This document shows positions 1 through 64,000 of a stretch of 64,000 nucleotides of DNA, piece by piece. Both the position numbers and the translations under genes were made by a program. How positions within the stretch are numbered: position 1 is the first letter of the stretch; every line of letters starts with the position of its first letter. The notes below the pieces were generated by a model. It was not told the origin of the DNA. It saw nothing but the letters and a program-made list of their open reading frames with translations, and ran no database searches. Origin of the DNA: Arbacia lixula (Eukaryota > Echinodermata > Echinoidea > Arbacioida > Arbaciidae); the NCBI GenBank assembly GCA_963669155.1, contig OZ022587.1, forward strand, positions 19,368,214 to 19,432,213, given 5' to 3'.

Positions 1-221
1 AAGAAGAAGAAGGGGTCGTTAAGGTAGTAGGTGCCCATGTAGATACCGAAGGTGACCAACCATATGATGGCGCAGACGGCGATACAGCGTGGAGCCGTGG
101 CTAAGTTACGGTTGTTGAACGGGTCGAGACGGAGGATGATTAGGCGGTGGAACGCCACGGCTAACGTGCTCTGTACACTCACCATCAAGGCGGCTCCCAG
201 TATCCCGACCAAAGTTGTTAA
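1..221 (-). CDS. GPCR exon 2 (TM3-TM4), truncated by window edge
   Basis: The exon starts with LTTLVGILG after a pyrimidine-containing GTGCAG acceptor and covers TM3, the HRL motif, the DPFNNRN loop and TM4 up to YYLNDPFFF. Another AG at 250-251 would put a stop in frame, so the acceptor ending at 222 is preferred. Confidence 0.8.
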
Positions 222-979
222 CTGCACGATAAGCAATGAGGTTTCGAATAAAGTTAGTACTGTGAAACCCGTTTCTCATGGTTATATAGGCCGCTCAAGT
301 AAGAAAAAAAACGGTCTTTATAAGCAAGTGGTTTTTTATGAGTAAGTTGTTTTGATACAGATTTCAATGAGAAACATTGCTCAAGAAAATCAACAAATAA
401 GGCCTTATATTGGGGGTGGCCCTTTTTTCTTCAGGTTGTCTGTATTGCATGTGTTACTTATTCACTGAAATTGTTAAAGCTCGTTATTTCAAAGGTTCGT
501 TTTTTTTGTCGAGAAAAACAATATAGGGTTTGGTACACTGAAAATGAAATAACAGTCCGTTCAACCAAAAATAAAATAGGGCTAATTCATCCGATAATGA
601 AATATTGTTCATTGACCCAAAAGTGATATTGAATTCGTTTCTCTGAATATCAACTGAACTTCTTGAAGCATTTTCGGATTAACGAACTTTATTTCATTTT
701 CGAAAAAGCGTACCTTCGGAATTACGAGATGTAACACTGTGGAGTGGAAGAGCTGAGCCAACTTACCGCGATGTCGGTCGTGAAATAGATCCAGTGATAG
801 ACGGCGAGGACGGTGGACGACACGACGTCGCCGAGAGCGATGTTGAAGGTGAAGATATTCTGGGTTTTCCGAAGACGACGAAACGCCACCAGTGCCAGCA
901 GCGTCGACCCGTTGAACACGACAGCGAGCCCGCTGAACAGGGACATGATTACGAGGTGGATCCCGGTAGATACTATCAT
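1..979 (-). CDS. Rhodopsin-class (class A) GPCR, 5' part, cut by window edge
   Basis: Two minus-strand exons, 979-767 and 221-1, join in phase 0 (donor GTAAGT at 766-761, acceptor GTGCAG ending at 222). The start ATG at 979-977 is preceded by an in-frame TAA, so the N-terminus is very short. TM1 contains the Asn of the FNGSTLLAL stretch (position 1.50) and TM2 contains NIALGDVV (Asp 2.50). TM3 ends in AFHRLIILRLDPF, where HRL replaces the usual D/E-R-Y. TM4 is IAVCAIIWLVTFGIYMG, and the frame is still open at base 1. I see no Cys at the expected start of TM3, so the usual TM3-ECL2 disulfide may be absent. It is probably one of the lineage-specific orphan GPCRs that are numerous in echinoderms. 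The ligand is unknown. Confidence 0.82.
767..979 (-). CDS. GPCR exon 1 (TM1-TM2)
   Basis: This exon encodes 71 residues from the ATG to TTDIA, ending in phase 0 at a consensus GTAAGT donor. A basic loop RRLRKTQ separates two hydrophobic segments, as in class A receptors. Confidence 0.82.
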
Positions 980-2565
980 GACTATGATTTATGCTGACGA
1001 TAGCGACGAAGGCAACGGAGCCGTCAAACAATGATAAGTTGCTCACTACCCGACAGCACAATCAATTTGCGCTGACAGCTCGAATTTAGCGTATGAGGAT
1101 AGTTGAACAATAGCCTGATAGGCGTTCCAAGCTTGTCGAGCAAACTAGATTTGTGGTTGTAGAAAGCGATATTAAAATCTGTTCTGTACATATCACGACA
1201 GGATGGGAAGTGGAAGGACGAAATGACGCTGAATACAGCTCGATCATTATTGGCTTATGGTTAATTAAATTAATGCTGATATTGGATTATCAAGTTAAAA
1301 GTGAGACGTGTGAGTTCGTACTTTAATCATGTTAATCATGATGTTTAAAAATCAAACGTGCTCGAAATCTATTCTGCTTTAGGTATTCAAGAGCACCCAA
1401 AGTACACGTATATTTAAGTATTGATTTTTTTCAATGTGAGTGTCCTTTTTTTTTGTGTGTGTGTTTTTTCTTTAAATCGTTTTATTGAATGTGAAAACGT
1501 TGCAAGCGAAACGAAAAGGCGGCATACATAATTCCACAGGAAATAAGACTTCTCAATCACGGTGCATGTATAAAAATAAAGCATTTAAGAGCAAAACACG
1601 GTGTGTTTTAGCCATTCTGTTTAATTTTCGCTTAGTCATTAATGTAGATTTTGTTCTCCAAATCAAGATTTCGAGCTTGCTGAAAAAAGGGTGACGTGAA
1701 TAACAGTATAATAGTTATCCTTTCATTTCTCTGACAATCAAGCACCTGCAACTGCAGCAATTAAGTTGCTTTTTTGTTATTATGTTAATCGTTAATATTG
1801 TTCCATTATTAGAAATGCTTCTAAAGCTAACTCATTAGGAAGCGTACTCGACTTTCAAATCATATCATTGACGAGCAATAATGAATTGATATTGTGACAG
1901 CTATATTGCCACCATTTTCATTATTTTCATCTTCTTTTTAACAAAGCAGAGATAATGCTTTCTCTTTGGGTTTTCAATGAGTGTAAATGCGTCTTACCGA
2001 AGGCGGGAGTGGTTGCTCCCAGTTTGACAAAACGACGTGAAACATGTCGTTGAGATGACAATAGCAGCTGTCAGTCAAAGCAGCACGCGAGGCGCTATCA
2101 GCAGACAAAAGCTTAACAACGCATTCTACCCTATTCTGACAAAAGGAAACAACTAACAAAATTTTCTTGAATAAATGAGCGAAATGTGTCTGTTACTTGC
2201 ATTCGCATCAGTGCAAAAGCACATCATGTTAGATTTAATATATCGCAGCAAGATTAATATTTCTTGTCCAGATTTTGGCCGCGTGTAGGTAATGGGTAGT
2301 TGGGTACAATCTAAGAATACCAATAACCCAGATTTGAGTGATTTGTCACTTCCTTCCTTTTGTCAGAGTAGGGCGGCATTGTCCTTGGGCGATGTTGCTT
2401 AACGCTTAATACCATCGATGCATTTGCTCAAGGCATACGCTCAAAACCCATAGAGTAGCAATCTATCTGGCACACGAAGGGTTGAGTATACATTATAGTA
2501 TCATTGAAAGAAATGCAACCGAATTACACAATGTACACCAGTATTACCAATACATCTGCTTATTT

Positions 2566-2804
2566 TTTCTCTCTCTCTTTCTCCTCTCTCTCACTCTCTC
2601 TCCCTCTCTCTCTCCTTTTCTATTTTTCTGTCTAGCTCTCAACGTGTTTTTTTTCTCTATGTATATCAGTCTCTGTCTCTCTGTCTCTATTCTTGTATCT
2701 ATGAAGGTCTATAATGTCTGTTTAAAGTCCTATATTCGTGTTCCTCTTTACAATGCTTTATGTCCGGCGCTTTCAATACTTGGTATTTGGCCTGTATGTT
2801 CTCT

Positions 2805-2854
<50 letters not shown>

Positions 2855-2925
2855 CTCTCTCTCGCTTCCCCTCTCTCTCTCTCTCTCTTTCTCTCTTTCT
2901 CATTCTCTCATTTTTTCTCTCTCGC

Positions 2926-2968
<43 letters not shown>

Positions 2969-3000
2969 TTCGCTATCTGTCCCTCTCTCTTTTTGTTTCA
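2566..3000. repeat. Long (TC)n pyrimidine tract
   Basis: The tract is about 430 bp of CT dinucleotides with small interruptions. It is densest at 2801-2849 and 2932-2961. The open frames across it are low-complexity Leu/Ser translations and are not genes. Confidence 0.95.
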
Positions 3001-3279
3001 CATTTGTTTTCTCATTCTACGCCGCCGATGATTTTTCTAATCATTTGGCATTGTATTTCTCCGAGTACAGCGACCAGGGTGTGCGAACATACGTCACAGA
3101 GAAGACAATTGATACACAAGACAAGATATGAAAGACTTGGACAAAGCGGGTTTACTTCCTCGTAGCTCTAAATCCCTTATCCTTGATAAGTGTCTTATAA
3201 AGTGCCTTAGTCACCCTCTCTGGGTTTTTTTGGACCGCGGAGATCTACGATTGATTTTCGCACCACAATTTTGGACTAC

Positions 3280-3281
<2 letters not shown>

Positions 3282-3331
<50 letters not shown>
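3282..3331. repeat. (CA)25 microsatellite
   Basis: This is an uninterrupted CA dinucleotide run of about 50 bp. Confidence 0.97.
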
Positions 3332-3334
<3 letters not shown>

Positions 3335-3459
3335 ATGTTTGCATGTCGGGTGCTGTTGTCTATTTATAGTTGTATATACCTATCATATCTATCAATTCGT
3401 TGATATATCTTTCTAATGTAATACACGTATATACAATCTCATTGTTGTGTTCTTCTACG

Positions 3460-3620
3460 GATTGCCAGGGTATAGAGTATCAAGGTGGTGTCGTCATATT
3501 CATTGTTATGCAGATTTCTGATTCTAAACAACATCACTCGAGTATCACTGTCGCGACATTATGTAGCCGGCTAGTGCTGGGTTCTCTCATTTATCACAGA
3601 TGTTTGCTAAAACCACATAC
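3460..3620 (+). repeat. Dispersed repeat, copy 1
   Basis: The stretch beginning GGTGGTGTCGTCAT and running through AACATCACTC to CGGCTAGTG is repeated in reverse orientation at about 16240-16610, with roughly one difference every five to ten bases. Its class is unknown. Confidence 0.7.
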
Positions 3621-4510
3621 AGTACTTAAGCACGTTGACATCATGCTCTTATGACGTCTCACTTCGGTACTCTATTCTCATGCAGGCGTGTGGTGGCTTA
3701 CTGTCGGTTCATAGCGGACTCAAGAAGATAGACATGTTGAAGTCGTTCAGTTTAGCTTTGAATTGATTAACTGAAAAAGTCAGTCTACTACTATGTAGCT
3801 ATATATCAAGCAAAATTTCATCTACGTATACATAGTATATTTCTACATGCATATCAATCTATCAGTCGATATGTCTGACCTTTGGTCCCTTTCTCTTCTC
3901 CTCCTGCACACTCCTCATTTTAACCAATGAGATGATTGGAGCATGCCATGTTAGGCGAGCTGTATTTATACGCATCACGTGTGAAGGAGGCCATGACGTA
4001 ATCTTAGCCTCATGAAAATGTAGCTTAGCTTTCAGGCTGCTGGATATTTATAATTCATACTAAAGAATATAGTCTGGTACTCATTTGACTAGTCACGAAA
4101 AAAAAATCCTCTTTTCTTAGTCAGTTCGGGCGAAACGGAGAAGAAATCGGAAATAATTTGCATACTACTGCAAGACCCCTTTAATGGATACTTTGTATTA
4201 AAAAAAAAAAAGGCCCAACTGCATGTAGGGAAGGCTAGACACAATTGAAAGCAGAACAAGAACAGTACAATGACAGTGTAAATACCACTGACGTCGCACA
4301 AGGAAGTACATAGCAGGGAACGGTTCCAGATTGGATTTTGTAAGAAATGAAAGTACGTCATAGCGAAAATGCTTCGAGTAGGCCGCCATCATACATTCAC
4401 GAATACTTTATTTATGGTTTAATCGAGAATATGAGCATAATTCGTCGATTTTAATTGTTGTTAAGAAATAACGACCCTGGATCATTCCATTGCATTTTAC
4501 AGGACTTATC

Positions 4511-4522
4511 ATGCCTAAACAG
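4511..4522 (+). CDS. Lectin gene, candidate first coding exon (MPKQ)
   Basis: ATG CCT AAA CAG is followed by a GTGAGC donor in phase 0, matching the exon at 6204. TTTTACAG just upstream (ending 4502) looks like a splice acceptor, so a non-coding 5' exon is likely further upstream. It was chosen because the exon at 6204 has an in-frame stop upstream and no Met near its start. Confidence 0.55.
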
Positions 4523-7341
4523 GTGAGCATCTTACACGATTGTTCTTTATGTCTGTTGTGTTGTCTTATTTTGGAAAATCTTTCCCTTTCTTCACATTCT
4601 ACTCGTTCTTCGTCTTGTCCATCTACTTCATCCCCTCCTCCTCCTTTTTTCCTTCTTTTTCATTTTTTTTCTTCTTCTCCTTCTTTTTTTCTTCTTCCTC
4701 TTCTTTCTCATTTACTTCTTCTTCACTGTTTTCTTCTTCTGCCTCTTCCTCTTCCTCTTCTTCTTTTCTTCTTCTATTCTTCTTCTTCTTTTTTTTTCAT
4801 TTACTTTTTCTTCTCATCTTTCTTCTTTCTCTTCTTCTTTTTCATCATCTACTCCTTCTTCTCTTTATTTTTCTTCTTTCTCTTCTTCTTCTTATCTTTC
4901 TTCTTTCTCTTCTTCTTTTTCATCATCTTCTCCTTCTTCTTCTTCTTCTTCTTCTTCTTCTTCTTCTTCTTCTTCTTCTTCTTCTTCTTCTTCTTTTTCT
5001 TCTTCTTCTTCTTCTGCCTCCTTCTTTCTTACTAACTTACACGGATGAATATTACACGTAGTGGGTATCATGACATATGACTTGTTTACTTTATAACATT
5101 TACATGTATACCATTGTAAGAAGAATTTGTATTGATCTCCAATTTACTCCCAAATTCAAAAAGGCCTATTACCTAGCAGTTGAGATGTGCACAAATATAG
5201 GGTGAGGATTTCGATTTTTTAATGAGCTGCTAAAACTCATCTTTACTATGATCATACTTACTGCACGGCCCAAAGAAGTAAATCTATTTTTTCGGAGCCG
5301 TTACTCACAAAAAATTTGTTGAATACATTGAAAATGTCCTTTGTATCATGGTACCGAAAATCTTCTCTCATCTTTGTTCCATGTTTTACTCATATTTCCT
5401 TGTGCGTTATGAAATTGAATTTTATCAATGTTTTAGGCAAATGTTATGTTTGTAACTTAATAAAGCTGCCCGTTTATAAACAAATTCGATGTTAGATTCG
5501 TCAGCCCTCCTATAACCATTGTCACGAATATGACGTCAACGGGGGGGGGGGGGGTCTAATTACTGGTATTGTATATGTTGACTATCATTGATACTGACAA
5601 TTGATAATTGATCGTTGTTACCTACTTTGGTCTACTGGGTCTGTATTTTGTGCCTTAGTGTGCAAGTTATTTATTTCATTGAACGTACTTTCAATAAAAT
5701 TACAGCTACATTTCTAAATCAGTACATTAGGCATCATATTGGTCACTTCGTATAACATTACCAACGCTACCTTTCGGCTTTCACCTTCAAAATTCTGATA
5801 TTTGATATTGTATAAAGGGTAAAGTGAGCTTTCGTTTAATCATATTTCCGTTAACATGGTAAAGCTGATTACAATTGGTTGAAGCTTTAATAAATTTAAA
5901 AAGAATACACTATTATCAAAGGTATGACTCCCCTTTTCTGTTTGTTCTCGCTTGCAACTTCGGGATCGTGGTTAGTTTAATAAACGCTTCCCCTTTGTGT
6001 AAGATCGAACATTACTATTTTAAAGAGGTAAGCTGAATCAAGAAGAGAAGGTGGTATCGATTCCTTCACTCTCATCGTGAAATAACAAATACATATTGTT
6101 ATCATTTTTAGTTAGTATAATTTCGGTTGCTACCTGTCTCATGAATACATAAATGAGAATTGTTTTCACAATTGCGATTCCTTTATCTTTAAATTGAACT
6201 CAGAACAAGTACGAGGACTGGGCGGTGCCTGGGAGTGGTCCTACGCAGTCTGGCCCGGGGAACTTAGGGCCGAGACTGGTTCACGAGCACCCATCCTCCT
6301 CCTCCCTACAGTACAGTCCCTCCCGCTCCACCACCGATGCCGCCCCCGAACTCGACCATGGCAAGTCCAAAAAGAGGAAGAAATCTAAACAGAAGTCGGA
6401 GAAGAAGGCGCAGCTGAAGGAGGACAAGAAGACGAAGGCGAAGTCAAAGAAGTCGAAGAAGGGGCGGGAGAATGAGCGGGTAGATGATATCGAGAGAGGT
6501 GGGGTGCGGGATAAAGGAGCGGTATTATTAGACGGCGCGCCACCAGAGCGTATTGTGCGGGACTTGATCAGGCGGTACGAGGGCCAGAATTTCGAGACGT
6601 GCGATATCCAAAAAGAAATCCGGTACGATCTCCACACGGGCAGGCAGAGGGCGAGGTCGTACTGCGACGTGGATGGAGGTGACGTCGACGAGGCTCTCGA
6701 GGTCAACGACGGTCTCGAGTACGATGCACACGAAGAGCAGGTAAACAAATTACCTAGGTTATTGTCTCAAATACGTACCCCTTCCCCTCTTTCCCTTTTT
6801 AACACATTGAATACCTATTCATCTGCCCTTTCATGTGTGTTACTTGTAACTAAAGTTACACGTGGCACACCAAGAGTTCAATAACTCCTGTTTAGTTTTA
6901 ACGATGAAGAATCTCCAGGTAGGCTTACACTATATATATTCAGATATTGATTCTTCATTCGTGTAAGAAATGAACATCTAATCGTTATTGATTTAACCAG
7001 CAGCTCCGTTATCTAATTTTGTGAACCTTGTTCTTATATTCTCGTCACTTGTTGTTGAGAGCATTATTTTCCTAATTTCATTTCGTACCTGTTCAATTCT
7101 TACCGTATTGCGGTCCTACTATTATTCAAATGTTAATGTGTAATGTTATAATTATCAATGTGCAATGACCGCTAATCGTGATATGTTCCAATACACCATG
7201 ATTAAACAAATAAGTACTTATATTCAGATGGTCAAGCATGGACACACACGCTCACACCCGTCACGTTACCATGGTTACATACTCCACCAGTGTTTGGCAT
7301 CATTCCATCATTCCCTCTATCTATCTCCCTCTCTCTCTCTC

Positions 7342-7386
<45 letters not shown>

Positions 7387-10300
7387 TTCTCTTTCTCTCT
7401 CTCTCTTCTCGCTAGATCGATGAGGAAATCCGAAGTCTTCCTCAGGAAGAAAACCTGGGTCCCATGTTCATCCATGAGGAAGTGGATCAGGAGGATTACA
7501 TCAATACCGGCTTCGTGGAAGATCCCCCGCCAGAGCTAGCCGAGGACGTCGCCTTGCAACACAGCACTTTGCCGCCTCAGGAGATGCCCTATCTCCATCG
7601 ACACCAGACCGACGCGCTACCGGAAGAGCCCCACTACAACCAGGCCCCTGACCCCGGACAGGTCGATTGGTACGCGGAGAAGGACTACGTCTCAAGGCGA
7701 AAGACCGACGCCCTGCCACCCCTGCCTCCCGACGCTAGCCAGCCGTACCCGAAAGCGGATTTCGACTACTACCCGCAGAAAGGCCGGGGTGGTAGTAGCA
7801 ATCACCAGAGGTATCAGTCCGATGCTCTTCCCCCGCTCCCCGGGGGTGATGGAGACTTTGCAGCTGAGAAGAAATCTGCGATAGAGAGAGCACGAGAGGA
7901 GGAAAGGAGCTGGCGTGATATAGGCCGGGATATGGGCTTACGTGGCCTACGTCAGGTTGAAAGGGTGACGGATTTTTTCACGTCGAAAGAAACGTCCCGA
8001 GAGATGAAGATTGTGGCAATTCTCATTTTCTCGGGGGTTCTGGTCGTTCTGTTTGCTTGTATCATCATGGCCATTTTCCTTTCAGGTGAGAATAATGGTA
8101 TTTCATTGTATCAATGCCGGTCTAGTGCACTAGTGAGACCGGAAGTGTGTATGACTGCAAGTGAAACCGGATGTCGCTGCAATATGGAGATTGGATTTTC
8201 CTGGACCACACTGTATGAGATGGTAACTTACAATTAATGGTAACAACACACATAATGCTTAGAGGTCATTGGCTGTTTCCATAGTAACTACAATACTCTC
8301 ACAGTTGTAAGCTGTGAATAAATACCTTACTCAGATATGTGCAACGTGCAATCATGGTTTCAGAATTAAAGGATAACGACGAATGGTTGTTGACAGCTAT
8401 TATTCAAAGGGAGGGGGAAAGGTGAAAAGGTGAAAAGGTGAAAAGTGGCATATGGTACCCGATAAGTTTAATTTGATAAGTTTAATTTGAAAAGTGGCAT
8501 AAAAATGTTGTTATCATCTACAAACACGATATAATTTAACACTACGCATTACGTTTCATTTTGTGACAATATGTATTAGCCTCGTTGTTATCTTCACAAT
8601 GTCAACTGTAAAAAAAAATATTCGATCCTTGTGTTTCTTTCAGGTTCAAAAGGCGCTGTACAAGGTAAATTCAGATCACATTTCATTATAATTTCCAGTG
8701 GAAGGAACACGAATTCATTCAGAAAATGTTAATATTTATAGGTTTTAACGATGGTTGAGGAATGCGAAAAAATAACAATTAACCAGAAAAGAACGACAAA
8801 GAAAAAGGAGAGAAGGGAAAAGAAAATACAGAAATAGAATGAAAAAAAAGATGAATTAGAGGAAGTTGAAAGGTGTAAGAAGAAGAAAAAGGAAGTCTAA
8901 AATGCGAGGCTGAACAATATATGTTTTATGTTATTTGTCTAATAAAGATACGTTACCAATGGTAATAAGTGTCATAATGTGTAAGATGTGTCATAATGAG
9001 TATTAGTGATTTCAATCCATAGATTGGCATAATAGTTGTGAATTCAGTAGTCTGCATGTACCAGACTGTACTTAAAGAGGACCCGACTGAGACATTTCAA
9101 ATGAATTCGTCATATTAATTGGACTAATCTTTGTGCTTCAGCTTCCGTGCGATTGTGGAATTTTACAAACATCACTTCCGTCTGTGTTAGCTTCTACAGT
9201 TTTTACACAATTGCATATTTTAGACTTGTAAAAGGGATACCCAATCTTTGAAACAGCTGATCATTCGATCACACATTCGATCAGTAGCCTTGTAAAATAT
9301 CACGCACTACAACAACTTCCAACAAACAGAATGGAAGTAACCCCATGTCTGGCTACGTTGTCGATTCACAATTAGAGATATCGTTAATTAGAAAATCATC
9401 TTTTTCTTTGCCATGGCAACGCTATGTAGTGCAGACAGAGGCCCCTACCGAGGCCACAGTGACGGACAAAAGGGGCACTCTTGTGATCGGTGAGTTTCAC
9501 TACTTTTATCGAGTACCTTCTATCACCTATACGAAATATCAGATGGTAGGCCTTGTTTCTTAGTTGACATGCTTTATTTGTCATTTTCTAATCTGTCATC
9601 TCATTATCATAAACAATTAAAACACGATTATCATCTGTTTGTGAAATAGTATAACGTGAAAGCTCGTTCGCTTCGTTCTCAATTGCACTATGTTACAAAT
9701 ACCGTAAGTATTGTTACCAATCTGTCAAACTTATACGTTATTTGTCACCTGAAGAGCAGGTGCCAAATACAGATTATATACAGTCGTCAGATATGGACAA
9801 TGTGTTCACTATGTTTTAGTGAGAGTGGTGCGGTGTAGTTGATCGTTCCTGCAATAAATAAAACATCATCAAGCTCGAAATGCACGCAGTACAATTACAT
9901 GAGTTGCATTTGAGGGGTATACAATTAAGTTACAAGTTAAAGCAAATCATAATAAATTGCCATTTTTTTAAGTGTAAGTTGAGTTCGTTCTTTTGGGGGC
10001 TAATTGAATTCAATATCTTTTTGTTTATATTTTCAAATAAAATTCTTGGTGCTTAAACTTACAAATGTGAATATGATATTTTACAATTAACACAACGTAT
10101 TAATTCATCTATCTGTCTATGGACACCCAAAATAGCTTGTCAAAGTTAGTAAACCTAACATTTGTCTTTCTTATATGTTTGATAATTAACTCCAAATTGG
10201 GACAACTTATTGACTAACTTATGTATGAAAATACACTTATCCAATTAGTCATGCATGAGTGGACAAATTCTAAAGGCAAAATGTCACTTTTCAAAAGTCA

Positions 10301-11906
10301 CAAGGGTAGTTTTGGGATTCTGTCATATGAACTTTTGATGAATTCCATTTCTGGTGCATAATATATGTCCTTTAAATGTTTATCATCGATCTCTCGATGC
10401 ACTAACACCTATCCCGACACTTAACCGATTGTTCTGGTTGAGTGAGCACCGTTTAACAAATACTCATTCCTCGTCAGATTAAAACTTTTAAAATCCCTTT
10501 ATTTTGGTTTTAAAAAATTAAACTCTGGGTTTTATTGACAAAGATGTAACATGACCTGTTATGTAAACATAAGAAGTCATTTTCGTGTCATGGTTGAGTG
10601 AAAACAATTTAAAAATCGCACAAGAAATGCCAAAATGCATTGTTAAAACGGCATAAACCATTACCCTTGTGACTTTTGAAAAGTGACATTTTTGTCTTTA
10701 GAATTTGCCCACTCATGCATTAATTCTCCGCGGGGTTGTTTTCACAGACGGAGTAGAGTTGGACGCGACTGTTCGGTTGTCGAATCGTGCCTTCATCCCC
10801 CAATACAACAACGACCTATCACCGGAGTACATGGACCTGGCTACTAACTTTACCAACACAGTAAGTCGGACATAACATGCATAATGCCACCTTATCCGTA
10901 GCCGGTCACATAATTATTTCCTCGCCTCTTACTGATGTCAAATCGCCTTGGCTTGGCTTTTGTTCATCAATAATGCTAGGCGTAGGATTTTCAGACTTTT
11001 CCGCGGCGAGAGAGCCGTTGGCAGGCGGTGCGAACGGATGCGGCGAGCCGTTTCCATGTGAACGTACTTTAACTCCGGCAGGCGGCATGCGGCACGGTAG
11101 CCTCGTGTATAGATTTACACTCCTTCAAAACTTTGTCAAGGAACATAGACAAAACCATCTTCCTGGCATGCTGTTCCTTCCTAGCTTAAATCACGTTTCC
11201 AGACCCAGTTATTTCCAGATATATTTATGAATACCTGGGAGGCTACAACCATACATTGATGCTGTCATCACACCCTCTTGTCAGCAACCTCCCCATGAAG
11301 TATCTCACCACACTTCCTAAACGTATTTCTTCCGGACGGGGCAATTCTCGGCGATTGCGCGATCACTCGAATCGTTGCGCGCGCTATGTAAACGGATTCG
11401 GGCTCAAAATGCGCCTAGAGCCTAAACTAAAGCTGAGAAGAGGAGGAGTCAGGATGGAATTTGGGCGTAGTCTGTGTTACCAAACATAGTTGTTAACAGA
11501 CTCAGCTGTGTCCATGCGAAAAGAAAAGGAAAAAATGTTCTTTTTTTTTTACTCTTTTCGCGCCATTAATGCATTTTTGCACAAGTAACAAACAAAAATC
11601 ACATTGAAAGGTACATTTTGCTTGGTGCGTGAAAGGTCAATATATTCATGAGGCATCCAAGGATGTGATTATAAGATAGCAACGGTGCACATGTGTCATG
11701 CTTTCGTATGTATGACGTCATTTAATGTTGCCCATTTATAGATGGTTAGAGAACTTAGAGAATAGGGTAGTGTGACATGGAAATGAACGGCACAAGATAG
11801 ATCAAAATTGAAAAAATGAGGAGGAGGCCTTCCTTCAGCAGTAAAGAGAAATAGGCTAGATAGATAGATAAATAGATAGATAGAGCAAAAGATAGATGTA
11901 TGGATT

Positions 11907-11941
<35 letters not shown>

Positions 11942-12037
11942 GGATAGATAGATATATAGATAGATGGATAGATGCACAGATAAATAGATAGATAGATAGA
12001 TAGATAGATAGACAAATAGAAAGATAGATAGATAGAC

Positions 12038-12075
<38 letters not shown>

Positions 12076-12167
12076 AAAGGTAGGTAGATAGAAAGGTAGG
12101 TAGATAGATAGATAAAAAGGTAGGTAGATAGAAAGGTAGGTAGATAGACAGATACATAGATAGACAT

Positions 12168-12200
<33 letters not shown>

Positions 12201-15200
12201 CAGATAGATGGTGGCTTAACCCGTTGACACTTAAATCATCTCCTTTCAATTGAATTAACATAGGGAAAACCCGGTTTCAGTGAGATATGAGTTAATATAG
12301 TAAAACCTGCTTTCACGACCACTTGTATGGAAAGACGGCCTGGCTAAATATGCCACATTTGTTGTACTTGAACATTCTAGTCCATTAAAACCCGTGTTAT
12401 AGCACGGATACTGTTATGATACCTTCTTTCTTTTAACCTATGCTCGACTCTGCCGCCAACCAAATTTCTTCTCTCCCTTAAGCGGTCTTGCTATTTTAAT
12501 CTGAATAGACGTGTAGTTTGATAATGATCTTGATCATTTCTATTCTTAATTAGATGGATGACGTGTTTTATGGCAGCGATCTGAGCGGAGATTACGACGG
12601 CACGGTGGTTAACGGATTTGTGTAAGGACACTCATTAACATAATGGGAGAGAGAAAAGATAAATGACATAAATGTATATATACATAATCTCTCTTCCTCC
12701 TTTTCCCTTTTACAATACGTCATTATCGTTTGCCTCTGGATTTGTCAGAGTAGGATTCAGATGAAAACGTATTTGTCTTTTGATTTATGTTTGTGTGTTT
12801 ATGCTGACAATTTAAAAAGTTTTTCCTTGGATCTAAAAGAACTACACTTTAACAACTCAATCGAAAGCGAGAGAAAACGAGTGATATGGAGATAAGAGTT
12901 AGATAAGGAGAGGGAGAGCACCAAAGAGAGGAGGAGCAGGAGAAAGATAAATTGAATAAAAGGAAGATGATCTTGGGAGAGTTAATGAAGCAATCTGAAA
13001 ACAGAGCGCCATATATTGTCATCAGGCGGCATCAAGATTCAAGATTTAAGATTCAATTTTGTTTCCACAAAAAAGCGTAGCACATAAATTCAGGTACATT
13101 GAATGTATGAAAAATTATTTATGTTTGGAGTGGTTTGAAAGGAAGTTTTATTCTATGGTTGTTGGGTAAGAATATGATTTTTTGTGTTGTTAATTGGTTA
13201 GTAAATTCCTTCGTTACTAAGTTAATAAGTTACTTATTCAGGTAGTTAATTAGTTAGCCTGTCAGCGAATTAGTTAAATACTTATATCGCATTAACTAAT
13301 TTAAAGTGAGGTACATGCTGGTATATAAATAGGTAGATATAAGAAAAATAAAAATAAAAATGCAACAAAATTTCATTGGAGGTGGGAGATGGGGCCAGAA
13401 AAAAGAGTTTGAGTAGATATAGAAGGAATAGAGAAGGAAATACAAAATGAACATCTTGTAATTTTGTACTCTTAACACATGCATGAAACTTTATGTCACA
13501 AGAAGTTTCTTTTCCGATACCAGGTCAGGCAGCGTAATCGTTCTCTTCAAGATCCGCCTCCTCGCCCCTCCCACCCTGCCCTCCCCATCCCCTGGCGTCA
13601 CTTCCGGTGGATCAATAGCAGACCGCATAAAGCGAGTTGAGGATTCCGTGCAGAGCGCAGTTACCATGGTGATAGAGGAGGCTGCCGAAGAGGGCGGACT
13701 TAATGATTTAGGCGTTGACTCGACGTCTTTCGTTGTAACAGACGGTATGACCATTTATAAGTATACCACTAAACCTCCACAGTACCGTAGCTACATGGAA
13801 CCTGTAATAAGTCAATAGACTTCCCTGAGCTTGATCCTGAGAGGGTTAACCCTCTCGTATTACGATGTGCTCTTTCACTGTGTTATAGATTATGATCACT
13901 TCACGACTTGGTAAGAGCATCAAAGAGATTTCTTTAATTTAGCTTAAACACTCTACTTCTGAATATCATTGGTCCAAACTCTTATCTGAACCACGACGAG
14001 CAACTAATTTTAATGAATAAGAACTACCACCTTTTTACGTAAAATGTTCCACGCCGCTTGCAACAGGCAACGGATTATTTCGGTGACGGACCAAGTGAAT
14101 AGGAATGTCCTGGCGCATGATATCTAGAGATAGAAGCCTTTGAATATGATTTAATTGTCTTCATGTTATTTTGGAAACTTGATCTTTCCCTAAACCAGAA
14201 TTGACGTTTTACCGACGTGTATCAATCAAATAAGATACTTTGCGGCTAGGACCGCCTTTTATCCGCCACCATTCGGAAGATGCATCCAGGCTTGAACATA
14301 GATTCTTTACAGATTTCTTGAAAGACAGGCGCTCGCCAGAGTGCCTCATTATGTTATGAGAATCTTTTCTCCTGGATAAGTATAAGGAATCACCATTTTA
14401 CTTCACAAGTGAAGAACCCTTAATGCTAAATATGTTACTCATTGTGGATAATTCGCTAGTGATAATCGTTTGTCTCACAATGTATGGTCAACGGCATCGA
14501 AAAAGATCACGATTTTTCGTACGCCGCTGCAATACTTCGTCATGTGTGATACAAATTTGTAGTAAGTAGGGGTTTAAAAGAATAAAGAATCATTATTATA
14601 CTATATCATTGCGGAAATGGCGTCGTGTAGTTGATCGTTCATCTGACTCTCGATTAGGTGGGTAAGGGTTCGAATCCAGTGGCTGCACATGTGTTCTTCA
14701 GCAAAATAACTTATTCCACATAGCTGATCGATCCATACCCAGGAGATACTTAGGGACCAGGTAGGATCCTTTGATCCAGTGACTGGAGTTATGATGCAGG
14801 GCCATCATGGAAAGCAGTGTTCTCACTGACGAGGCTACCCTGGGTAAATAAGTGCGTATCATTATTGTTATTATATTTAATATTTCTGTTATTAATCAGT
14901 GTTGCGTGTGTTATTATCATTATCATTATCATTTGCATTTTTATCATTAATGTCATTATCATCATTATTATCAAGGAGAGAAATAGGGACCTGGTAGGAT
15001 ACTTAAATCCAGTGACTCGGGTAATAATGCAGGGTTATCATGAAAAGCACTATTAACATCAATGAGGCTACCCTGAGTAATTAAGACCATAACATTATTA
15101 CTATTATTATCATTATTACTATCGTTAAAACGTATAAGTATGATTTAACTTGGTCGCTTATCAACTCATTGATAATCTGATTTGAAGAAAAAAATACTTG

Positions 15201-18200
15201 TTTGTTCTGTAGTTGGTGTTGACGCCCGCATCGTAACGGAGGGACCGACCACAGTGCAGCCTACAACAACTACGCGACCTCCAGGTAAGCTACACACTGC
15301 GCCAAATTCAAGTGAATTTAATTCATTTTCCGATAAAAAAAAAAAAAAAGAATAACAATACGTGAATGTTATAAATTGATATCGAATGTTTAAACATGGC
15401 TGGGTACCCCCAGTCAGTTGTGCTAACGTGACACAGCTCTTATTCAAGTGATTGCAGAAAAAAAAGTTCACCAAGAAATATTTTACATAATAAACGAAAC
15501 AAAAATGATAGGGTGTAAACAAGTACACTGTAAACTAATTTGAATATCATATTCATCCCAATAAGATAATACGTGTACATGGAAATATTATTTAAAACAC
15601 CTCCAAGTGCCTAACCTGACCCCAAACTGCAAATCTAACCCGATTCTCGCTCAGTTCTCTATACCCGCTGAAGCCCTCATCCCATCCAATCATTAGGTAC
15701 GTTCTAAAGGTAAAGATGATTGATCCATACTGCAGCTCACCACCAACTAGTATAAATGGGATGTTTCACCAAGCTGTTCGTAAGTTACGAACGACTTTAG
15801 GAACAACTGGTTATCCCTTCTTGTACTAAATGCGATACCACACTTTGCTTATTGAGAATCTGATTTAGCACAAGAAGGGATCACCAGTCGTTCGTAAAGT
15901 CGTTTGTAACTTACGAACAGCTTGGTGAAACACTGGTAGGAATTGAAAGATAGTGTGAATGATATTGACCCAGCGCTACTATAGTGCAGTGGGCAAGGAA
16001 TACTCCACAGGAAATGGAGATGGTGCACAATGGTGTGTACGATACTTTACTGTATTCAGTGACCAGGACTTTCATTGTTACGATGGTTATATCCCTCTTA
16101 AAATTCATTCTGCGGACTACTATGGAAGAGACCTTTATACCATTTAAACTTACAATAAAGAACCGAAATGTGACGTCATATAGGTATGTCGTCAAGACAA
16201 CTACTTCTCCTCTTCGTCGGTATAGCGGACAACAGAGATCACAGTCAGGACTCCTACTGGGAGTGCCCTACACTAGCCCGCTAGACAATGTCGGACCAGT
16301 GAAAGTCNNNNNNNNNNNNNNNNNNNNNNNNNNNNNNNNNNNNNNNNNNNNNNNNNNNNNNNNNNNNNNNNNNNNNNNNNNNNNNNNNNNNNNNNNNNNN
16401 NNNNNNNNNNNNNNNNNNNNNNNNNNNNNNNNNNNNNNNNNNNNNNNNNNNNNNNNNNNNNNNNNNNNNNNNNNNNNNNNNNNNNNNNNNNNNNNNNNNN
16501 NNNNNNNTAGACAATGTCGGACCAGTGAAAGTCTCACTTGAGTGATGTTGCTTAGAACCAGGAACCGGCGTAACAATTGAAATGACGACACCACTTCGGC
16601 ACTCTAAACATTTAACGAGTAAAAATATCAATTTGTAATTCATATCGTAGCAAAAAAAAAACTTTATATACCAAACCTCAAGACTGAGAAGAGACAAGTT
16701 CTTTCACTGTGAAATAAGTTCTTATAGAAGTATAAGTGTAAAAAAATCGTACTGAAAAACAAAACAAAAAAACATTCTCAAAAGGTCCACCAAACTCAAA
16801 GTTTTGGGGATTGTATATTTGCTTCATTCAAAATTGCAGCTGGTCATCCATACTAGAATGCAGTACATGAATATTTATCATGACGCATATCACATTATTG
16901 TATATATGACTTTGTGGGTGTAATATTGGAAGTAGTATGTTCTCACTTAAAGACAGGGTGTCCCACTTGAAAAAGTAAAGAAAGTCGGCAGAAATCAGCA
17001 GTATGATTCAAAGGATAACCCTTATGAAGTTTCACAATCATAGCTTTAGGAACACTTTCAGGAAAAGTGAAAAACTATCCTTGTTTACGCCTAAACCGCA
17101 GCGAGCATAGTATAAATTCATAATATGTGTCCCTCTCAGCGCGCGATGCGAACAATTCCTCCAATTGAACGCATGCACAATGGACTGGACCATAGCCGTA
17201 CAGCAGTCTCCGGTCTCTAGGCTATAGATTTCGGACGAACCAGTCAACAACTTCCTCAAAATATACTGATTCTTACCATTTCGCTTAAAGTCAGTTTCCA
17301 GCTTTATTATTGAGATGGAAGTTCTAATAAAGTATATTCTTCCACTTCCGTGTTTGCTTTTTACAGAATGTTACTCTTTGACCTGCATACCATACGATAT
17401 TCATTTAAAAATAAAGGGAATATATCAATTGGTGGTTATTTATCATCATGCTTATTAATATTTGTATTTCTCTCGCCCTCTTCCTTGTAACATCATGCAT
17501 TTCGTTTAATTTTGAAAAATAAACATTGAAATTGGATTGTATCTATTGTGCAGATACTGACCCCCCAGCGCTGACATGTCCAGAGTCGATGGTAGTGTAC
17601 GTAGCAGAAGGGGATGAGTCAACACTGATCACATGGCCTGCACTTAATGCGACGGATGAATCGGGTCACGTGACCGTCGAGACGAATTTAGCACCGGGCG
17701 TATGGGAAATCGGCCATTACACGGTGGTGGCGACGGCTGCTGACTTAGCAGGGAACAGTGCTGAATGTAGCTTCAACGTGACCATCACAAGTATGTTCAT
17801 TTTAAGACAAAATTGTTATATATTTTTTTCATGATTCTCAAGATTAAATGTTTTTGTAATCACCATCTTTGGAGTCTATTCTTCGCTATGCCTCCATCGA
17901 TCGTCCATATATTGTTTCGTAGTTATTACTCATATATTGTTCTTCAGTTGTTGATTGATTTGTTTATCATTCGTTCCTTCAGGCCATTTCACTGAACAAT
18001 TACTCTTGATGTGCCACTTATCCATTTTAGTACCGTTCGTAGTACACACACATCCCATAGAACAGTAGTTAATCTAGCGCACAAAGTGTCAATAAATCAA
18101 TAAACCAATCAACACAAGGTATCTATAGTGCTGGGTCGTGTTATGTTCACGTGACAAGGTGTCATTGGTACTGGGTCGTGTTATGTTCACGTGACAAGGT

Positions 18201-21200
18201 ATCATTAGTGCTGGATCGTGTTATGTTCACGTGACAATAAGGTATCATTGGTGCTGGGTCGTGTTATGCTCACGTGACAATAAGGTGTCATTAGTGCTTG
18301 GTCGTGTTATGTTCAGTTGACAGGCCTTCCTATAAAATATTTCCTTATCTTCCATTTTATGCACTGGAACAGTCTCTTCTTCGTGTGATGACCCGGATCA
18401 GGCGAGACACTTTTCGAAACAAATGTTCTTTGCATTAATCCATGTGTGACCCGTTTTGCTTGTAGGTCTTGTGTTGAACTATAAGACTTTTTAGAAAAAC
18501 TCATCAGTATTTGGCTGTGATTTGGCAACGTCAATGTTTGTGATCAGATTTTTATCTTTGCACGGAACGCACATTCGATTGTATATAATACAAAATAACA
18601 TAAAACGTACACTTTTGAGCCATAATGGCGACCATCTGAGGAGCAAAAGCGTAATTTCAACGTGTAAGGCGCGTAGCCAATTTAGAAAGACTTAAGTTAG
18701 TGATCATTTGACCTGTATTTTAGTTTATAAAAAAAAAACTGTACAAAAGTGCAACATATCAATAAACGACGAAGATGGATTAATATTGTGCATAAATGTA
18801 TGCTCTTCCAAGTAATGCATATTGTCTTTAATACTTGATGTGAACAGTACTAGCACCTGAGAGGTTTCTAAAGGGAAATTCCATCCTTAAAGGGAAAGTT
18901 CAGCCTGAAATTATCTTGGTTTCAATAAAAAGAGACAAATGAAAGAAACATGAGTGAAGGTTTGACGAAAATCGGTCAAAGGAAAATAAAGTAATTTGAT
19001 TTTATTTTGTGACGTCACGTGCGAGGTGCTCTTCCATATGTTGTGTACAAGATATGTCGATAAATTGCTTTTTTTCTGTTTTTGACAACGGAATTATTTT
19101 TTTTTTCGTACAGGTAGGTGTGTAAAAACGTATTTCTAATAACGTATCAAATGCACAAGAAAAAGGATGCATATCTTTGTGAGAAAATGCATATTTTCGA
19201 GAAAAAAAAATTGTGCACAATATAACAGCACTTCGCATGTGACGTCATAAAATCAAAACTTTGAAATCAAATAACTTTCTTTTCCTTTGACCGATTTTCG
19301 TCAAACCTTCACTTATAATTATGTTTTTTTCATTTGTCTCTTTTTATTGAAACCAAAATAATTTTAGGGTGAAATTCCCCTTTAAAGGCATAAAACTCGG
19401 TGGGAGTCAGCAGTATACCGCAACAATAACATGCATGAAAGTTCACAGTCATAGCCTCACGAACCTTTTCAGATGAAGTGAATAGCTAGCCCTGCTTACG
19501 TTTAAAACGTAACGATAGACCATGGTTTACAGTCACATACCGTTTAGTCAGGATGCGCCAATATGCCTCAACGTATCACTGTGCGGTGCCAAAAGCCGTG
19601 ATGTGTGCTATTGATTTTATGTTGCTGCTATGATTAAAACGATTCTAACTTATGTATTTCATGAACGTTGTCAGCACTGACTAAATAGTCGGTGCTGACA
19701 ATTTTGGTCAAATCCTCGGCTCCTGGATTGACTGAGAGGAACTAGCATCTGACTGTTACTATGGTAACTGTCGGAGAAAGACAACTTGTCAGACGAAAAA
19801 TGTTGATGAAATGCCCCCAGGACTTTCTCTTTAAAAATAAAAAACATTTCTCTTTAGCTGACAGATGCGACCCGGGATGGTGGAGAAAGAATGGTCGGTG
19901 CTACATGTTCAGCCCCCAATCAGTCATGTACGCGACAGCACTCGACGTCTGTTCCGCTCTCCAAGCGACGCCATTCATACCGACTACTCAACGCGAGTTC
20001 GATAACGTCGTTGCATACGCCAGGGGTGAAGGCCTATATCACGTATGGATCGGGTGCGATGACGTCGCCACGGAGGGGGTTTTTGACTGTTTTGATGGTT
20101 CGGTGATTTTGCAATCAAGTCGTAAGTTAATCTCGCTTCAATTTTTCTTCCGTTATACCTTGTTTTCATCATTTTGTCGAGCTCCGCCCTTCCCCTCCTT
20201 TGCAAAATATATGTTGTTAGTTTTCTTTCTTGTCGTCCCCTTTTTCATTGTTCTTCTATTTACATGCACGTGTGAAGGAGAAATCGATTCGTGATCTGTT
20301 AACAAGGTCGTTGATGTACTCATCATGTGAACCAAGTGTAAATCAAATACATGTAATCAATTCCGCACTAAGCCAATAAAATGTATCTTTTACATAAACA
20401 GTAAATTCATCAATCTATACATCAATTTGTCAGTCAATCTACTAATCAGCCCAATAAATTATGTATTCAATCGATCATTAGTCACTCAAGGAAATACGCA
20501 GCGATCGCTATTATTCGAATAAGTATTCAATAAATTAACCGAACCATACAACCACTCAATGTGCAACCATCTACACGCTTAAAAATGAAATGTTGAATTC
20601 ACCCTTTTACTTGCTGAATTCACCACATTGAATAGGGGCGAGGAGTGACAGCGTTTTAAATGCTGGTTTACCCTTTTTGAAAGTGCTAAGAATACAGCAC
20701 GTTTAAAGTGCTGGAAAAAACGCTGGATTGTAGCTTTTTTCCGCGTACACGGAACGGGGTTAATTAGCGTGTTGAATGCTGTTTTAGCGTATTAAAAATG
20801 TTGAAATTACACCCTTTTGAAAGTGCTGTAAAAGGTGCTGAATTTTGGGCCTAGCTGCTCCTATATAGCCACGCACATACACCCACAATGTACATTCACA
20901 TACACGCACACACGACACACACCCACACCCACCCAGTGCCTACACCCAAACTCACGCCCGCACACACCCACACCCACGCACAAACACACTCACACTAATC
21001 GAAAAAGTAACACCACTTTTTTGTTTTTCAAAATATTTTATTAGAGATTTCGTTCAAAATAAATCATTACATAAAATAAATGCTAAATTTCAATCCAAAT
21101 ACAAATGTTCGTTTCTTTTCACACATGTAACACAGTGTTGAATTATTTACAAGACTAGCATGGAACAAATATGAAATCACTACACAAATAATATATTAAC

Positions 21201-24200
21201 AAACACTAACATAAAGCTCCCCCTATGTCCAACCATTTTAATATTCAATGCAAAATTCAAAATAAATGTTCTTTTCTTTTTTGTTATTTTTCTTTATTTC
21301 CTTTAAAGATCTCCTTTAAATTAATAAAGGGGTAAACAAAGAAAAAAAAAACGTGCACATGTACACACATACACATGAAGAAAAACCTAATTTCGCGTAC
21401 ACAGAAAATTGCTAAGAACAATTGGCTCAAAAATTTGCTGATTCCTTCCCATGACCTTTGACCTTGTGGTGACCTTCAGGTTATAGTATGCAACATCTGT
21501 CTACCAAGTTTGGTCACCACGGCATAAGTTTATCAGGTCAATATGAACAAAAACCACCTCAAACCTTATGCATGGAAAATTATCAATAATAAATTGATGC
21601 ATGTCAACCTACTGTAAAAGTGAATATTTTCGCGCGATTAGTTTTTCGCGCTCGGCAGAGTTAAGTGCATTCCTATGTTTTTTTAATTTTGCGGACGCAC
21701 GAAGGCAAGAACTCCCGCATAGCAACATCATAAATATTCGCATGTTTTTATTTTTGCGCATGCGGTGCGCCGAGCGAAATGCGCGAAAATTTCCACACCG
21801 CGAAATATACCACTTTTACAGTATTATCTATTTTTTCAGCACACAGAAGACAAGAAACAAGTCACAAAAATATTCATTTATTTTTCTTTACCATGATACT
21901 TCAAATAATCTATTGAAGAATGCCTGTGGAAAAAACAGGGTTTTTTTTCTTGCCATTAAGTTGATGGTCCAGATTAAAGTTGTCTTTTAGGTATGTAATT
22001 TTGATATTGATATTTTTCAGACGTGACTCCCGCAACACTTACACGGAATGGCTAATATACATAGCATGGCTGATGCTTGCATAATGAAATACATGTACAA
22101 ACATACATATAAAAATTGATGGCATTTCTATAAAAAAGCTAAAATCCACTCTTATATCTAAGCTATTCCATGGATTTTCTTTGCAGATTTTATGACAAAG
22201 TCCAAGGCAAAGACTCCATACTGTTTGAGTAAATTTGCTCAGGCCTTTAAACATTTTTTGTGACCAGGGATACATAAGTCACACGATGCTGAAATCAAGA
22301 AATTAATTTTGGATGAATCAAGTACCTTTTATTTTTATTTGCTTTCAGTCATATTTTGATAATTTAGTACATATGAGGTGTCATGTTAAATAAAAAAAAG
22401 TCTGAGTTCTAATGAGATCTGTTTCTTCTCCTTCAATAGGGCCTACGATTGTTTTGTATCCTAAAAGTTTAATCAAATTTGAGATTTCTTTGAACCAATG
22501 GAATTTTGGCTTACTCACCTTCTATTTTTCTATTTCAACTATGAATAAAATTTGAATAGTGAGATAAGGATTAAATTGAAGTGAAAGGTCAGAGTTTTTC
22601 AAACATGTATAAATCATCAAGTAAATGATCTATTTTGAACTGGTAAAAAAAATTCTTTGAAACACGATTTTGCTTTTCTGGGACACACTACAACTACACC
22701 CTGTAACACTGAGTGATGAAAATATGGAACATTCTGATAGAACTATAATCTACATTAGGGTACTAATAGTTCCATGCCAAAGATTCTCCACATCCCACCA
22801 ATGCAGATCAAGGATATTACTTGTTGCTGCTAAAGGCCATGATGCTAGACATCAGCTCAGATGCACGAGCTGGGATGACATCCTTCGGCAGACCAACTTC
22901 ATACACATAATGCTCCAGAAAGGCATAGAATGCCTTCAGTTCTGTGGCATAGTGGATGTTGAATACAAAGTGTAACTTGAACATGACATCCACAGCTGAT
23001 GAAACATCTCCTCCGCAAGGGTTGCCCGCTCATCAATGATGACAAAGAACTGGGTTGGAAGACGACAACTCCCTATTCCAAGCAGGTACGGCTGGCTTCT
23101 CTTGAGGTTTCCTTCCTTGTGCTGCTCTCTGGTGAAGGATTCGATGCTGATACCAGGCTGAAAGAGAATGAAGAATGGCAGTGTGTTGGTATTGGCAGGT
23201 TCAACAAATTAACCCTGACCCGGGCTATTATGATATTTCATGAAATTGCCCCCCCCCCCCCCCCCCCCGATGAAGAATATTAGCAAATCAGATGTTAATG
23301 ATGGAACATGGAAATCAAAGAATAAATGCATCTACATTCATCCACCCATCTCCTGAAAAAGAGACACCAGGATCGTACATAGTAGCCACCCATTCTCAAG
23401 TTAAGGAGCACCAGGATTGTGAATAGGAAAAGAAAATCTCATGAGATATATGAAGAATATAAGAAAATCAGATGTTAAAGATGGAAAATGGAAATCAAAG
23501 AATAAATGAATCTAAATTCAACCACCCATCTCCTGAAAAGAGACACCAGGATCGTACATAGTAACCACCCATTCTCAAGTTAAGGAGCACCAGGATTGTG
23601 AATAGGAAAAGAAAATCTAGTGAGATATATGAGGAATGTTAGCAAATCAGATGTTTAATATGGAAAATGGAAATCAAAGAATAAATGAATCTAAATTCAA
23701 CCACCCATCTCCTGAAAAAGAGATACCAGGATCGTACATAGTAACCACCCATTCTCAAGTTAAGGAGCACCAGGATTGTGAATAGGAAAAGAAAATCTCA
23801 TGAGATATATGAAGAATATAAGAAAATCAGATGTTAAAGATGGAAAATGGAAATCAAAGAATAAATGAATCTAAATTCAACCACCCATCTCCTGAAAAGA
23901 GACACCAGGATCGTACATAGTAACCACCCATTCTCAAGTTAAGGAGCACCAGGATTGTGAATAGGAAAAGAAAATCTAGTGAGATATATGAGGAATGTTA
24001 GCAAATCAGATGTTTAATATGGAAAATGGAAATCAAAGAATAAATGAATCTAAATTCAACCACCCATCTCCTTAAAAAGAGATACCAGGATCGTACATAG
24101 TAACCACCCATTCTCAAGTTAAGGAGCACCAGGATTGTGAATAGGAAAAGAAAATCTAGTGAGATATATGAGGTATGTTAGCAAATCAGATGTTTAATAT

Positions 24201-26942
24201 GGAAAATGGAAATCAAAGAATAAATGAATCTAAATTCAACCACCCATCTCCTGAAAAGAGACACCAGGATCGTACATAGTAACCACCCATTCTCAAGTTA
24301 AGGAGCACCAGGATTGTGAATAGGAAAAGAAAATCTCATGAGATATATGAGGAATGTTAGCAAATCAGATATTAAAGATGGAAAATGTAAATCAAAGAAT
24401 AAATGAATCTACATTCAACCACCCATCTCCTGAAAAGACACACCAGGATCGTACATAGTAATCACCCATTCTCAAGTTAAGGAGCACAATCCAATGCTGT
24501 TTCAACATTTTGGAAGTGGTTCACTCCACAAGTACTATGGAAATCCTTTGGTTAACACAAAGAATGTCTTGGATAACTATCACCATGACAAAGTACCAGA
24601 TTTGAAATTGTTTTCATTAAATATTATGGTAGATCACTTCACAAGACTTAAGTAATACTGTGATTACCATGATAATGGATTGTTTGACAAACCTAAAAAC
24701 ATCTACAGTACATCTCAATGTCATCATTTACCCAAGTTCCATTTAGATTTGCAGTGTATACAATCCTGTTCCATTGATATTTCAATCAAATTCTGAATCT
24801 GATTGCATGGTACTTTTCATTATAGTGAATGACACATATGAGTGTTTGTGAGCACTGAAATGCACTTTGTTCACTCCATTCACACATGCTTTTTTTCATT
24901 TTTTTTTTATTTCAATGCATAGATCTATAGATCTATGTGAAAACTCTCATTGATTTGGTTGGCAAATTAATTTTAAATTTCAAAATTGTAATCCCTTCCA
25001 GATTCCACGTTTCTAAAGAGAAGTGTAAAGAGAAGTATTAATACTATGTGGCAGATTTTCAAAATTAAAAAAAAATCAATATCTTATTTAGAGATCTAAG
25101 TATTAGGTCTACTCATTTTAACATGTTTCCTGCTGTGCTGGAAAACCATTCTGGTACTACTAGTTGTGGTAGGCCTAGTTGATTTTGATCAAAACATTAC
25201 TTTTACTGTTTAGTGTTGGTATTGGTGCGCTTGCCTAAAAAAATGTAAAACGGTAAGCCTATAAATAGATCTAATTGGTAAAAAAAAATGTTATTTTCTT
25301 TTTCAGATAACCTAGCACTTAGCAGTAGCACACAAAATGCATCTGAAAGCTGCACGACTGGCCGTACCGGTTAACAGGAACCGGGACAGGAACCCACGCG
25401 TGTGAATTGCCTGAGCCGATGTGTTAAGTTAGACCCCGGGTTAGACAGAGATTAACTTAGACCTTCCAACTTTGACACGATTTGCATTTTACATAGTTGA
25501 TGTTACATAAATTGACAGTGGATTTATAAAATAGTGATAGTTTACCCTTAAAAATAAAGAAGAAATGGGTTGGGAGACTGATCTGCAGGCACAAGGATCT
25601 GAACTATTAAGTGCAAGGTTTCACTTTGAAAATTTGTTACACCAAATCTAATTTAGATATGAATATGAGCACAATACATGTACGTACATGTAGTAATGCA
25701 AGCAAACTGTGCACAGGTTCCGCAGAGTGGTTTCAAGATAAATGTTAAGACACCCACAAAACACTAGTTTGAGACTCCTATAACCTAAATATATTACCAA
25801 ATTTAAAATCAATGATACCTTTAACTCTCAGTGGTGTAGATTTCTAAAGATTGGAGTATCACTTACCAGATTCCCGAAGATTAAGCAGGATGACATCAGC
25901 TTCGCTTGAAATTTTGCCGTGGATCGCAGCAAGGGACGCTTTTTAATGACGCTTAGGCCATGACGTCACATGTAACGTGGACCAATCAGTTTATTCGTGT
26001 GACCCAGCACTTTTAAATTGCCTAATCCAGCAAACTTATGAAAGTGTGAAATCAACGCATTCACCGTGCGTGACATATCCCAGCCATTTCTTTAGCATTA
26101 TAAGTGCTACATTAGCGTTTTCCTTTTTCAGCACGTTTGAAAACGCTCGATTCAACATTTGATTTTTAAGCGTGTAACAAGACGGGCATTCAATCAATCA
26201 GTCAATCAGTATAATAGACAGAAGAATCAAGCAATGATGAATCAACCAATTCTCAATACCCCGTGATAAGGAAAAGTCGCCCCTCAGACGTGCACCGCGC
26301 AATGCATGTTTGCAGTCATCCAAGGGCACTATGGTATAGTGACAGGCCTTGACGCTCGCAGAGAGATCCCGGGTTCAAGGGTGCGTACATCCTTGGACAA
26401 GGTGTTTTGCTCATGTTTGTCCCTCTCAACCCAGGTGAAGTAAATGGGTACCTGGCGGGAATGTAGTATTCCTGATGTAATTAGATCAACTAGCTTCTAA
26501 CGCTACATACTTGGCTGCTTGGCTACAGCCAAGGTAATAATCGAGCGCTTTGGGTAGTAATTCGTACTAGGAAAGCGCTATATAAGAACTGATTATTGTT
26601 ATCATTCCTGTCTTGTACGCTAATGCGCTAGACCGGAATTGGGTATGACTCAACTGATCTCTACACACCATAGTGTAGAGTTCAGTGGGTGTAACTGCAA
26701 ATATACGCTGCGTGGTGGATTGTGTAGACGACTTTCCCCTATAATGCGGTAATGAGAATCATGGGAGACTGAATCATGTTGATCGACTAGTATGTTGTCT
26801 CCACTTCTCTACCAGCGTGGTGGGCCAACGGACAGCCGAATTCTTTACGGAATGAGAACTGCGTGGTGCTCGTGGTAAACGGCGGGACCCTCCACGACTG
26901 GTACTGCACCTACAATGGGCCTGTCGCCCTCTGCGAGAAAAG
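4511..26942 (+). CDS. Type II membrane C-type lectin with SEA and HYR domains (12 coding exons)
   Basis: Twelve exons join with matching phases into an open frame of about 801 residues. Residues 1-379 are cytoplasmic. They include a Lys-rich tract (about 57-90, starting KSKKRKKSK) and three TDALP/SDALP motifs near 247, 280 and 318. A hydrophobic helix (about 380-405) follows basic KETSREMK, giving N-in topology. Outside lie a SEA domain (about 435-565) with the autoproteolysis-type motif GSVIV, a Thr/Pro linker, one HYR domain (about 592-670) and a long-form C-type lectin domain (about 672-801). The likely role is surface adhesion or recognition. The lectin site has QPN instead of EPN or QPD, and LHD where WND is usual, so sugar binding is uncertain. 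The terminal exon is not settled (see 28279). No known gene name is claimed. Confidence 0.85.
4590..5022. repeat. (CTT)n microsatellite in lectin intron 1
   Basis: About 430 bp of imperfect CTT/TTC repeat become pure at roughly 4929-4994. The tract is homopyrimidine. The long Phe/Leu open frames over it are artefacts. Confidence 0.95.
5023..6203. other. Rest of lectin intron 1
   Basis: AT-rich sequence with a G14 run at 5541-5554 and two AATAAA strings (for example near 5458). I see no coding exon here. Confidence 0.5.
6204..6740 (+). CDS. Lectin gene exon 2: cytoplasmic polybasic region
   Basis: 179 codons, phase 0 at both ends, with acceptor AACTCAG and donor GTAAAC. It encodes a Gly/Pro/Ser-rich start, then a Lys/Arg tract of about 35 residues. 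An acidic part with [19 protein letters not shown] follows. No known domain is recognised, and most of it looks disordered. Confidence 0.85.
7322..7410. repeat. (TC)n tract forming the polypyrimidine tract of exon 3
   Basis: The CT repeat lies directly before the CGCTAG acceptor at 7415, so it serves as the splice polypyrimidine tract and its length may vary. Confidence 0.9.
7416..8085 (+). CDS. Lectin gene exon 3: proline-rich cytoplasmic region and transmembrane helix
   Basis: 223 codons, entering in phase 0 and leaving in phase 1 at TCA G|GTGAGA. Three motifs, [22 protein letters not shown] and [13 protein letters not shown], are spaced by 33-38 residues and fit a short ligand motif for proline-binding modules. 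A charged stretch with [15 protein letters not shown] comes before the membrane. The helix [20 protein letters not shown] ends the exon. Confidence 0.9.
8644..8664 (+). CDS. Lectin gene exon 4: 21-nt micro-exon
   Basis: The TTTCTTTCAG acceptor and GTAAAT donor enclose 21 nt, phase 1 to phase 1, encoding GSKGAVQ. It sits just outside the membrane. It is symmetric and so could be skipped without a frameshift. Confidence 0.7.
9430..9489 (+). CDS. Lectin gene exon 5: juxtamembrane stalk
   Basis: 60 nt, phase 1 to phase 1, with acceptor TATGTAG and donor GTGAGT. It encodes [20 protein letters not shown]. The next possible AG would break the frame. It is likely an O-glycosylated stalk. Confidence 0.75.
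10251..10720. mobile_element. MITE-like element with about 60-bp terminal inverted repeats
   Basis: The left arm (10251-10309) and right arm (10661-10720) are inverted copies starting ATGCATGAGTGG, with only a few mismatches and one indel. The 470-bp interior has no ORF. The element ends 27 bp before the next lectin exon, so it abuts that acceptor. Confidence 0.85.
10748..10860 (+). CDS. Lectin gene exon 6: SEA domain, first part
   Basis: 113 nt, entering in phase 1 and leaving in phase 0 (acceptor GTTTTCACAG, donor GTAAGT). The translation [20 protein letters not shown], then [15 protein letters not shown], has the usual SEA start: a beta strand, then S-x-E-Y and a helix. NFT is a possible N-glycosylation site. 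Confidence 0.88.
11230..12550. other. Lectin intron 6 with GATA microsatellite
   Basis: Apart from the GATA array I see no coding exon. The short open frames at 10877-11230 and 11256-11489 lack splice-compatible phases and recognisable domains. Confidence 0.5.
11855..12208. repeat. (GATA)n/(TAGA)n microsatellite
   Basis: About 350 bp of GATA repeats with GGTAGGTA and ACAGATA interruptions. Antisense frames read as Tyr/Leu/Ser repeats and are not genes. Confidence 0.95.
12554..12621 (+). CDS. Lectin gene exon 7: SEA domain, middle
   Basis: 68 nt, phase 0 to phase 2 (acceptor TTAATTAG, donor GTAAGG). It encodes [19 protein letters not shown], then NGF, matching the SEA helix and the strand that precedes the cleavage turn. 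Confidence 0.85.
12622..13523. other. Lectin intron 7
   Basis: AT-rich intron. I see no exon and no clear repeat element. Confidence 0.5.
13524..13744 (+). CDS. Lectin gene exon 8: SEA domain end with GSVIV motif
   Basis: 221 nt, phase 2 to phase 1. The first codons give [18 protein letters not shown] fits the G/SVVV-type SEA autoproteolysis site. A Pro-rich loop ([11 protein letters not shown]) is inserted, followed by the last helix and strand, ending SFVVTDG. Donor GTATGA. Confidence 0.85.
14620..14880 (+). mobile_element. tRNA-derived SINE
   Basis: The head has an A-box-like GTGTAGTTGATCG and a good B box, GGTTCGAATCC (14668-14678). An unrelated body ending GGCTACCCTGGGTAAATAAG and an ATT-rich tail follow. 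A similar body lies at 14983-15085, and a shorter one at about 47228-47290. Confidence 0.65.
14983..15125 (+). mobile_element. Second, headless SINE body copy in tandem
   Basis: AGGGACCTGGTAGGATACTT through GAGGCTACCCTGAGTAATTA repeats the body of the SINE at 14620 and ends in an ATT/ATC tail. The tRNA-like head is missing, which suggests a 5'-truncated copy inserted into the tail of the first. Confidence 0.6.
15213..15284 (+). CDS. Lectin gene exon 9: Thr/Pro linker
   Basis: 72 nt, phase 1 to phase 1 (TTCTGTAG acceptor, GTAAGC donor). It encodes [20 protein letters not shown] and then TRPP, a mucin-like spacer between SEA and HYR. Confidence 0.8.
15760..15933. mobile_element. Foldback MITE, family A (copy 1)
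   Basis: The ends GTTTCACCAAGCTGTTCGTA and its reverse complement enclose a 174-bp palindromic element. TGG flanks both sides. A second copy lies at about 53878-54041. The surrounding repeat has an apparently empty counterpart at about 31880-31960. Confidence 0.85.
16240..16620 (-). repeat. Dispersed repeat, copy 2, interrupted by the assembly gap
   Basis: Read on the minus strand it matches 3460-3620 from GGTGGTGTCGTCAT through AACATCACTC to CGGGCTAGTG. The alignment continues across the gap when the duplicated flank is counted once. Confidence 0.7.
16308..16507. other. Assembly gap of exactly 200 N
   Basis: The N run is bordered by the same 26 bases on both sides (16282-16307 and 16508-16533). 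It lies in lectin intron 9. The round size suggests a placeholder, not a measured length. Confidence 0.98.
16970..17230 (+). repeat. Dispersed repeat family B (copy 1)
   Basis: The stretch with TCACAATCATAGCTT, then AAAAGTGAAAAAC and GTTTACG, recurs in diverged form at 19388-19600 and 39140-39265. No end structure is visible. Confidence 0.55.
17554..17790 (+). CDS. Lectin gene exon 10: HYR (hyalin repeat) domain
   Basis: One exon of 237 nt, phase 1 to phase 1, encodes exactly one HYR module of 79 residues. It has the family landmarks [26 protein letters not shown], then [15 protein letters not shown] and SAECSFNVT. Two Cys bound the fold, and NAT and NVT are N-glycosylation sequons. HYR is an immunoglobulin-like adhesion module named after sea-urchin hyalin. 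A symmetric single-exon module is typical of exon shuffling. Confidence 0.95.
18117..18322. repeat. Minisatellite, 40-43 bp units, with CACGTG E-boxes
   Basis: There are five units of the form GTGCTGGGTCGTGTTATGTT plus CACGTGACAA. The E-box cores are at 18148, 18188, 18228 and 18271. The fifth unit has CAGTTG instead. Confidence 0.9.
18887..19385. mobile_element. TTAA-flanked MITE with about 150-bp inverted repeats (Kolobok-like)
   Basis: The ends are TTAAAGGGAAAGTTCAGCCT and an inverted, diverged counterpart ending CCCCTTTAA. The arms share AAAGAGACAAATGAAA and TGACGAAAATCGGTCAAAGG. The TTAAAGGR start resembles T2-type MITEs assigned to the Kolobok superfamily. A related, one-armed copy is at 41460-41790. 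Confidence 0.8.
19388..19600 (+). repeat. Dispersed repeat family B (copy 2)
   Basis: It matches 16970-17230 in TCACAGTCATAGCCTC, TTTCAGATGAAGTGAA and GCTTACGTTTAAAA. Confidence 0.5.
19665..19790. repeat. Hairpin-ended repeat related to 34379-34533
   Basis: TTGTCAGCACTGACTAAATA and its near-palindrome are followed by CTCTGACTGTTACTA-like text and AACTTGTCAG. The same order occurs at 34379-34533, which indicates a shared MITE family. It ends about 65 bp before lectin exon 11. Confidence 0.6.
19858..20121 (+). CDS. Lectin gene exon 11: C-type lectin domain, N-terminal part
   Basis: 264 nt, phase 1 to phase 1. [15 protein letters not shown] gives the extra disulfide of long-form lectin domains. 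LDVCSAL is the next conserved Cys in helix 1, VWIGCDD replaces the WIGL motif, and FDCFDGS matches the W/F-x-DGS strand. Donor GTAAGT at 20122. Confidence 0.92.
20838..20998. repeat. CA-rich degenerate microsatellite
   Basis: ACACAC/CACCCACA repeats with frequent interruptions, inside the 5.6 kb transposon. Confidence 0.8.
21612..21821. mobile_element. 210-bp MITE, TA target duplication
   Basis: The ends CTGTAAAAGTG and CACTTTTACAG are each flanked by TA. Just inside, ATATTTTCGCG and CGCGAAATAT extend the inverted repeat with a small indel. The interior is CpG-rich with GCGC-type stretches. Confidence 0.85.
22817..23157 (-). pseudogene. Decayed 3' exon of a transposon-borne ORF (SAMD3-like C-terminus)
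   Basis: On the minus strand a CTCTTTCAG acceptor (ending 23158) opens a frame with [20 protein letters not shown], then ERAT. It continues after one frameshift with [17 protein letters not shown], then [20 protein letters not shown], to a TAA. The pattern QFFVIID...[12 protein letters not shown]...[10 protein letters not shown] resembles the C-terminal part of SAMD3-like uncharacterised proteins of fish and invertebrates. That family call is from memory of the pattern and tentative. Its place inside an inverted-repeat element suggests it was part of the element. Confidence 0.45.
23249..23268. repeat. C20 homopolymer
   Basis: An uninterrupted run of C directly borders the start of the 180-bp tandem array. 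Confidence 0.95.
23269..24487. repeat. Satellite-like tandem array, 179-180 bp unit, about 6.8 copies
   Basis: The junction word ATATATGA[AG]GAAT recurs at 23450, 23630, 23810, 23989, 24169 and 24348, following a first copy at 23270. Every unit contains ACCACCCATCTCCT and AAGGAGCACCAGGATTGTGA. Units alternate between two subtypes over part of the array, giving a 359-bp higher-order unit. Confidence 0.95.
26312..26607 (+). mobile_element. tRNA-derived SINE with GCGCTATATAAGAAC tail
   Basis: An A-box-like TATGGTATAGTGACAGG and the B box GGGTTCAAGGG (26371-26381) form the head. The 3' part ends AAAGCGCTATATAAGAACTG followed by ATTATTGTTATCATT. It lies in the lectin intron just before exon 12. 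Confidence 0.7.
26653..26690. repeat. Short hairpin related to the 35181 element
   Basis: ACTGATCTCTACAC and the near-complement GTGTAGAGTTCAGT form a stem. The same words make the 39-bp element at 35181-35219. No clear target duplication is seen here. Confidence 0.6.
26816..26942 (+). CDS. Lectin gene exon 12: C-type lectin domain, C-terminal part
   Basis: 127 nt, phase 1 to phase 2 (acceptor TCTACCAG, donor GTACAC). It encodes [17 protein letters not shown], then GGTLHDWYC and ALCEKR, so the last three conserved Cys are present. QPN occupies the sugar-specificity triplet and LHD the WND position. A Tc1-like element begins 33 bp downstream. Confidence 0.92.
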
Positions 26943-26974
26943 GTACACAATGCATGTACTAAACTTCGGGCCTA

Positions 26975-27658
26975 CGGTTGAAGCCAGAAGTTTACATACA
27001 CCCAGAAAATACAAAGAAAATTTGACACTTGCTAAACATCATACAATTTACTGTATCCTATAAAATATTTGTGCTATCATGACGAATTTGATATCAAACA
27101 AATGAGTGTGTCGTTCCCCTTCATCATATTGCTTTTTCATCAGGAGCGGGAAAAAAAATCTTCATATTTTAAACCAAAAAAATAAAAACTTGACTAAAGT
27201 ATTTCATATTTGTGCTAGTTACTTCTCAACACCAACATTTCAGATTACACTTTTTCGTTCATATAGGTCACATATCATGATAGAAAATGTAATATAGATA
27301 AAAAAAAATTACATTTATATATTTCTATGAAACGATGTTTCATAGAAATGTTTCACTGAAAATATAATAGATATTTTAATAAATAGAATAGATGTTTCAC
27401 TGAAAATATGGTAACAAACAAGAGGAATACATTTGGCACAAATTACTTTTTTATTCAAAGAAAAGTTCCAACTAAAATATGATTTAATCCCAATGGCATC
27501 CCAGTCATGAGAAAGAGCTTATTATGCTCTTTCATTTGCTACCAAATTCGTCATGGTAGTATTTATGTTTCTGAAGATATAGTAAATGTTACGATGTTTG
27601 GCAAGCGAACAAATTTCGCTGAATTCAATGGGTTTATGTAAACTTTTGCCCCCAACTG
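26975..27658. mobile_element. Non-autonomous Tc1/mariner element with Sleeping-Beauty-type ends
   Basis: TA flanks both ends. The left end has GGTTGAAGCCAGAAGTTTAC and the right end, read inverted, CAGTTGGGGGCAAAAGTTTA. Both resemble the salmonid-type Tc1 terminal repeat. A second inverted segment, ATGACGAATTTG[AG]TA, lies further in on each side. There is no transposase ORF, and a perfect hairpin (TTTCTATGAAAC/GTTTCATAGAAA, 27323-27349) sits in the middle. Confidence 0.85.
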
Positions 27659-28278
27659 TATCGTTTTTCAACGTGCAGAGGAGAATCGTGTTAATTCCTT
27701 TACGGTATTCTCAAGAAGTCCTTCAGCTTTTACTTTCATTTCGATTTAAGTCCACTAAGAATCATGACGTAACATTTTTTAGCATGCATTATGATCACGT
27801 GTCGTTGAAATTATAATGGATTGAATGGCTCTAAATGGACAGAAATGTCCTGGAATGCTTTTAGGAGTGGTATATGTCGAAACACATCATTACTTTCTCT
27901 GATTTTGTTTAAACTTTCAATCGTACTGTTTTACATTCAAGTTATGTTAACGTATTATAAATATTAAATATACTTATTTAACCTTTTATGCGCCAAGAAT
28001 GCATTTGTTCACAAGTAAAACACGTAAATGCCATAAAGCAGTATTTGCTTGGCGCCTTGACCCTTATTCAAGATATCCACTGCTATATAATCTAGGTAAG
28101 CTTTATGAAGTCTCCCATCACGACGTCTAACACCGAACTCTAACTCTAACCCAGCTGGCAGATTTTTGAATATTCAAGAGAAGGTTAATGCATAAGTTGA
28201 TATAGGATGGGTGCCTATAGTGCTTAGCGTTTATTTAATGGTAGTTGTACTATTTTGCCTTGTGTTTGTTTGATACAG

Positions 28279-28439
28279 AGTCCACCGTAGAACCAACGGA
28301 TAGACAGGAGAAGTGTCGGTGCAAGGTTCGGCGTGTCTATGTACCCATAGAAAACTCCAACGGCAGCAAACCCTGTAGGAAATGTTATTCAATACTGCAC
28401 CACACAGCCACGTTTGAAATCTATTCGCTTCCGGTTTAA
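28279..28439 (+). CDS. Candidate Cys-rich terminal exon (lectin gene or separate transcript)
   Basis: After TTTGATACAG the frame reads STVEPTDRQEKCRCKVRRVY, continues with VPIENSNGSKPCRKCYS and stops at TAA. Five Cys and a good acceptor make it look coding. It needs an incoming phase of 1, but lectin exon 12 leaves in phase 2. A direct join therefore gives an early stop. It is either joined through an unseen small exon, used by another isoform, or unrelated. A Mutator-like element begins 25 bp after the stop. Confidence 0.45.
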
Positions 28440-28920
28440 TGTACTAGTGTATGCGACCGGAAGGCGATTTTTTTTTCCGTGATGTTAACGCGTCACATCG
28501 GCTAATTTTATTCCTCAGAGCGACTTGATTGCAGGCCGTTGTCGATATAGGTAGGCAGTACGCATGCGGTTTCTATACGCTACGATGATCGCCGAATGCA
28601 GTGTGCACATAGACTCTAGGTGGATAAAAATAGAGCTTTATACACCTCTCGGAGTGTAGATCTTGCAATCTATGGAATTCCATAATGTATTCAAAATTGT
28701 TCACCTTATAGATATGTAAATCCATTTGTCTTAACTGACTGGGTAGAACAACAGATTTAGGAGTCATAAATATGTGTAGATCAAGATCTATGCTTTTCTG
28801 AGTAGACTCCAGACTCTAATAATAATGTGATTGCCCATAATATTCTCACTTCAAAATATCTGGTCTAGCTAGGCCCTAGATCTAGATTCTAGGTCTATAT
28901 TGCAATCAGACAAGTACTGA

Positions 28921-30669
28921 CCCAGAAGGAAAAACCAGTTGCGACTAGACCAGTTAGACCATTTAAATCCAACTGGTAATTGAAATGGGATTTGACCAGT
29001 TAGACCAGTTAAACCCAACTGGGATTTGACCAGTTAGACCAGTTAAATCCAACTGGGATTTGACCAGTTGGACCAGTTGAATGGACCAGTTGGAAAAACA
29101 GATTAAAATGAAGAGAGAGCTTAATCGTAATGCAATCTTAACATGATAGTTTTATCCTTAAGAGTTTTCATCTGTATCGGAATGTCATCAAGTGAGTTCT
29201 ATCCTAGGTACAACTTAACCTAAGTCCAATCAAATTTCTTTCAGCAACTACGAACTATTAGACACTCTTCTGTGGAACGCCTTCATATTATATAGTAGTA
29301 CCTGTTGTGTAGTAAACAAAATAATGGTTAGTAAATGCAAATTAATTAGAATTTCGTATATTGCCCTGGTTCTTTGAAATGGAATTCACTTTTAAATGTT
29401 TACACTTGTAAACATTTATTGAAATAAAAGATATCATTTCGTATATATTGGATAATATTAAAGTTATCGATTCAGAAGTCCAAAATTATGCCACAATTTC
29501 ATGGATGTTACACAAGCATGAATATTCATAAGCATCCCCGGTAGCAATATGGGTATCAACTGGAACAATGTCATTAATTGGGTTAATAATTAACGATAGC
29601 TTGAATTCATAGTTATTAGGGTTATCCTAAAGACATACCTAGGACTAGACAAAATAAGGATTAAGTCATGCCAGATTATCTAGGATTAAGCTAATTAGGT
29701 TTTTTTTTTTTCAAAGTGGTGTTCAACTGGTCTAACTGGTTTTTCCAACTGGTGTTCAACTGGTCTAACTGGTTTTTCCAACTGGTCTAACTGGTTTTTC
29801 CAACTGGTGTTCAACTGGTTCAACTGGTTTTTTCAACTGGTCCAGTAATCCCATTTCAATTTCCAGTGTTGCCTTTTGATTCAACTGGTTCAACTGGACC
29901 AGTTGCAACTGGTGTTTTCAACTGGTTCAAGTGGTTTTTGCAACTGGTGCTGAACTGGCTTAACTGGTTTTCCAACTGGACCAGTAATCCCATTTCAATT
30001 TCCATTGTTGCCTTTTGATTCAACTGGTTTTTCCAACTGGTTTTTCCAACTGATTTTTCCAACTGGTTTTTCCAACTGGTGTTCAACTAGTTTACCTGAT
30101 TTTTTTCCAACTGGGCCAGTAATCCCATTTCAATTTCCATTGTTGCCTTTTGATTCAACTGGTTTTTCCAACTGGTGTTCAACTGGTTTGACTGGTTTTT
30201 CCAACTGGTTTTTCCAACTGGTGTTCAACTGGTTTCCTACTGGTTTTTCCAACTGGACCAGTAATCCTATTTCTATTTCCAGGGTTGCCTTTTGATTCAA
30301 CTGGGCCAGTTGCAATCAACTGGTGTTTAACTAGTTTGACCAGTGATCCCATTTTAATTTTTAGCTAGGTTGCCCATTGATTTAGCTGATTCGACTAGAC
30401 CAGTTGTAATGGTGTAAGTGGAATTTCATTTTTCGGACCAGTTATCAACTGGTGTACGCAACTGGAAATACATCATACAGACCAGTAATCAACTGGTGCA
30501 ACTGGTTATCAAGGACTAATTCCAGTTATATTCTGTGAACTGGCCGCTTGCTGTGCATCTGAGACCAGTAAGAATCAACTGGAACCAGTTGATTCTTACT
30601 GGTTCCAGTTGATTTCAACTGGAACCAGTTGGAATTTCCAACTGGTCTCAACTGGTTTTTCCTTCTGGG
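28921..30669. mobile_element. Element with 21-bp inverted ends and about 40 AACTGG motifs
   Basis: A 21-bp end starting CCCAGAAGGAAAAACCAGTT is present in perfect inverted form at 28921-28941 and 30649-30669. The left arm (28935-29095) carries CCAGTT motifs, and the right arm (29725-30660) carries about 40 AACTGG copies in opposite orientation, around a 600-bp middle with no ORF. It lies inside the Mutator-like element. No target duplication is recognised. Confidence 0.8.
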
Positions 30670-30762
30670 GAATCATGTTAAGTTGTGTGCATACTCAGCA
30701 TGGATACTTTCCTCCAAGATCTACATGTAGACCTGTGCGAAGACTTAGTCTATATTACTCAA

Positions 30763-30788
30763 TGGGGGGGGGGGGGGGTGGGGAGGGG
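30763..30788. repeat. G-rich run
   Basis: A G homopolymer interrupted by one T and one A. It may form a G-quadruplex. Confidence 0.85.
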
Positions 30789-32861
30789 GCACATTGTGCC
30801 CTTACCAAACTATTATGGGCCATCTCTATATATGTGCTCTGATTATTTTCCCTCAAACTTGGTGACTCTTCCTAAAATTTATTCATGAACATTCTAATGC
30901 CGCATTACCATGGATATGGAAACCACACTGACAGTAAAGACAAAGTTGAAAATGATAAACTTTATGCATGCCATTAATTAACACGTGTTTTAATGATGTC
31001 CATGAACTTTTGAAGTAGTCTTAGAATTATGACGGTTTCGTCTTGTCTAGTGTTAAGTTAATTAAGTTACTAGGTCTAGTGTTAGTTGTTACTTTTATTA
31101 AAAAATTCAATTCATATCATAATGTAGTCTAACTTTAGAAGTAACAAAATTGCTCTCTAACAGTAACATGTTAACTTGTTACTGTTACTGTTAGTAGACT
31201 CTTCTAAGTTAAGACCGAGTCCTGTGGCTGTGACTAGAATAGAGTAATTTATGATTATGATTATGAATTGAATTTCTAATGACTATGATCTAGAATCTGT
31301 TGAGGAATTGATCGAGGCACCCTCACATCCAGTTTCAGACATGGTATGCTGTAGATGAGCTGAAATGCATACTCTACACGTACGTAGCAGCAGCGTAGCA
31401 AGCGCTATAGGTATTACTGCAATTCGCATGCATATCGCATATTCGCATATCGCGCGCAGACCAGACGTGGTCTTTATTCAAGACGCCAAGAAAATGCGAA
31501 TTGACAGTTGTGACGCGTTAACATCACGGAAAAAAAAATCGCGACCGGAAGCGCGGACATGACTGGCAACAAAATAACCCGGACATTGCTCCGTGTTGCA
31601 CTATAGGACGACTTTCTCCTGTATGCAATAATAGAGACGCCACGATTATACAATGAATCAATTCAATAAGTGCAAGTCACACGTTTATTAATGCTTAATT
31701 TTTGTATATAAATGTGTACGTGTATTATACTGTAATTACATTATGGTCTCGCTGAAAAAAATATATATTCGCCAAGTTTGCTTGTAAACATGCATATATG
31801 ATAAGCAAACGTCAAAAAGTGCTTGACAATATGGACCATGGAATGGCATAAGTGATGTCGAAATATCCTCCACAATGCTGCTCACCACCCAAGAGTATAC
31901 ACGGGTAGGAAGTGGACGTTTATGTGAATGATTTTGACCCAGCGCCGATATCGTGCAGAGGGCGTTTTATCATTTTAAATTCTGAACGTTCTTGTGACCA
32001 GGGAGAGAGCCCTGTACACCATAAGTTCTTTTGTAATTATACAACTAATAATATGGTCTTATATACCCAGGGTAGCCTGACCAGTGAGATTTCTGTATCA
32101 TATATATATTTCTCATCTACCACGGCTGTGTATGAGCATTTCCTTCAAATACTACTTTCATGTTTTATGAAGACTAAAATGTAAGTCACGATCAAATATA
32201 GTTTTAAATACATATACATATACATACATTATGTGTTTACCCTGAACATGTTACCCTCAGAGAAAGAAAAGAAAACAGCTCCTTTGATAACTAGTTTTGC
32301 CACAGTAGTATTTGATGGTTATTACACTTACTTATTTACGTATAGAAATATGGTTCGTTTGATTGTAATCGATTTTATCATTTAGAGGTGATTCCTTCGT
32401 CTGATATCGGGGAATCAAACGAAAATGGCACCCATGATAATGGAAGAGCGGCACTTGATCGTTTATGGGTCATGTATTCTTTATCACTATTATACCTCTC
32501 GCCTTTAAAATATTATTGTTTGATAAGGATATATCAATGTTTCCATATCGTACACAAATGTTTTTGACCACAGTCACATTCTTCTTCCAGGCAAATGTGT
32601 TAATGTATATATAGATAATATATGTATTGTACGCCGTGTGTGATATGTAACAAATATACACAAGTATAATCCTGTTAATGAGATATTTGCAAAGAAAAAT
32701 ATGAAAAAAATTATATTAGGTTAACTATTTTGAAAATGTTTTCCATCTGTGGTATGAGAAATTATGTATGAGTATGACGAATGTGGGGTTTATGTGTCAA
32801 ATAACAAAATATTCTCATGGATACGGCAAGGGGAGGAGTCAGAAGAGTGAACGTTAAGTAT

Positions 32862-32912
<51 letters not shown>

Positions 32913-32984
32913 TGGGTGTGTGTGTGTGTGTAGGTGTGTGTGTGTGTGTGTGTGTGTGTGCTTGTGTGTGAGTGTATGTGTGTG

Positions 32985-33012
<28 letters not shown>
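32862..33012. repeat. Compound (TG)n-(TC)n microsatellite
   Basis: About 120 bp of TG with GGTG interruptions run directly into (TC)n. The TG part could adopt Z-DNA. Confidence 0.95.
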
Positions 33013-33015
<3 letters not shown>

Positions 33016-33666
33016 GTGTGTATGGGGAATGTCTGAAGGAGTATGGAGATGTGACAGAGGACTTGTAGGATTGCGTGAAATATTAGGTGTGACACTTGAA
33101 AAAAGATTCAGAATAACAATAAGTTACAACTCAAATCAAACTGAAATCTTCACATTCTGAAAAGGTTTTTCAAGTAAAATATCTCAGCTCCACATAAATG
33201 CATGGAAACTAAATGATAAGAAACATCTTGAGATATATTTAGTCAATTAGTCATTTTATTAAAGTAAGACAATTATCTTATATTTCCGTATCCATCATTC
33301 CACAATCCTTTAGAAGAAAGCCGAGTACAGGACCTCCAGTGGCGTTACCCCTAACTTTCTTGAAAATTGCAAAATAACACAGCTTCGAAAGACAAAATAA
33401 GGAATTAAAGATATTTTTTCCAAGTTGACATCACCTAAAATATCGGTGCTGAGCATGGGACAGCAAAGCATTGTAGCGATTGTGGAATGCTTTAGAAATT
33501 CATTAGCACGCTTTAGTATCCATACAGGTGTTTGAATATTATCATTATTATGCTCGAGATGTTTCTCATTTCTAACACCTCCCTGGGAATGATCGGTGCA
33601 CACCCTCGAGCAACCGGGCTTTTCACTGATTTTGTACCTAAGATGTTGTATGTAACAGATAATCAA

Positions 33667-33815
33667 TTTAGAACACAACATTGTGCATCACACCTGTAAA
33701 CCTTCTAGCAACTGTATGGCACCATGGTTTATTAACAATGCATAATGCTTCTGGCGGAAAAGATCTTGTGGGGGGAGCATGTGTGATGCACAATCGCATT
33801 TTGTGTTCTAAGTGA
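33667..33815. repeat. Small inverted-repeat element
   Basis: TTAGAACACAA, then ATTGTGCATCACAC, recurs inverted as GTGTGATGCACAAT, then TTGTGTTCTAA, about 90 bp away. It is MITE-like, with no target duplication seen. Confidence 0.55.
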
Positions 33816-34378
33816 AATATCGCATACACACATATTTTTAGGTCGAAATTTCTTCAAAAGTTAAAATCTCATCAGATATTCCAAGAGTTATTACAAAAAT
33901 AGTAGATACTAAAGTGTCAGGACACCTGCTTTTAAAACTTGACATCCTTTGACTAAAATGTTGTTACATTTTCAGCTTGATTCAAGTTCTAACACCTTTT
34001 AAATCATTCTTCGAAAGTGTCAATATTTTTTTTTTCAATACCTGGTACTAATGCACGATGTTGCTGGTAGAGAAGACTTGGAAGATTGACATGTGTGATG
34101 CATATGGGTTATTGTTGCTCCCGAGATGTCTCAGACACTTAAATTGACCATGGCTCTAAAATCTATACATTGTAAAGCTAAAGAATGTACTAAAATTGGA
34201 CGCAAGCTCTGTAAAATTTCGTTGAGTGTTTTTCTTGCAATGTACCTGTAAATATTTAATTGAACATGTGTGTCACTGTGTGTAATAAGCTAACACACAA
34301 AGCTTGTATTGTCCCGATTTGTTCGAAATTGAAAATCTCATTAGATAGTTAGAAAACTTCTAAACTGGAGGGCAATTC

Positions 34379-34533
34379 ATGAAAGTTGTCAGCACTGACT
34401 AATTGGTCAGTGCCGACAATTTCAGTGAAATCATCGGTTTTGATTGGCTGAGAGGCACTAGCCTCTGACTGTTACTAAGGTAACTGTCGGAAAAACACAA
34501 CTTGCCAGTGCTGATAATTTTCATAGAACGCCC
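34379..34533. repeat. Hairpin-ended repeat related to 19665-19790
   Basis: TTGTCAGCACTGACTAATTG with a near-palindromic partner, then GGCTGAGAGGCACTAGCC and CTGACTGTTACTA, in the same order as at 19665. Confidence 0.6.
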
Positions 34534-35180
34534 GCCTGATGATTGATGGAATGACCCACGAAATCTACGACAAAATTGACATCCTCTGATTTTATGATGT
34601 TTGAATGTTAGCGTGATTCGAGATGTAATTAAAAAAAAGTTTTTAGAGTTATTCGTTAACAACTATACTAAAAAAAAAAATACAATTTCCATGACACGCA
34701 TAAAGTTACCTAGCAAAATTTATATCTGAATCACGAAGCAGGGCGTAAATGCAATAACCCATTACCACCCAGTGCGGGGCAAAGATGTGAATATATTACA
34801 AAAACGTAAGAAAAAGTCGAGAGGGCAAATTTGGCTGGTCATATCCCGAGCTGGGAGCGGATCTTTAGCCCTATGTGTATACTGCTATACTATGGGATTT
34901 GTGGGTATTACAGTTTGTGAAAAATGCACAGGTGACACACAAAGGGTTAAGGGAATTCCGCTATGCGTAATGAAATAAAAATTACGCATGTTTATGCTTG
35001 GAAGGAAAGCTTTAATTCGAAACACCTAAAAACGAAAGTACAATATCCCATCACTGCGGAAAGGAAATCACCCCCTATTAATTATTATTTCATATTACGT
35101 TTTGAGCCGACATCAAGAAAGACAAGAAATATAATTTAAGTGAACTAATTTAGGGTCTCCCAAACATTTTGGGGTCACAC

Positions 35181-35219
35181 CACTGATCTCTACACTAACT
35201 ATAAGTGTAGAGATCAGTG
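35181..35219. mobile_element. 39-bp hairpin element with 8-bp target duplication (hAT-like)
   Basis: The arms CACTGATCTCTACACT and AGTGTAGAGATCAGTG pair perfectly around a short loop. The 8-mer GGTCACAC lies directly on both sides (35173-35180 and 35220-35227). An 8-bp duplication and a CA.TG start fit hAT elements. The element is almost nothing but its two ends. Confidence 0.75.
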
Positions 35220-35573
35220 GGTCACACACACGATCATGACGATAGGGACTCTCAAACTGGTGTAGATCGTCGTAGATGGCGCTAAATAGGCTAAGCGAGA
35301 TGCGACCTTTGACATGCGCTCCCTAACGACGGAGCATACATTCGTTCGCGAACCTATTATTTTGATGCGAGTGAGCGTGCAAACTTAACGAGCTAGCGTT
35401 TCAGAGCGGAATCCAGCGAGCGTTCAGCCCGACCGTACCCGCAACACTTACATCCAGCGATTCGTAGAGATCAGAAGAGTGTAACTAAGACTACCGTTGA
35501 CTGTCTTTGACTTTGGAGAGCGATCATTAGAACATAATTAACTTCTTTTCCACGAGATACCTGGAACACTATC

Positions 35574-35727
35574 ATGGCTGTGCCATTTTCGAACACCAAG
35601 TTGAGGGTTCCGAGAGGTTTTCAAAACCTTTTGGAAGGTCTTGCAAGAGAAGTATTGAGAAATCAACCAGACAATATTTATGCATTCTCTGCCATTTATT
35701 TTGACAACTTGCTGAAGATGAGAGAAC
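35574..35727 (+). CDS. SPA17: SPA17-like exon 1: RIIa domain
   Basis: 154 nt from ATG to phase 1, donor GTAAGT. It encodes nearly the whole docking domain, including NIYAFSAIYFDNLLKMRE. The transcription start is not identifiable. Confidence 0.95.
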
Positions 35728-38700
35728 GTAAGTGTTAAAAAAAAAACAAAAAAAAAAAGTCTGATCTTACTATTCTAACCCAAGATGAAATGTGTATAAA
35801 GATATATTTGTCATTCATTCTATCTTTATTGCGTCTGCTTTAAGTTTTATGCTTTTTGTTTTGTTTTTATTTTGTAAATTGATTTTGATTGCCTGGCATT
35901 GTGATTGTGTCTGTGTCTGTGAGTGTGAATGATGTGCTACATTCCTAACTTAATGATCTAGGCCTAGTTCTAATGAAGTTAGAGTAGATCTAGACATTGC
36001 CACTTCCAGCATAATTGATATGTTCCACCCCTCTTTGCCTGAACATGATGATGCATCACTGTCAGTGTCACTTAGGCCTAGGCCCTAATTGGTTTTGTTT
36101 TCCGCCCCTGCTGACAATGCTGCATGGTGCACATGTATCTCAGACAATTGGCAGGCCCAGGTCAGATCAGCGAGATTGCTAGATTTCGATTACTGGTTCC
36201 TATCCGCACCAACAGTAGACGTAGGACAGTTTACTTTAATCTTTATTACAGATTAGTTAAGACTTTGTCCAAATTTGTTCAAATTGTGGGTCATCATACA
36301 GCAATTTTCCTAAACTTGATTCATTTTTATGCTTTTTTTGATGAATTAACAGCTTGAACTCAACCAAATTAGGAGTAGCTAGGGAAGAGTTTAGAGAGGT
36401 TAATACAGTGATGCGGGTGCCTCAAACCGGCCCCCTTGTTTTCTTAATTGAATATTTTCATAACAAGATAAACAGGTAAAATACTGAAATTTCACTCACA
36501 ATTTAACGATAAACTGTCAGAGAAATTGCTCTTTGAATATCGCTGTGTAAAATGTTGCCCCTTCACACCACTGAACCTTGAAACCGGCCCCTACTAATAA
36601 TGTGCTATATCTCCGTCAATCTGACGTGTACAATGCCAACCTTTCATCAGTATTGTGCCTCGATTACGTTCGTTCCAGTGCAGTAAAAAATTGGTCGGAA
36701 AGTTTTGACGATTGACGAGAAAATCATGGAAACTTGTATGAAAGCAAGTTGAAAAATAGAGATGTTTCGCATGAAAATGTGCAATTGTCAAAATTCCTTA
36801 GTCAGGTTTAAGAAATGTCAGTGTGAAAAGCTTCAAAAAATAGTCTGGGGCTAAGGATAGTGCGGGGCTAAGGATAGTACGGGGTTAAGGAAACCCAATG
36901 AGAAAAGGGTATCACTCTACTAGGATGTGAGGTGCATGGACACAACCCAGTCTACTTACATGTCTGGTAACACAGACTATGACATAATCCCTTCCTCACT
37001 CCAGAGGAGCCATGACGCAATTAGGGCGTATCATGAATGGTCCACAAACCGGCCCCTTCCCTTGAAACCAGCCCCCGCGTATTTCTGCGCAGTGCGCGTT
37101 ATCGAAGGTTGGATGCGCGGTTTATTATGTATTTACGCATAAGTAAACCAAAAACAAGATTTTCGGAAGAAATTGCACATTTTCGTTCGAAACATCTCCG
37201 TTTTTCAACTTGCGTTCGTACTTCCGTGATTTTCTTGTCGAACGCCAAAACTTTCCCGTAAATTTTTCACTGCACTGGAACGGGCATGATCGAGATGCAA
37301 TACTGGTGAAATGTCGGCACTGTACGTGTCGGATTGACGGAGATATCGCACATAATCGGTAGAGGCCGGTTTCAAGGTTCAGTGATGTGAATGTGGGACG
37401 ATTTATCGAGCGATATTCGAAGCGCAATTTCTCCGAAATTTTATCGTTAATCTTCAATCCAAAAATAGTTTTTTAAAGAGCATTATTTGCTGATTTGTGT
37501 GTGAAATTTTAGAATTTCATTTGGTTATCTAGGAATTAAAATATTCAAAAGAAAACAAGGGAGCCGGTTTGAGGCACCGGCCCGCATCATACACGTGTTA
37601 CATATTGCCAATTAACCAGCATTATGATTATCTTCCTCAAAATGCACAGAACAGCAACATAAATTACTCCAAAATCTCAAAAAAATACGATCTTACTTCG
37701 CTACAATAATGACAATCAGACTGCACTCGACTCCATCACACTTGACCGTACCCCTCGGGGGTCGAGCGTGTCATTCACATGCATTCATCATTTGATTTTA
37801 ACACGGCCATGTGTTGCTGCCATCTACACTGTACATTCAAAGATCGTAAAATCCAACATGGTGGATAGGCGAGAGTCATTTACTGATGAAAACGATGTCC
37901 AAAAAAAACCCAAATTATCTATAAAATTTCACTCAACCGTAAAATGATGCTGATGATGTGAAAGGTGAGGATGTATTTGACAAAATATTTTGGTATCCCA
38001 ACGGATCTGATAAGAACGGATTCTAATGCATTGTTGGTACAGTGGCAGATACAAATTTTGACCAGCACGAGTGTGACCGTGTTGTGACATCGCCACTCAA
38101 CGCGTGTTGACTTGACAGCTGTCCGTATATGATAACGCTGCTGAGAAAGGTGTCATAAATTGGTGGTAACTGATATCTACAATCTCGATTGCAGTGATTG
38201 ACAGAATGTCCCACAGTGTATTTGCATGATCGTGGTCGCATGTGTGTTTGTCTGAAGTGATTTTGAGACTAAAAAATCATATTTTTTTTTTTTAAAAGTC
38301 AGTGAGTCGGCGTCTGGTTAACAGAGACGGCCAGAAAATTGATGGCCGTATAATCAAGGTCGAACTGTAAATGTTAACAGACTAGGTTGTGTCCATGCAC
38401 CTCACGGTCTAGTACCTAGGCTACATATTTATTGGAATATATTGTGAACAAATTACAATGAATAATAAACACGCTGTGAACATTTTACAGCCATACGGTA
38501 CCACGACATTGGCGAAACAAATCGACCTGTCTTTAGTTTTATTGCACAAATGTGGGGATTTCTTTCTCATGCGACCATGTTATTCCTATGGGAAGGTTCA
38601 AACTTCGCACACAGCATTCCATATTAGATTCCCAGTGCTCTTGCCACGTCAGCGCAACAGCCATGTGCGGTGTCAAAACAGTAGAGTCTCGCACATTTTG

Positions 38701-41700
38701 ATTGCGTGTCGGCATAATCGATGCCAATTAAGAAGATTGACCAAGGTTTATTGAGCTTTGGAATTTTCTGCTTCAGAAAAGTATTAGATTACTGAGTATT
38801 TTCATGAATTACTGTGTTTAATTTGCCTGCAAATATCAATTAAAATTTCAAAATTTGATGAAACTTGCGGGATTCTTTTTACTCATTGCACACTGAATCT
38901 TTTGTGCTGCAGGCGATTCTGTAGTACCACCGGTAGAACCATTTTGTTTTAATATGTGTTTTTGCTAATGCGCAAAGTAAGAAGACTGCAGTAATTGAAA
39001 CTTACCTTACAGAATCATATTAGGCCCAAAAGAGTCTATCCAACATAGCACAAGATGAAAACTAATATTTTATAATTATAATTTAATGTGCATTAAAGTT
39101 GTAGAAGCCTTCATGAGCACATTTTTTTTTTTTTTTTTTGAAATCTCATTATAGCTTCACGGACCTTTTCGGGAAAAGTGAAAAACCAGCTCTGTTTATG
39201 TTTGAAAGGAAGCAACCACAGATTACATTTCAATTTCACTCACCGGTGTGCCGCTGTGGCTTGAATTTAGAAGTTACTTTTTATGTAGACTTCAAATGTC
39301 TCTCTGGTGCATCATAAGACGGTGACTCAACTTCCTTAGAAAGTGCAGTCTGACAAAAAATGTCTGGCAGAAATCTTTCTTCTTAAAATTCTTGGACTCC
39401 TTCAGTATTTTTCTGCCTTTTATTGGAATTTTATCCAGGGATTAATGGAGGGGGAAATACAAATCCTCAGTGAGTGCTGCAGTTGAAGATTTCATGTAAG
39501 CAGTAGGCATAAAAGAATTATTTGAAATATTAACTTGATTGCTTTATACATGAAGTAAACATCACCATAGTAGTGGCAATAACAAAATGAAGATAAATTC
39601 TTTATCAGGAATAGTGATTTCATTAGTAACAAAACTGATACTGTCTGATTTTTTTTTCTTCAAACTGTCCAAAGTAAATGGAAGTAATATTCCAAAGACG
39701 GATTGACTTATATGATTTATTACACATGAGTGCGGTTCGAATATGAAGAAGGGAAACAACAAAAATCTTAACTGATTTCATACTTCTCTTTTGAAAATGT
39801 ACTTAAGCAAAGACAAAGATATGGAAAATTGATTTCTGCTCACAATACCCAGCTGATAAAACAGATGTGCTGATGTCACGTTGTGCTGTACATGTAGAAT
39901 GTATGTAGGAAAGTGAGTACATCTTGTGCATGTATGTAAATTGTGTATTTTAGATTTTTGTTAGGATTTTGTTTTTAAATCTTTATCAGTTATTGTTTTT
40001 CATAGAAAAATCAAGAATGAGACAGAAGATAGATGTACATACTAAATGGTAGAAGACCAAAAAGTTTTAACCCTTCTTAAACCAACTTTAAATGTCATGT
40101 AAACCCTGAGTGAGGTTGGGTTAATACTGTTTGTAGAATACAGGCCAATGACTTCTAAGAAATGATGCAGCCTTCCTGTGCTGCTGTGTGCCAGACTGTT
40201 TTCTAACTCACGTGATCCCGAGGGCAGAGAGAGATTATGTCCATAAACCACACAACTGATTGGCAGGAAAAACAAAATTTATTCATTGACTACATGCTTA
40301 GGAAAATGGGCTTACTTTGTGTAAAAGAATATGTGTGATTCCCAAAGGTAGAATTTCTTTCCTGACTGTATTAATAGTTTTGTGCCATGACAAACTTTTA
40401 CCTACATGTACCCTCAACTGAGTAATCTGATCATCATTTTGTTATCCATATGATTTGATTCTACTGTTACTACCAACTGCATATTTGTGAGTGGGTTTTT
40501 TTTAAGTGTTTTTTAAATGAAACAAATAGATAGAGATGAACATTTAAGTTAAGGAATCTGAAAAGTGTTTCCAAATAAAAAAAAATTTTAAATCATATTT
40601 AAGAGGGTGATTCTTAATACCAAGCTTAACTACTTACTGTAATGTATGTATGTTCACTGTAGAACAATGTTGTATTGATGATAGAAATTAAATGCCATTC
40701 TAGGCTTACATAATATGTGTACATGCTTATCAATGGATTATAATTATGTGGGTAGTTCTATAGATAGTGAGGTGATAAGTAATGCATGAATTATGATTAT
40801 GTTCCACATTAGGCTACTTTAATTTCATAGTTTTATTGTCAGCAATGTTACGCTATATCACAGAGATTGTTTGATAAGCATCATTAGATTCTCCAGTCGT
40901 TCTGAGTTCCTGTGTACGCTTTGTAGAAGCAGCCATCATTTAGTCCATATTATGTCAAAAAAACAATCTAACAATTTATTCATCAGCCAACTTCCTTTCC
41001 TCTCGCTTTCCAGAGATAAATGGTTTGAAAGTCAAATCCACATGTATGATCACTTCCTGTGAAGTTAGACAGACAATGAAAACTTTTTATGTTTCTCTCT
41101 GAGGATCAGATTTCAGTTGCATTTCTCAGTCTGCTCTCCTACTTACATGTAATTAACCTTTCCTCAGTTTCCTGTTCAGTCAATTCTTGGGTACTAAAGG
41201 AAAGTTATTGAAGTAAAGTTGCATTCACAAATTAGAAGTACTGCTCATGCATTGATAGATACAATGATTAGAAACTGACTTTATTTGCTCAAAGAGATAC
41301 TATGATTAAAAGTTCATGTGGACTGGTCTATCTACTCTCCTACCGCTTAACCACTCCTGTTCTATCAATCCATTAGTGCCAAAGGAAAGATATTTAGATA
41401 AATTGAATTCATGTTAGAAATAATGTTCAATTGTTCAGTACAATTGGAAACTTTCTTCTAGAGGGAAAGTCCATCCTAAAGTTAAGTTGTTTTTGATAAA
41501 AGCAAAAGCAAAAACATGAAAGAAACATAGAAATGAAGGTTTGATGACAAATTTGTCAAAGGATAAGAAAGTTGTGATTTTGTTGATTTATGGTTTAATT
41601 TTATGACGTAACTTGCGAGATGCTCTCCCATACGTTGTGTCCATAAATTGTTCTTTTTCTGTTTTTATGGAAGAAATAAATTTTGTTTATAGAGGTGTGT

Positions 41701-43344
41701 GTAAAAGCATACATGTCTAATGCTATATCAATGGCACAAATAAAATGAAGTGTTTAGCTTTCATTTTTAGACATCAGTTTGGATTGCAGTAGTTCATGGG
41801 AAAGAAGAAATACACACTCCACAAGCTAGAACATGGGCTAGCTCACAATACAACTGATTGTTCCTGTTAAAAGGTTTAAAGACAGCCCGTCCCTTTTTCA
41901 AATCACCACAAAACCATCGAAACATTGGGCGGACATATTAAAGAAGTGTTAGCAAGCTGAATGTTCATAATTTGAAACTGATACGTAGTGTAAAATTCAA
42001 ATAATGCACGTAAACAACGTCTGATTAATAGTCTTTACCTCAGGCTTTTAGCAGTTTGTGTTGAAATATCTGCTTTATTGATTAATCTGTTTATTAAATT
42101 ATAAAAGGCATTATGAAAAAAGAATGTTCTATAGAAGGAGTCATCTCCAAAGTTTGGTAATTACACATAGAATTAGGATTTCATACGTGCATAATAACCA
42201 CATAGATACTGTAACAAAGACTAATACTTTTTTCGTAGTATGAAAAAAGTAGGTTTGAAATTTAACGGCCAAAATTTTTACATATACAGAAAGCTTCAAC
42301 ATGCTATATTCTTAGAAATGGTATGGAATCACACTTTCTTCAATTTATGATCGTGATAGACGATTTCAAATTTTAAGCTTGCAAAAGGGACGGACAATCT
42401 TTAAGATCAAATATCATCAGTGGCCTGTGATTGAAATGGGAGAAGAAAGCATCTAAGATGATGAATACTTGATATGACATGGATTCAATTAACAAAATAC
42501 ATGTATAGATTTATATGTTAATCCTGATTTTTGACATGATTGATGTGATTTCATCATGTATTCATTTGCACTGCTTTGAAAATCATTGGAAATCAAATCT
42601 TCTGAGAAACATGGATTTTGTACAGCTGTGAATCAACTTTCACAAAATTTGAACTTTTTACCCCTAGTTTTCATTTTATTTCTGGGAAACACTCTTTCTT
42701 GATATTTTCCAGCCTTATTGCTGACACCAAATTTGTATTTTATTTGTCAAACGTTGTGTCCGATATAATCTGCTGCTTGATTCAATTTGTATACATGTAC
42801 ATTTCAAAGAAGTTATTGAAAAATATTTTATTTTACTTACCATTATAAATGTACTTCTACAACTTTTATATTTTAAACTTGCAAAAGGGACAAGTATTAC
42901 CTTAAGAGCATCTCTCAAAAACAGGAATTTGTCATGCCAGTTGTTGGGTGCGGCAATAATGTCCCTCACATCATAATTCTTATCATGTAAGCACATCCTG
43001 TCAGGAGGTGCGTATTATAGTATGCATGCCGCTAATGACCTTTCCATTTTCCATATCTAGATTTCTTACTAAATCATGTGAAATGAGAAAGAATTTATTT
43101 GGCAATGTCACAAGTTTCAAAATCTATTTGCATAGACTGATGAAACAGGAGAGGGGAAATGTGGTGTGCTGTGAAACAAGAGGAGGAGAAGAAAGATAGA
43201 GGGGAAGGGAGAGAGAGAAGGAGAAAGAAATACCACATAGAGAGAAGGAAGTGGATGGTGGAGAGAGTGAGAGGGAAGTGATAGGGAGAATGGAGGGCTG
43301 AGAGAGGGAGAGGAGGAGAGACGGACAGATAAATAGAGAATGGT

Positions 43345-43386
<42 letters not shown>

Positions 43387-46300
43387 ATAAGTAAAGGGAG
43401 GGTGAGAGGAACAGATAAAGAAAATGGAGTGGTGGAGGGGGGGGGGAGAGGGGGGGGGGAGAAAGGGAGGATAAAGAAAATGGAGTAGTGGGAGAGGGAG
43501 AGGGGAAGAAAGAAGAAAGGTAGGGTGACAGGAGAGGGAGGAACAGATCAAGATAGTGGGAATGGTGGGAGAGAGAGAGAAATAAAGAAGAAAGTGAGAG
43601 GAGAGAGGGGAATAGTGTAGTGGGAGAGGGGAGAAATAAAGAAGAATGTTTGGATGAGACTGAGAAATGAGAGAGGGCAGAGAAAGATAATAAAGTGGTG
43701 AGAGAGAGAGAGTGGAAGAGAGAAGAAAGGGAGGGTAAGAGGAGAAAGAGGGACAGATAAAGATATTTGAGTGGTGGGAAACGGAGAGAGGGAGGAAAAC
43801 AGAAAAAAGGGAGGATGAGAAGAGAGAGAAGGTCAAATTCAAAAGGGAAAAAAAAAGGAAGAGAGAAAGAAAGAGGAATAGGAAATTGAGAGAGGAGGAG
43901 ATAAAAAGAGAAGAACATGGAAACTAGGGGCGTCTTCATTAGCCCGATGTGGTGAAATAGCTACATCTAGTTCTGATCGGGATAGCCTAGCCAGATCACG
44001 AAATAGCTAGCTATTTGCATCTTCATTAGCTAGATCAGGCAAAATAGTTAGCTATTTGGTCAAGAAAATTTCCCAAGAAATCTTGGGCGAGATGGCCAAA
44101 TAGCGAGCTAGCTCACAAACAAGGTCGAGCTAGCTCGCTATTTTGTGGAGCATCTTCATTAGCCTGAAACTTTCTCGATCCCAGCATGCATCAGCGCGCA
44201 CTTAGGCATTGTGCATGAATGCGAGCTCACAACTGAATCCATGCGGTCGTGGCCTATTTACGTCGCACACTCCGCATGTGCTAACATCAGGATAATTTAT
44301 GTATCCCGAGTTTCGAGCTAATGAAGACACGATTGCAACTTCAGGCTAGTTCCACGGATCAGCAAACTACCTCGCTATTTTGTCTGATCGGGCTAACGAA
44401 GATGGCCAAAGAGCGAGCACTGAGGCATTGTTTACGTTAGATTTTTTGAATGCGAGCTCACAACTGAACCCATGCAGTCGTGGCCTATTTACGTTGCACA
44501 CTCCGCATGTGCTAACATCAGGATAATTTATGTGTCCCAAGTTTCGAGCTAATGAAGACACGATTGCAACTTCAGGCTTGTTCCCCAGATCAGCAAACTA
44601 GCTCGCTACTTCGTCCGATCAGGCTAATAAAGATGCACCTAAAGAGTGTACATGTACTGTATGTATTAAGGAACTTCTTGTTATAATCTCTTGTTGGGTG
44701 GGTGGAGGAGTCGTTACTCTGTTCACCAACTTGTCAATTACAATTAGAGTGTTTTTTTCTTTCATTTTTCTTCTGAACAGAGAATGGGATTGATCCAGCA
44801 GAGATTGGTGCTAAACATGAAGACCGCTACTATAACAACAAGGCATTCCAGGTAGAAACATACAAACTGTACAGTCATTACACCATACATGTACATTCTT
44901 GAAATGTAATTTTATATTAGAAGTGCATAAGTGAATTGAACATCAAAGCTGTTCTTTCTCTCACCCTGCCATGCCCCCTTATGTTTTGTAATTTATATGC
45001 ATGTGGAAGAACGGTTAATTTTCTGGTATTGAAGACTTGAGATTAATTCATATGTACATGTATGTGTATGTACAGTCTCAGCGTAGCACTATAATTAACG
45101 GGCGAAAGCATTTCTTCGGTGTACTCAAATTCCGCTGAATCGCATCGTGTCTTCCGTGAAACCGCCGGGGAAGTGTCTTAGCAAAATTGTGCTATCTCGC
45201 TCAAAATGGCTCCAAATAACAAAATCTCAACGTAATATTAACAGGAAAGAGTTGTTCTCAATTGTAATTACATTTTGGGGAGTTTCATGTCATGAAACAT
45301 CATGGAAATAAGGATGAAACATAGCACTAAAAAAGAAAAAAAAAGCTTTTAAAAAAGGCTTTAAATTTCATATTTGTAGCAATTGCTCCAAATAATGAAT
45401 TGCAGTATATGATTTATCAAAGTACATTCTAGCTATGTTCCAAATTTCATTTTCTGATTTTTCGTCGCACGGTTGTGTCGTTAAAAAACAAATACAACCC
45501 CATAGTCGACCCCTCGAATGTCGGAATGGTCCATTGGCAAAGCGTGTACAAGGCGTGCGTGGGTTCGGTATGGGAGCAGCCTCGCCGACTACCGGAGCGT
45601 TACGCGAGGTAGCTGACAATACAACCGGTGTGGTTCACCAGCGTGAGGCAGCAAGCTGCCTGTGCGAGAGGCAGTGCCAATGGTGTCTTGCGATTGTCCT
45701 AGCCCGACTGTATAAACGTGATAAATGTGACTACTTTGCAATACAACCGAGAAGTGAGCTGATGTATGGGTGTAGATATGACTACGTCAGAACTATCTAT
45801 GGGTATACATGCCTCTGTAACTGTGTAAGAATAGACGTATACCAAAATTACGGAAGGTTGTTTACCTGTGAGCTTGTGAATTCTTCTAATACATTTCTTG
45901 CTGGAGCATTTTAGTGCAAAACATACAGATAAATGTCACAATTGAAAGAGATTGTGGAAAATAAACAAAATACGCCTAAACTTACGTTAATACCTACAAA
46001 AGCGTATGGGTCAAGAGTGCGGAATCTCGAAAGCTTTTGACAATGATAAGCCAACATTTGCGGGAAATACGCATCCCCCGACACGCAGTGTGAACTGCGC
46101 CTGCGCATTGCTCAATCGTAGATGTAAAACTCCAGCATTTTCGTAAAAAGTATGAGGTTTCTTTGCTCAAAATTTGACAGAAATCCTAATTGCTCCAACA
46201 CGAAACTTCGTGGAGAGGGAGACTGGGGTCTGAACTCTAGTATCATGTCAATCACTTGAAGATTTATTCGGTCGCAGACTTGTGTCGGGAAAAAATAAAC

Positions 46301-49300
46301 ACCTCTTCACTCGTTCAATCAAATCACAAAAATATTCATTAAAAAAAAAGTACTGCGTCGTATTTATTGAAAATTCATATATGATATGATATGATATGTC
46401 TACATCCATGGTGAAAGTTACATGAATTTAGATGGAAAAATAACGGAGATATGCGAAGATCAATTTTCAGAGATTTCATCACTCAATTCCGCACGCGTGC
46501 GTTTTGACCGTTGGAAATTCAAAATGATACGCCCCTTTTCGTCGTTTTAATTGTAGTGCTACGCTGAGCCTGTGTAATGTATGTTCATGTTTGTGCTGTA
46601 TGAAATGTTGACAGGTTTAAACTTTAGGAAAGATATTCTATAGATTGAAAGACAGTCTGACAAGCAACTTAAATTTATAATAGTGATCATAAATATTTTT
46701 TTATAGTTCTTGTGTCCTGTTGTTAATTGCCTTTCACTTTATTTTTTTATGAAAAGTAGATTTAGCTTCTTTTCGCAACCAGAAATATGCTTATATGAAT
46801 GTCAGACTAAAAACATGATTTTGATAGCATATCAGGCATGAGAATGAAGTAAATCTGATCTCTTCCTAACTCAGAGTGGGAACGTGGGCGATGTCAGTGA
46901 CCCTCAGCAGCAGGATGCGGCGGTCAAGATCCAGTCAGCGGTGCGTGGCCACCAGTCCAGAGAGTCCACACGCCCTGACCCAGAGGCCACGCCCGAAGCC
47001 AAGCCGTCAGAGGAAGACGCCGCCCTCAAAATCCAGTCCGCGTACCGGGGGTATGAGGCTCGAAAGCGTGTTGCTGCTTTGAAGTGCGTTTAACACTTGG
47101 TTTGCCTTTTTCTAATCAGTTCCATTTATGGTCCCTAGTTTGTGAAGTTAGGTTGGACTGTGGTTTAAAAGTGTTGTGCAAATATAGAAAGATGTTTTTT
47201 GGAATCTCCTTTGAAACAAATCTGTCAGTACCTAGGGCCCCCGGGGAGAACAGTACTTTGCTCACTGCCAGGGGCTACCCTGGTAAAAGAAGACAGAATA
47301 AAGAAATAAAAATCAAACTTGTGGATATACATGTTGTTTTATGCTGTATCTACTTGATCCCAATCATTATGTTTGCTTATTAAATCAATTTATGACAGGC
47401 ATATTATTTTGTGATGTTCCTTGTGAAGTGTGTGAAGTTATATTAAAATACAGTAGTTTAACCACTGATATGAAGTCATTCACTGAATTTGCACCATTAC
47501 TAATTTAGATTGCAGTACAACCTGACTTTAGAATAGGGGCCGTTAAATTTTTAATACTGTATGAAGTGGCTTATCCAAACGCCATGTATTCATTAAAGTT
47601 GTCTTGCTGCAGAAGACTAAGCATTTGTATTTCTTGTCTTGAACGAACTGAGAAGAAAGGAGAACGATAAAAAAGACTACCGAGTTGTCTTATGAAAAAG
47701 TGCATTCTATTTTTAATATTGGATTAGAAATGTCCTACAGCTTGGAAGCCAGGTTTCACTGTCTTAAGGTGTGTTTAAGGGTGCGTTTATCATCTCTTTT
47801 CTTGGGTAGAATTAAGGTTTCCAAACTCCTTTGAGGGGATTTTTATGAGATGATAAACGCAAAGGTGTTTTGATTATGGGGTTTGAAAGCCTTTTTGAAA
47901 CGCACAAATTTGTGCAATCCGGAACATGTTTGAGCTAGAAACGCGTTTATAGAAGCAAAATAAACGCAAAGCTACTTTCTACTTCGGTCACAAAGCGCAC
48001 GCCGCACCTCTTTCCTCGGTCAAACGGCGCAGTACAGCTGCGCAATGACAAGGCCAGTTCTCGACTGGGCGACTTTGAGTTGATAAACGCAACGTTTTTG
48101 AAACGCGTTCGTAAAGGCCTTTGGAAACGCCTTTTGTCATAGTGGTTATTGAAAGGCATTTCAAATTCTGGAAAGATGATAAACACGGCCTTTGAGAAAC
48201 ACACCAAGGCAAGGTTGACAGAAATGACCATGTCTGAGCAAGCATAATATCAACTCCAAATGAGACAAACATTGTGTGCATATTCTTAAATTGTCATGGG
48301 CTGAGCACTCCACACACATTATTCAATTTGATTCAATATAAATCTGTTTTGATATTGCATGTACTGTAGATAAAAATATTGAACTGTGTTTTGAGAGTGA
48401 TTTGAATAGGTTCAACGTTTGTGCTGTATTTACTACATAGCTTTTGTCACTAATATTAGGAGTTTGATCTGGATCTCCTGCAAACATGCTCTAATAATTG
48501 CTTTTCACATCAAATTCAGTGTTCTCTTTTAGTTAATTGATGCATGTTGTTGAAATATTGAACATGCTCCTATCTTCCCCTTGCTTCCTCTTTGTTAAAC
48601 CACTCACTCTTCCCCCTTACCATTTTACAAGGCAGCTAAGATTTGATATTTAAAGTTTTTCTAATTACTGTTTTGAGACAAAATACTAAATTTGTGAAAT
48701 TGTTATTGACCATAAGCAAACCCATGCATGTACAGCACATGATGTACATAACTTTGTATGACCTCAAGTATGTGGTTAATCCTGGTATTTGTGTGTTATA
48801 GTCAGTTTTGATTGGTTTTGATTTTTGTTTTCATTGATAATTTTATTTATTGCTTTACAATTTTCATCCATTAATTATTTCCCAAATGATGAGATGTTGC
48901 ACACTTCATTTTCCACTGAATGAGTAAACTCAGTAGAATGCAATAGACCTACAACATGCGTTTCTACAAAATGTGAAATGCACAATTACTTTTCCCACAG
49001 AACTGCTCAAGGTATTAGTAGTGGTAATGATTATGGGTTGTAATCATGGCCTAATTATTCTGCTGTCATCACAGGGTCAGAGTTTATGAAATCAAAATTG
49101 AATGTGACCTACATGTCTGGTCATAGCAGAATGGGGCTATGTTGATGAGGGTTCCCATTCTCTTTACCACTTCTACCTGAAAGGCATGTTCACACGGATG
49201 CAGTTTGTCCCTGCTGCTTGATTAAGGTTCCTATAGTATTTACCACTTCTACCTGAAAGGTCCGTTCACACAGATAGAGTTTGTCCCTGCTGCTTGATTA

Positions 49301-52300
49301 AGGTTCCTATAGTCTTTAAGAATACTACCTGAAAGGTCCGTTCACACGGATGCAGTTTGTCCCTGCTGCTTGATTAAGGTTCTTATAGTCTTTACCACTG
49401 CTACCTGAAAGGTACGTTCACACGGATGCAGTTTGTCCCTGCTGCTTGATTAAGGTTCCTATATTCTTTACCACTACTACCTGAAAGGTCTGTTCACACG
49501 GATGCAGTTTGTTCCTGCTGCTTGATTAAGGTTCCTATAGTCTTTACCACTACTACCTGGAAGGTATGTTCACACGGATACAGTTTGTCCCTGCTGCTTC
49601 ATTAAGGTTCCTATAGTCTTTACCACTTCTACCTGAAAAGTCCGTTCACACGGATACAGTTTGTCCCTGCTGCTTGATTAATGTTCCTATAGTCTTTACC
49701 ACTACTACCTGGGAGTTATGTTCACACGGATGCAGTTTATCCGACACATGTACAAATTTGCAGTGAAACCTGTATAGAGAGACCGCTTAAGGGAGACAAG
49801 AAACATAGTTTTTATGGTCTTTAAAGGCAGGGCTACAGCACGGTTACATTTCATTTGTATTTGCAATGGGTAATGTTTTGCATAATGTGTTTACATTGGA
49901 TGTTGCAGAGAGGGTGAGGCAGAGGCAACGACAGGTGATGCAGCCACGGAGCCAGCCACAGAGCCAGCCGCTGCAGCCCCTGCCCCAGCAGGCCAAGAAC
50001 AGCCACAGGAAGAGGAAGTTGACATTGACCTCAATGACCCAGACGTTCAGAGGGCCGCCGTCAAAATCCAGTCCACATTCAAGGGCTTCAAGACGAGAAA
50101 AGACATGTCGTCATCATCAAAGACAAGCAGCACTGTAAAGGTGTGCATATGTTTGCTTCTTATGTTACTTACACTCCAGCTAAAAAGAATTCGCATAGGG
50201 AAAGGGAAAGGGAAGAAAGGGAAGGAGCCGCAGTTTTAAACCGCGGCATACTTTGTCCAGTTCAGCATGAAACACGATGATTTAGCCTAAAAAGCATCAT
50301 GTTTCATGCTGAACTGGACAAAATAAACTGTGGGTTAAAACTGCGGTTCCTTCCCATTCTTCCCTTTCCCTATGCTAATTCTTTTGAGCTGTAGTGTATG
50401 TTACTTAAATGCCATCCCACTGATTTCTTTTCAAACCCAGCTTATTTTTCTGAAAATGATATCTTCTCTGACTTTCTCTCCTTGTCTTTCGTCCCTCTTG
50501 TGATCTTCTCCTTCATCTCCTCCTTCCGTTTCCCTTGTTCTTGTTCATCATAGTCTTGAAATTGAGGCATGACATCCGACTTTAATCTATGCATTTTATT
50601 TATCTGGTATGCCAAATACTTGTCAAGGTGCTGTCTTGTTCATGTCTTTGTCGCGGAAGAGTATGCATTCACAAGAAAAGTGTAATGTGATCTGAATTCA
50701 ATATTCTCAAGAGTCCTGCATGTTTCAGTTTTGGCACATTCATGTAAATCTAATATCCTTTGGTATTTCACCAAGTGAGCCAACTCATGCAGGATGCAAA
50801 TTAGAGATTGGGGATCGAGAAGCAAGATCTAATTTTCTCTTTTTTCACTCTATATGATCCTTGCCAATATTTGTTAGGTCGATATTTCAATCCATGATAT
50901 CTCCAAAAATAAACACTCCTAGCTATATCTAGGCATTCATGAACTGGCTGCAAAGAAAATTTGTGATGAAACGATGGATGGAATCAAACTATTTGCAGCT
51001 ACATGAATTGGACGTGTGTGCCAGGGGCCATGCCAAATTTAGCGCTTTTATCATAAACCATATACCCCGTGTCCACAAAAAAAGAAATCATTAGTGCCAT
51101 TCTCATTGGGCTTAACAAATCGCGAAAGTTAGAAAAATCACGAAAATGGGGTGAAAGTTGCCTAGCAACCGAACCAAAAGCCGAATGGTTCTATTGTCCC
51201 TGTACCCTAACTTCGCGATTTTTCTAACCTCACATTTTTTTAAGCCCAATGAGAATAGCGCTATTGTATATCTATAGGATGAAAATCTCTATGTGGATCC
51301 TGACTAACGATACGTGGTATAAACGGGTCTGGGCATCGTTTCAAATTAGAACAGTAAGAATCACGATTCACCATGTGTGTGGACGCTCACTAATGATGCG
51401 TCATATAACGGGCAGGAGCTTAGCATGACTGCACACTAAAGGAGACCTGACTCAATCAACTTAAACTAGTGCACGCTCACCAAAGTCAGGCGGGGGCATA
51501 AAACAACAATATACGCAGTAGCAACCTGCGTACCTATATGTTTCTTCATAGAGTTTCAGTTGAGATTTTTTTGTGTGTGGACACCCTGTTCACTATACAA
51601 TTACCGCATTACCGATTTTTGTTATACATATAGATTATTTTGTGTGTTGACACGCTGTTCGTTAGACAATTATTCTTTATTTTATGTTGCTTGTGGCATG
51701 TTGGCAAGCCTACTGAGCTTTTCAGGGGCACATCATGACTGGGATGAACAGGAACAAAACTTAGAAAGCATATGTCCACATTTTCCCCTGTGAAATACAA
51801 AACATGTTTTTTATAATAAATGTTCCGGTGAAATAACTCCTTTATCATAACCAGGCGTTAAATAAGAAAAGGCTCCATTTGAACCACACATGTAGTTACT
51901 TCTCGAAATTACTGATCCTTTTTTACAGGCACATTAAAGTTGTCAGAAAAACTTTTCTCAGTAATTTGATTAGGAGCATACCAGTAATTTCATTAGGAGC
52001 ATACATGTTCTGTGCAATTACTTGCACAGGTGAATGAGTCATGTTTATATTAGTAACATCTTAAGCAGTGTGAGTTCACTGAAAGGTCAAGTCTGTTTTG
52101 CCCCAGCTTTCTTAGATTTCTACTAGTTAGTAAAAATGTATGTCTGCACCTTTTTTCCAGACATTCATTATTCTTTTGTACACTTATGTACTCCTTTTAT
52201 TCTTTTGTATCAGTATATTATTTTGCTGAAGTGTGCACGATTATTTTTCAATTCAATTCTTTATTAATTTAACAAAAGCCATTTTTATAAACAATGAATA

Positions 52301-55300
52301 CAAGGTATCACCAGAAATCTGATGGCTTGAACATTTATTTGCACATTAAAAGTGTACTGTACTGACCAGCATATAAGCCGCATTTTTTTTTCTTAAAAAT
52401 CATACGTAAGTCGGGGTGCAGTTTGTACGGGCGTTAGTAAAAGTCAGGTCTTTTGCACATGTATGGGACCATGCATTGTGTGACAATTAACATTCAACAA
52501 CAAAATAGATGACTTTGATATATGCATCCAGTGTGACACAATTGACATACCGGTAATACGATCTCAATCACATCACAGGCATAATTACCGATACTAAGAA
52601 AGCACCAGGAGTAGTATTAGTGCGAGACAACTCAAAGATACCACTAGTGAGAAAGCTTCGGCTCAAACTCTGTTAGATGGGGGCCGCCATTGTTTCTTTG
52701 ATCTGCGTTGGCCTCCGGTATAGTACACGCTAGCCAACGAATGTTGAGGGCGTAAACTTTTACAAGGTTCGGTCTCATTTTTATGCCCTCTATGCCGCAG
52801 ATCAAAGAAAGAAAGAATTTGAGTTGTCTCAGACTCCTGGGGGGCATTTTATCAAAGGACTTGTCGGATGTTTTATCCGACAAACTGTTATAAGCTACTG
52901 AAATGCTTGCATCTTATTGGCCGAGAGCAAACTTGTCGGATAAAATATCCGACAAGTCCTTTGATGAAATGCCCCCCTGGTGCTCTCTTAGTACCGGTAA
53001 CTATTCAATGTTATTACCACATGAAAAGGGGATATAAGAAATGACTTTCCAAACTTTGTTTTCAGGAGGGAGATGTGGCAGAACCGAGCCAAACTGAAGA
53101 AGGCGGAGAGACGGAGCAGCCATCAGAAGAAACGGCCCCAGCAGCAGCAGCACAGGAGCCTGCACAGACAGATGCCCCGCCCCAAGCTGATGCCCCCGCC
53201 CAGGAGGAAGAGGAAGTGGACATTGACCTCGGTGACCCAGATGTGGAGAAAGCCGCCATCAAGATCCAGGCGGGCTTCAAGGGCATGATGGTGCGGAAGG
53301 GGAAGAAGGGAGAGGAGGAGGAGGCAGGAGGGGAGGAGAAGCCTGCGGAAGAGCCAGCAGCTCCAGAGGCCGAGCAAGCAGTAAGATTACCAATAGATTG
53401 CAATTCCAATCCTTTATCTTTAATGTATAGATTTAAAGGGCATATGCTGTACTGGGAAGGCAGAAAAGCTTTAAAAATGTAATTGTTAGCAATCTTCTTG
53501 CCAATGGTCTTAAATTCATGTATTGTCTATTTTAGAAGCTTGTTGAAAGTTATTTGCCCTCAAATGATCCACATATGGAGTAATTAATGATTAAATCCTA
53601 AAAATGATCGGGCCGAACATTTTGAGGATTTGTGATTTAATCACTCATTACTCCAAATGTAGATCATTTGAGGGCAAATAACTTTCAACAAGCTTCTAAA
53701 ATAGACAATACATCAATTTAAGACCATAGGCAGGAAGATTGCTAACAATTACTTGTTGAAGGTTTTATTGCCTTCCCAGTACAGCATATGCCCTTTAAGT
53801 TTGATATCAATCGCTTTAACATGATTACCATGAAGCTCCCAGGCCCTGTCTTATAAAGAGTTGCAATTGATTTGGGGGGTGTTTCACCAAGTTGTTTGTA
53901 AGTTACGAACGACTGGTGATCCCTTCTTGTGCTAAATGTGATACCACACTTAGTTCATTGAGAATCTGATTTAGCACCAGAAGGGATCACCAGTCGTTCG
54001 TAAAGTCGTTTGTAACTTACGAACAGCTTGGTGAAACACCCCCTGGATAGATTGCAAGTCCAATCCTTTATCTTTAATGTACAGAGGTAGGATTAATATC
54101 AATATTATGCAATCACGATTCTAATGAGACAGGGTCCTGGATCTTAAAGGGAATGTATGGGCGTGGTATGATGGGTACCAAACTATGGCAGCAGAACTCT
54201 TCTACTGTAATCAAGGGTCCGAACTTTGCCAAAGATAAATCTTCTGCACTTTCGCAAGAATGCTTATAACCATATTTAATCAAAGATGGTACAAAAATCA
54301 ATCTCAACATGATGATGATCTGATGAGGTGTGCGGTCAAAGTTTATTGAGAGGATATATAGACTGCCGGTATATCCCATTAATGGGGTTCCATCAAAAAT
54401 CTGTGAGCACTGATTAAAATTAAACTAACTCAATGGCAGTATTGTATTATGAGCATAGAAGTTTAGTGACTCAAACCTGATGTCAAAACGGATGCTTATT
54501 TCTCAACTTCATGCATTAGGAACTGCCCTAGTCTTAAATGGAAAGAAAAGATAGTTATGAGGTCAAAGTCGTCATTAGCCCTCATTTTATGCAATAGACC
54601 AATTATTTTTCAAGTAGAGTAAAGCCTGCTTTAGTGGCCACCTGTATAGAAAGACTGTCTGCCTATAAAGACTGCATTTGTTGTTTCCCTGTAACCATTT
54701 TTGTGCTCACTATCACATACAATAGCAGTCGCATGAAATTGACTACACTATTAGCAATTATTGGTACACCGATATCCGGGTGGAGGGGGATTGGTGTTCT
54801 AAAGACTAATCCCATCGTTCCTCATCCTATTGTGTCCGACCGCTACCTGAATTGTGTTTTTTTTTACCCACTCACCCTAAAGACGGCCAAGCCGGACAGA
54901 GGTGTACGAATAGTGTAATAGTGTCTGTAGCGCACAGTCACCATCAAACCGTGTGCACCACAGCTTTATATTTTGATGCCTATGACTATGAGGCATTGTG
55001 GATTTCAGCCTGTCTGCTGCAACCGATAGGTGGGGCATCGTATTGTGAATCCACCGAGTTGACTGCTGTCTCTCTCTCTCTCTCTTTCAGGCTACCAAAG
55101 CCCCAGCTGAGGCAACGCCTGCAGAAGAGGCTGCACCAACAGCAGCCGAGGAAACGGCGGCGCCCACGGCAGAAGGGGAAGCTGCCCCGGAGCCAAAGAA
55201 GGAAGGAGAGGAAGAGGAGGTTGACATCGACCTCAATGACCCAGAGGTCCATGATGCTGCAGCCAAGATTCAGGCTGGTTTCAAGGTAACCATGGAGGAT

Positions 55301-58300
55301 GACAAGAATAAAGACAGTGACATCTGCTGGTTTACTATTATGCCGCTGCCACGAAGTGGCCGGAGGGGTTGTCCGTCCGTCCTTCCCGAATCCAATATTT
55401 CAAGAACCGTACACCAGATTTGCTTCATACCTGGACATGTGTGTATTGCATGAAACCAATGAACTGTGTAAACTAGGGGTCAATTCAGATCAAGGTTAAT
55501 GAACTTAATTTTAAAAAATTGCAAAAAATTGATGTTTTTTACAATAAATCCAAATCCAGTGATGCAATTCCTACCAAACCTGATACAGAGAATCACTACT
55601 TGGTGGTACTCTGATGAAATTTTTGGTATAATCTCTGGAAGTTCAGAGGTCATAGGTCAATAAACGTCAAAATTAGCTAAAAATTGCCCCCAATCCTTCA
55701 CTTATATGTTGCTTTCATTTTTCTGCTATATTTAAAACCAATGTCACATTAGGGTCAAATTTTCTTTTGAGTTTTGGGTCTGTTTTGAATTGGCTCCTTG
55801 GCAGGAGGTTATGTAATTGCTATTGTCTGGTATCATTTTAGGGAATGATGGTGAGGAAGAAGAAATCGGCAGCAAGCAGCAAGGCAGATGCTGGTGAGGA
55901 GTCTGCCGCAACTCCTGCGCCAGCAGAAAGTGCCACAGAAGAGCCAGCAGCACCAGTAGCTGCTGAAGAGGCACCAGAGGGAGAGGCACCAACAACGGAG
56001 GAAGCACCGCAAACTGAGGCGGAGGCACCACCTGCTGCTTCAACCGAAGCAGAGGAGAAGGCACCCGAGGAGACCCCTGCTGCACCGGCCGAGGCAGAGC
56101 AGGCACCGGCTGAACAAGCAGCAGAAGAAGCAGCTGCACCAGCTGAAGAACAGGCTGCACCAGCAGAGGAGCAAGCTGCACCTGCTGAAGGAGAGGAGGC
56201 ACCAAAGACAGAGGAACCGGCAGAGGCCAAGCCAGAAGGAGAGGTAAGAGATCTATAGATGCTTAATTGCTAATGGCTTAATGCTTAATAGCTGAAAAAA
56301 AGGATGATGAATAAAAGGCAGATACCTGGTACCATGATATTGTGGCTTAAGTACGTGCTGAAGGCAATAATTAGTTTGGCCTGTCACTTTTAGCTAGTCC
56401 CATAAATACATGAATACCTTATACCAAACAGAAATTATCACATGTTATCCTATGACATCTCCTTAACAGTACTGATAATCAAATTCATTTACCAATAAAC
56501 ATTTGCGATGTATGGTTTGTTGTTTTGCAGATCTCTTATGTATTTGATCATGAAATATTTAATGTATACATGAGAAAAAAAACATGAACATCATTTAATA
56601 CTGATTTAATACGGATAATAGTCTTGATGACTTTCTGTATGGTTAAGAATCATGGAGAAGCTGTCATCAGTGACATTATCATGGAGAACGCACATTCTGT
56701 ATATTTAATGGAGTTGCTCTCCTTTTATCATTTGTAGGAGACAGCATAAAACAGATAACATACATTCCCACAAAGGTAGGAAGCAGTTTGCCGTGGATCA
56801 TCTGTCCCTAAACCTTGCTCAGTAATCACCTCTGTCACCTAACATCCATCGTACAAGACCTTTCACTCTAAATCTCTAAACCTGTTGCACACAATATATG
56901 ACGCACACCCACTGTATTCAAACACCCATTGTACACATGTCAATCCTGACATTCATATGCTATGAGTTATAAAAAAAAATGCTCCCTGGCTTGTGTACAG
57001 TTGGGCCTGAGATCAACGTCACAGCTGATTGCAATCTATTGCAGTCAGACTGCAGTCAATGTATGGAGCTAATTGCATTTTATTGCAATCACTGTGCATT
57101 TGAATCTCAGGCTCCACTGTATGTCTCATATATAGTGGTGAGAACAAATTCCACTGACATTACTGACATTAGGTGCACATCAAGCTTTGAATTTTGTAGA
57201 GGGGTGTGTCCATTAACATTTTCTATAATGGTATGTCACCAATTCATGATTAACATTGTCATTGTCTTATGTGTGGTAACATGGTTTAATGTAATGTCAC
57301 TTAACATTTCAGCAAAAGTTCAATGTATGGTGTCAAGATTGGTCCCAATATGTATGAGTTCGCTATCTGCCGCTAAATTCATATTCTTATTATTAACTTC
57401 ATGTAATACAAACAATATAATACTAATACAATATAAACCTCAAGACATATTAATGTTGGCAGTATGTTCATGCGAATATCTGCATGTTGTAATGTTGCAG
57501 TCTATCAACTAAATTCAATGAATAATGAGGGGAATCGTTTCTTTACTGCCATGGTTCTGTCCCTTGCAGCTCATTTATTGTCATACTGTTGATATTGATC
57601 CCACAGTATATATGCTTCTTTGAAATCATAATGCTTTTGTCATATTGTATGGGAATTGTTATTTCACATGTTTCTTCTTCCCTCTTCCTGTACATGTATG
57701 TTATTTTTGAATGAATACTTTTTGTGTAATCCTTTTTGTAATGTACAATGTGATACTAACATTTTCAGGAGGAAGTGTCTTTCTTCATTTCTTTGCTAAT
57801 GTTCTCCTTCTTGGCTTCTTGTAATGTTCATCTGTTTCTGTTTGTAATGTTTGACTGCACACTGTCCTCTGTGGTTTTCTTAACTTGCCTTATTTTCTTC
57901 TTTCTTTCTCCTGCTATTCATCCTGCACACATTCACCTTTCATAGAATGCTCAAGAATCCCTGAGTATCACCCCTCTACCTCCATCCCAGACACCCTCCC
58001 AAACTTCCCCTCCATTTCCTGCTGAGAGCAAACAGGACACAGACAGTCAGGTGTTCCAAGAGGATAAGAGTAGTCCTCAAGAGCAAGACGCCACTGTCAC
58101 AGAGAGCAAAGAACAAGAGGCAGTTCTTGAATGTGCTACAACTGCTGTCAAGAGCGCGAATGAGATTTCAGCCACGGTGGAAGTCACTGCGGAAGTCTCA
58201 GATCAAGGCCAAGTCCAGGAGACTCCTGCAGAAAGCCAAGTCCAGGAGACTCCTGCAGAAAGCCAAGACCAGGAGACTCCTGCAGAAAGCCAAGATCAGG

Positions 58301-59721
58301 AGACTCCTGCAGAAAGCCAAGTCCAGGAGACTCCTACAGAAAGCCAAGTCCAGGAGACTCCCGCAGAAAGCCAAGACCAGGAGACTCCTACAGAAAGCCA
58401 AGACCAGGAGACTCCTGCAGAAAGCCAAGACCAGGAGACTCCTGCAGAAAGCCAAGACCAGGAGACTCCTGCAGAAAGCCAAGAGCAGGAGACTCCTGCA
58501 GAAAGCCAAGACCAGGAGACTCCTGCAGAAAGCCAAGACCAGGAGACTCCTGCAGAAAGCCAAGACCAGGAGACTCCTGCAGAAAGCCAAGACCAGGAGA
58601 CTCCTGCAGAAAGCCAAGACCAGGAGACTCCTGCAGAAAGCCAAGTCCAGGAGACTCCTGCAGAAAGCCAAGTCCAGGAGACTCCTGCAGAAAGCCAAGA
58701 CCAGGAGACTCCTGCAGAAAGCCAAGACCAGGAGGCTCCTACAGAAAGCCAAGACCTGGAGACACCTGCAGAAAGCCAAGACCAGGAGACTCCTGCAGAA
58801 AGCCAAGACCAGGAGACTCCTGCAGAAAGCCAGAGCGAGGAGATTCCTGCAGACTCCTTGGATGCTGCCGCTGAAGAAGTAACAAAGGCATCAAGTGCCA
58901 AAGCCGTAAACTCCACTCATCATGATAAAAGCATAGTTAAAGTAGCTGAATCCATGGATATCCACCTAACAGAAGGTGAAATAAAGAAAACAAGCCAGGC
59001 CAGTGTGCATGTTCTTGAGCAATCAAAGAGTGAAGAAGTCCCTGTGAAGATGGGAGAAGATGGAGGAGGACTTGTTGATGCCAAGCTAGAAGGGAAGACA
59101 ACAGAAGAATCTCAGCCTCCAAAAGAGGAAATTCTGAAAGATGAGCATGTGGAAGAAATTGTGGATAGTACTCCAGAAGATCAAGAGTTGATCAAGGAGC
59201 TTGGTAATGGTGATGATGCTGCTACCACCAGTGTGGAAAAGCAAGATGACAGGACTGAACAGGCAGAGATACAAGAGATCACAGAACCAGTACAAGATCT
59301 GCCCACAATGGGAGATTCCCAGAAAAGAAATCTTGACGAAAATGATGGAAGAGATAGCGGATTGGGACCAGAAGCAGGCGAACTTGGTCCTGATAGAAAT
59401 GAGTTGGAATACCCCTCTACAGGTTTAGATGAGGATCAGGTTCAAAGTGAAGCAAGTCAAGGTGCAAACAATGCAACAGGTCAGAAATCTCAAGATGCAA
59501 ATGTAGAAGGGACGGAAGCTGCATCAACAGCCCAAGGAGCTGAGAGTAGTCAAGATGCAATTGTGGAAGAGACAGATGCAAAGAGTGTTGATGCAAATGA
59601 GCGAGAAGCTGCAGCAGAGGAGGGGAAGAATGAAACGGGAGGAGGATTAGGAGAAGGAGAGCATGACAGTGGAGGGGATCAAGAAGGGGGAGTTGGAGAG
59701 GAGGGGAAGGATTCAGCATAG
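35574..59721 (+). CDS. SPA17: Sperm surface protein Sp17-like: RIIa domain, five IQ motifs, repeat tail
   Basis: Eight exons join in matching phase to 1117 codons plus stop. Residues 12-50 form an RIIa dimerisation/docking domain (VPRGFQNLLEGLAREVLRNQ onward), the fold that binds amphipathic helices of AKAPs. IQ motifs follow at about 89, 123, 193, 285 and 382 (cores KIQSAVRG, KIQSAYRG, KIQSTFKG, KIQAGFKG, KIQAGFKG). The last three are each preceded by an acidic EEEVDIDL-x-DP module. Vertebrate SPA17 is about 150 residues with one IQ, so this version is much enlarged by exon duplication and an acidic Ala/Glu/Pro tail. The expected site is the sperm flagellum or cilia, binding calmodulin. Residues 616-831 are 24 tandem 9-mers. 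The ATG at 35574 has a good context (ATCATGG). Confidence 0.93.
36410..37588. mobile_element. 1.18 kb element with very long inverted repeats
   Basis: Ends GATGCGGGTGCCTCAAACCG and, inverted, GATGCGGGCCGGTGCCTCAA. The arms stay alignable for about 400 bp (ATATCTCCGTCAATCTGACG against a diverged partner at about 37325-37350). There is no intact ORF and no sure target duplication. Confidence 0.75.
39140..39265 (+). repeat. Dispersed repeat family B (copy 3)
   Basis: ATTATAGCTTCACGGACCTT, then GGGAAAAGTGAAAAACC and GTTTATG, matches the copies at 16970 and 19388. Confidence 0.5.
41460..41790. mobile_element. One-armed copy of the 18887 TTAA element
   Basis: AGGGAAAGTCCATCCTAAAG, GAAGGTTTGATGACAA and the GAGATGCTCTCCCATACGTT stretch align with the left two thirds of 18887-19385. 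The right arm is missing. Confidence 0.65.
41880..42400. mobile_element. 521-bp TTAA-flanked MITE
   Basis: The ends AGACAGCCCGTCCCTTTTTC and, inverted, AGATTGTCCGTCCCTTTTGC are bordered by TTAA at 41876-41879 and 42401-42404. Truncated ends of the same type occur at about 42873-42893 and 9225-9260. Confidence 0.75.
42901..42997 (-). pseudogene. Isolated exon-like fragment on the minus strand
   Basis: A CTCCTGACAG acceptor, a 97-nt open stretch (MCLHDKNYDVRDIIAAPNNW, then HDKFLFLRDALK) and a GTAATA donor look like an internal exon. No partner exon is found, and a truncated transposon end lies right after the donor. It is probably a captured or relic exon, perhaps from a mobile element. Confidence 0.35.
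43150..43920. repeat. Long (GA)n purine-rich tract
   Basis: About 770 bp of mostly purine sequence in SPA17-like intron 1, with pure GA at about 43348-43383. The antisense Ser/Leu/Pro frames over it are artefacts. Confidence 0.95.
43927..44639. mobile_element. 713-bp inverted-repeat element, TA target duplication, internal tandem duplication
   Basis: Ends GGGGCGTCTTCATTAGCCCG and, inverted, GGTGCATCTTTATTAGCCTG, with TA outside each. About 200 bp containing GCGAGCTCACAACTGA is tandemly repeated at a 231-bp period (44221 and 44452). Many GCTAGCTC palindromes are present. Confidence 0.75.
44781..44851 (+). CDS. SPA17: SPA17-like exon 2
   Basis: 71 nt, phase 1 to phase 0 (acceptor TTCTGAACAG, donor GTAGAA). 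It encodes QNGIDPAEIGAKHEDRYYNN, then KAFQ, the conserved segment following the RIIa domain. Confidence 0.92.
45073..46572. mobile_element. 1.5 kb inverted-repeat element with 4-bp TGTA target duplication
   Basis: Ends CAGTCTCAGCGTAGCACTA and, inverted, CAGGCTCAGCGTAGCACTA. TGTA lies directly outside each end (45069-45072 and 46573-46576). The interior open frame at 45435-45914 has no recognised domain. The superfamily is uncertain. Confidence 0.78.
46875..47083 (+). CDS. SPA17: SPA17-like exon 3: IQ motifs 1 and 2
   Basis: 209 nt, phase 0 to phase 2 (acceptor CTAACTCAG, donor GTGCGT). Two IQ motifs, DAAVKIQSAVRGHQSRE and DAALKIQSAYRGYEARK, are separated by a Pro/Glu linker. Confidence 0.93.
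47768..48205. mobile_element. 438-bp MITE-like inverted-repeat element
   Basis: GGTGTGTTTAAGGGTGCGTT, then TATCATC, is mirrored at the right end by GGTGTGTTTCTCAAAGGCCG plus TGTTTATCATC in inverted form. The interior has several AAACGC and ATAAACGC words. Confidence 0.7.
49150..49745. repeat. 76-bp minisatellite, eight units
   Basis: TTCACAC recurs at 49189, 49265, 49341, 49417, 49493, 49569, 49645 and 49721, an exact 76-bp spacing. Each unit has TTTGTCCCTGCTGCTTGATT and CTACCTGAAAGG with a few changes. Confidence 0.95.
49909..50140 (+). CDS. SPA17: SPA17-like exon 4: IQ motif 3
   Basis: 232 nt, phase 2 to phase 0 (acceptor GTTGCAG, donor GTGTGC). An Ala/Glu/Pro-rich stretch leads to EEEVDIDLNDPDVQRAAVKI, then QSTFKGFKTRK, and a Ser/Lys-rich end. 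A competing open frame in another phase does not fit the splice phases. Confidence 0.92.
50172..50396. mobile_element. Foldback element with 11-bp target duplication
   Basis: The arms CACTCCAGCTAAAAAGAATT and, inverted, CACTACAGCTCAAAAGAATT extend through GCATAGGGAAAGGGAA and a central TCAGCATGAAACA stem. TATGTTACTTA flanks both ends (50161-50171 and 50397-50407). The duplication length suggests a Mutator-related MITE. Confidence 0.82.
51089..51264. mobile_element. Foldback MITE-like element
   Basis: ATTCTCATTGGGCTTAA is present near both ends in inverted orientation, followed inward by AATCGCGAA and TTAGAAAAATC.G words. 176 bp, no ORF. Confidence 0.7.
52584..53000. mobile_element. Foldback element carrying a nested foldback insertion
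   Basis: Outer arms TTACCGATACTAAGAAAGCA, then CCAGGAGT, pair with the right end once 52839-52977 and one CCTGG copy are removed. The inner GAGACAACTCAAA/TTTGAGTTGTCTC and GATCTGCG pairs continue the palindrome. Confidence 0.72.
52841..52974. mobile_element. Nested foldback MITE with CCTGG target duplication
   Basis: GGGGCATTTTATCAAAGGAC, then TTGTCGGAT, is mirrored by ATCCGACAAGTCCTTTGATG, then AAATGCCCC. CCTGG lies on both sides. Confidence 0.75.
53066..53380 (+). CDS. SPA17: SPA17-like exon 5: IQ motif 4
   Basis: 315 nt, phase 0 to phase 0 (TTTTCAG acceptor, GTAAGA donor). The layout is an Ala/Glu/Gln-rich linker, EEEVDIDLGDPDVEKAAIKI, then QAGFKGMMVRK, and an acidic end. It is symmetric and so can be skipped or duplicated without a frameshift. 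Confidence 0.94.
53437..53794. mobile_element. 358-bp TTAA-flanked foldback element (Kolobok-like)
   Basis: AAAGGGCATATGCTGTACTG, then GGAAGGC, is mirrored at the right end. TTAA borders both sides (53433-53436, 53795-53798). The arms pair over about 150 bp (ATTTGCCCTCAAATGATC and its complement). Confidence 0.85.
53878..54041. mobile_element. Foldback MITE, family A (copy 2)
   Basis: GGTGTTTCACCAAGTTGTTT and the inverted CAGCTTGGTGAAACACC enclose GTAAGTTACGAACGAC and GAGAATCTGATTTAGCAC, closely matching 15760-15933. Confidence 0.88.
55073..55090 (+). promoter_or_regulatory. CT-repeat polypyrimidine tract and acceptor of exon 6
   Basis: CTCTCTCTCTCTCTTTCAG directly precedes exon 6, so a short dinucleotide repeat is used as the splice signal. 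Confidence 0.8.
55091..55285 (+). CDS. SPA17: SPA17-like exon 6: module and first half of IQ motif 5
   Basis: 195 nt, phase 0 to phase 0, donor GTAACC. It repeats the exon 5 plan (EEEEVDIDLNDPEVHDAAAK, then IQAGFK) but stops in the middle of the IQ motif. Confidence 0.93.
55330..55841. other. SPA17-like intron 6, possible repeat
   Basis: CCGCTGCCACGAAGTGGCCG and the following GTCCGTCCGTCC look like a dispersed invertebrate repeat. No ends are seen. The rest is AT-rich. Confidence 0.4.
55842..56243 (+). CDS. SPA17: SPA17-like exon 7: second half of IQ motif 5 and Ala/Glu/Pro tail
   Basis: 402 nt, phase 0 to phase 0 (ATTTTAG acceptor, GTAAGA donor). GMMVRKKKSAASSK completes IQ 5. It is followed by a long acidic low-complexity segment with AEEQAAPAEEQ-type repeats, probably disordered. 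Confidence 0.93.
56244..56315 (+). terminator. Possible intronic poly(A) site of a short isoform
   Basis: If exon 7 is not spliced, translation adds VRDL and stops at 56256-56258. AATAAA lies about 50 nt further on (56310-56315). No transcript evidence is available. Confidence 0.3.
56738..56749 (+). CDS. SPA17: SPA17-like alternative terminal exon (ETA stop)
   Basis: After TTATCATTTGTAG, GAG ACA GCA TAA continues exon 7 in phase 0 and would end the protein at 529 residues, without the repeat tail. No AATAAA is found close by. Confidence 0.35.
   Translation, partial: ETA
56750..57945. other. SPA17-like intron 7 remainder
   Basis: A small foldback (about 57004-57116, arms GGCCTGAGATCAA/TTGAATCTCAGGCTCC with inner ATTGCAATC) is present. 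The 177-codon open frame at 56979-57512 has no domain, no splice fit and an AT-rich composition like its surroundings. I treat it as chance. Confidence 0.5.
57946..59721 (+). CDS. SPA17: SPA17-like exon 8: 9-residue repeats and acidic C-terminus
   Basis: After CACCTTTCATAG the frame continues in phase 0 from exon 7 for 591 codons to TAG at 59719-59721. A Pro/Ser-rich start (SLSITPLPPSQTPSQTSPPF) is followed by the 9-mer array and about 285 residues rich in Glu, Asp, Ser and Gln with no known domain. It is probably disordered. Confidence 0.85.
   Translation, partial: NAQESLSITPLPPSQTPSQTSPPFPAESKQDTDSQVFQEDKSSPQEQDATVTESKEQEAVLECATTAVKSANEISATVEVTAEVSDQGQVQETPAESQVQETPAESQDQETPAESQDQETPAESQVQETPTESQVQETPAESQDQETPTESQDQETPAESQDQETPAESQDQETPAESQEQETPAESQDQETPAESQDQETPAESQDQETPAESQDQETPAESQDQETPAESQVQETPAESQVQETPAESQDQETPAESQDQEAPTESQDLETPAESQDQETPAESQDQETPAESQSEEIPADSLDAAAEEVTKASSAKAVNSTHHDKSIVKVAESMDIHLTEGEIKKTSQASVHVLEQSKSEEVPVKMGEDGGGLVDAKLEGKTTEESQPPKEEILKDEHVEEIVDSTPEDQELIKELGNGDDAATTSVEKQDDRTEQAEIQEITEPVQDLPTMGDSQKRNLDENDGRDSGLGPEAGELGPDRNELEYPSTGLDEDQVQSEASQGANNATGQKSQDANVEGTEAASTAQGAESSQDAIVEETDAKSVDANEREAAAEEGKNETGGGLGEGEHDSGGDQEGGVGEEGKDSA
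58213..58860 (+). repeat. Coding minisatellite, 24 units of 27 bp
   Basis: The unit encodes [DV]QETPAESQ. Twenty-three near-identical copies and one degenerate last copy (SEEIPADSL) fill exactly 648 bp. Changes are mainly GAC/GTC at the first codon and GCA/ACA at the sixth. Confidence 0.97.
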
Positions 59722-61028
59722 CCTCATAGCAGATACATGTAGGGGGGATTTATGAAACAAGATTTACAGGTGGGAAAGAATTGCTTTTCATAGTTATTAA
59801 TGATCTGCTCTCAATTGTTTAATGACAGTCTTTTGTTGAGTTCTCAGTTGACTTCATGACTTGTTTGTTGAGTTTCTTTCAGTTGATTCTGAGAGATGTA
59901 GAGTTGTTCTTAATTGTTTAATGAGAGCTGTTATTACGCCTCTGCCACAAAGCCTTACAATACTATTTCCGAGCATCTTTTTCTTTAATTCACATTTTAT
60001 TGTTCAAGTTCAAGTTCAAAACTTTCTTTCATTTCCTTGTTGGTGAGACAAACATTTCTTGGATGATCTTTGCACGTTTTAGTTCTGAAATTCTTATACC
60101 TTTGGTAACATAAGGTTGCATTCTTCCAGAATTAATTTTGTGACTTGCTCACATCAGTTCCATCACCACACTCTCATTTCATTTCTGTTTTTAGTGTTCC
60201 TTCATATTCATTAATAGATGGTCATTTTCACAATCAAGGGTGTAACATTTGGTTTTGGGGGCCAAAATTTCAAAATGTGTTTCCATACATGTTTCTATAA
60301 AAATCAAAAGCAGAAATGTCTAAATCATTGATTTTTTTTGGTTTTGGAGCATAGGCTACTTTTGAAATTTGAAAAAAAAATAGAGAAAAGATGACAAATG
60401 TTATAATTTTGACAAAAAACAACATTTTTATTTTACTGCATATTTTACAAAAGCTTTTGTCAAATGTATGTGAATTACCATTTTCTGATATGTCATACAT
60501 ATGTACTTAAATGCAAAAAGATCTTTTTCCTTCAATCTTATTTGGTATTCTGACAATTTTGATATCTTTTTGAAATATCAGACAAAAAATGGTTAAAACA
60601 TTGCATTTTTTAGATTTACCTATCTTGCAGGAGAAAATACAAAATAAGAATTGTTATACAAAAACATTTCAGTGGGGGCTAGTTTCCTGCGAAAGTTCAA
60701 AAGCAATCGCATCTCAAATACAAAAGTTGAAAATTTCACAAGTTTGTGTTTCGGAGACTTCAGCTAACAAAATGGTTTGTTTCGGAGACTTCAATTTTGC
60801 TAACATTGTTTAAGATCATCTCTAGGGTATAATAGTCATTACAATTTAACCTTTATGTTAACATCATATCAAATTGTAAACTGAGCACTACAAAACAGGT
60901 CAAACAAAGTAAACCAACTTATAATTTTCAAGTAACAGAGTGTTTTCGAGTATGCCTGTCCACGCTCAAATTTGATAATGGCAACAATTACTTGTGTTGA
61001 ATCGTTGGACAATAAAAGCAACAATAAA
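59722..61028 (+). other. Probable SPA17-like 3' UTR
   Basis: AT-rich sequence with no ORF. AATAAA signals occur together at 61011-61016 and 61023-61028, about 1.3 kb after the stop, and are the best poly(A) candidates in view. Confidence 0.4.
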
Positions 61029-61524
61029 CTGATATGGCTCAGCAAATTTCACACAGATGGCATTCAATGAAACATAGAATGTTAGAATGGTAGAATGATC
61101 AGCAATATGTGTCTTGGAAGCTTCAAGTTAGTGACAACCTTATGTTTCGGAGACTTCAAATTTGCTAACATGCTATGTTATTCTGAATAAGGTAGTTAGG
61201 AGCATGCGTTTTTGGTCTTTAGTAATACCTTTAACTGTCATCAAATGTACATTTTGAAGCATTGCAATGGAGAGCAACTGAGTTTAACATTCTATTCATT
61301 AGCTTGAATACTAATCTGGCTTATTCAATCTTTTGTATTGGTATTAAACATTACATAAGAAGGAAGAATTAATATGTGTTCTTTATATGTTTATACTAAG
61401 TATTAGAGTGATAAATACTAATAATTTCTAGGAATGTTTTACTTGCCATATTAGATTTTGTTTAATTTTCTGCATGCATTATGTAATAAGCAGTTCTGTT
61501 TCGGAGACTTCAAAGGTGCTAACA
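60747..61524. repeat. Four copies of a bipartite 16-nt + 7-nt motif
   Basis: TGTTTCGGAGACTTCA occurs without mismatch at 60747, 60778, 61143 and 61497. It is followed after 0, 4, 5 and 5 bases by GCTAACA. A degenerate fifth copy may lie at about 61110. The spacing of the last three is about 360 bp. Confidence 0.9.
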
Positions 61525-61625
61525 CATTATATTGTTAGTGAAATCTCAATTATTAGAAGCAAAATGGAACTTGAACTTTTGAAAACACATTGAACAGTAA
61601 GTCAAACACATTTACATTATGCACA

Positions 61626-63454
61626 CCAGGGGCCATATTCATGAAAACCTAATACTTTAGTATCAAACTACATGTAGGCCTAAGTGAGCTACCAAAAGGC
61701 TTAGTTACCAAGTATGGCACATACAAGCTATCAAAACCATGCATACTTTGGTGCAAATTAGACCTTAGTGAGTGGATAAGTTTGCTAAGATATGGAGTAT
61801 GCGCTGACAATCAGAATGATCACAAAAGTGTTGTTGAGAGAAACATATGGTTCCTTTATTACCCCAAATTGAAAAAAAAAGTTTTGCAAGTAGGATCATT
61901 TTTATTCATTATTCGTAGGTAGTACACGGTTGAATAGAGTTACATAATAGTGGGAAACAAATTATCTGAAAACGAAGAACCAGTTTGAAGCTCAAATACC
62001 AAGTAGCTCGATCACCACATGGAAGCTAACTAAATTGTTATTCATTGCTGAGAACATTGCTCCCTACTTTTATACTAGGACAATCTACTCACAAACTAGA
62101 TGTTTTTGACAGTGATATTGTACATTTAAAGTAATGTAAGCAGAATCATGTCCATCACTGCAAGAACAATAGGAACAAGGCCACATGTAAACATGGTTCT
62201 GTAGCTAGTGCACAGCCAAGTTTTTTCTATACTTTTGAACATGGACCAAAATACTAGATTATAGTTTCTTGGCTGTACATGGATACATGTATGTCTGAGT
62301 CTGTTAACATATGTCTAGTAATAAAGACTAAGCCCTCTGCCCTGTCCTCTTGCAGAGAGCAGGCAGGGAAGAAGGCTGTGTCCTTATTTCCAGACTTAGA
62401 TTTGTGCACACTGAGTTGTGTCCATGCATTCCACAGACTTGAAACTAGGCCACCAACAGACAAACTATCCTCAGGAGGTTAATCTCTTTTTGGCAGACAA
62501 GTTTGGCAAATTCATTGAGGATAAGGATGAAAACACTACATGTATCAAATTATCAACAACAAAAATTAGACATATTTTTATGAATAGGACCTAAACAAAA
62601 TTATCTCTATGTGCTTTACCATAATATTGAAAGTAAGATAATAACATACTTATAACATAATGTACAGTATATGTAGATTATGATAGATAAATACAATATA
62701 AATTCTGAAGATATTTATCAACAAGTGATCTGAGAGAACACGGTCAAAATACTTCATCATAACAATTATCTATTTTATAAAAAAAAAAATGCATTGACAT
62801 TAGAACATGAGTATATGTATTCAATGTGTAAAACTTATGAATTGTGAGCCAGTGAATATACATGTATGAATCTAGTAAACAAAGGAATTGTTTATTTAGT
62901 GTGTTTCAGATGTGTAGATTTTAATGCCCTCCAGAGTGCGACCAAGATTGTGAAGCGTAGCTACGCTTAATACATCCTGGACCTGTAGTGGACTGGACTG
63001 TAGGATTATATTAAAAAGAGCTACCTGGGCAGCTAATTTGGGCCTATACATTTTGCACACGTTGAAAGATCACTAAATTTGTCCAATGGGTTCCTCTTTG
63101 TCCTCTCATCCTGAAAAACATATTTTCTACACACTACACACATAAAGTTTCTCTAGTTCAGCAGTTCTTCTTACCATATTGGCACATCGACAGTAAGTGA
63201 GAGAATGACTGAGTTGCTTACTAGTGACTTAGAGTAGCCTTATATCAACTCTGAATTTATGAAAGAATCTAGAATGAAACTAGTGCTAGTAAGATTTTGT
63301 GAATACCAATTTTTCTAAGCTAATCCTAGCCGATAATTAAAACACTTTTAGAGCGCAGCTTCAGTCAGGTCTGCAACTAACTGTGAAAGTAAGCAAATTC
63401 AGGCCTTTTAGTAGCTTACTAGGCTTAGTAAGGTTTCATGAATATGGCCCCTGG
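61626..63454. mobile_element. 1.83 kb inverted-repeat element
   Basis: CCAGGGGCCATATTCATGAA is present at both ends in inverted orientation, with further diverged pairing inside (AGTGAGCTACC / AGTAGCTTACT). There is no intact ORF and no clear target duplication. Confidence 0.72.
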
Positions 63455-64000
63455 CTAAGATATTTCTCATATTTTCCCCAAAGTAGATAATAATTTCCAT
63501 TATTTACGATGGATTGTGACACAAAAGCAAAAACAAAAACAAAAACAAATGTATGTAACAACTAGTAAATACTGTCACATTTGCAGGCCTTGGAAAAATT
63601 AATAGCCACTGTGGTATGCAATACACAAAAGTAATTTTCATTTCAGGACAATTTACCCTTCAAAATAAATGTTCATGTTCTCAAATGGAAATTCATTTCA
63701 AATTACAAAATATGCACCTGGTTGACAAAAATTCAACCATTCTTGGGAGGAGTGATTATGCTTTCAATTTTGAGTATAGGGTGAGCAACGTTCACATAGG
63801 CATGATGTATTGCTATGGTGTATCGCCTGTCCTGATTGCAAAGTAGACACAACCCTGAGGCTTGTGTTTTACATTTCAAGGAAAAGTTATCTGCCAACTT
63901 GCAGTAATTAGCTCTTCTTCGTCCTACAAGTCCTACAACCTATAACTTTGCTGGATCCAGTGTTCATGTCTGTCTGTCAGAAATGCCTTTTGTGTCAATG
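63455..64000. other. Right edge, no supported gene
   Basis: AT-rich sequence. An exon-like stretch at about 63650-63780 is discussed under rejected items. Confidence 0.4.

What the first reader, a model, noticed from the sequence alone, without database searches (positions are those of the whole stretch)
4511..26942. Type II membrane protein combining SEA, HYR and C-type lectin domains
The twelve exons join in phase to give a long cytoplasmic tail, one helix, SEA, linker, HYR and lectin domain. HYR and lectin domains are usually found in secreted or type I proteins. A SEA domain with a GSVIV cleavage-type motif next to the membrane suggests a cleaved, non-covalently held surface lectin. I do not know a described protein with this exact order.
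Basis: partly seen in the sequence, partly recalled or inferred. Interest (0 to 1): 0.72.

Follow-up and report, generated by a model that had tools for sequence, protein, structure and literature searches.

The report
Membrane-tethered SEA-HYR lectin gene
An animal gene, probably from an echinoderm, appears to encode a surface protein that sits in the membrane by its front end and carries a possibly self-cutting SEA module, a hyalin repeat and a lectin-like head; the parts are all known, but I found no described protein with exactly this order.

Summary
Twelve exons, with borders chosen by eye, join in phase to 800 residues: about 380 cytoplasmic, one helix, SEA, Thr-rich linker, HYR and CTLD. 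Pfam accepts SEA and HYR in the whole protein, Lectin_C only for the CTLD alone. A thirteenth exon at 28279 probably holds the stop. New evidence: a second locus of the same genome, C19:20.51 Mb, has the same SEA and linker in four exons of equal phase, 91 of 157 residues identical, GSVIV kept, with HYR exons downstream; so SEA and HYR belong together. LDLa and trypsin exons follow, as in type II membrane proteases. Sea urchin Ebr1_5 with TM, SEA and seven HYR is in print. I read it as a matriptase-like tether whose SEA cuts itself at Gly496/Ser497 and holds a HYR-CTLD head non-covalently. New variant of a known kind; transcription, cleavage and ligand binding are untested.

The parts
4511..4522 (+). 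exon 1, start codon and 4 residues (MPKQ)
   Evidence: ATG with an upstream in-frame stop and GTGAGC donor; weakly supported because so short
6204..6740 (+). exon 2, cytoplasmic tail with Lys-rich stretch
   Evidence: open frame, AG/GT, phase 0-0
7416..8085 (+). exon 3, cytoplasmic tail with three [TS]DALP motifs, and the transmembrane helix at its 3' end
   Evidence: open frame, phase 0-1, hydrophobicity peak 3.2; motifs at residues 248, 280 and 318
8644..8664 (+). exon 4, 21 bases, juxtamembrane
   Evidence: phase 1-1
9430..9489 (+). exon 5, juxtamembrane
   Evidence: phase 1-1
10748..10860 (+). exon 6, SEA part 1
   Evidence: Pfam SEA; 113 bases, same length as the C19 counterpart
12554..12621 (+). 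exon 7, SEA part 2
   Evidence: 68 bases, same length and phase as the C19 counterpart
13524..13744 (+). exon 8, SEA part 3 with GSVIV (Gly496/Ser497)
   Evidence: GSVIV conserved at C19
15213..15284 (+). exon 9, Thr-rich linker
   Evidence: phase 1-1, counterpart at C19:20508849-20508926
17554..17790 (+). exon 10, whole HYR domain
   Evidence: Pfam HYR 9.6e-14 in the whole protein, 1.1e-15 alone; phase 1-1
19858..20121 (+). exon 11, CTLD part 1
   Evidence: Lectin_C 3.1e-5 for the CTLD alone, PDB CTLDs
26816..26942 (+). exon 12, CTLD part 2 (GQPN, LHDWYC, CEK)
28279..28303 (+). candidate exon 13, RVHRRTNG and stop TAG
   Evidence: AG acceptor, in phase with exon 12 (second reading; its first printed reading used a wrong frame); not confirmed by any relative

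Best explanation
One gene encodes a type II membrane protein: a long cytoplasmic tail, one helix, a SEA domain near the membrane, a Thr-rich linker, one HYR domain and a C-terminal C-type lectin-like domain. Shown by sequence: exon phases, domains, order, and a second SEA-linker locus with HYR exons downstream. Inferred: the SEA cuts itself between Gly496 and Ser497 during folding, as in matriptase; fragment 1-496 stays in the membrane and the rest (half SEA, HYR, CTLD) stays held non-covalently, so the head can come off under force or further proteolysis. The head would bind a glycan or protein ligand, with or without calcium; the tail, with Pro-rich repeats and a basic stretch, would recruit cytoplasmic partners. 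It probably arose by shuffling phase-1 modules onto a SEA-HYR membrane stalk.
For: Exons and phases; SEA and HYR over Pfam cut-offs; Lectin_C when given alone; PDB CTLD matches. Second locus: four exons with equal phases, two of them of equal length, 91 of 157 residues identical, GSVIV kept, followed by HYR exons on the same strand. pN 0.283 and pS 0.761 (dS saturated) in 134 SEA codons of the two loci. No candidate separate start in the HYR/CTLD intron. GSxxV with x = V or I is the autoproteolytic motif; matriptase, a type II protein, is cut at Gly149/Ser150 in its SEA and stays tethered. Sea urchin Ebr1_5 has TM, SEA and seven HYR.
Against: No transcript or protein data. Lectin_C gave no row when the whole protein was scanned. 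Two distinct frames that could be separate starts lie between exons 8 and 10, 4 rows where 4 control stretches gave 1, 2, 1 and 0. The calcium and sugar motif is not canonical: QPN and LHD where EPN or QPD and WND are usual (motif names recalled). At C19 the third SEA exon alone gave no Pfam row and the PF01390 scan did not list that SEA, so it is a SEA by homology with the window's; no transmembrane exon was seen there, with 5000 N in the stretch upstream. A 200-base gap in intron 9 could hide exons. The SEA had no SEA match in the PDB by sequence.
Confidence: 0.65

Rival explanations
1. Two neighbouring genes: a TM-SEA gene ending at exon 8 or 9, and a secreted HYR-CTLD gene starting in intron 8 or 9.
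For: Intron 9 is 2.3 kb with an assembly gap. Two distinct frames (4 ATG rows, two overlapping pairs) with a hydrophobic start and a phase-1 donor lie between exons 8 and 10; 4 control stretches of the same length gave 1, 2, 1 and 0 rows. One of the two frames runs through the gap.
Against: C19 has the same SEA-linker run followed by HYR exons; Ebr1_5 has SEA and HYR in one protein; the candidates are only slightly more frequent than in the controls.
Confidence: 0.1
2. The SEA folds but does not cut itself; the protein is an ordinary one-chain type II lectin-like receptor with a stalk.
For: Cleavage depends on sequence and on structure (passage); this SEA seems to have an extra Pro/Ser-rich loop after the GSVIV strand (my reading of the sequence).
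Against: GSVIV fits GSxxV and is kept at C19 although about 42% of aligned residues differ.
Confidence: 0.25
3. The model is incomplete: further HYR or other exons are missing at the gap or after exon 12.
For: 200 N in intron 9; exon 12 has no stop; exon 13 is inferred; another frame at 28279 is open for 52 residues but gave no Pfam row and has the wrong phase.
Against: The CTLD reaches CEK with all eight Cys; among the scored matches there was no further HYR or CTLD row in the window (150 of 872 candidates scored).
Confidence: 0.2

Closest known systems
Sea urchin Sp-Ebr1_5 (SPU_006534, putative egg bindin receptor), PMC5521101, passages seen
   Same: transmembrane domain, SEA and HYR in one protein
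   Different: seven HYR and no CTLD mentioned; order and topology not stated in the passages; not compared by sequence here
[quoted passage not shown]
   Same: type II topology, SEA near the membrane, Gly/Ser self-cleavage with non-covalent hold
   Different: protease domain at the C-terminus; here a CTLD
C19:20.484-20.511 Mb locus of the same genome
   Same: SEA and linker 58% identical (91 of 157), same exon phases, HYR downstream
   Different: at least 11 HYR-like stretches, then LDLa and trypsin exons; membrane exon not seen
Type II C-type lectin-like receptors of the mammalian NK gene complex (PMC2704933, abstract in the listing)
   Same: type II topology with a CTLD; the best PDB matches of this CTLD are mincle chains
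   Different: no SEA and no HYR (recalled)
Drosophila Uninflatable (PMC3340373, passages seen)
   Same: HYR and CTLD in one transmembrane protein
   Different: large, with EGF, CUB, CCP and FA58C; no SEA in the list given; type I (recalled)

Membership tests
SEA domain | Pfam SEA over cut-off | tested here: met
   2.3e-10, 41 bits against 26.4; profile positions 4-76 of 106 matched
Autoproteolytic SEA | GSxxV with V or I at x | tested here: met
   GSVIV at 496-500; motif
Autoproteolytic SEA | observed self-cleavage | not testable with these tools
   needs an expressed protein
HYR domain | Pfam HYR over cut-off | tested here: met
   51.9 bits against 21.7, whole profile
C-type lectin-like domain | Pfam Lectin_C over cut-off | tested here: met
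   25.1 bits against 22.6 for the CTLD alone; no row for the whole protein
Calcium-dependent sugar-binding CTLD | EPN or QPD, and WND motif (recalled) | tested here: not met
   QPN at 765 and LHD at 784 (positions); so I file it as a CTLD, not as a proven lectin
Type II transmembrane serine proteases | N-terminal helix followed by SEA | tested here: met
Type II transmembrane serine proteases | trypsin domain | tested here: not met
   no Trypsin row up to E = 1; hence not a member, though the stalk resembles one
Ebr1_5-like SEA-HYR membrane proteins | transmembrane domain, SEA and HYR in one chain | tested here: met
   defined from the sentence
Ebr1_5-like SEA-HYR membrane proteins | sequence orthology | not tested
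   no sea urchin sequences were at hand

The most novel reading that the evidence does not exclude
The stalk of a type II membrane protease lineage (helix, self-cutting SEA, linker, HYR) was reused to display a lectin-like head: one locus of the genome carries SEA-HYR-LDLa-trypsin in a row, the other SEA-HYR-CTLD. The protein would be a releasable, force-sensitive type II lectin, a kind that I did not find described with this order.
Probability: 0.35. Interest if true: 0.5.

Novelty: new variant of a known kind. Interest (0 to 1): 0.36.

Why it matters
If true, it shows that a self-cleaving SEA stalk can be paired with either a protease or a lectin-like head in one genome, and gives a case for testing SEA cleavage in a type II lectin. 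The sea urchin relative by domain content is a putative egg receptor under positive selection, so gamete or immune recognition would be the first places to look. The domains themselves are ordinary.

Tried and rejected
Two-gene split: tested by looking for separate starts, which gave two distinct frames against 0-2 rows in four controls and so did not exclude it; I reject it mainly because of the C19 locus. Longer C-terminus from the open frame at 28279 (52 residues): no Pfam row and wrong phase. Other SEA-HYR-CTLD loci: among the 150 scored of 872 candidates, 9 rows that match mainly the CTLD lie outside the window, and 0 of these 9 has a scored HYR row within 0.6 Mb (read from the table; the nearest, on C12, is 0.63 Mb away). 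The best of them, C10:15.086 Mb, has the second CTLD half and, on reading, a PAN-like exon; I saw no SEA or HYR in 30 kb that include 2037 N. The PF01390 scan of the genome gave 3 matches and missed the SEA of the window and of C19, each split over three exons, so it has little power. A search with the SEA region gave 8 rows, 14 of 14 candidates scored: 3 in the window, 3 at C19 and 2 weak ones at C1. A scan of 23 loci (L014-L036: the three and 20 stretches beside 9 of the HYR clusters; other clusters were not looked at) for the motif and by phmmer found a strong SEA only in L017; L016 gave 0.024. In one search, 3 of 9 queries gave no family: two C19 stretches that I had thought CUB-like or unknown, and the third C19 SEA exon alone. 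SEA against the PDB gave 6 matches up to E = 10, best 0.094, five of them antibody chains. Relatives of the tail and helix could not be searched. Species: unnamed; echinoderm is inferred from abundant HYR and the setting, not shown.

Full report
What was checked. I rebuilt the gene from the window sequence. With borders chosen by eye, the twelve exons at 4511-26942 all end at GT donors, eleven follow AG acceptors, and they join in phase to 800 residues without a stop. The introns have phases 0, 0, 1, 1, 1, 0, 2, 1, 1, 1, 1, and exon 12 ends in phase 2. The SEA (exons 6-8), the linker (exon 9) and HYR (exon 10) are each bounded by phase-1 introns, the usual sign of shuffled modules (established knowledge). 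The weakest points are exon 1 (12 bases) and exon 13.

Domains. Pfam on the protein with that ending (808 residues): HYR 9.6e-14 and SEA 2.3e-10, both over cut-off; no Lectin_C row up to E = 1. The CTLD sent alone gave Lectin_C 3.1e-5, 25.1 bits against 22.6, and phmmer against the PDB found 121 sequences up to E = 1, the best being mincle at 1.7e-11. The ectodomain has ten Cys, two in HYR and eight in the CTLD (positions); the pairing, including an extra pair C737-C748, is inferred. The one strong hydrophobic helix is at about 380-406, after a Lys-rich and Pro-rich tail with three [TS]DALP motifs. The long charged N-terminus without a hydrophobic signal points to type II topology; this is inference, not a test.

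A second locus supports the SEA-HYR link. Motif and phmmer scans of 23 fetched loci found a SEA in L017, at C19:20.51 Mb. Its three SEA exons and the linker exon have the same phases as in the window, and two have the same lengths (113 and 68 bases). The joined stretch is 58% identical (91 of 157 aligned residues), with GSVIV kept; the alignment scores 436 against at most 26 in 200 shuffles. In 134 aligned codons pN is 0.283 and pS 0.761, with dS saturated, which fits purifying selection but gives no exact ratio. Downstream on that strand lie at least 11 HYR-like stretches (8 in L013, 3 more rows), an LDLa exon (5.4e-11) and trypsin exons (1.8e-12, 1.2e-17, 5.4e-8), then an Fz-like exon just below its cut-off (31.8 bits against 32.1); two further stretches and the third SEA exon alone gave no Pfam row. 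That all these belong to one gene is inferred from order and strand. A search with the SEA region found strong matches only at these two loci, 14 of 14 candidates scored. The counterpart's membrane exon was not seen; 5000 N lie in the stretch where it should be.

Separate starts. In the intron between HYR and CTLD my scan found no candidate start; between exons 8 and 10 it found 4 rows in two distinct frames, and four control stretches of equal length gave 1, 2, 1 and 0 rows. So this scan alone does not exclude two genes; the C19 locus and Ebr1_5 are the reasons to prefer one.

What is in print. [quoted passage not shown] Matriptase, a type II protein, is cut at Gly149/Ser150 in its SEA and stays tethered by the non-covalent hold (PMC5567652, passages). 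Autoproteolytic SEA domains carry GSxxV with V or I at x (PMC9478142, passages), which GSVIV fits. Uninflatable of Drosophila combines HYR and CTLD with many other modules (PMC3340373, passages). Of the nine paper searches, two named all three domains: 0 of 9 papers and 0 of 13 listed papers hold all three terms. I saw passages of seven papers and no whole text; most subscription papers are not held.

Mechanism. Most likely the SEA cuts itself at Gly496/Ser497 on folding. The membrane half, with the tail, then holds the HYR-CTLD half by the SEA fold alone, so the head can be released by pulling or by further proteolysis; in matriptase shedding needs a further cut, so release by plain dissociation is not to be taken for granted. 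The ligand is unknown: QPN and LHD depart from the usual calcium and sugar motifs (recalled), so 'lectin' means the fold here.

Verdict. The finding is real and well read. It is a new combination of known modules on a stalk shared with a SEA-HYR locus that has protease exons downstream, so I call it a new variant of a known kind with moderate interest. Function, cleavage and expression are untested.

Noticed in passing
C19:20484000-20511468 of the same genome (L017, L013, L036), minus strand: SEA, linker, at least 11 HYR-like stretches, LDLa, trypsin exons and an Fz-like exon in a row: possibly a type II protease with an unusual HYR stalk.
   Followed up: partly
window 35574 to about 59720, + strand: A gene that starts with a RIIa domain (Pfam 2.4e-13) and, on reading, has several IQ-like exons; a large exon near its end holds about 24 copies of a 27-base repeat (58208-58853).
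   Followed up: partly
window 1-980, - strand: Exons of a rhodopsin-like GPCR; two joined pieces score 5.5e-7, 29.8 bits, just under Pfam's cut-off of 30.5.
   Followed up: partly
window 23270-24487, inside intron 11: Tandem array of a 179-base unit with a 359-base higher-order period.
   Followed up: no
window 28930-30660: Stretch dense in AACTGGT and its complement ACCAGTT (reading); tandem units of 55 and 142 bases at 29724-29842 and 29928-30304.
   Followed up: no
window 15762-15932: Inverted repeat with 75-base arms, 91% complementary, 21 bases apart, in intron 9.
   Followed up: no
C10:15079000-15086184 (L009), minus strand: CTLD with the same extra Cys pair (WIGC...C.DG), followed on reading by a Thr-rich and PAN-like exon.
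   Followed up: partly
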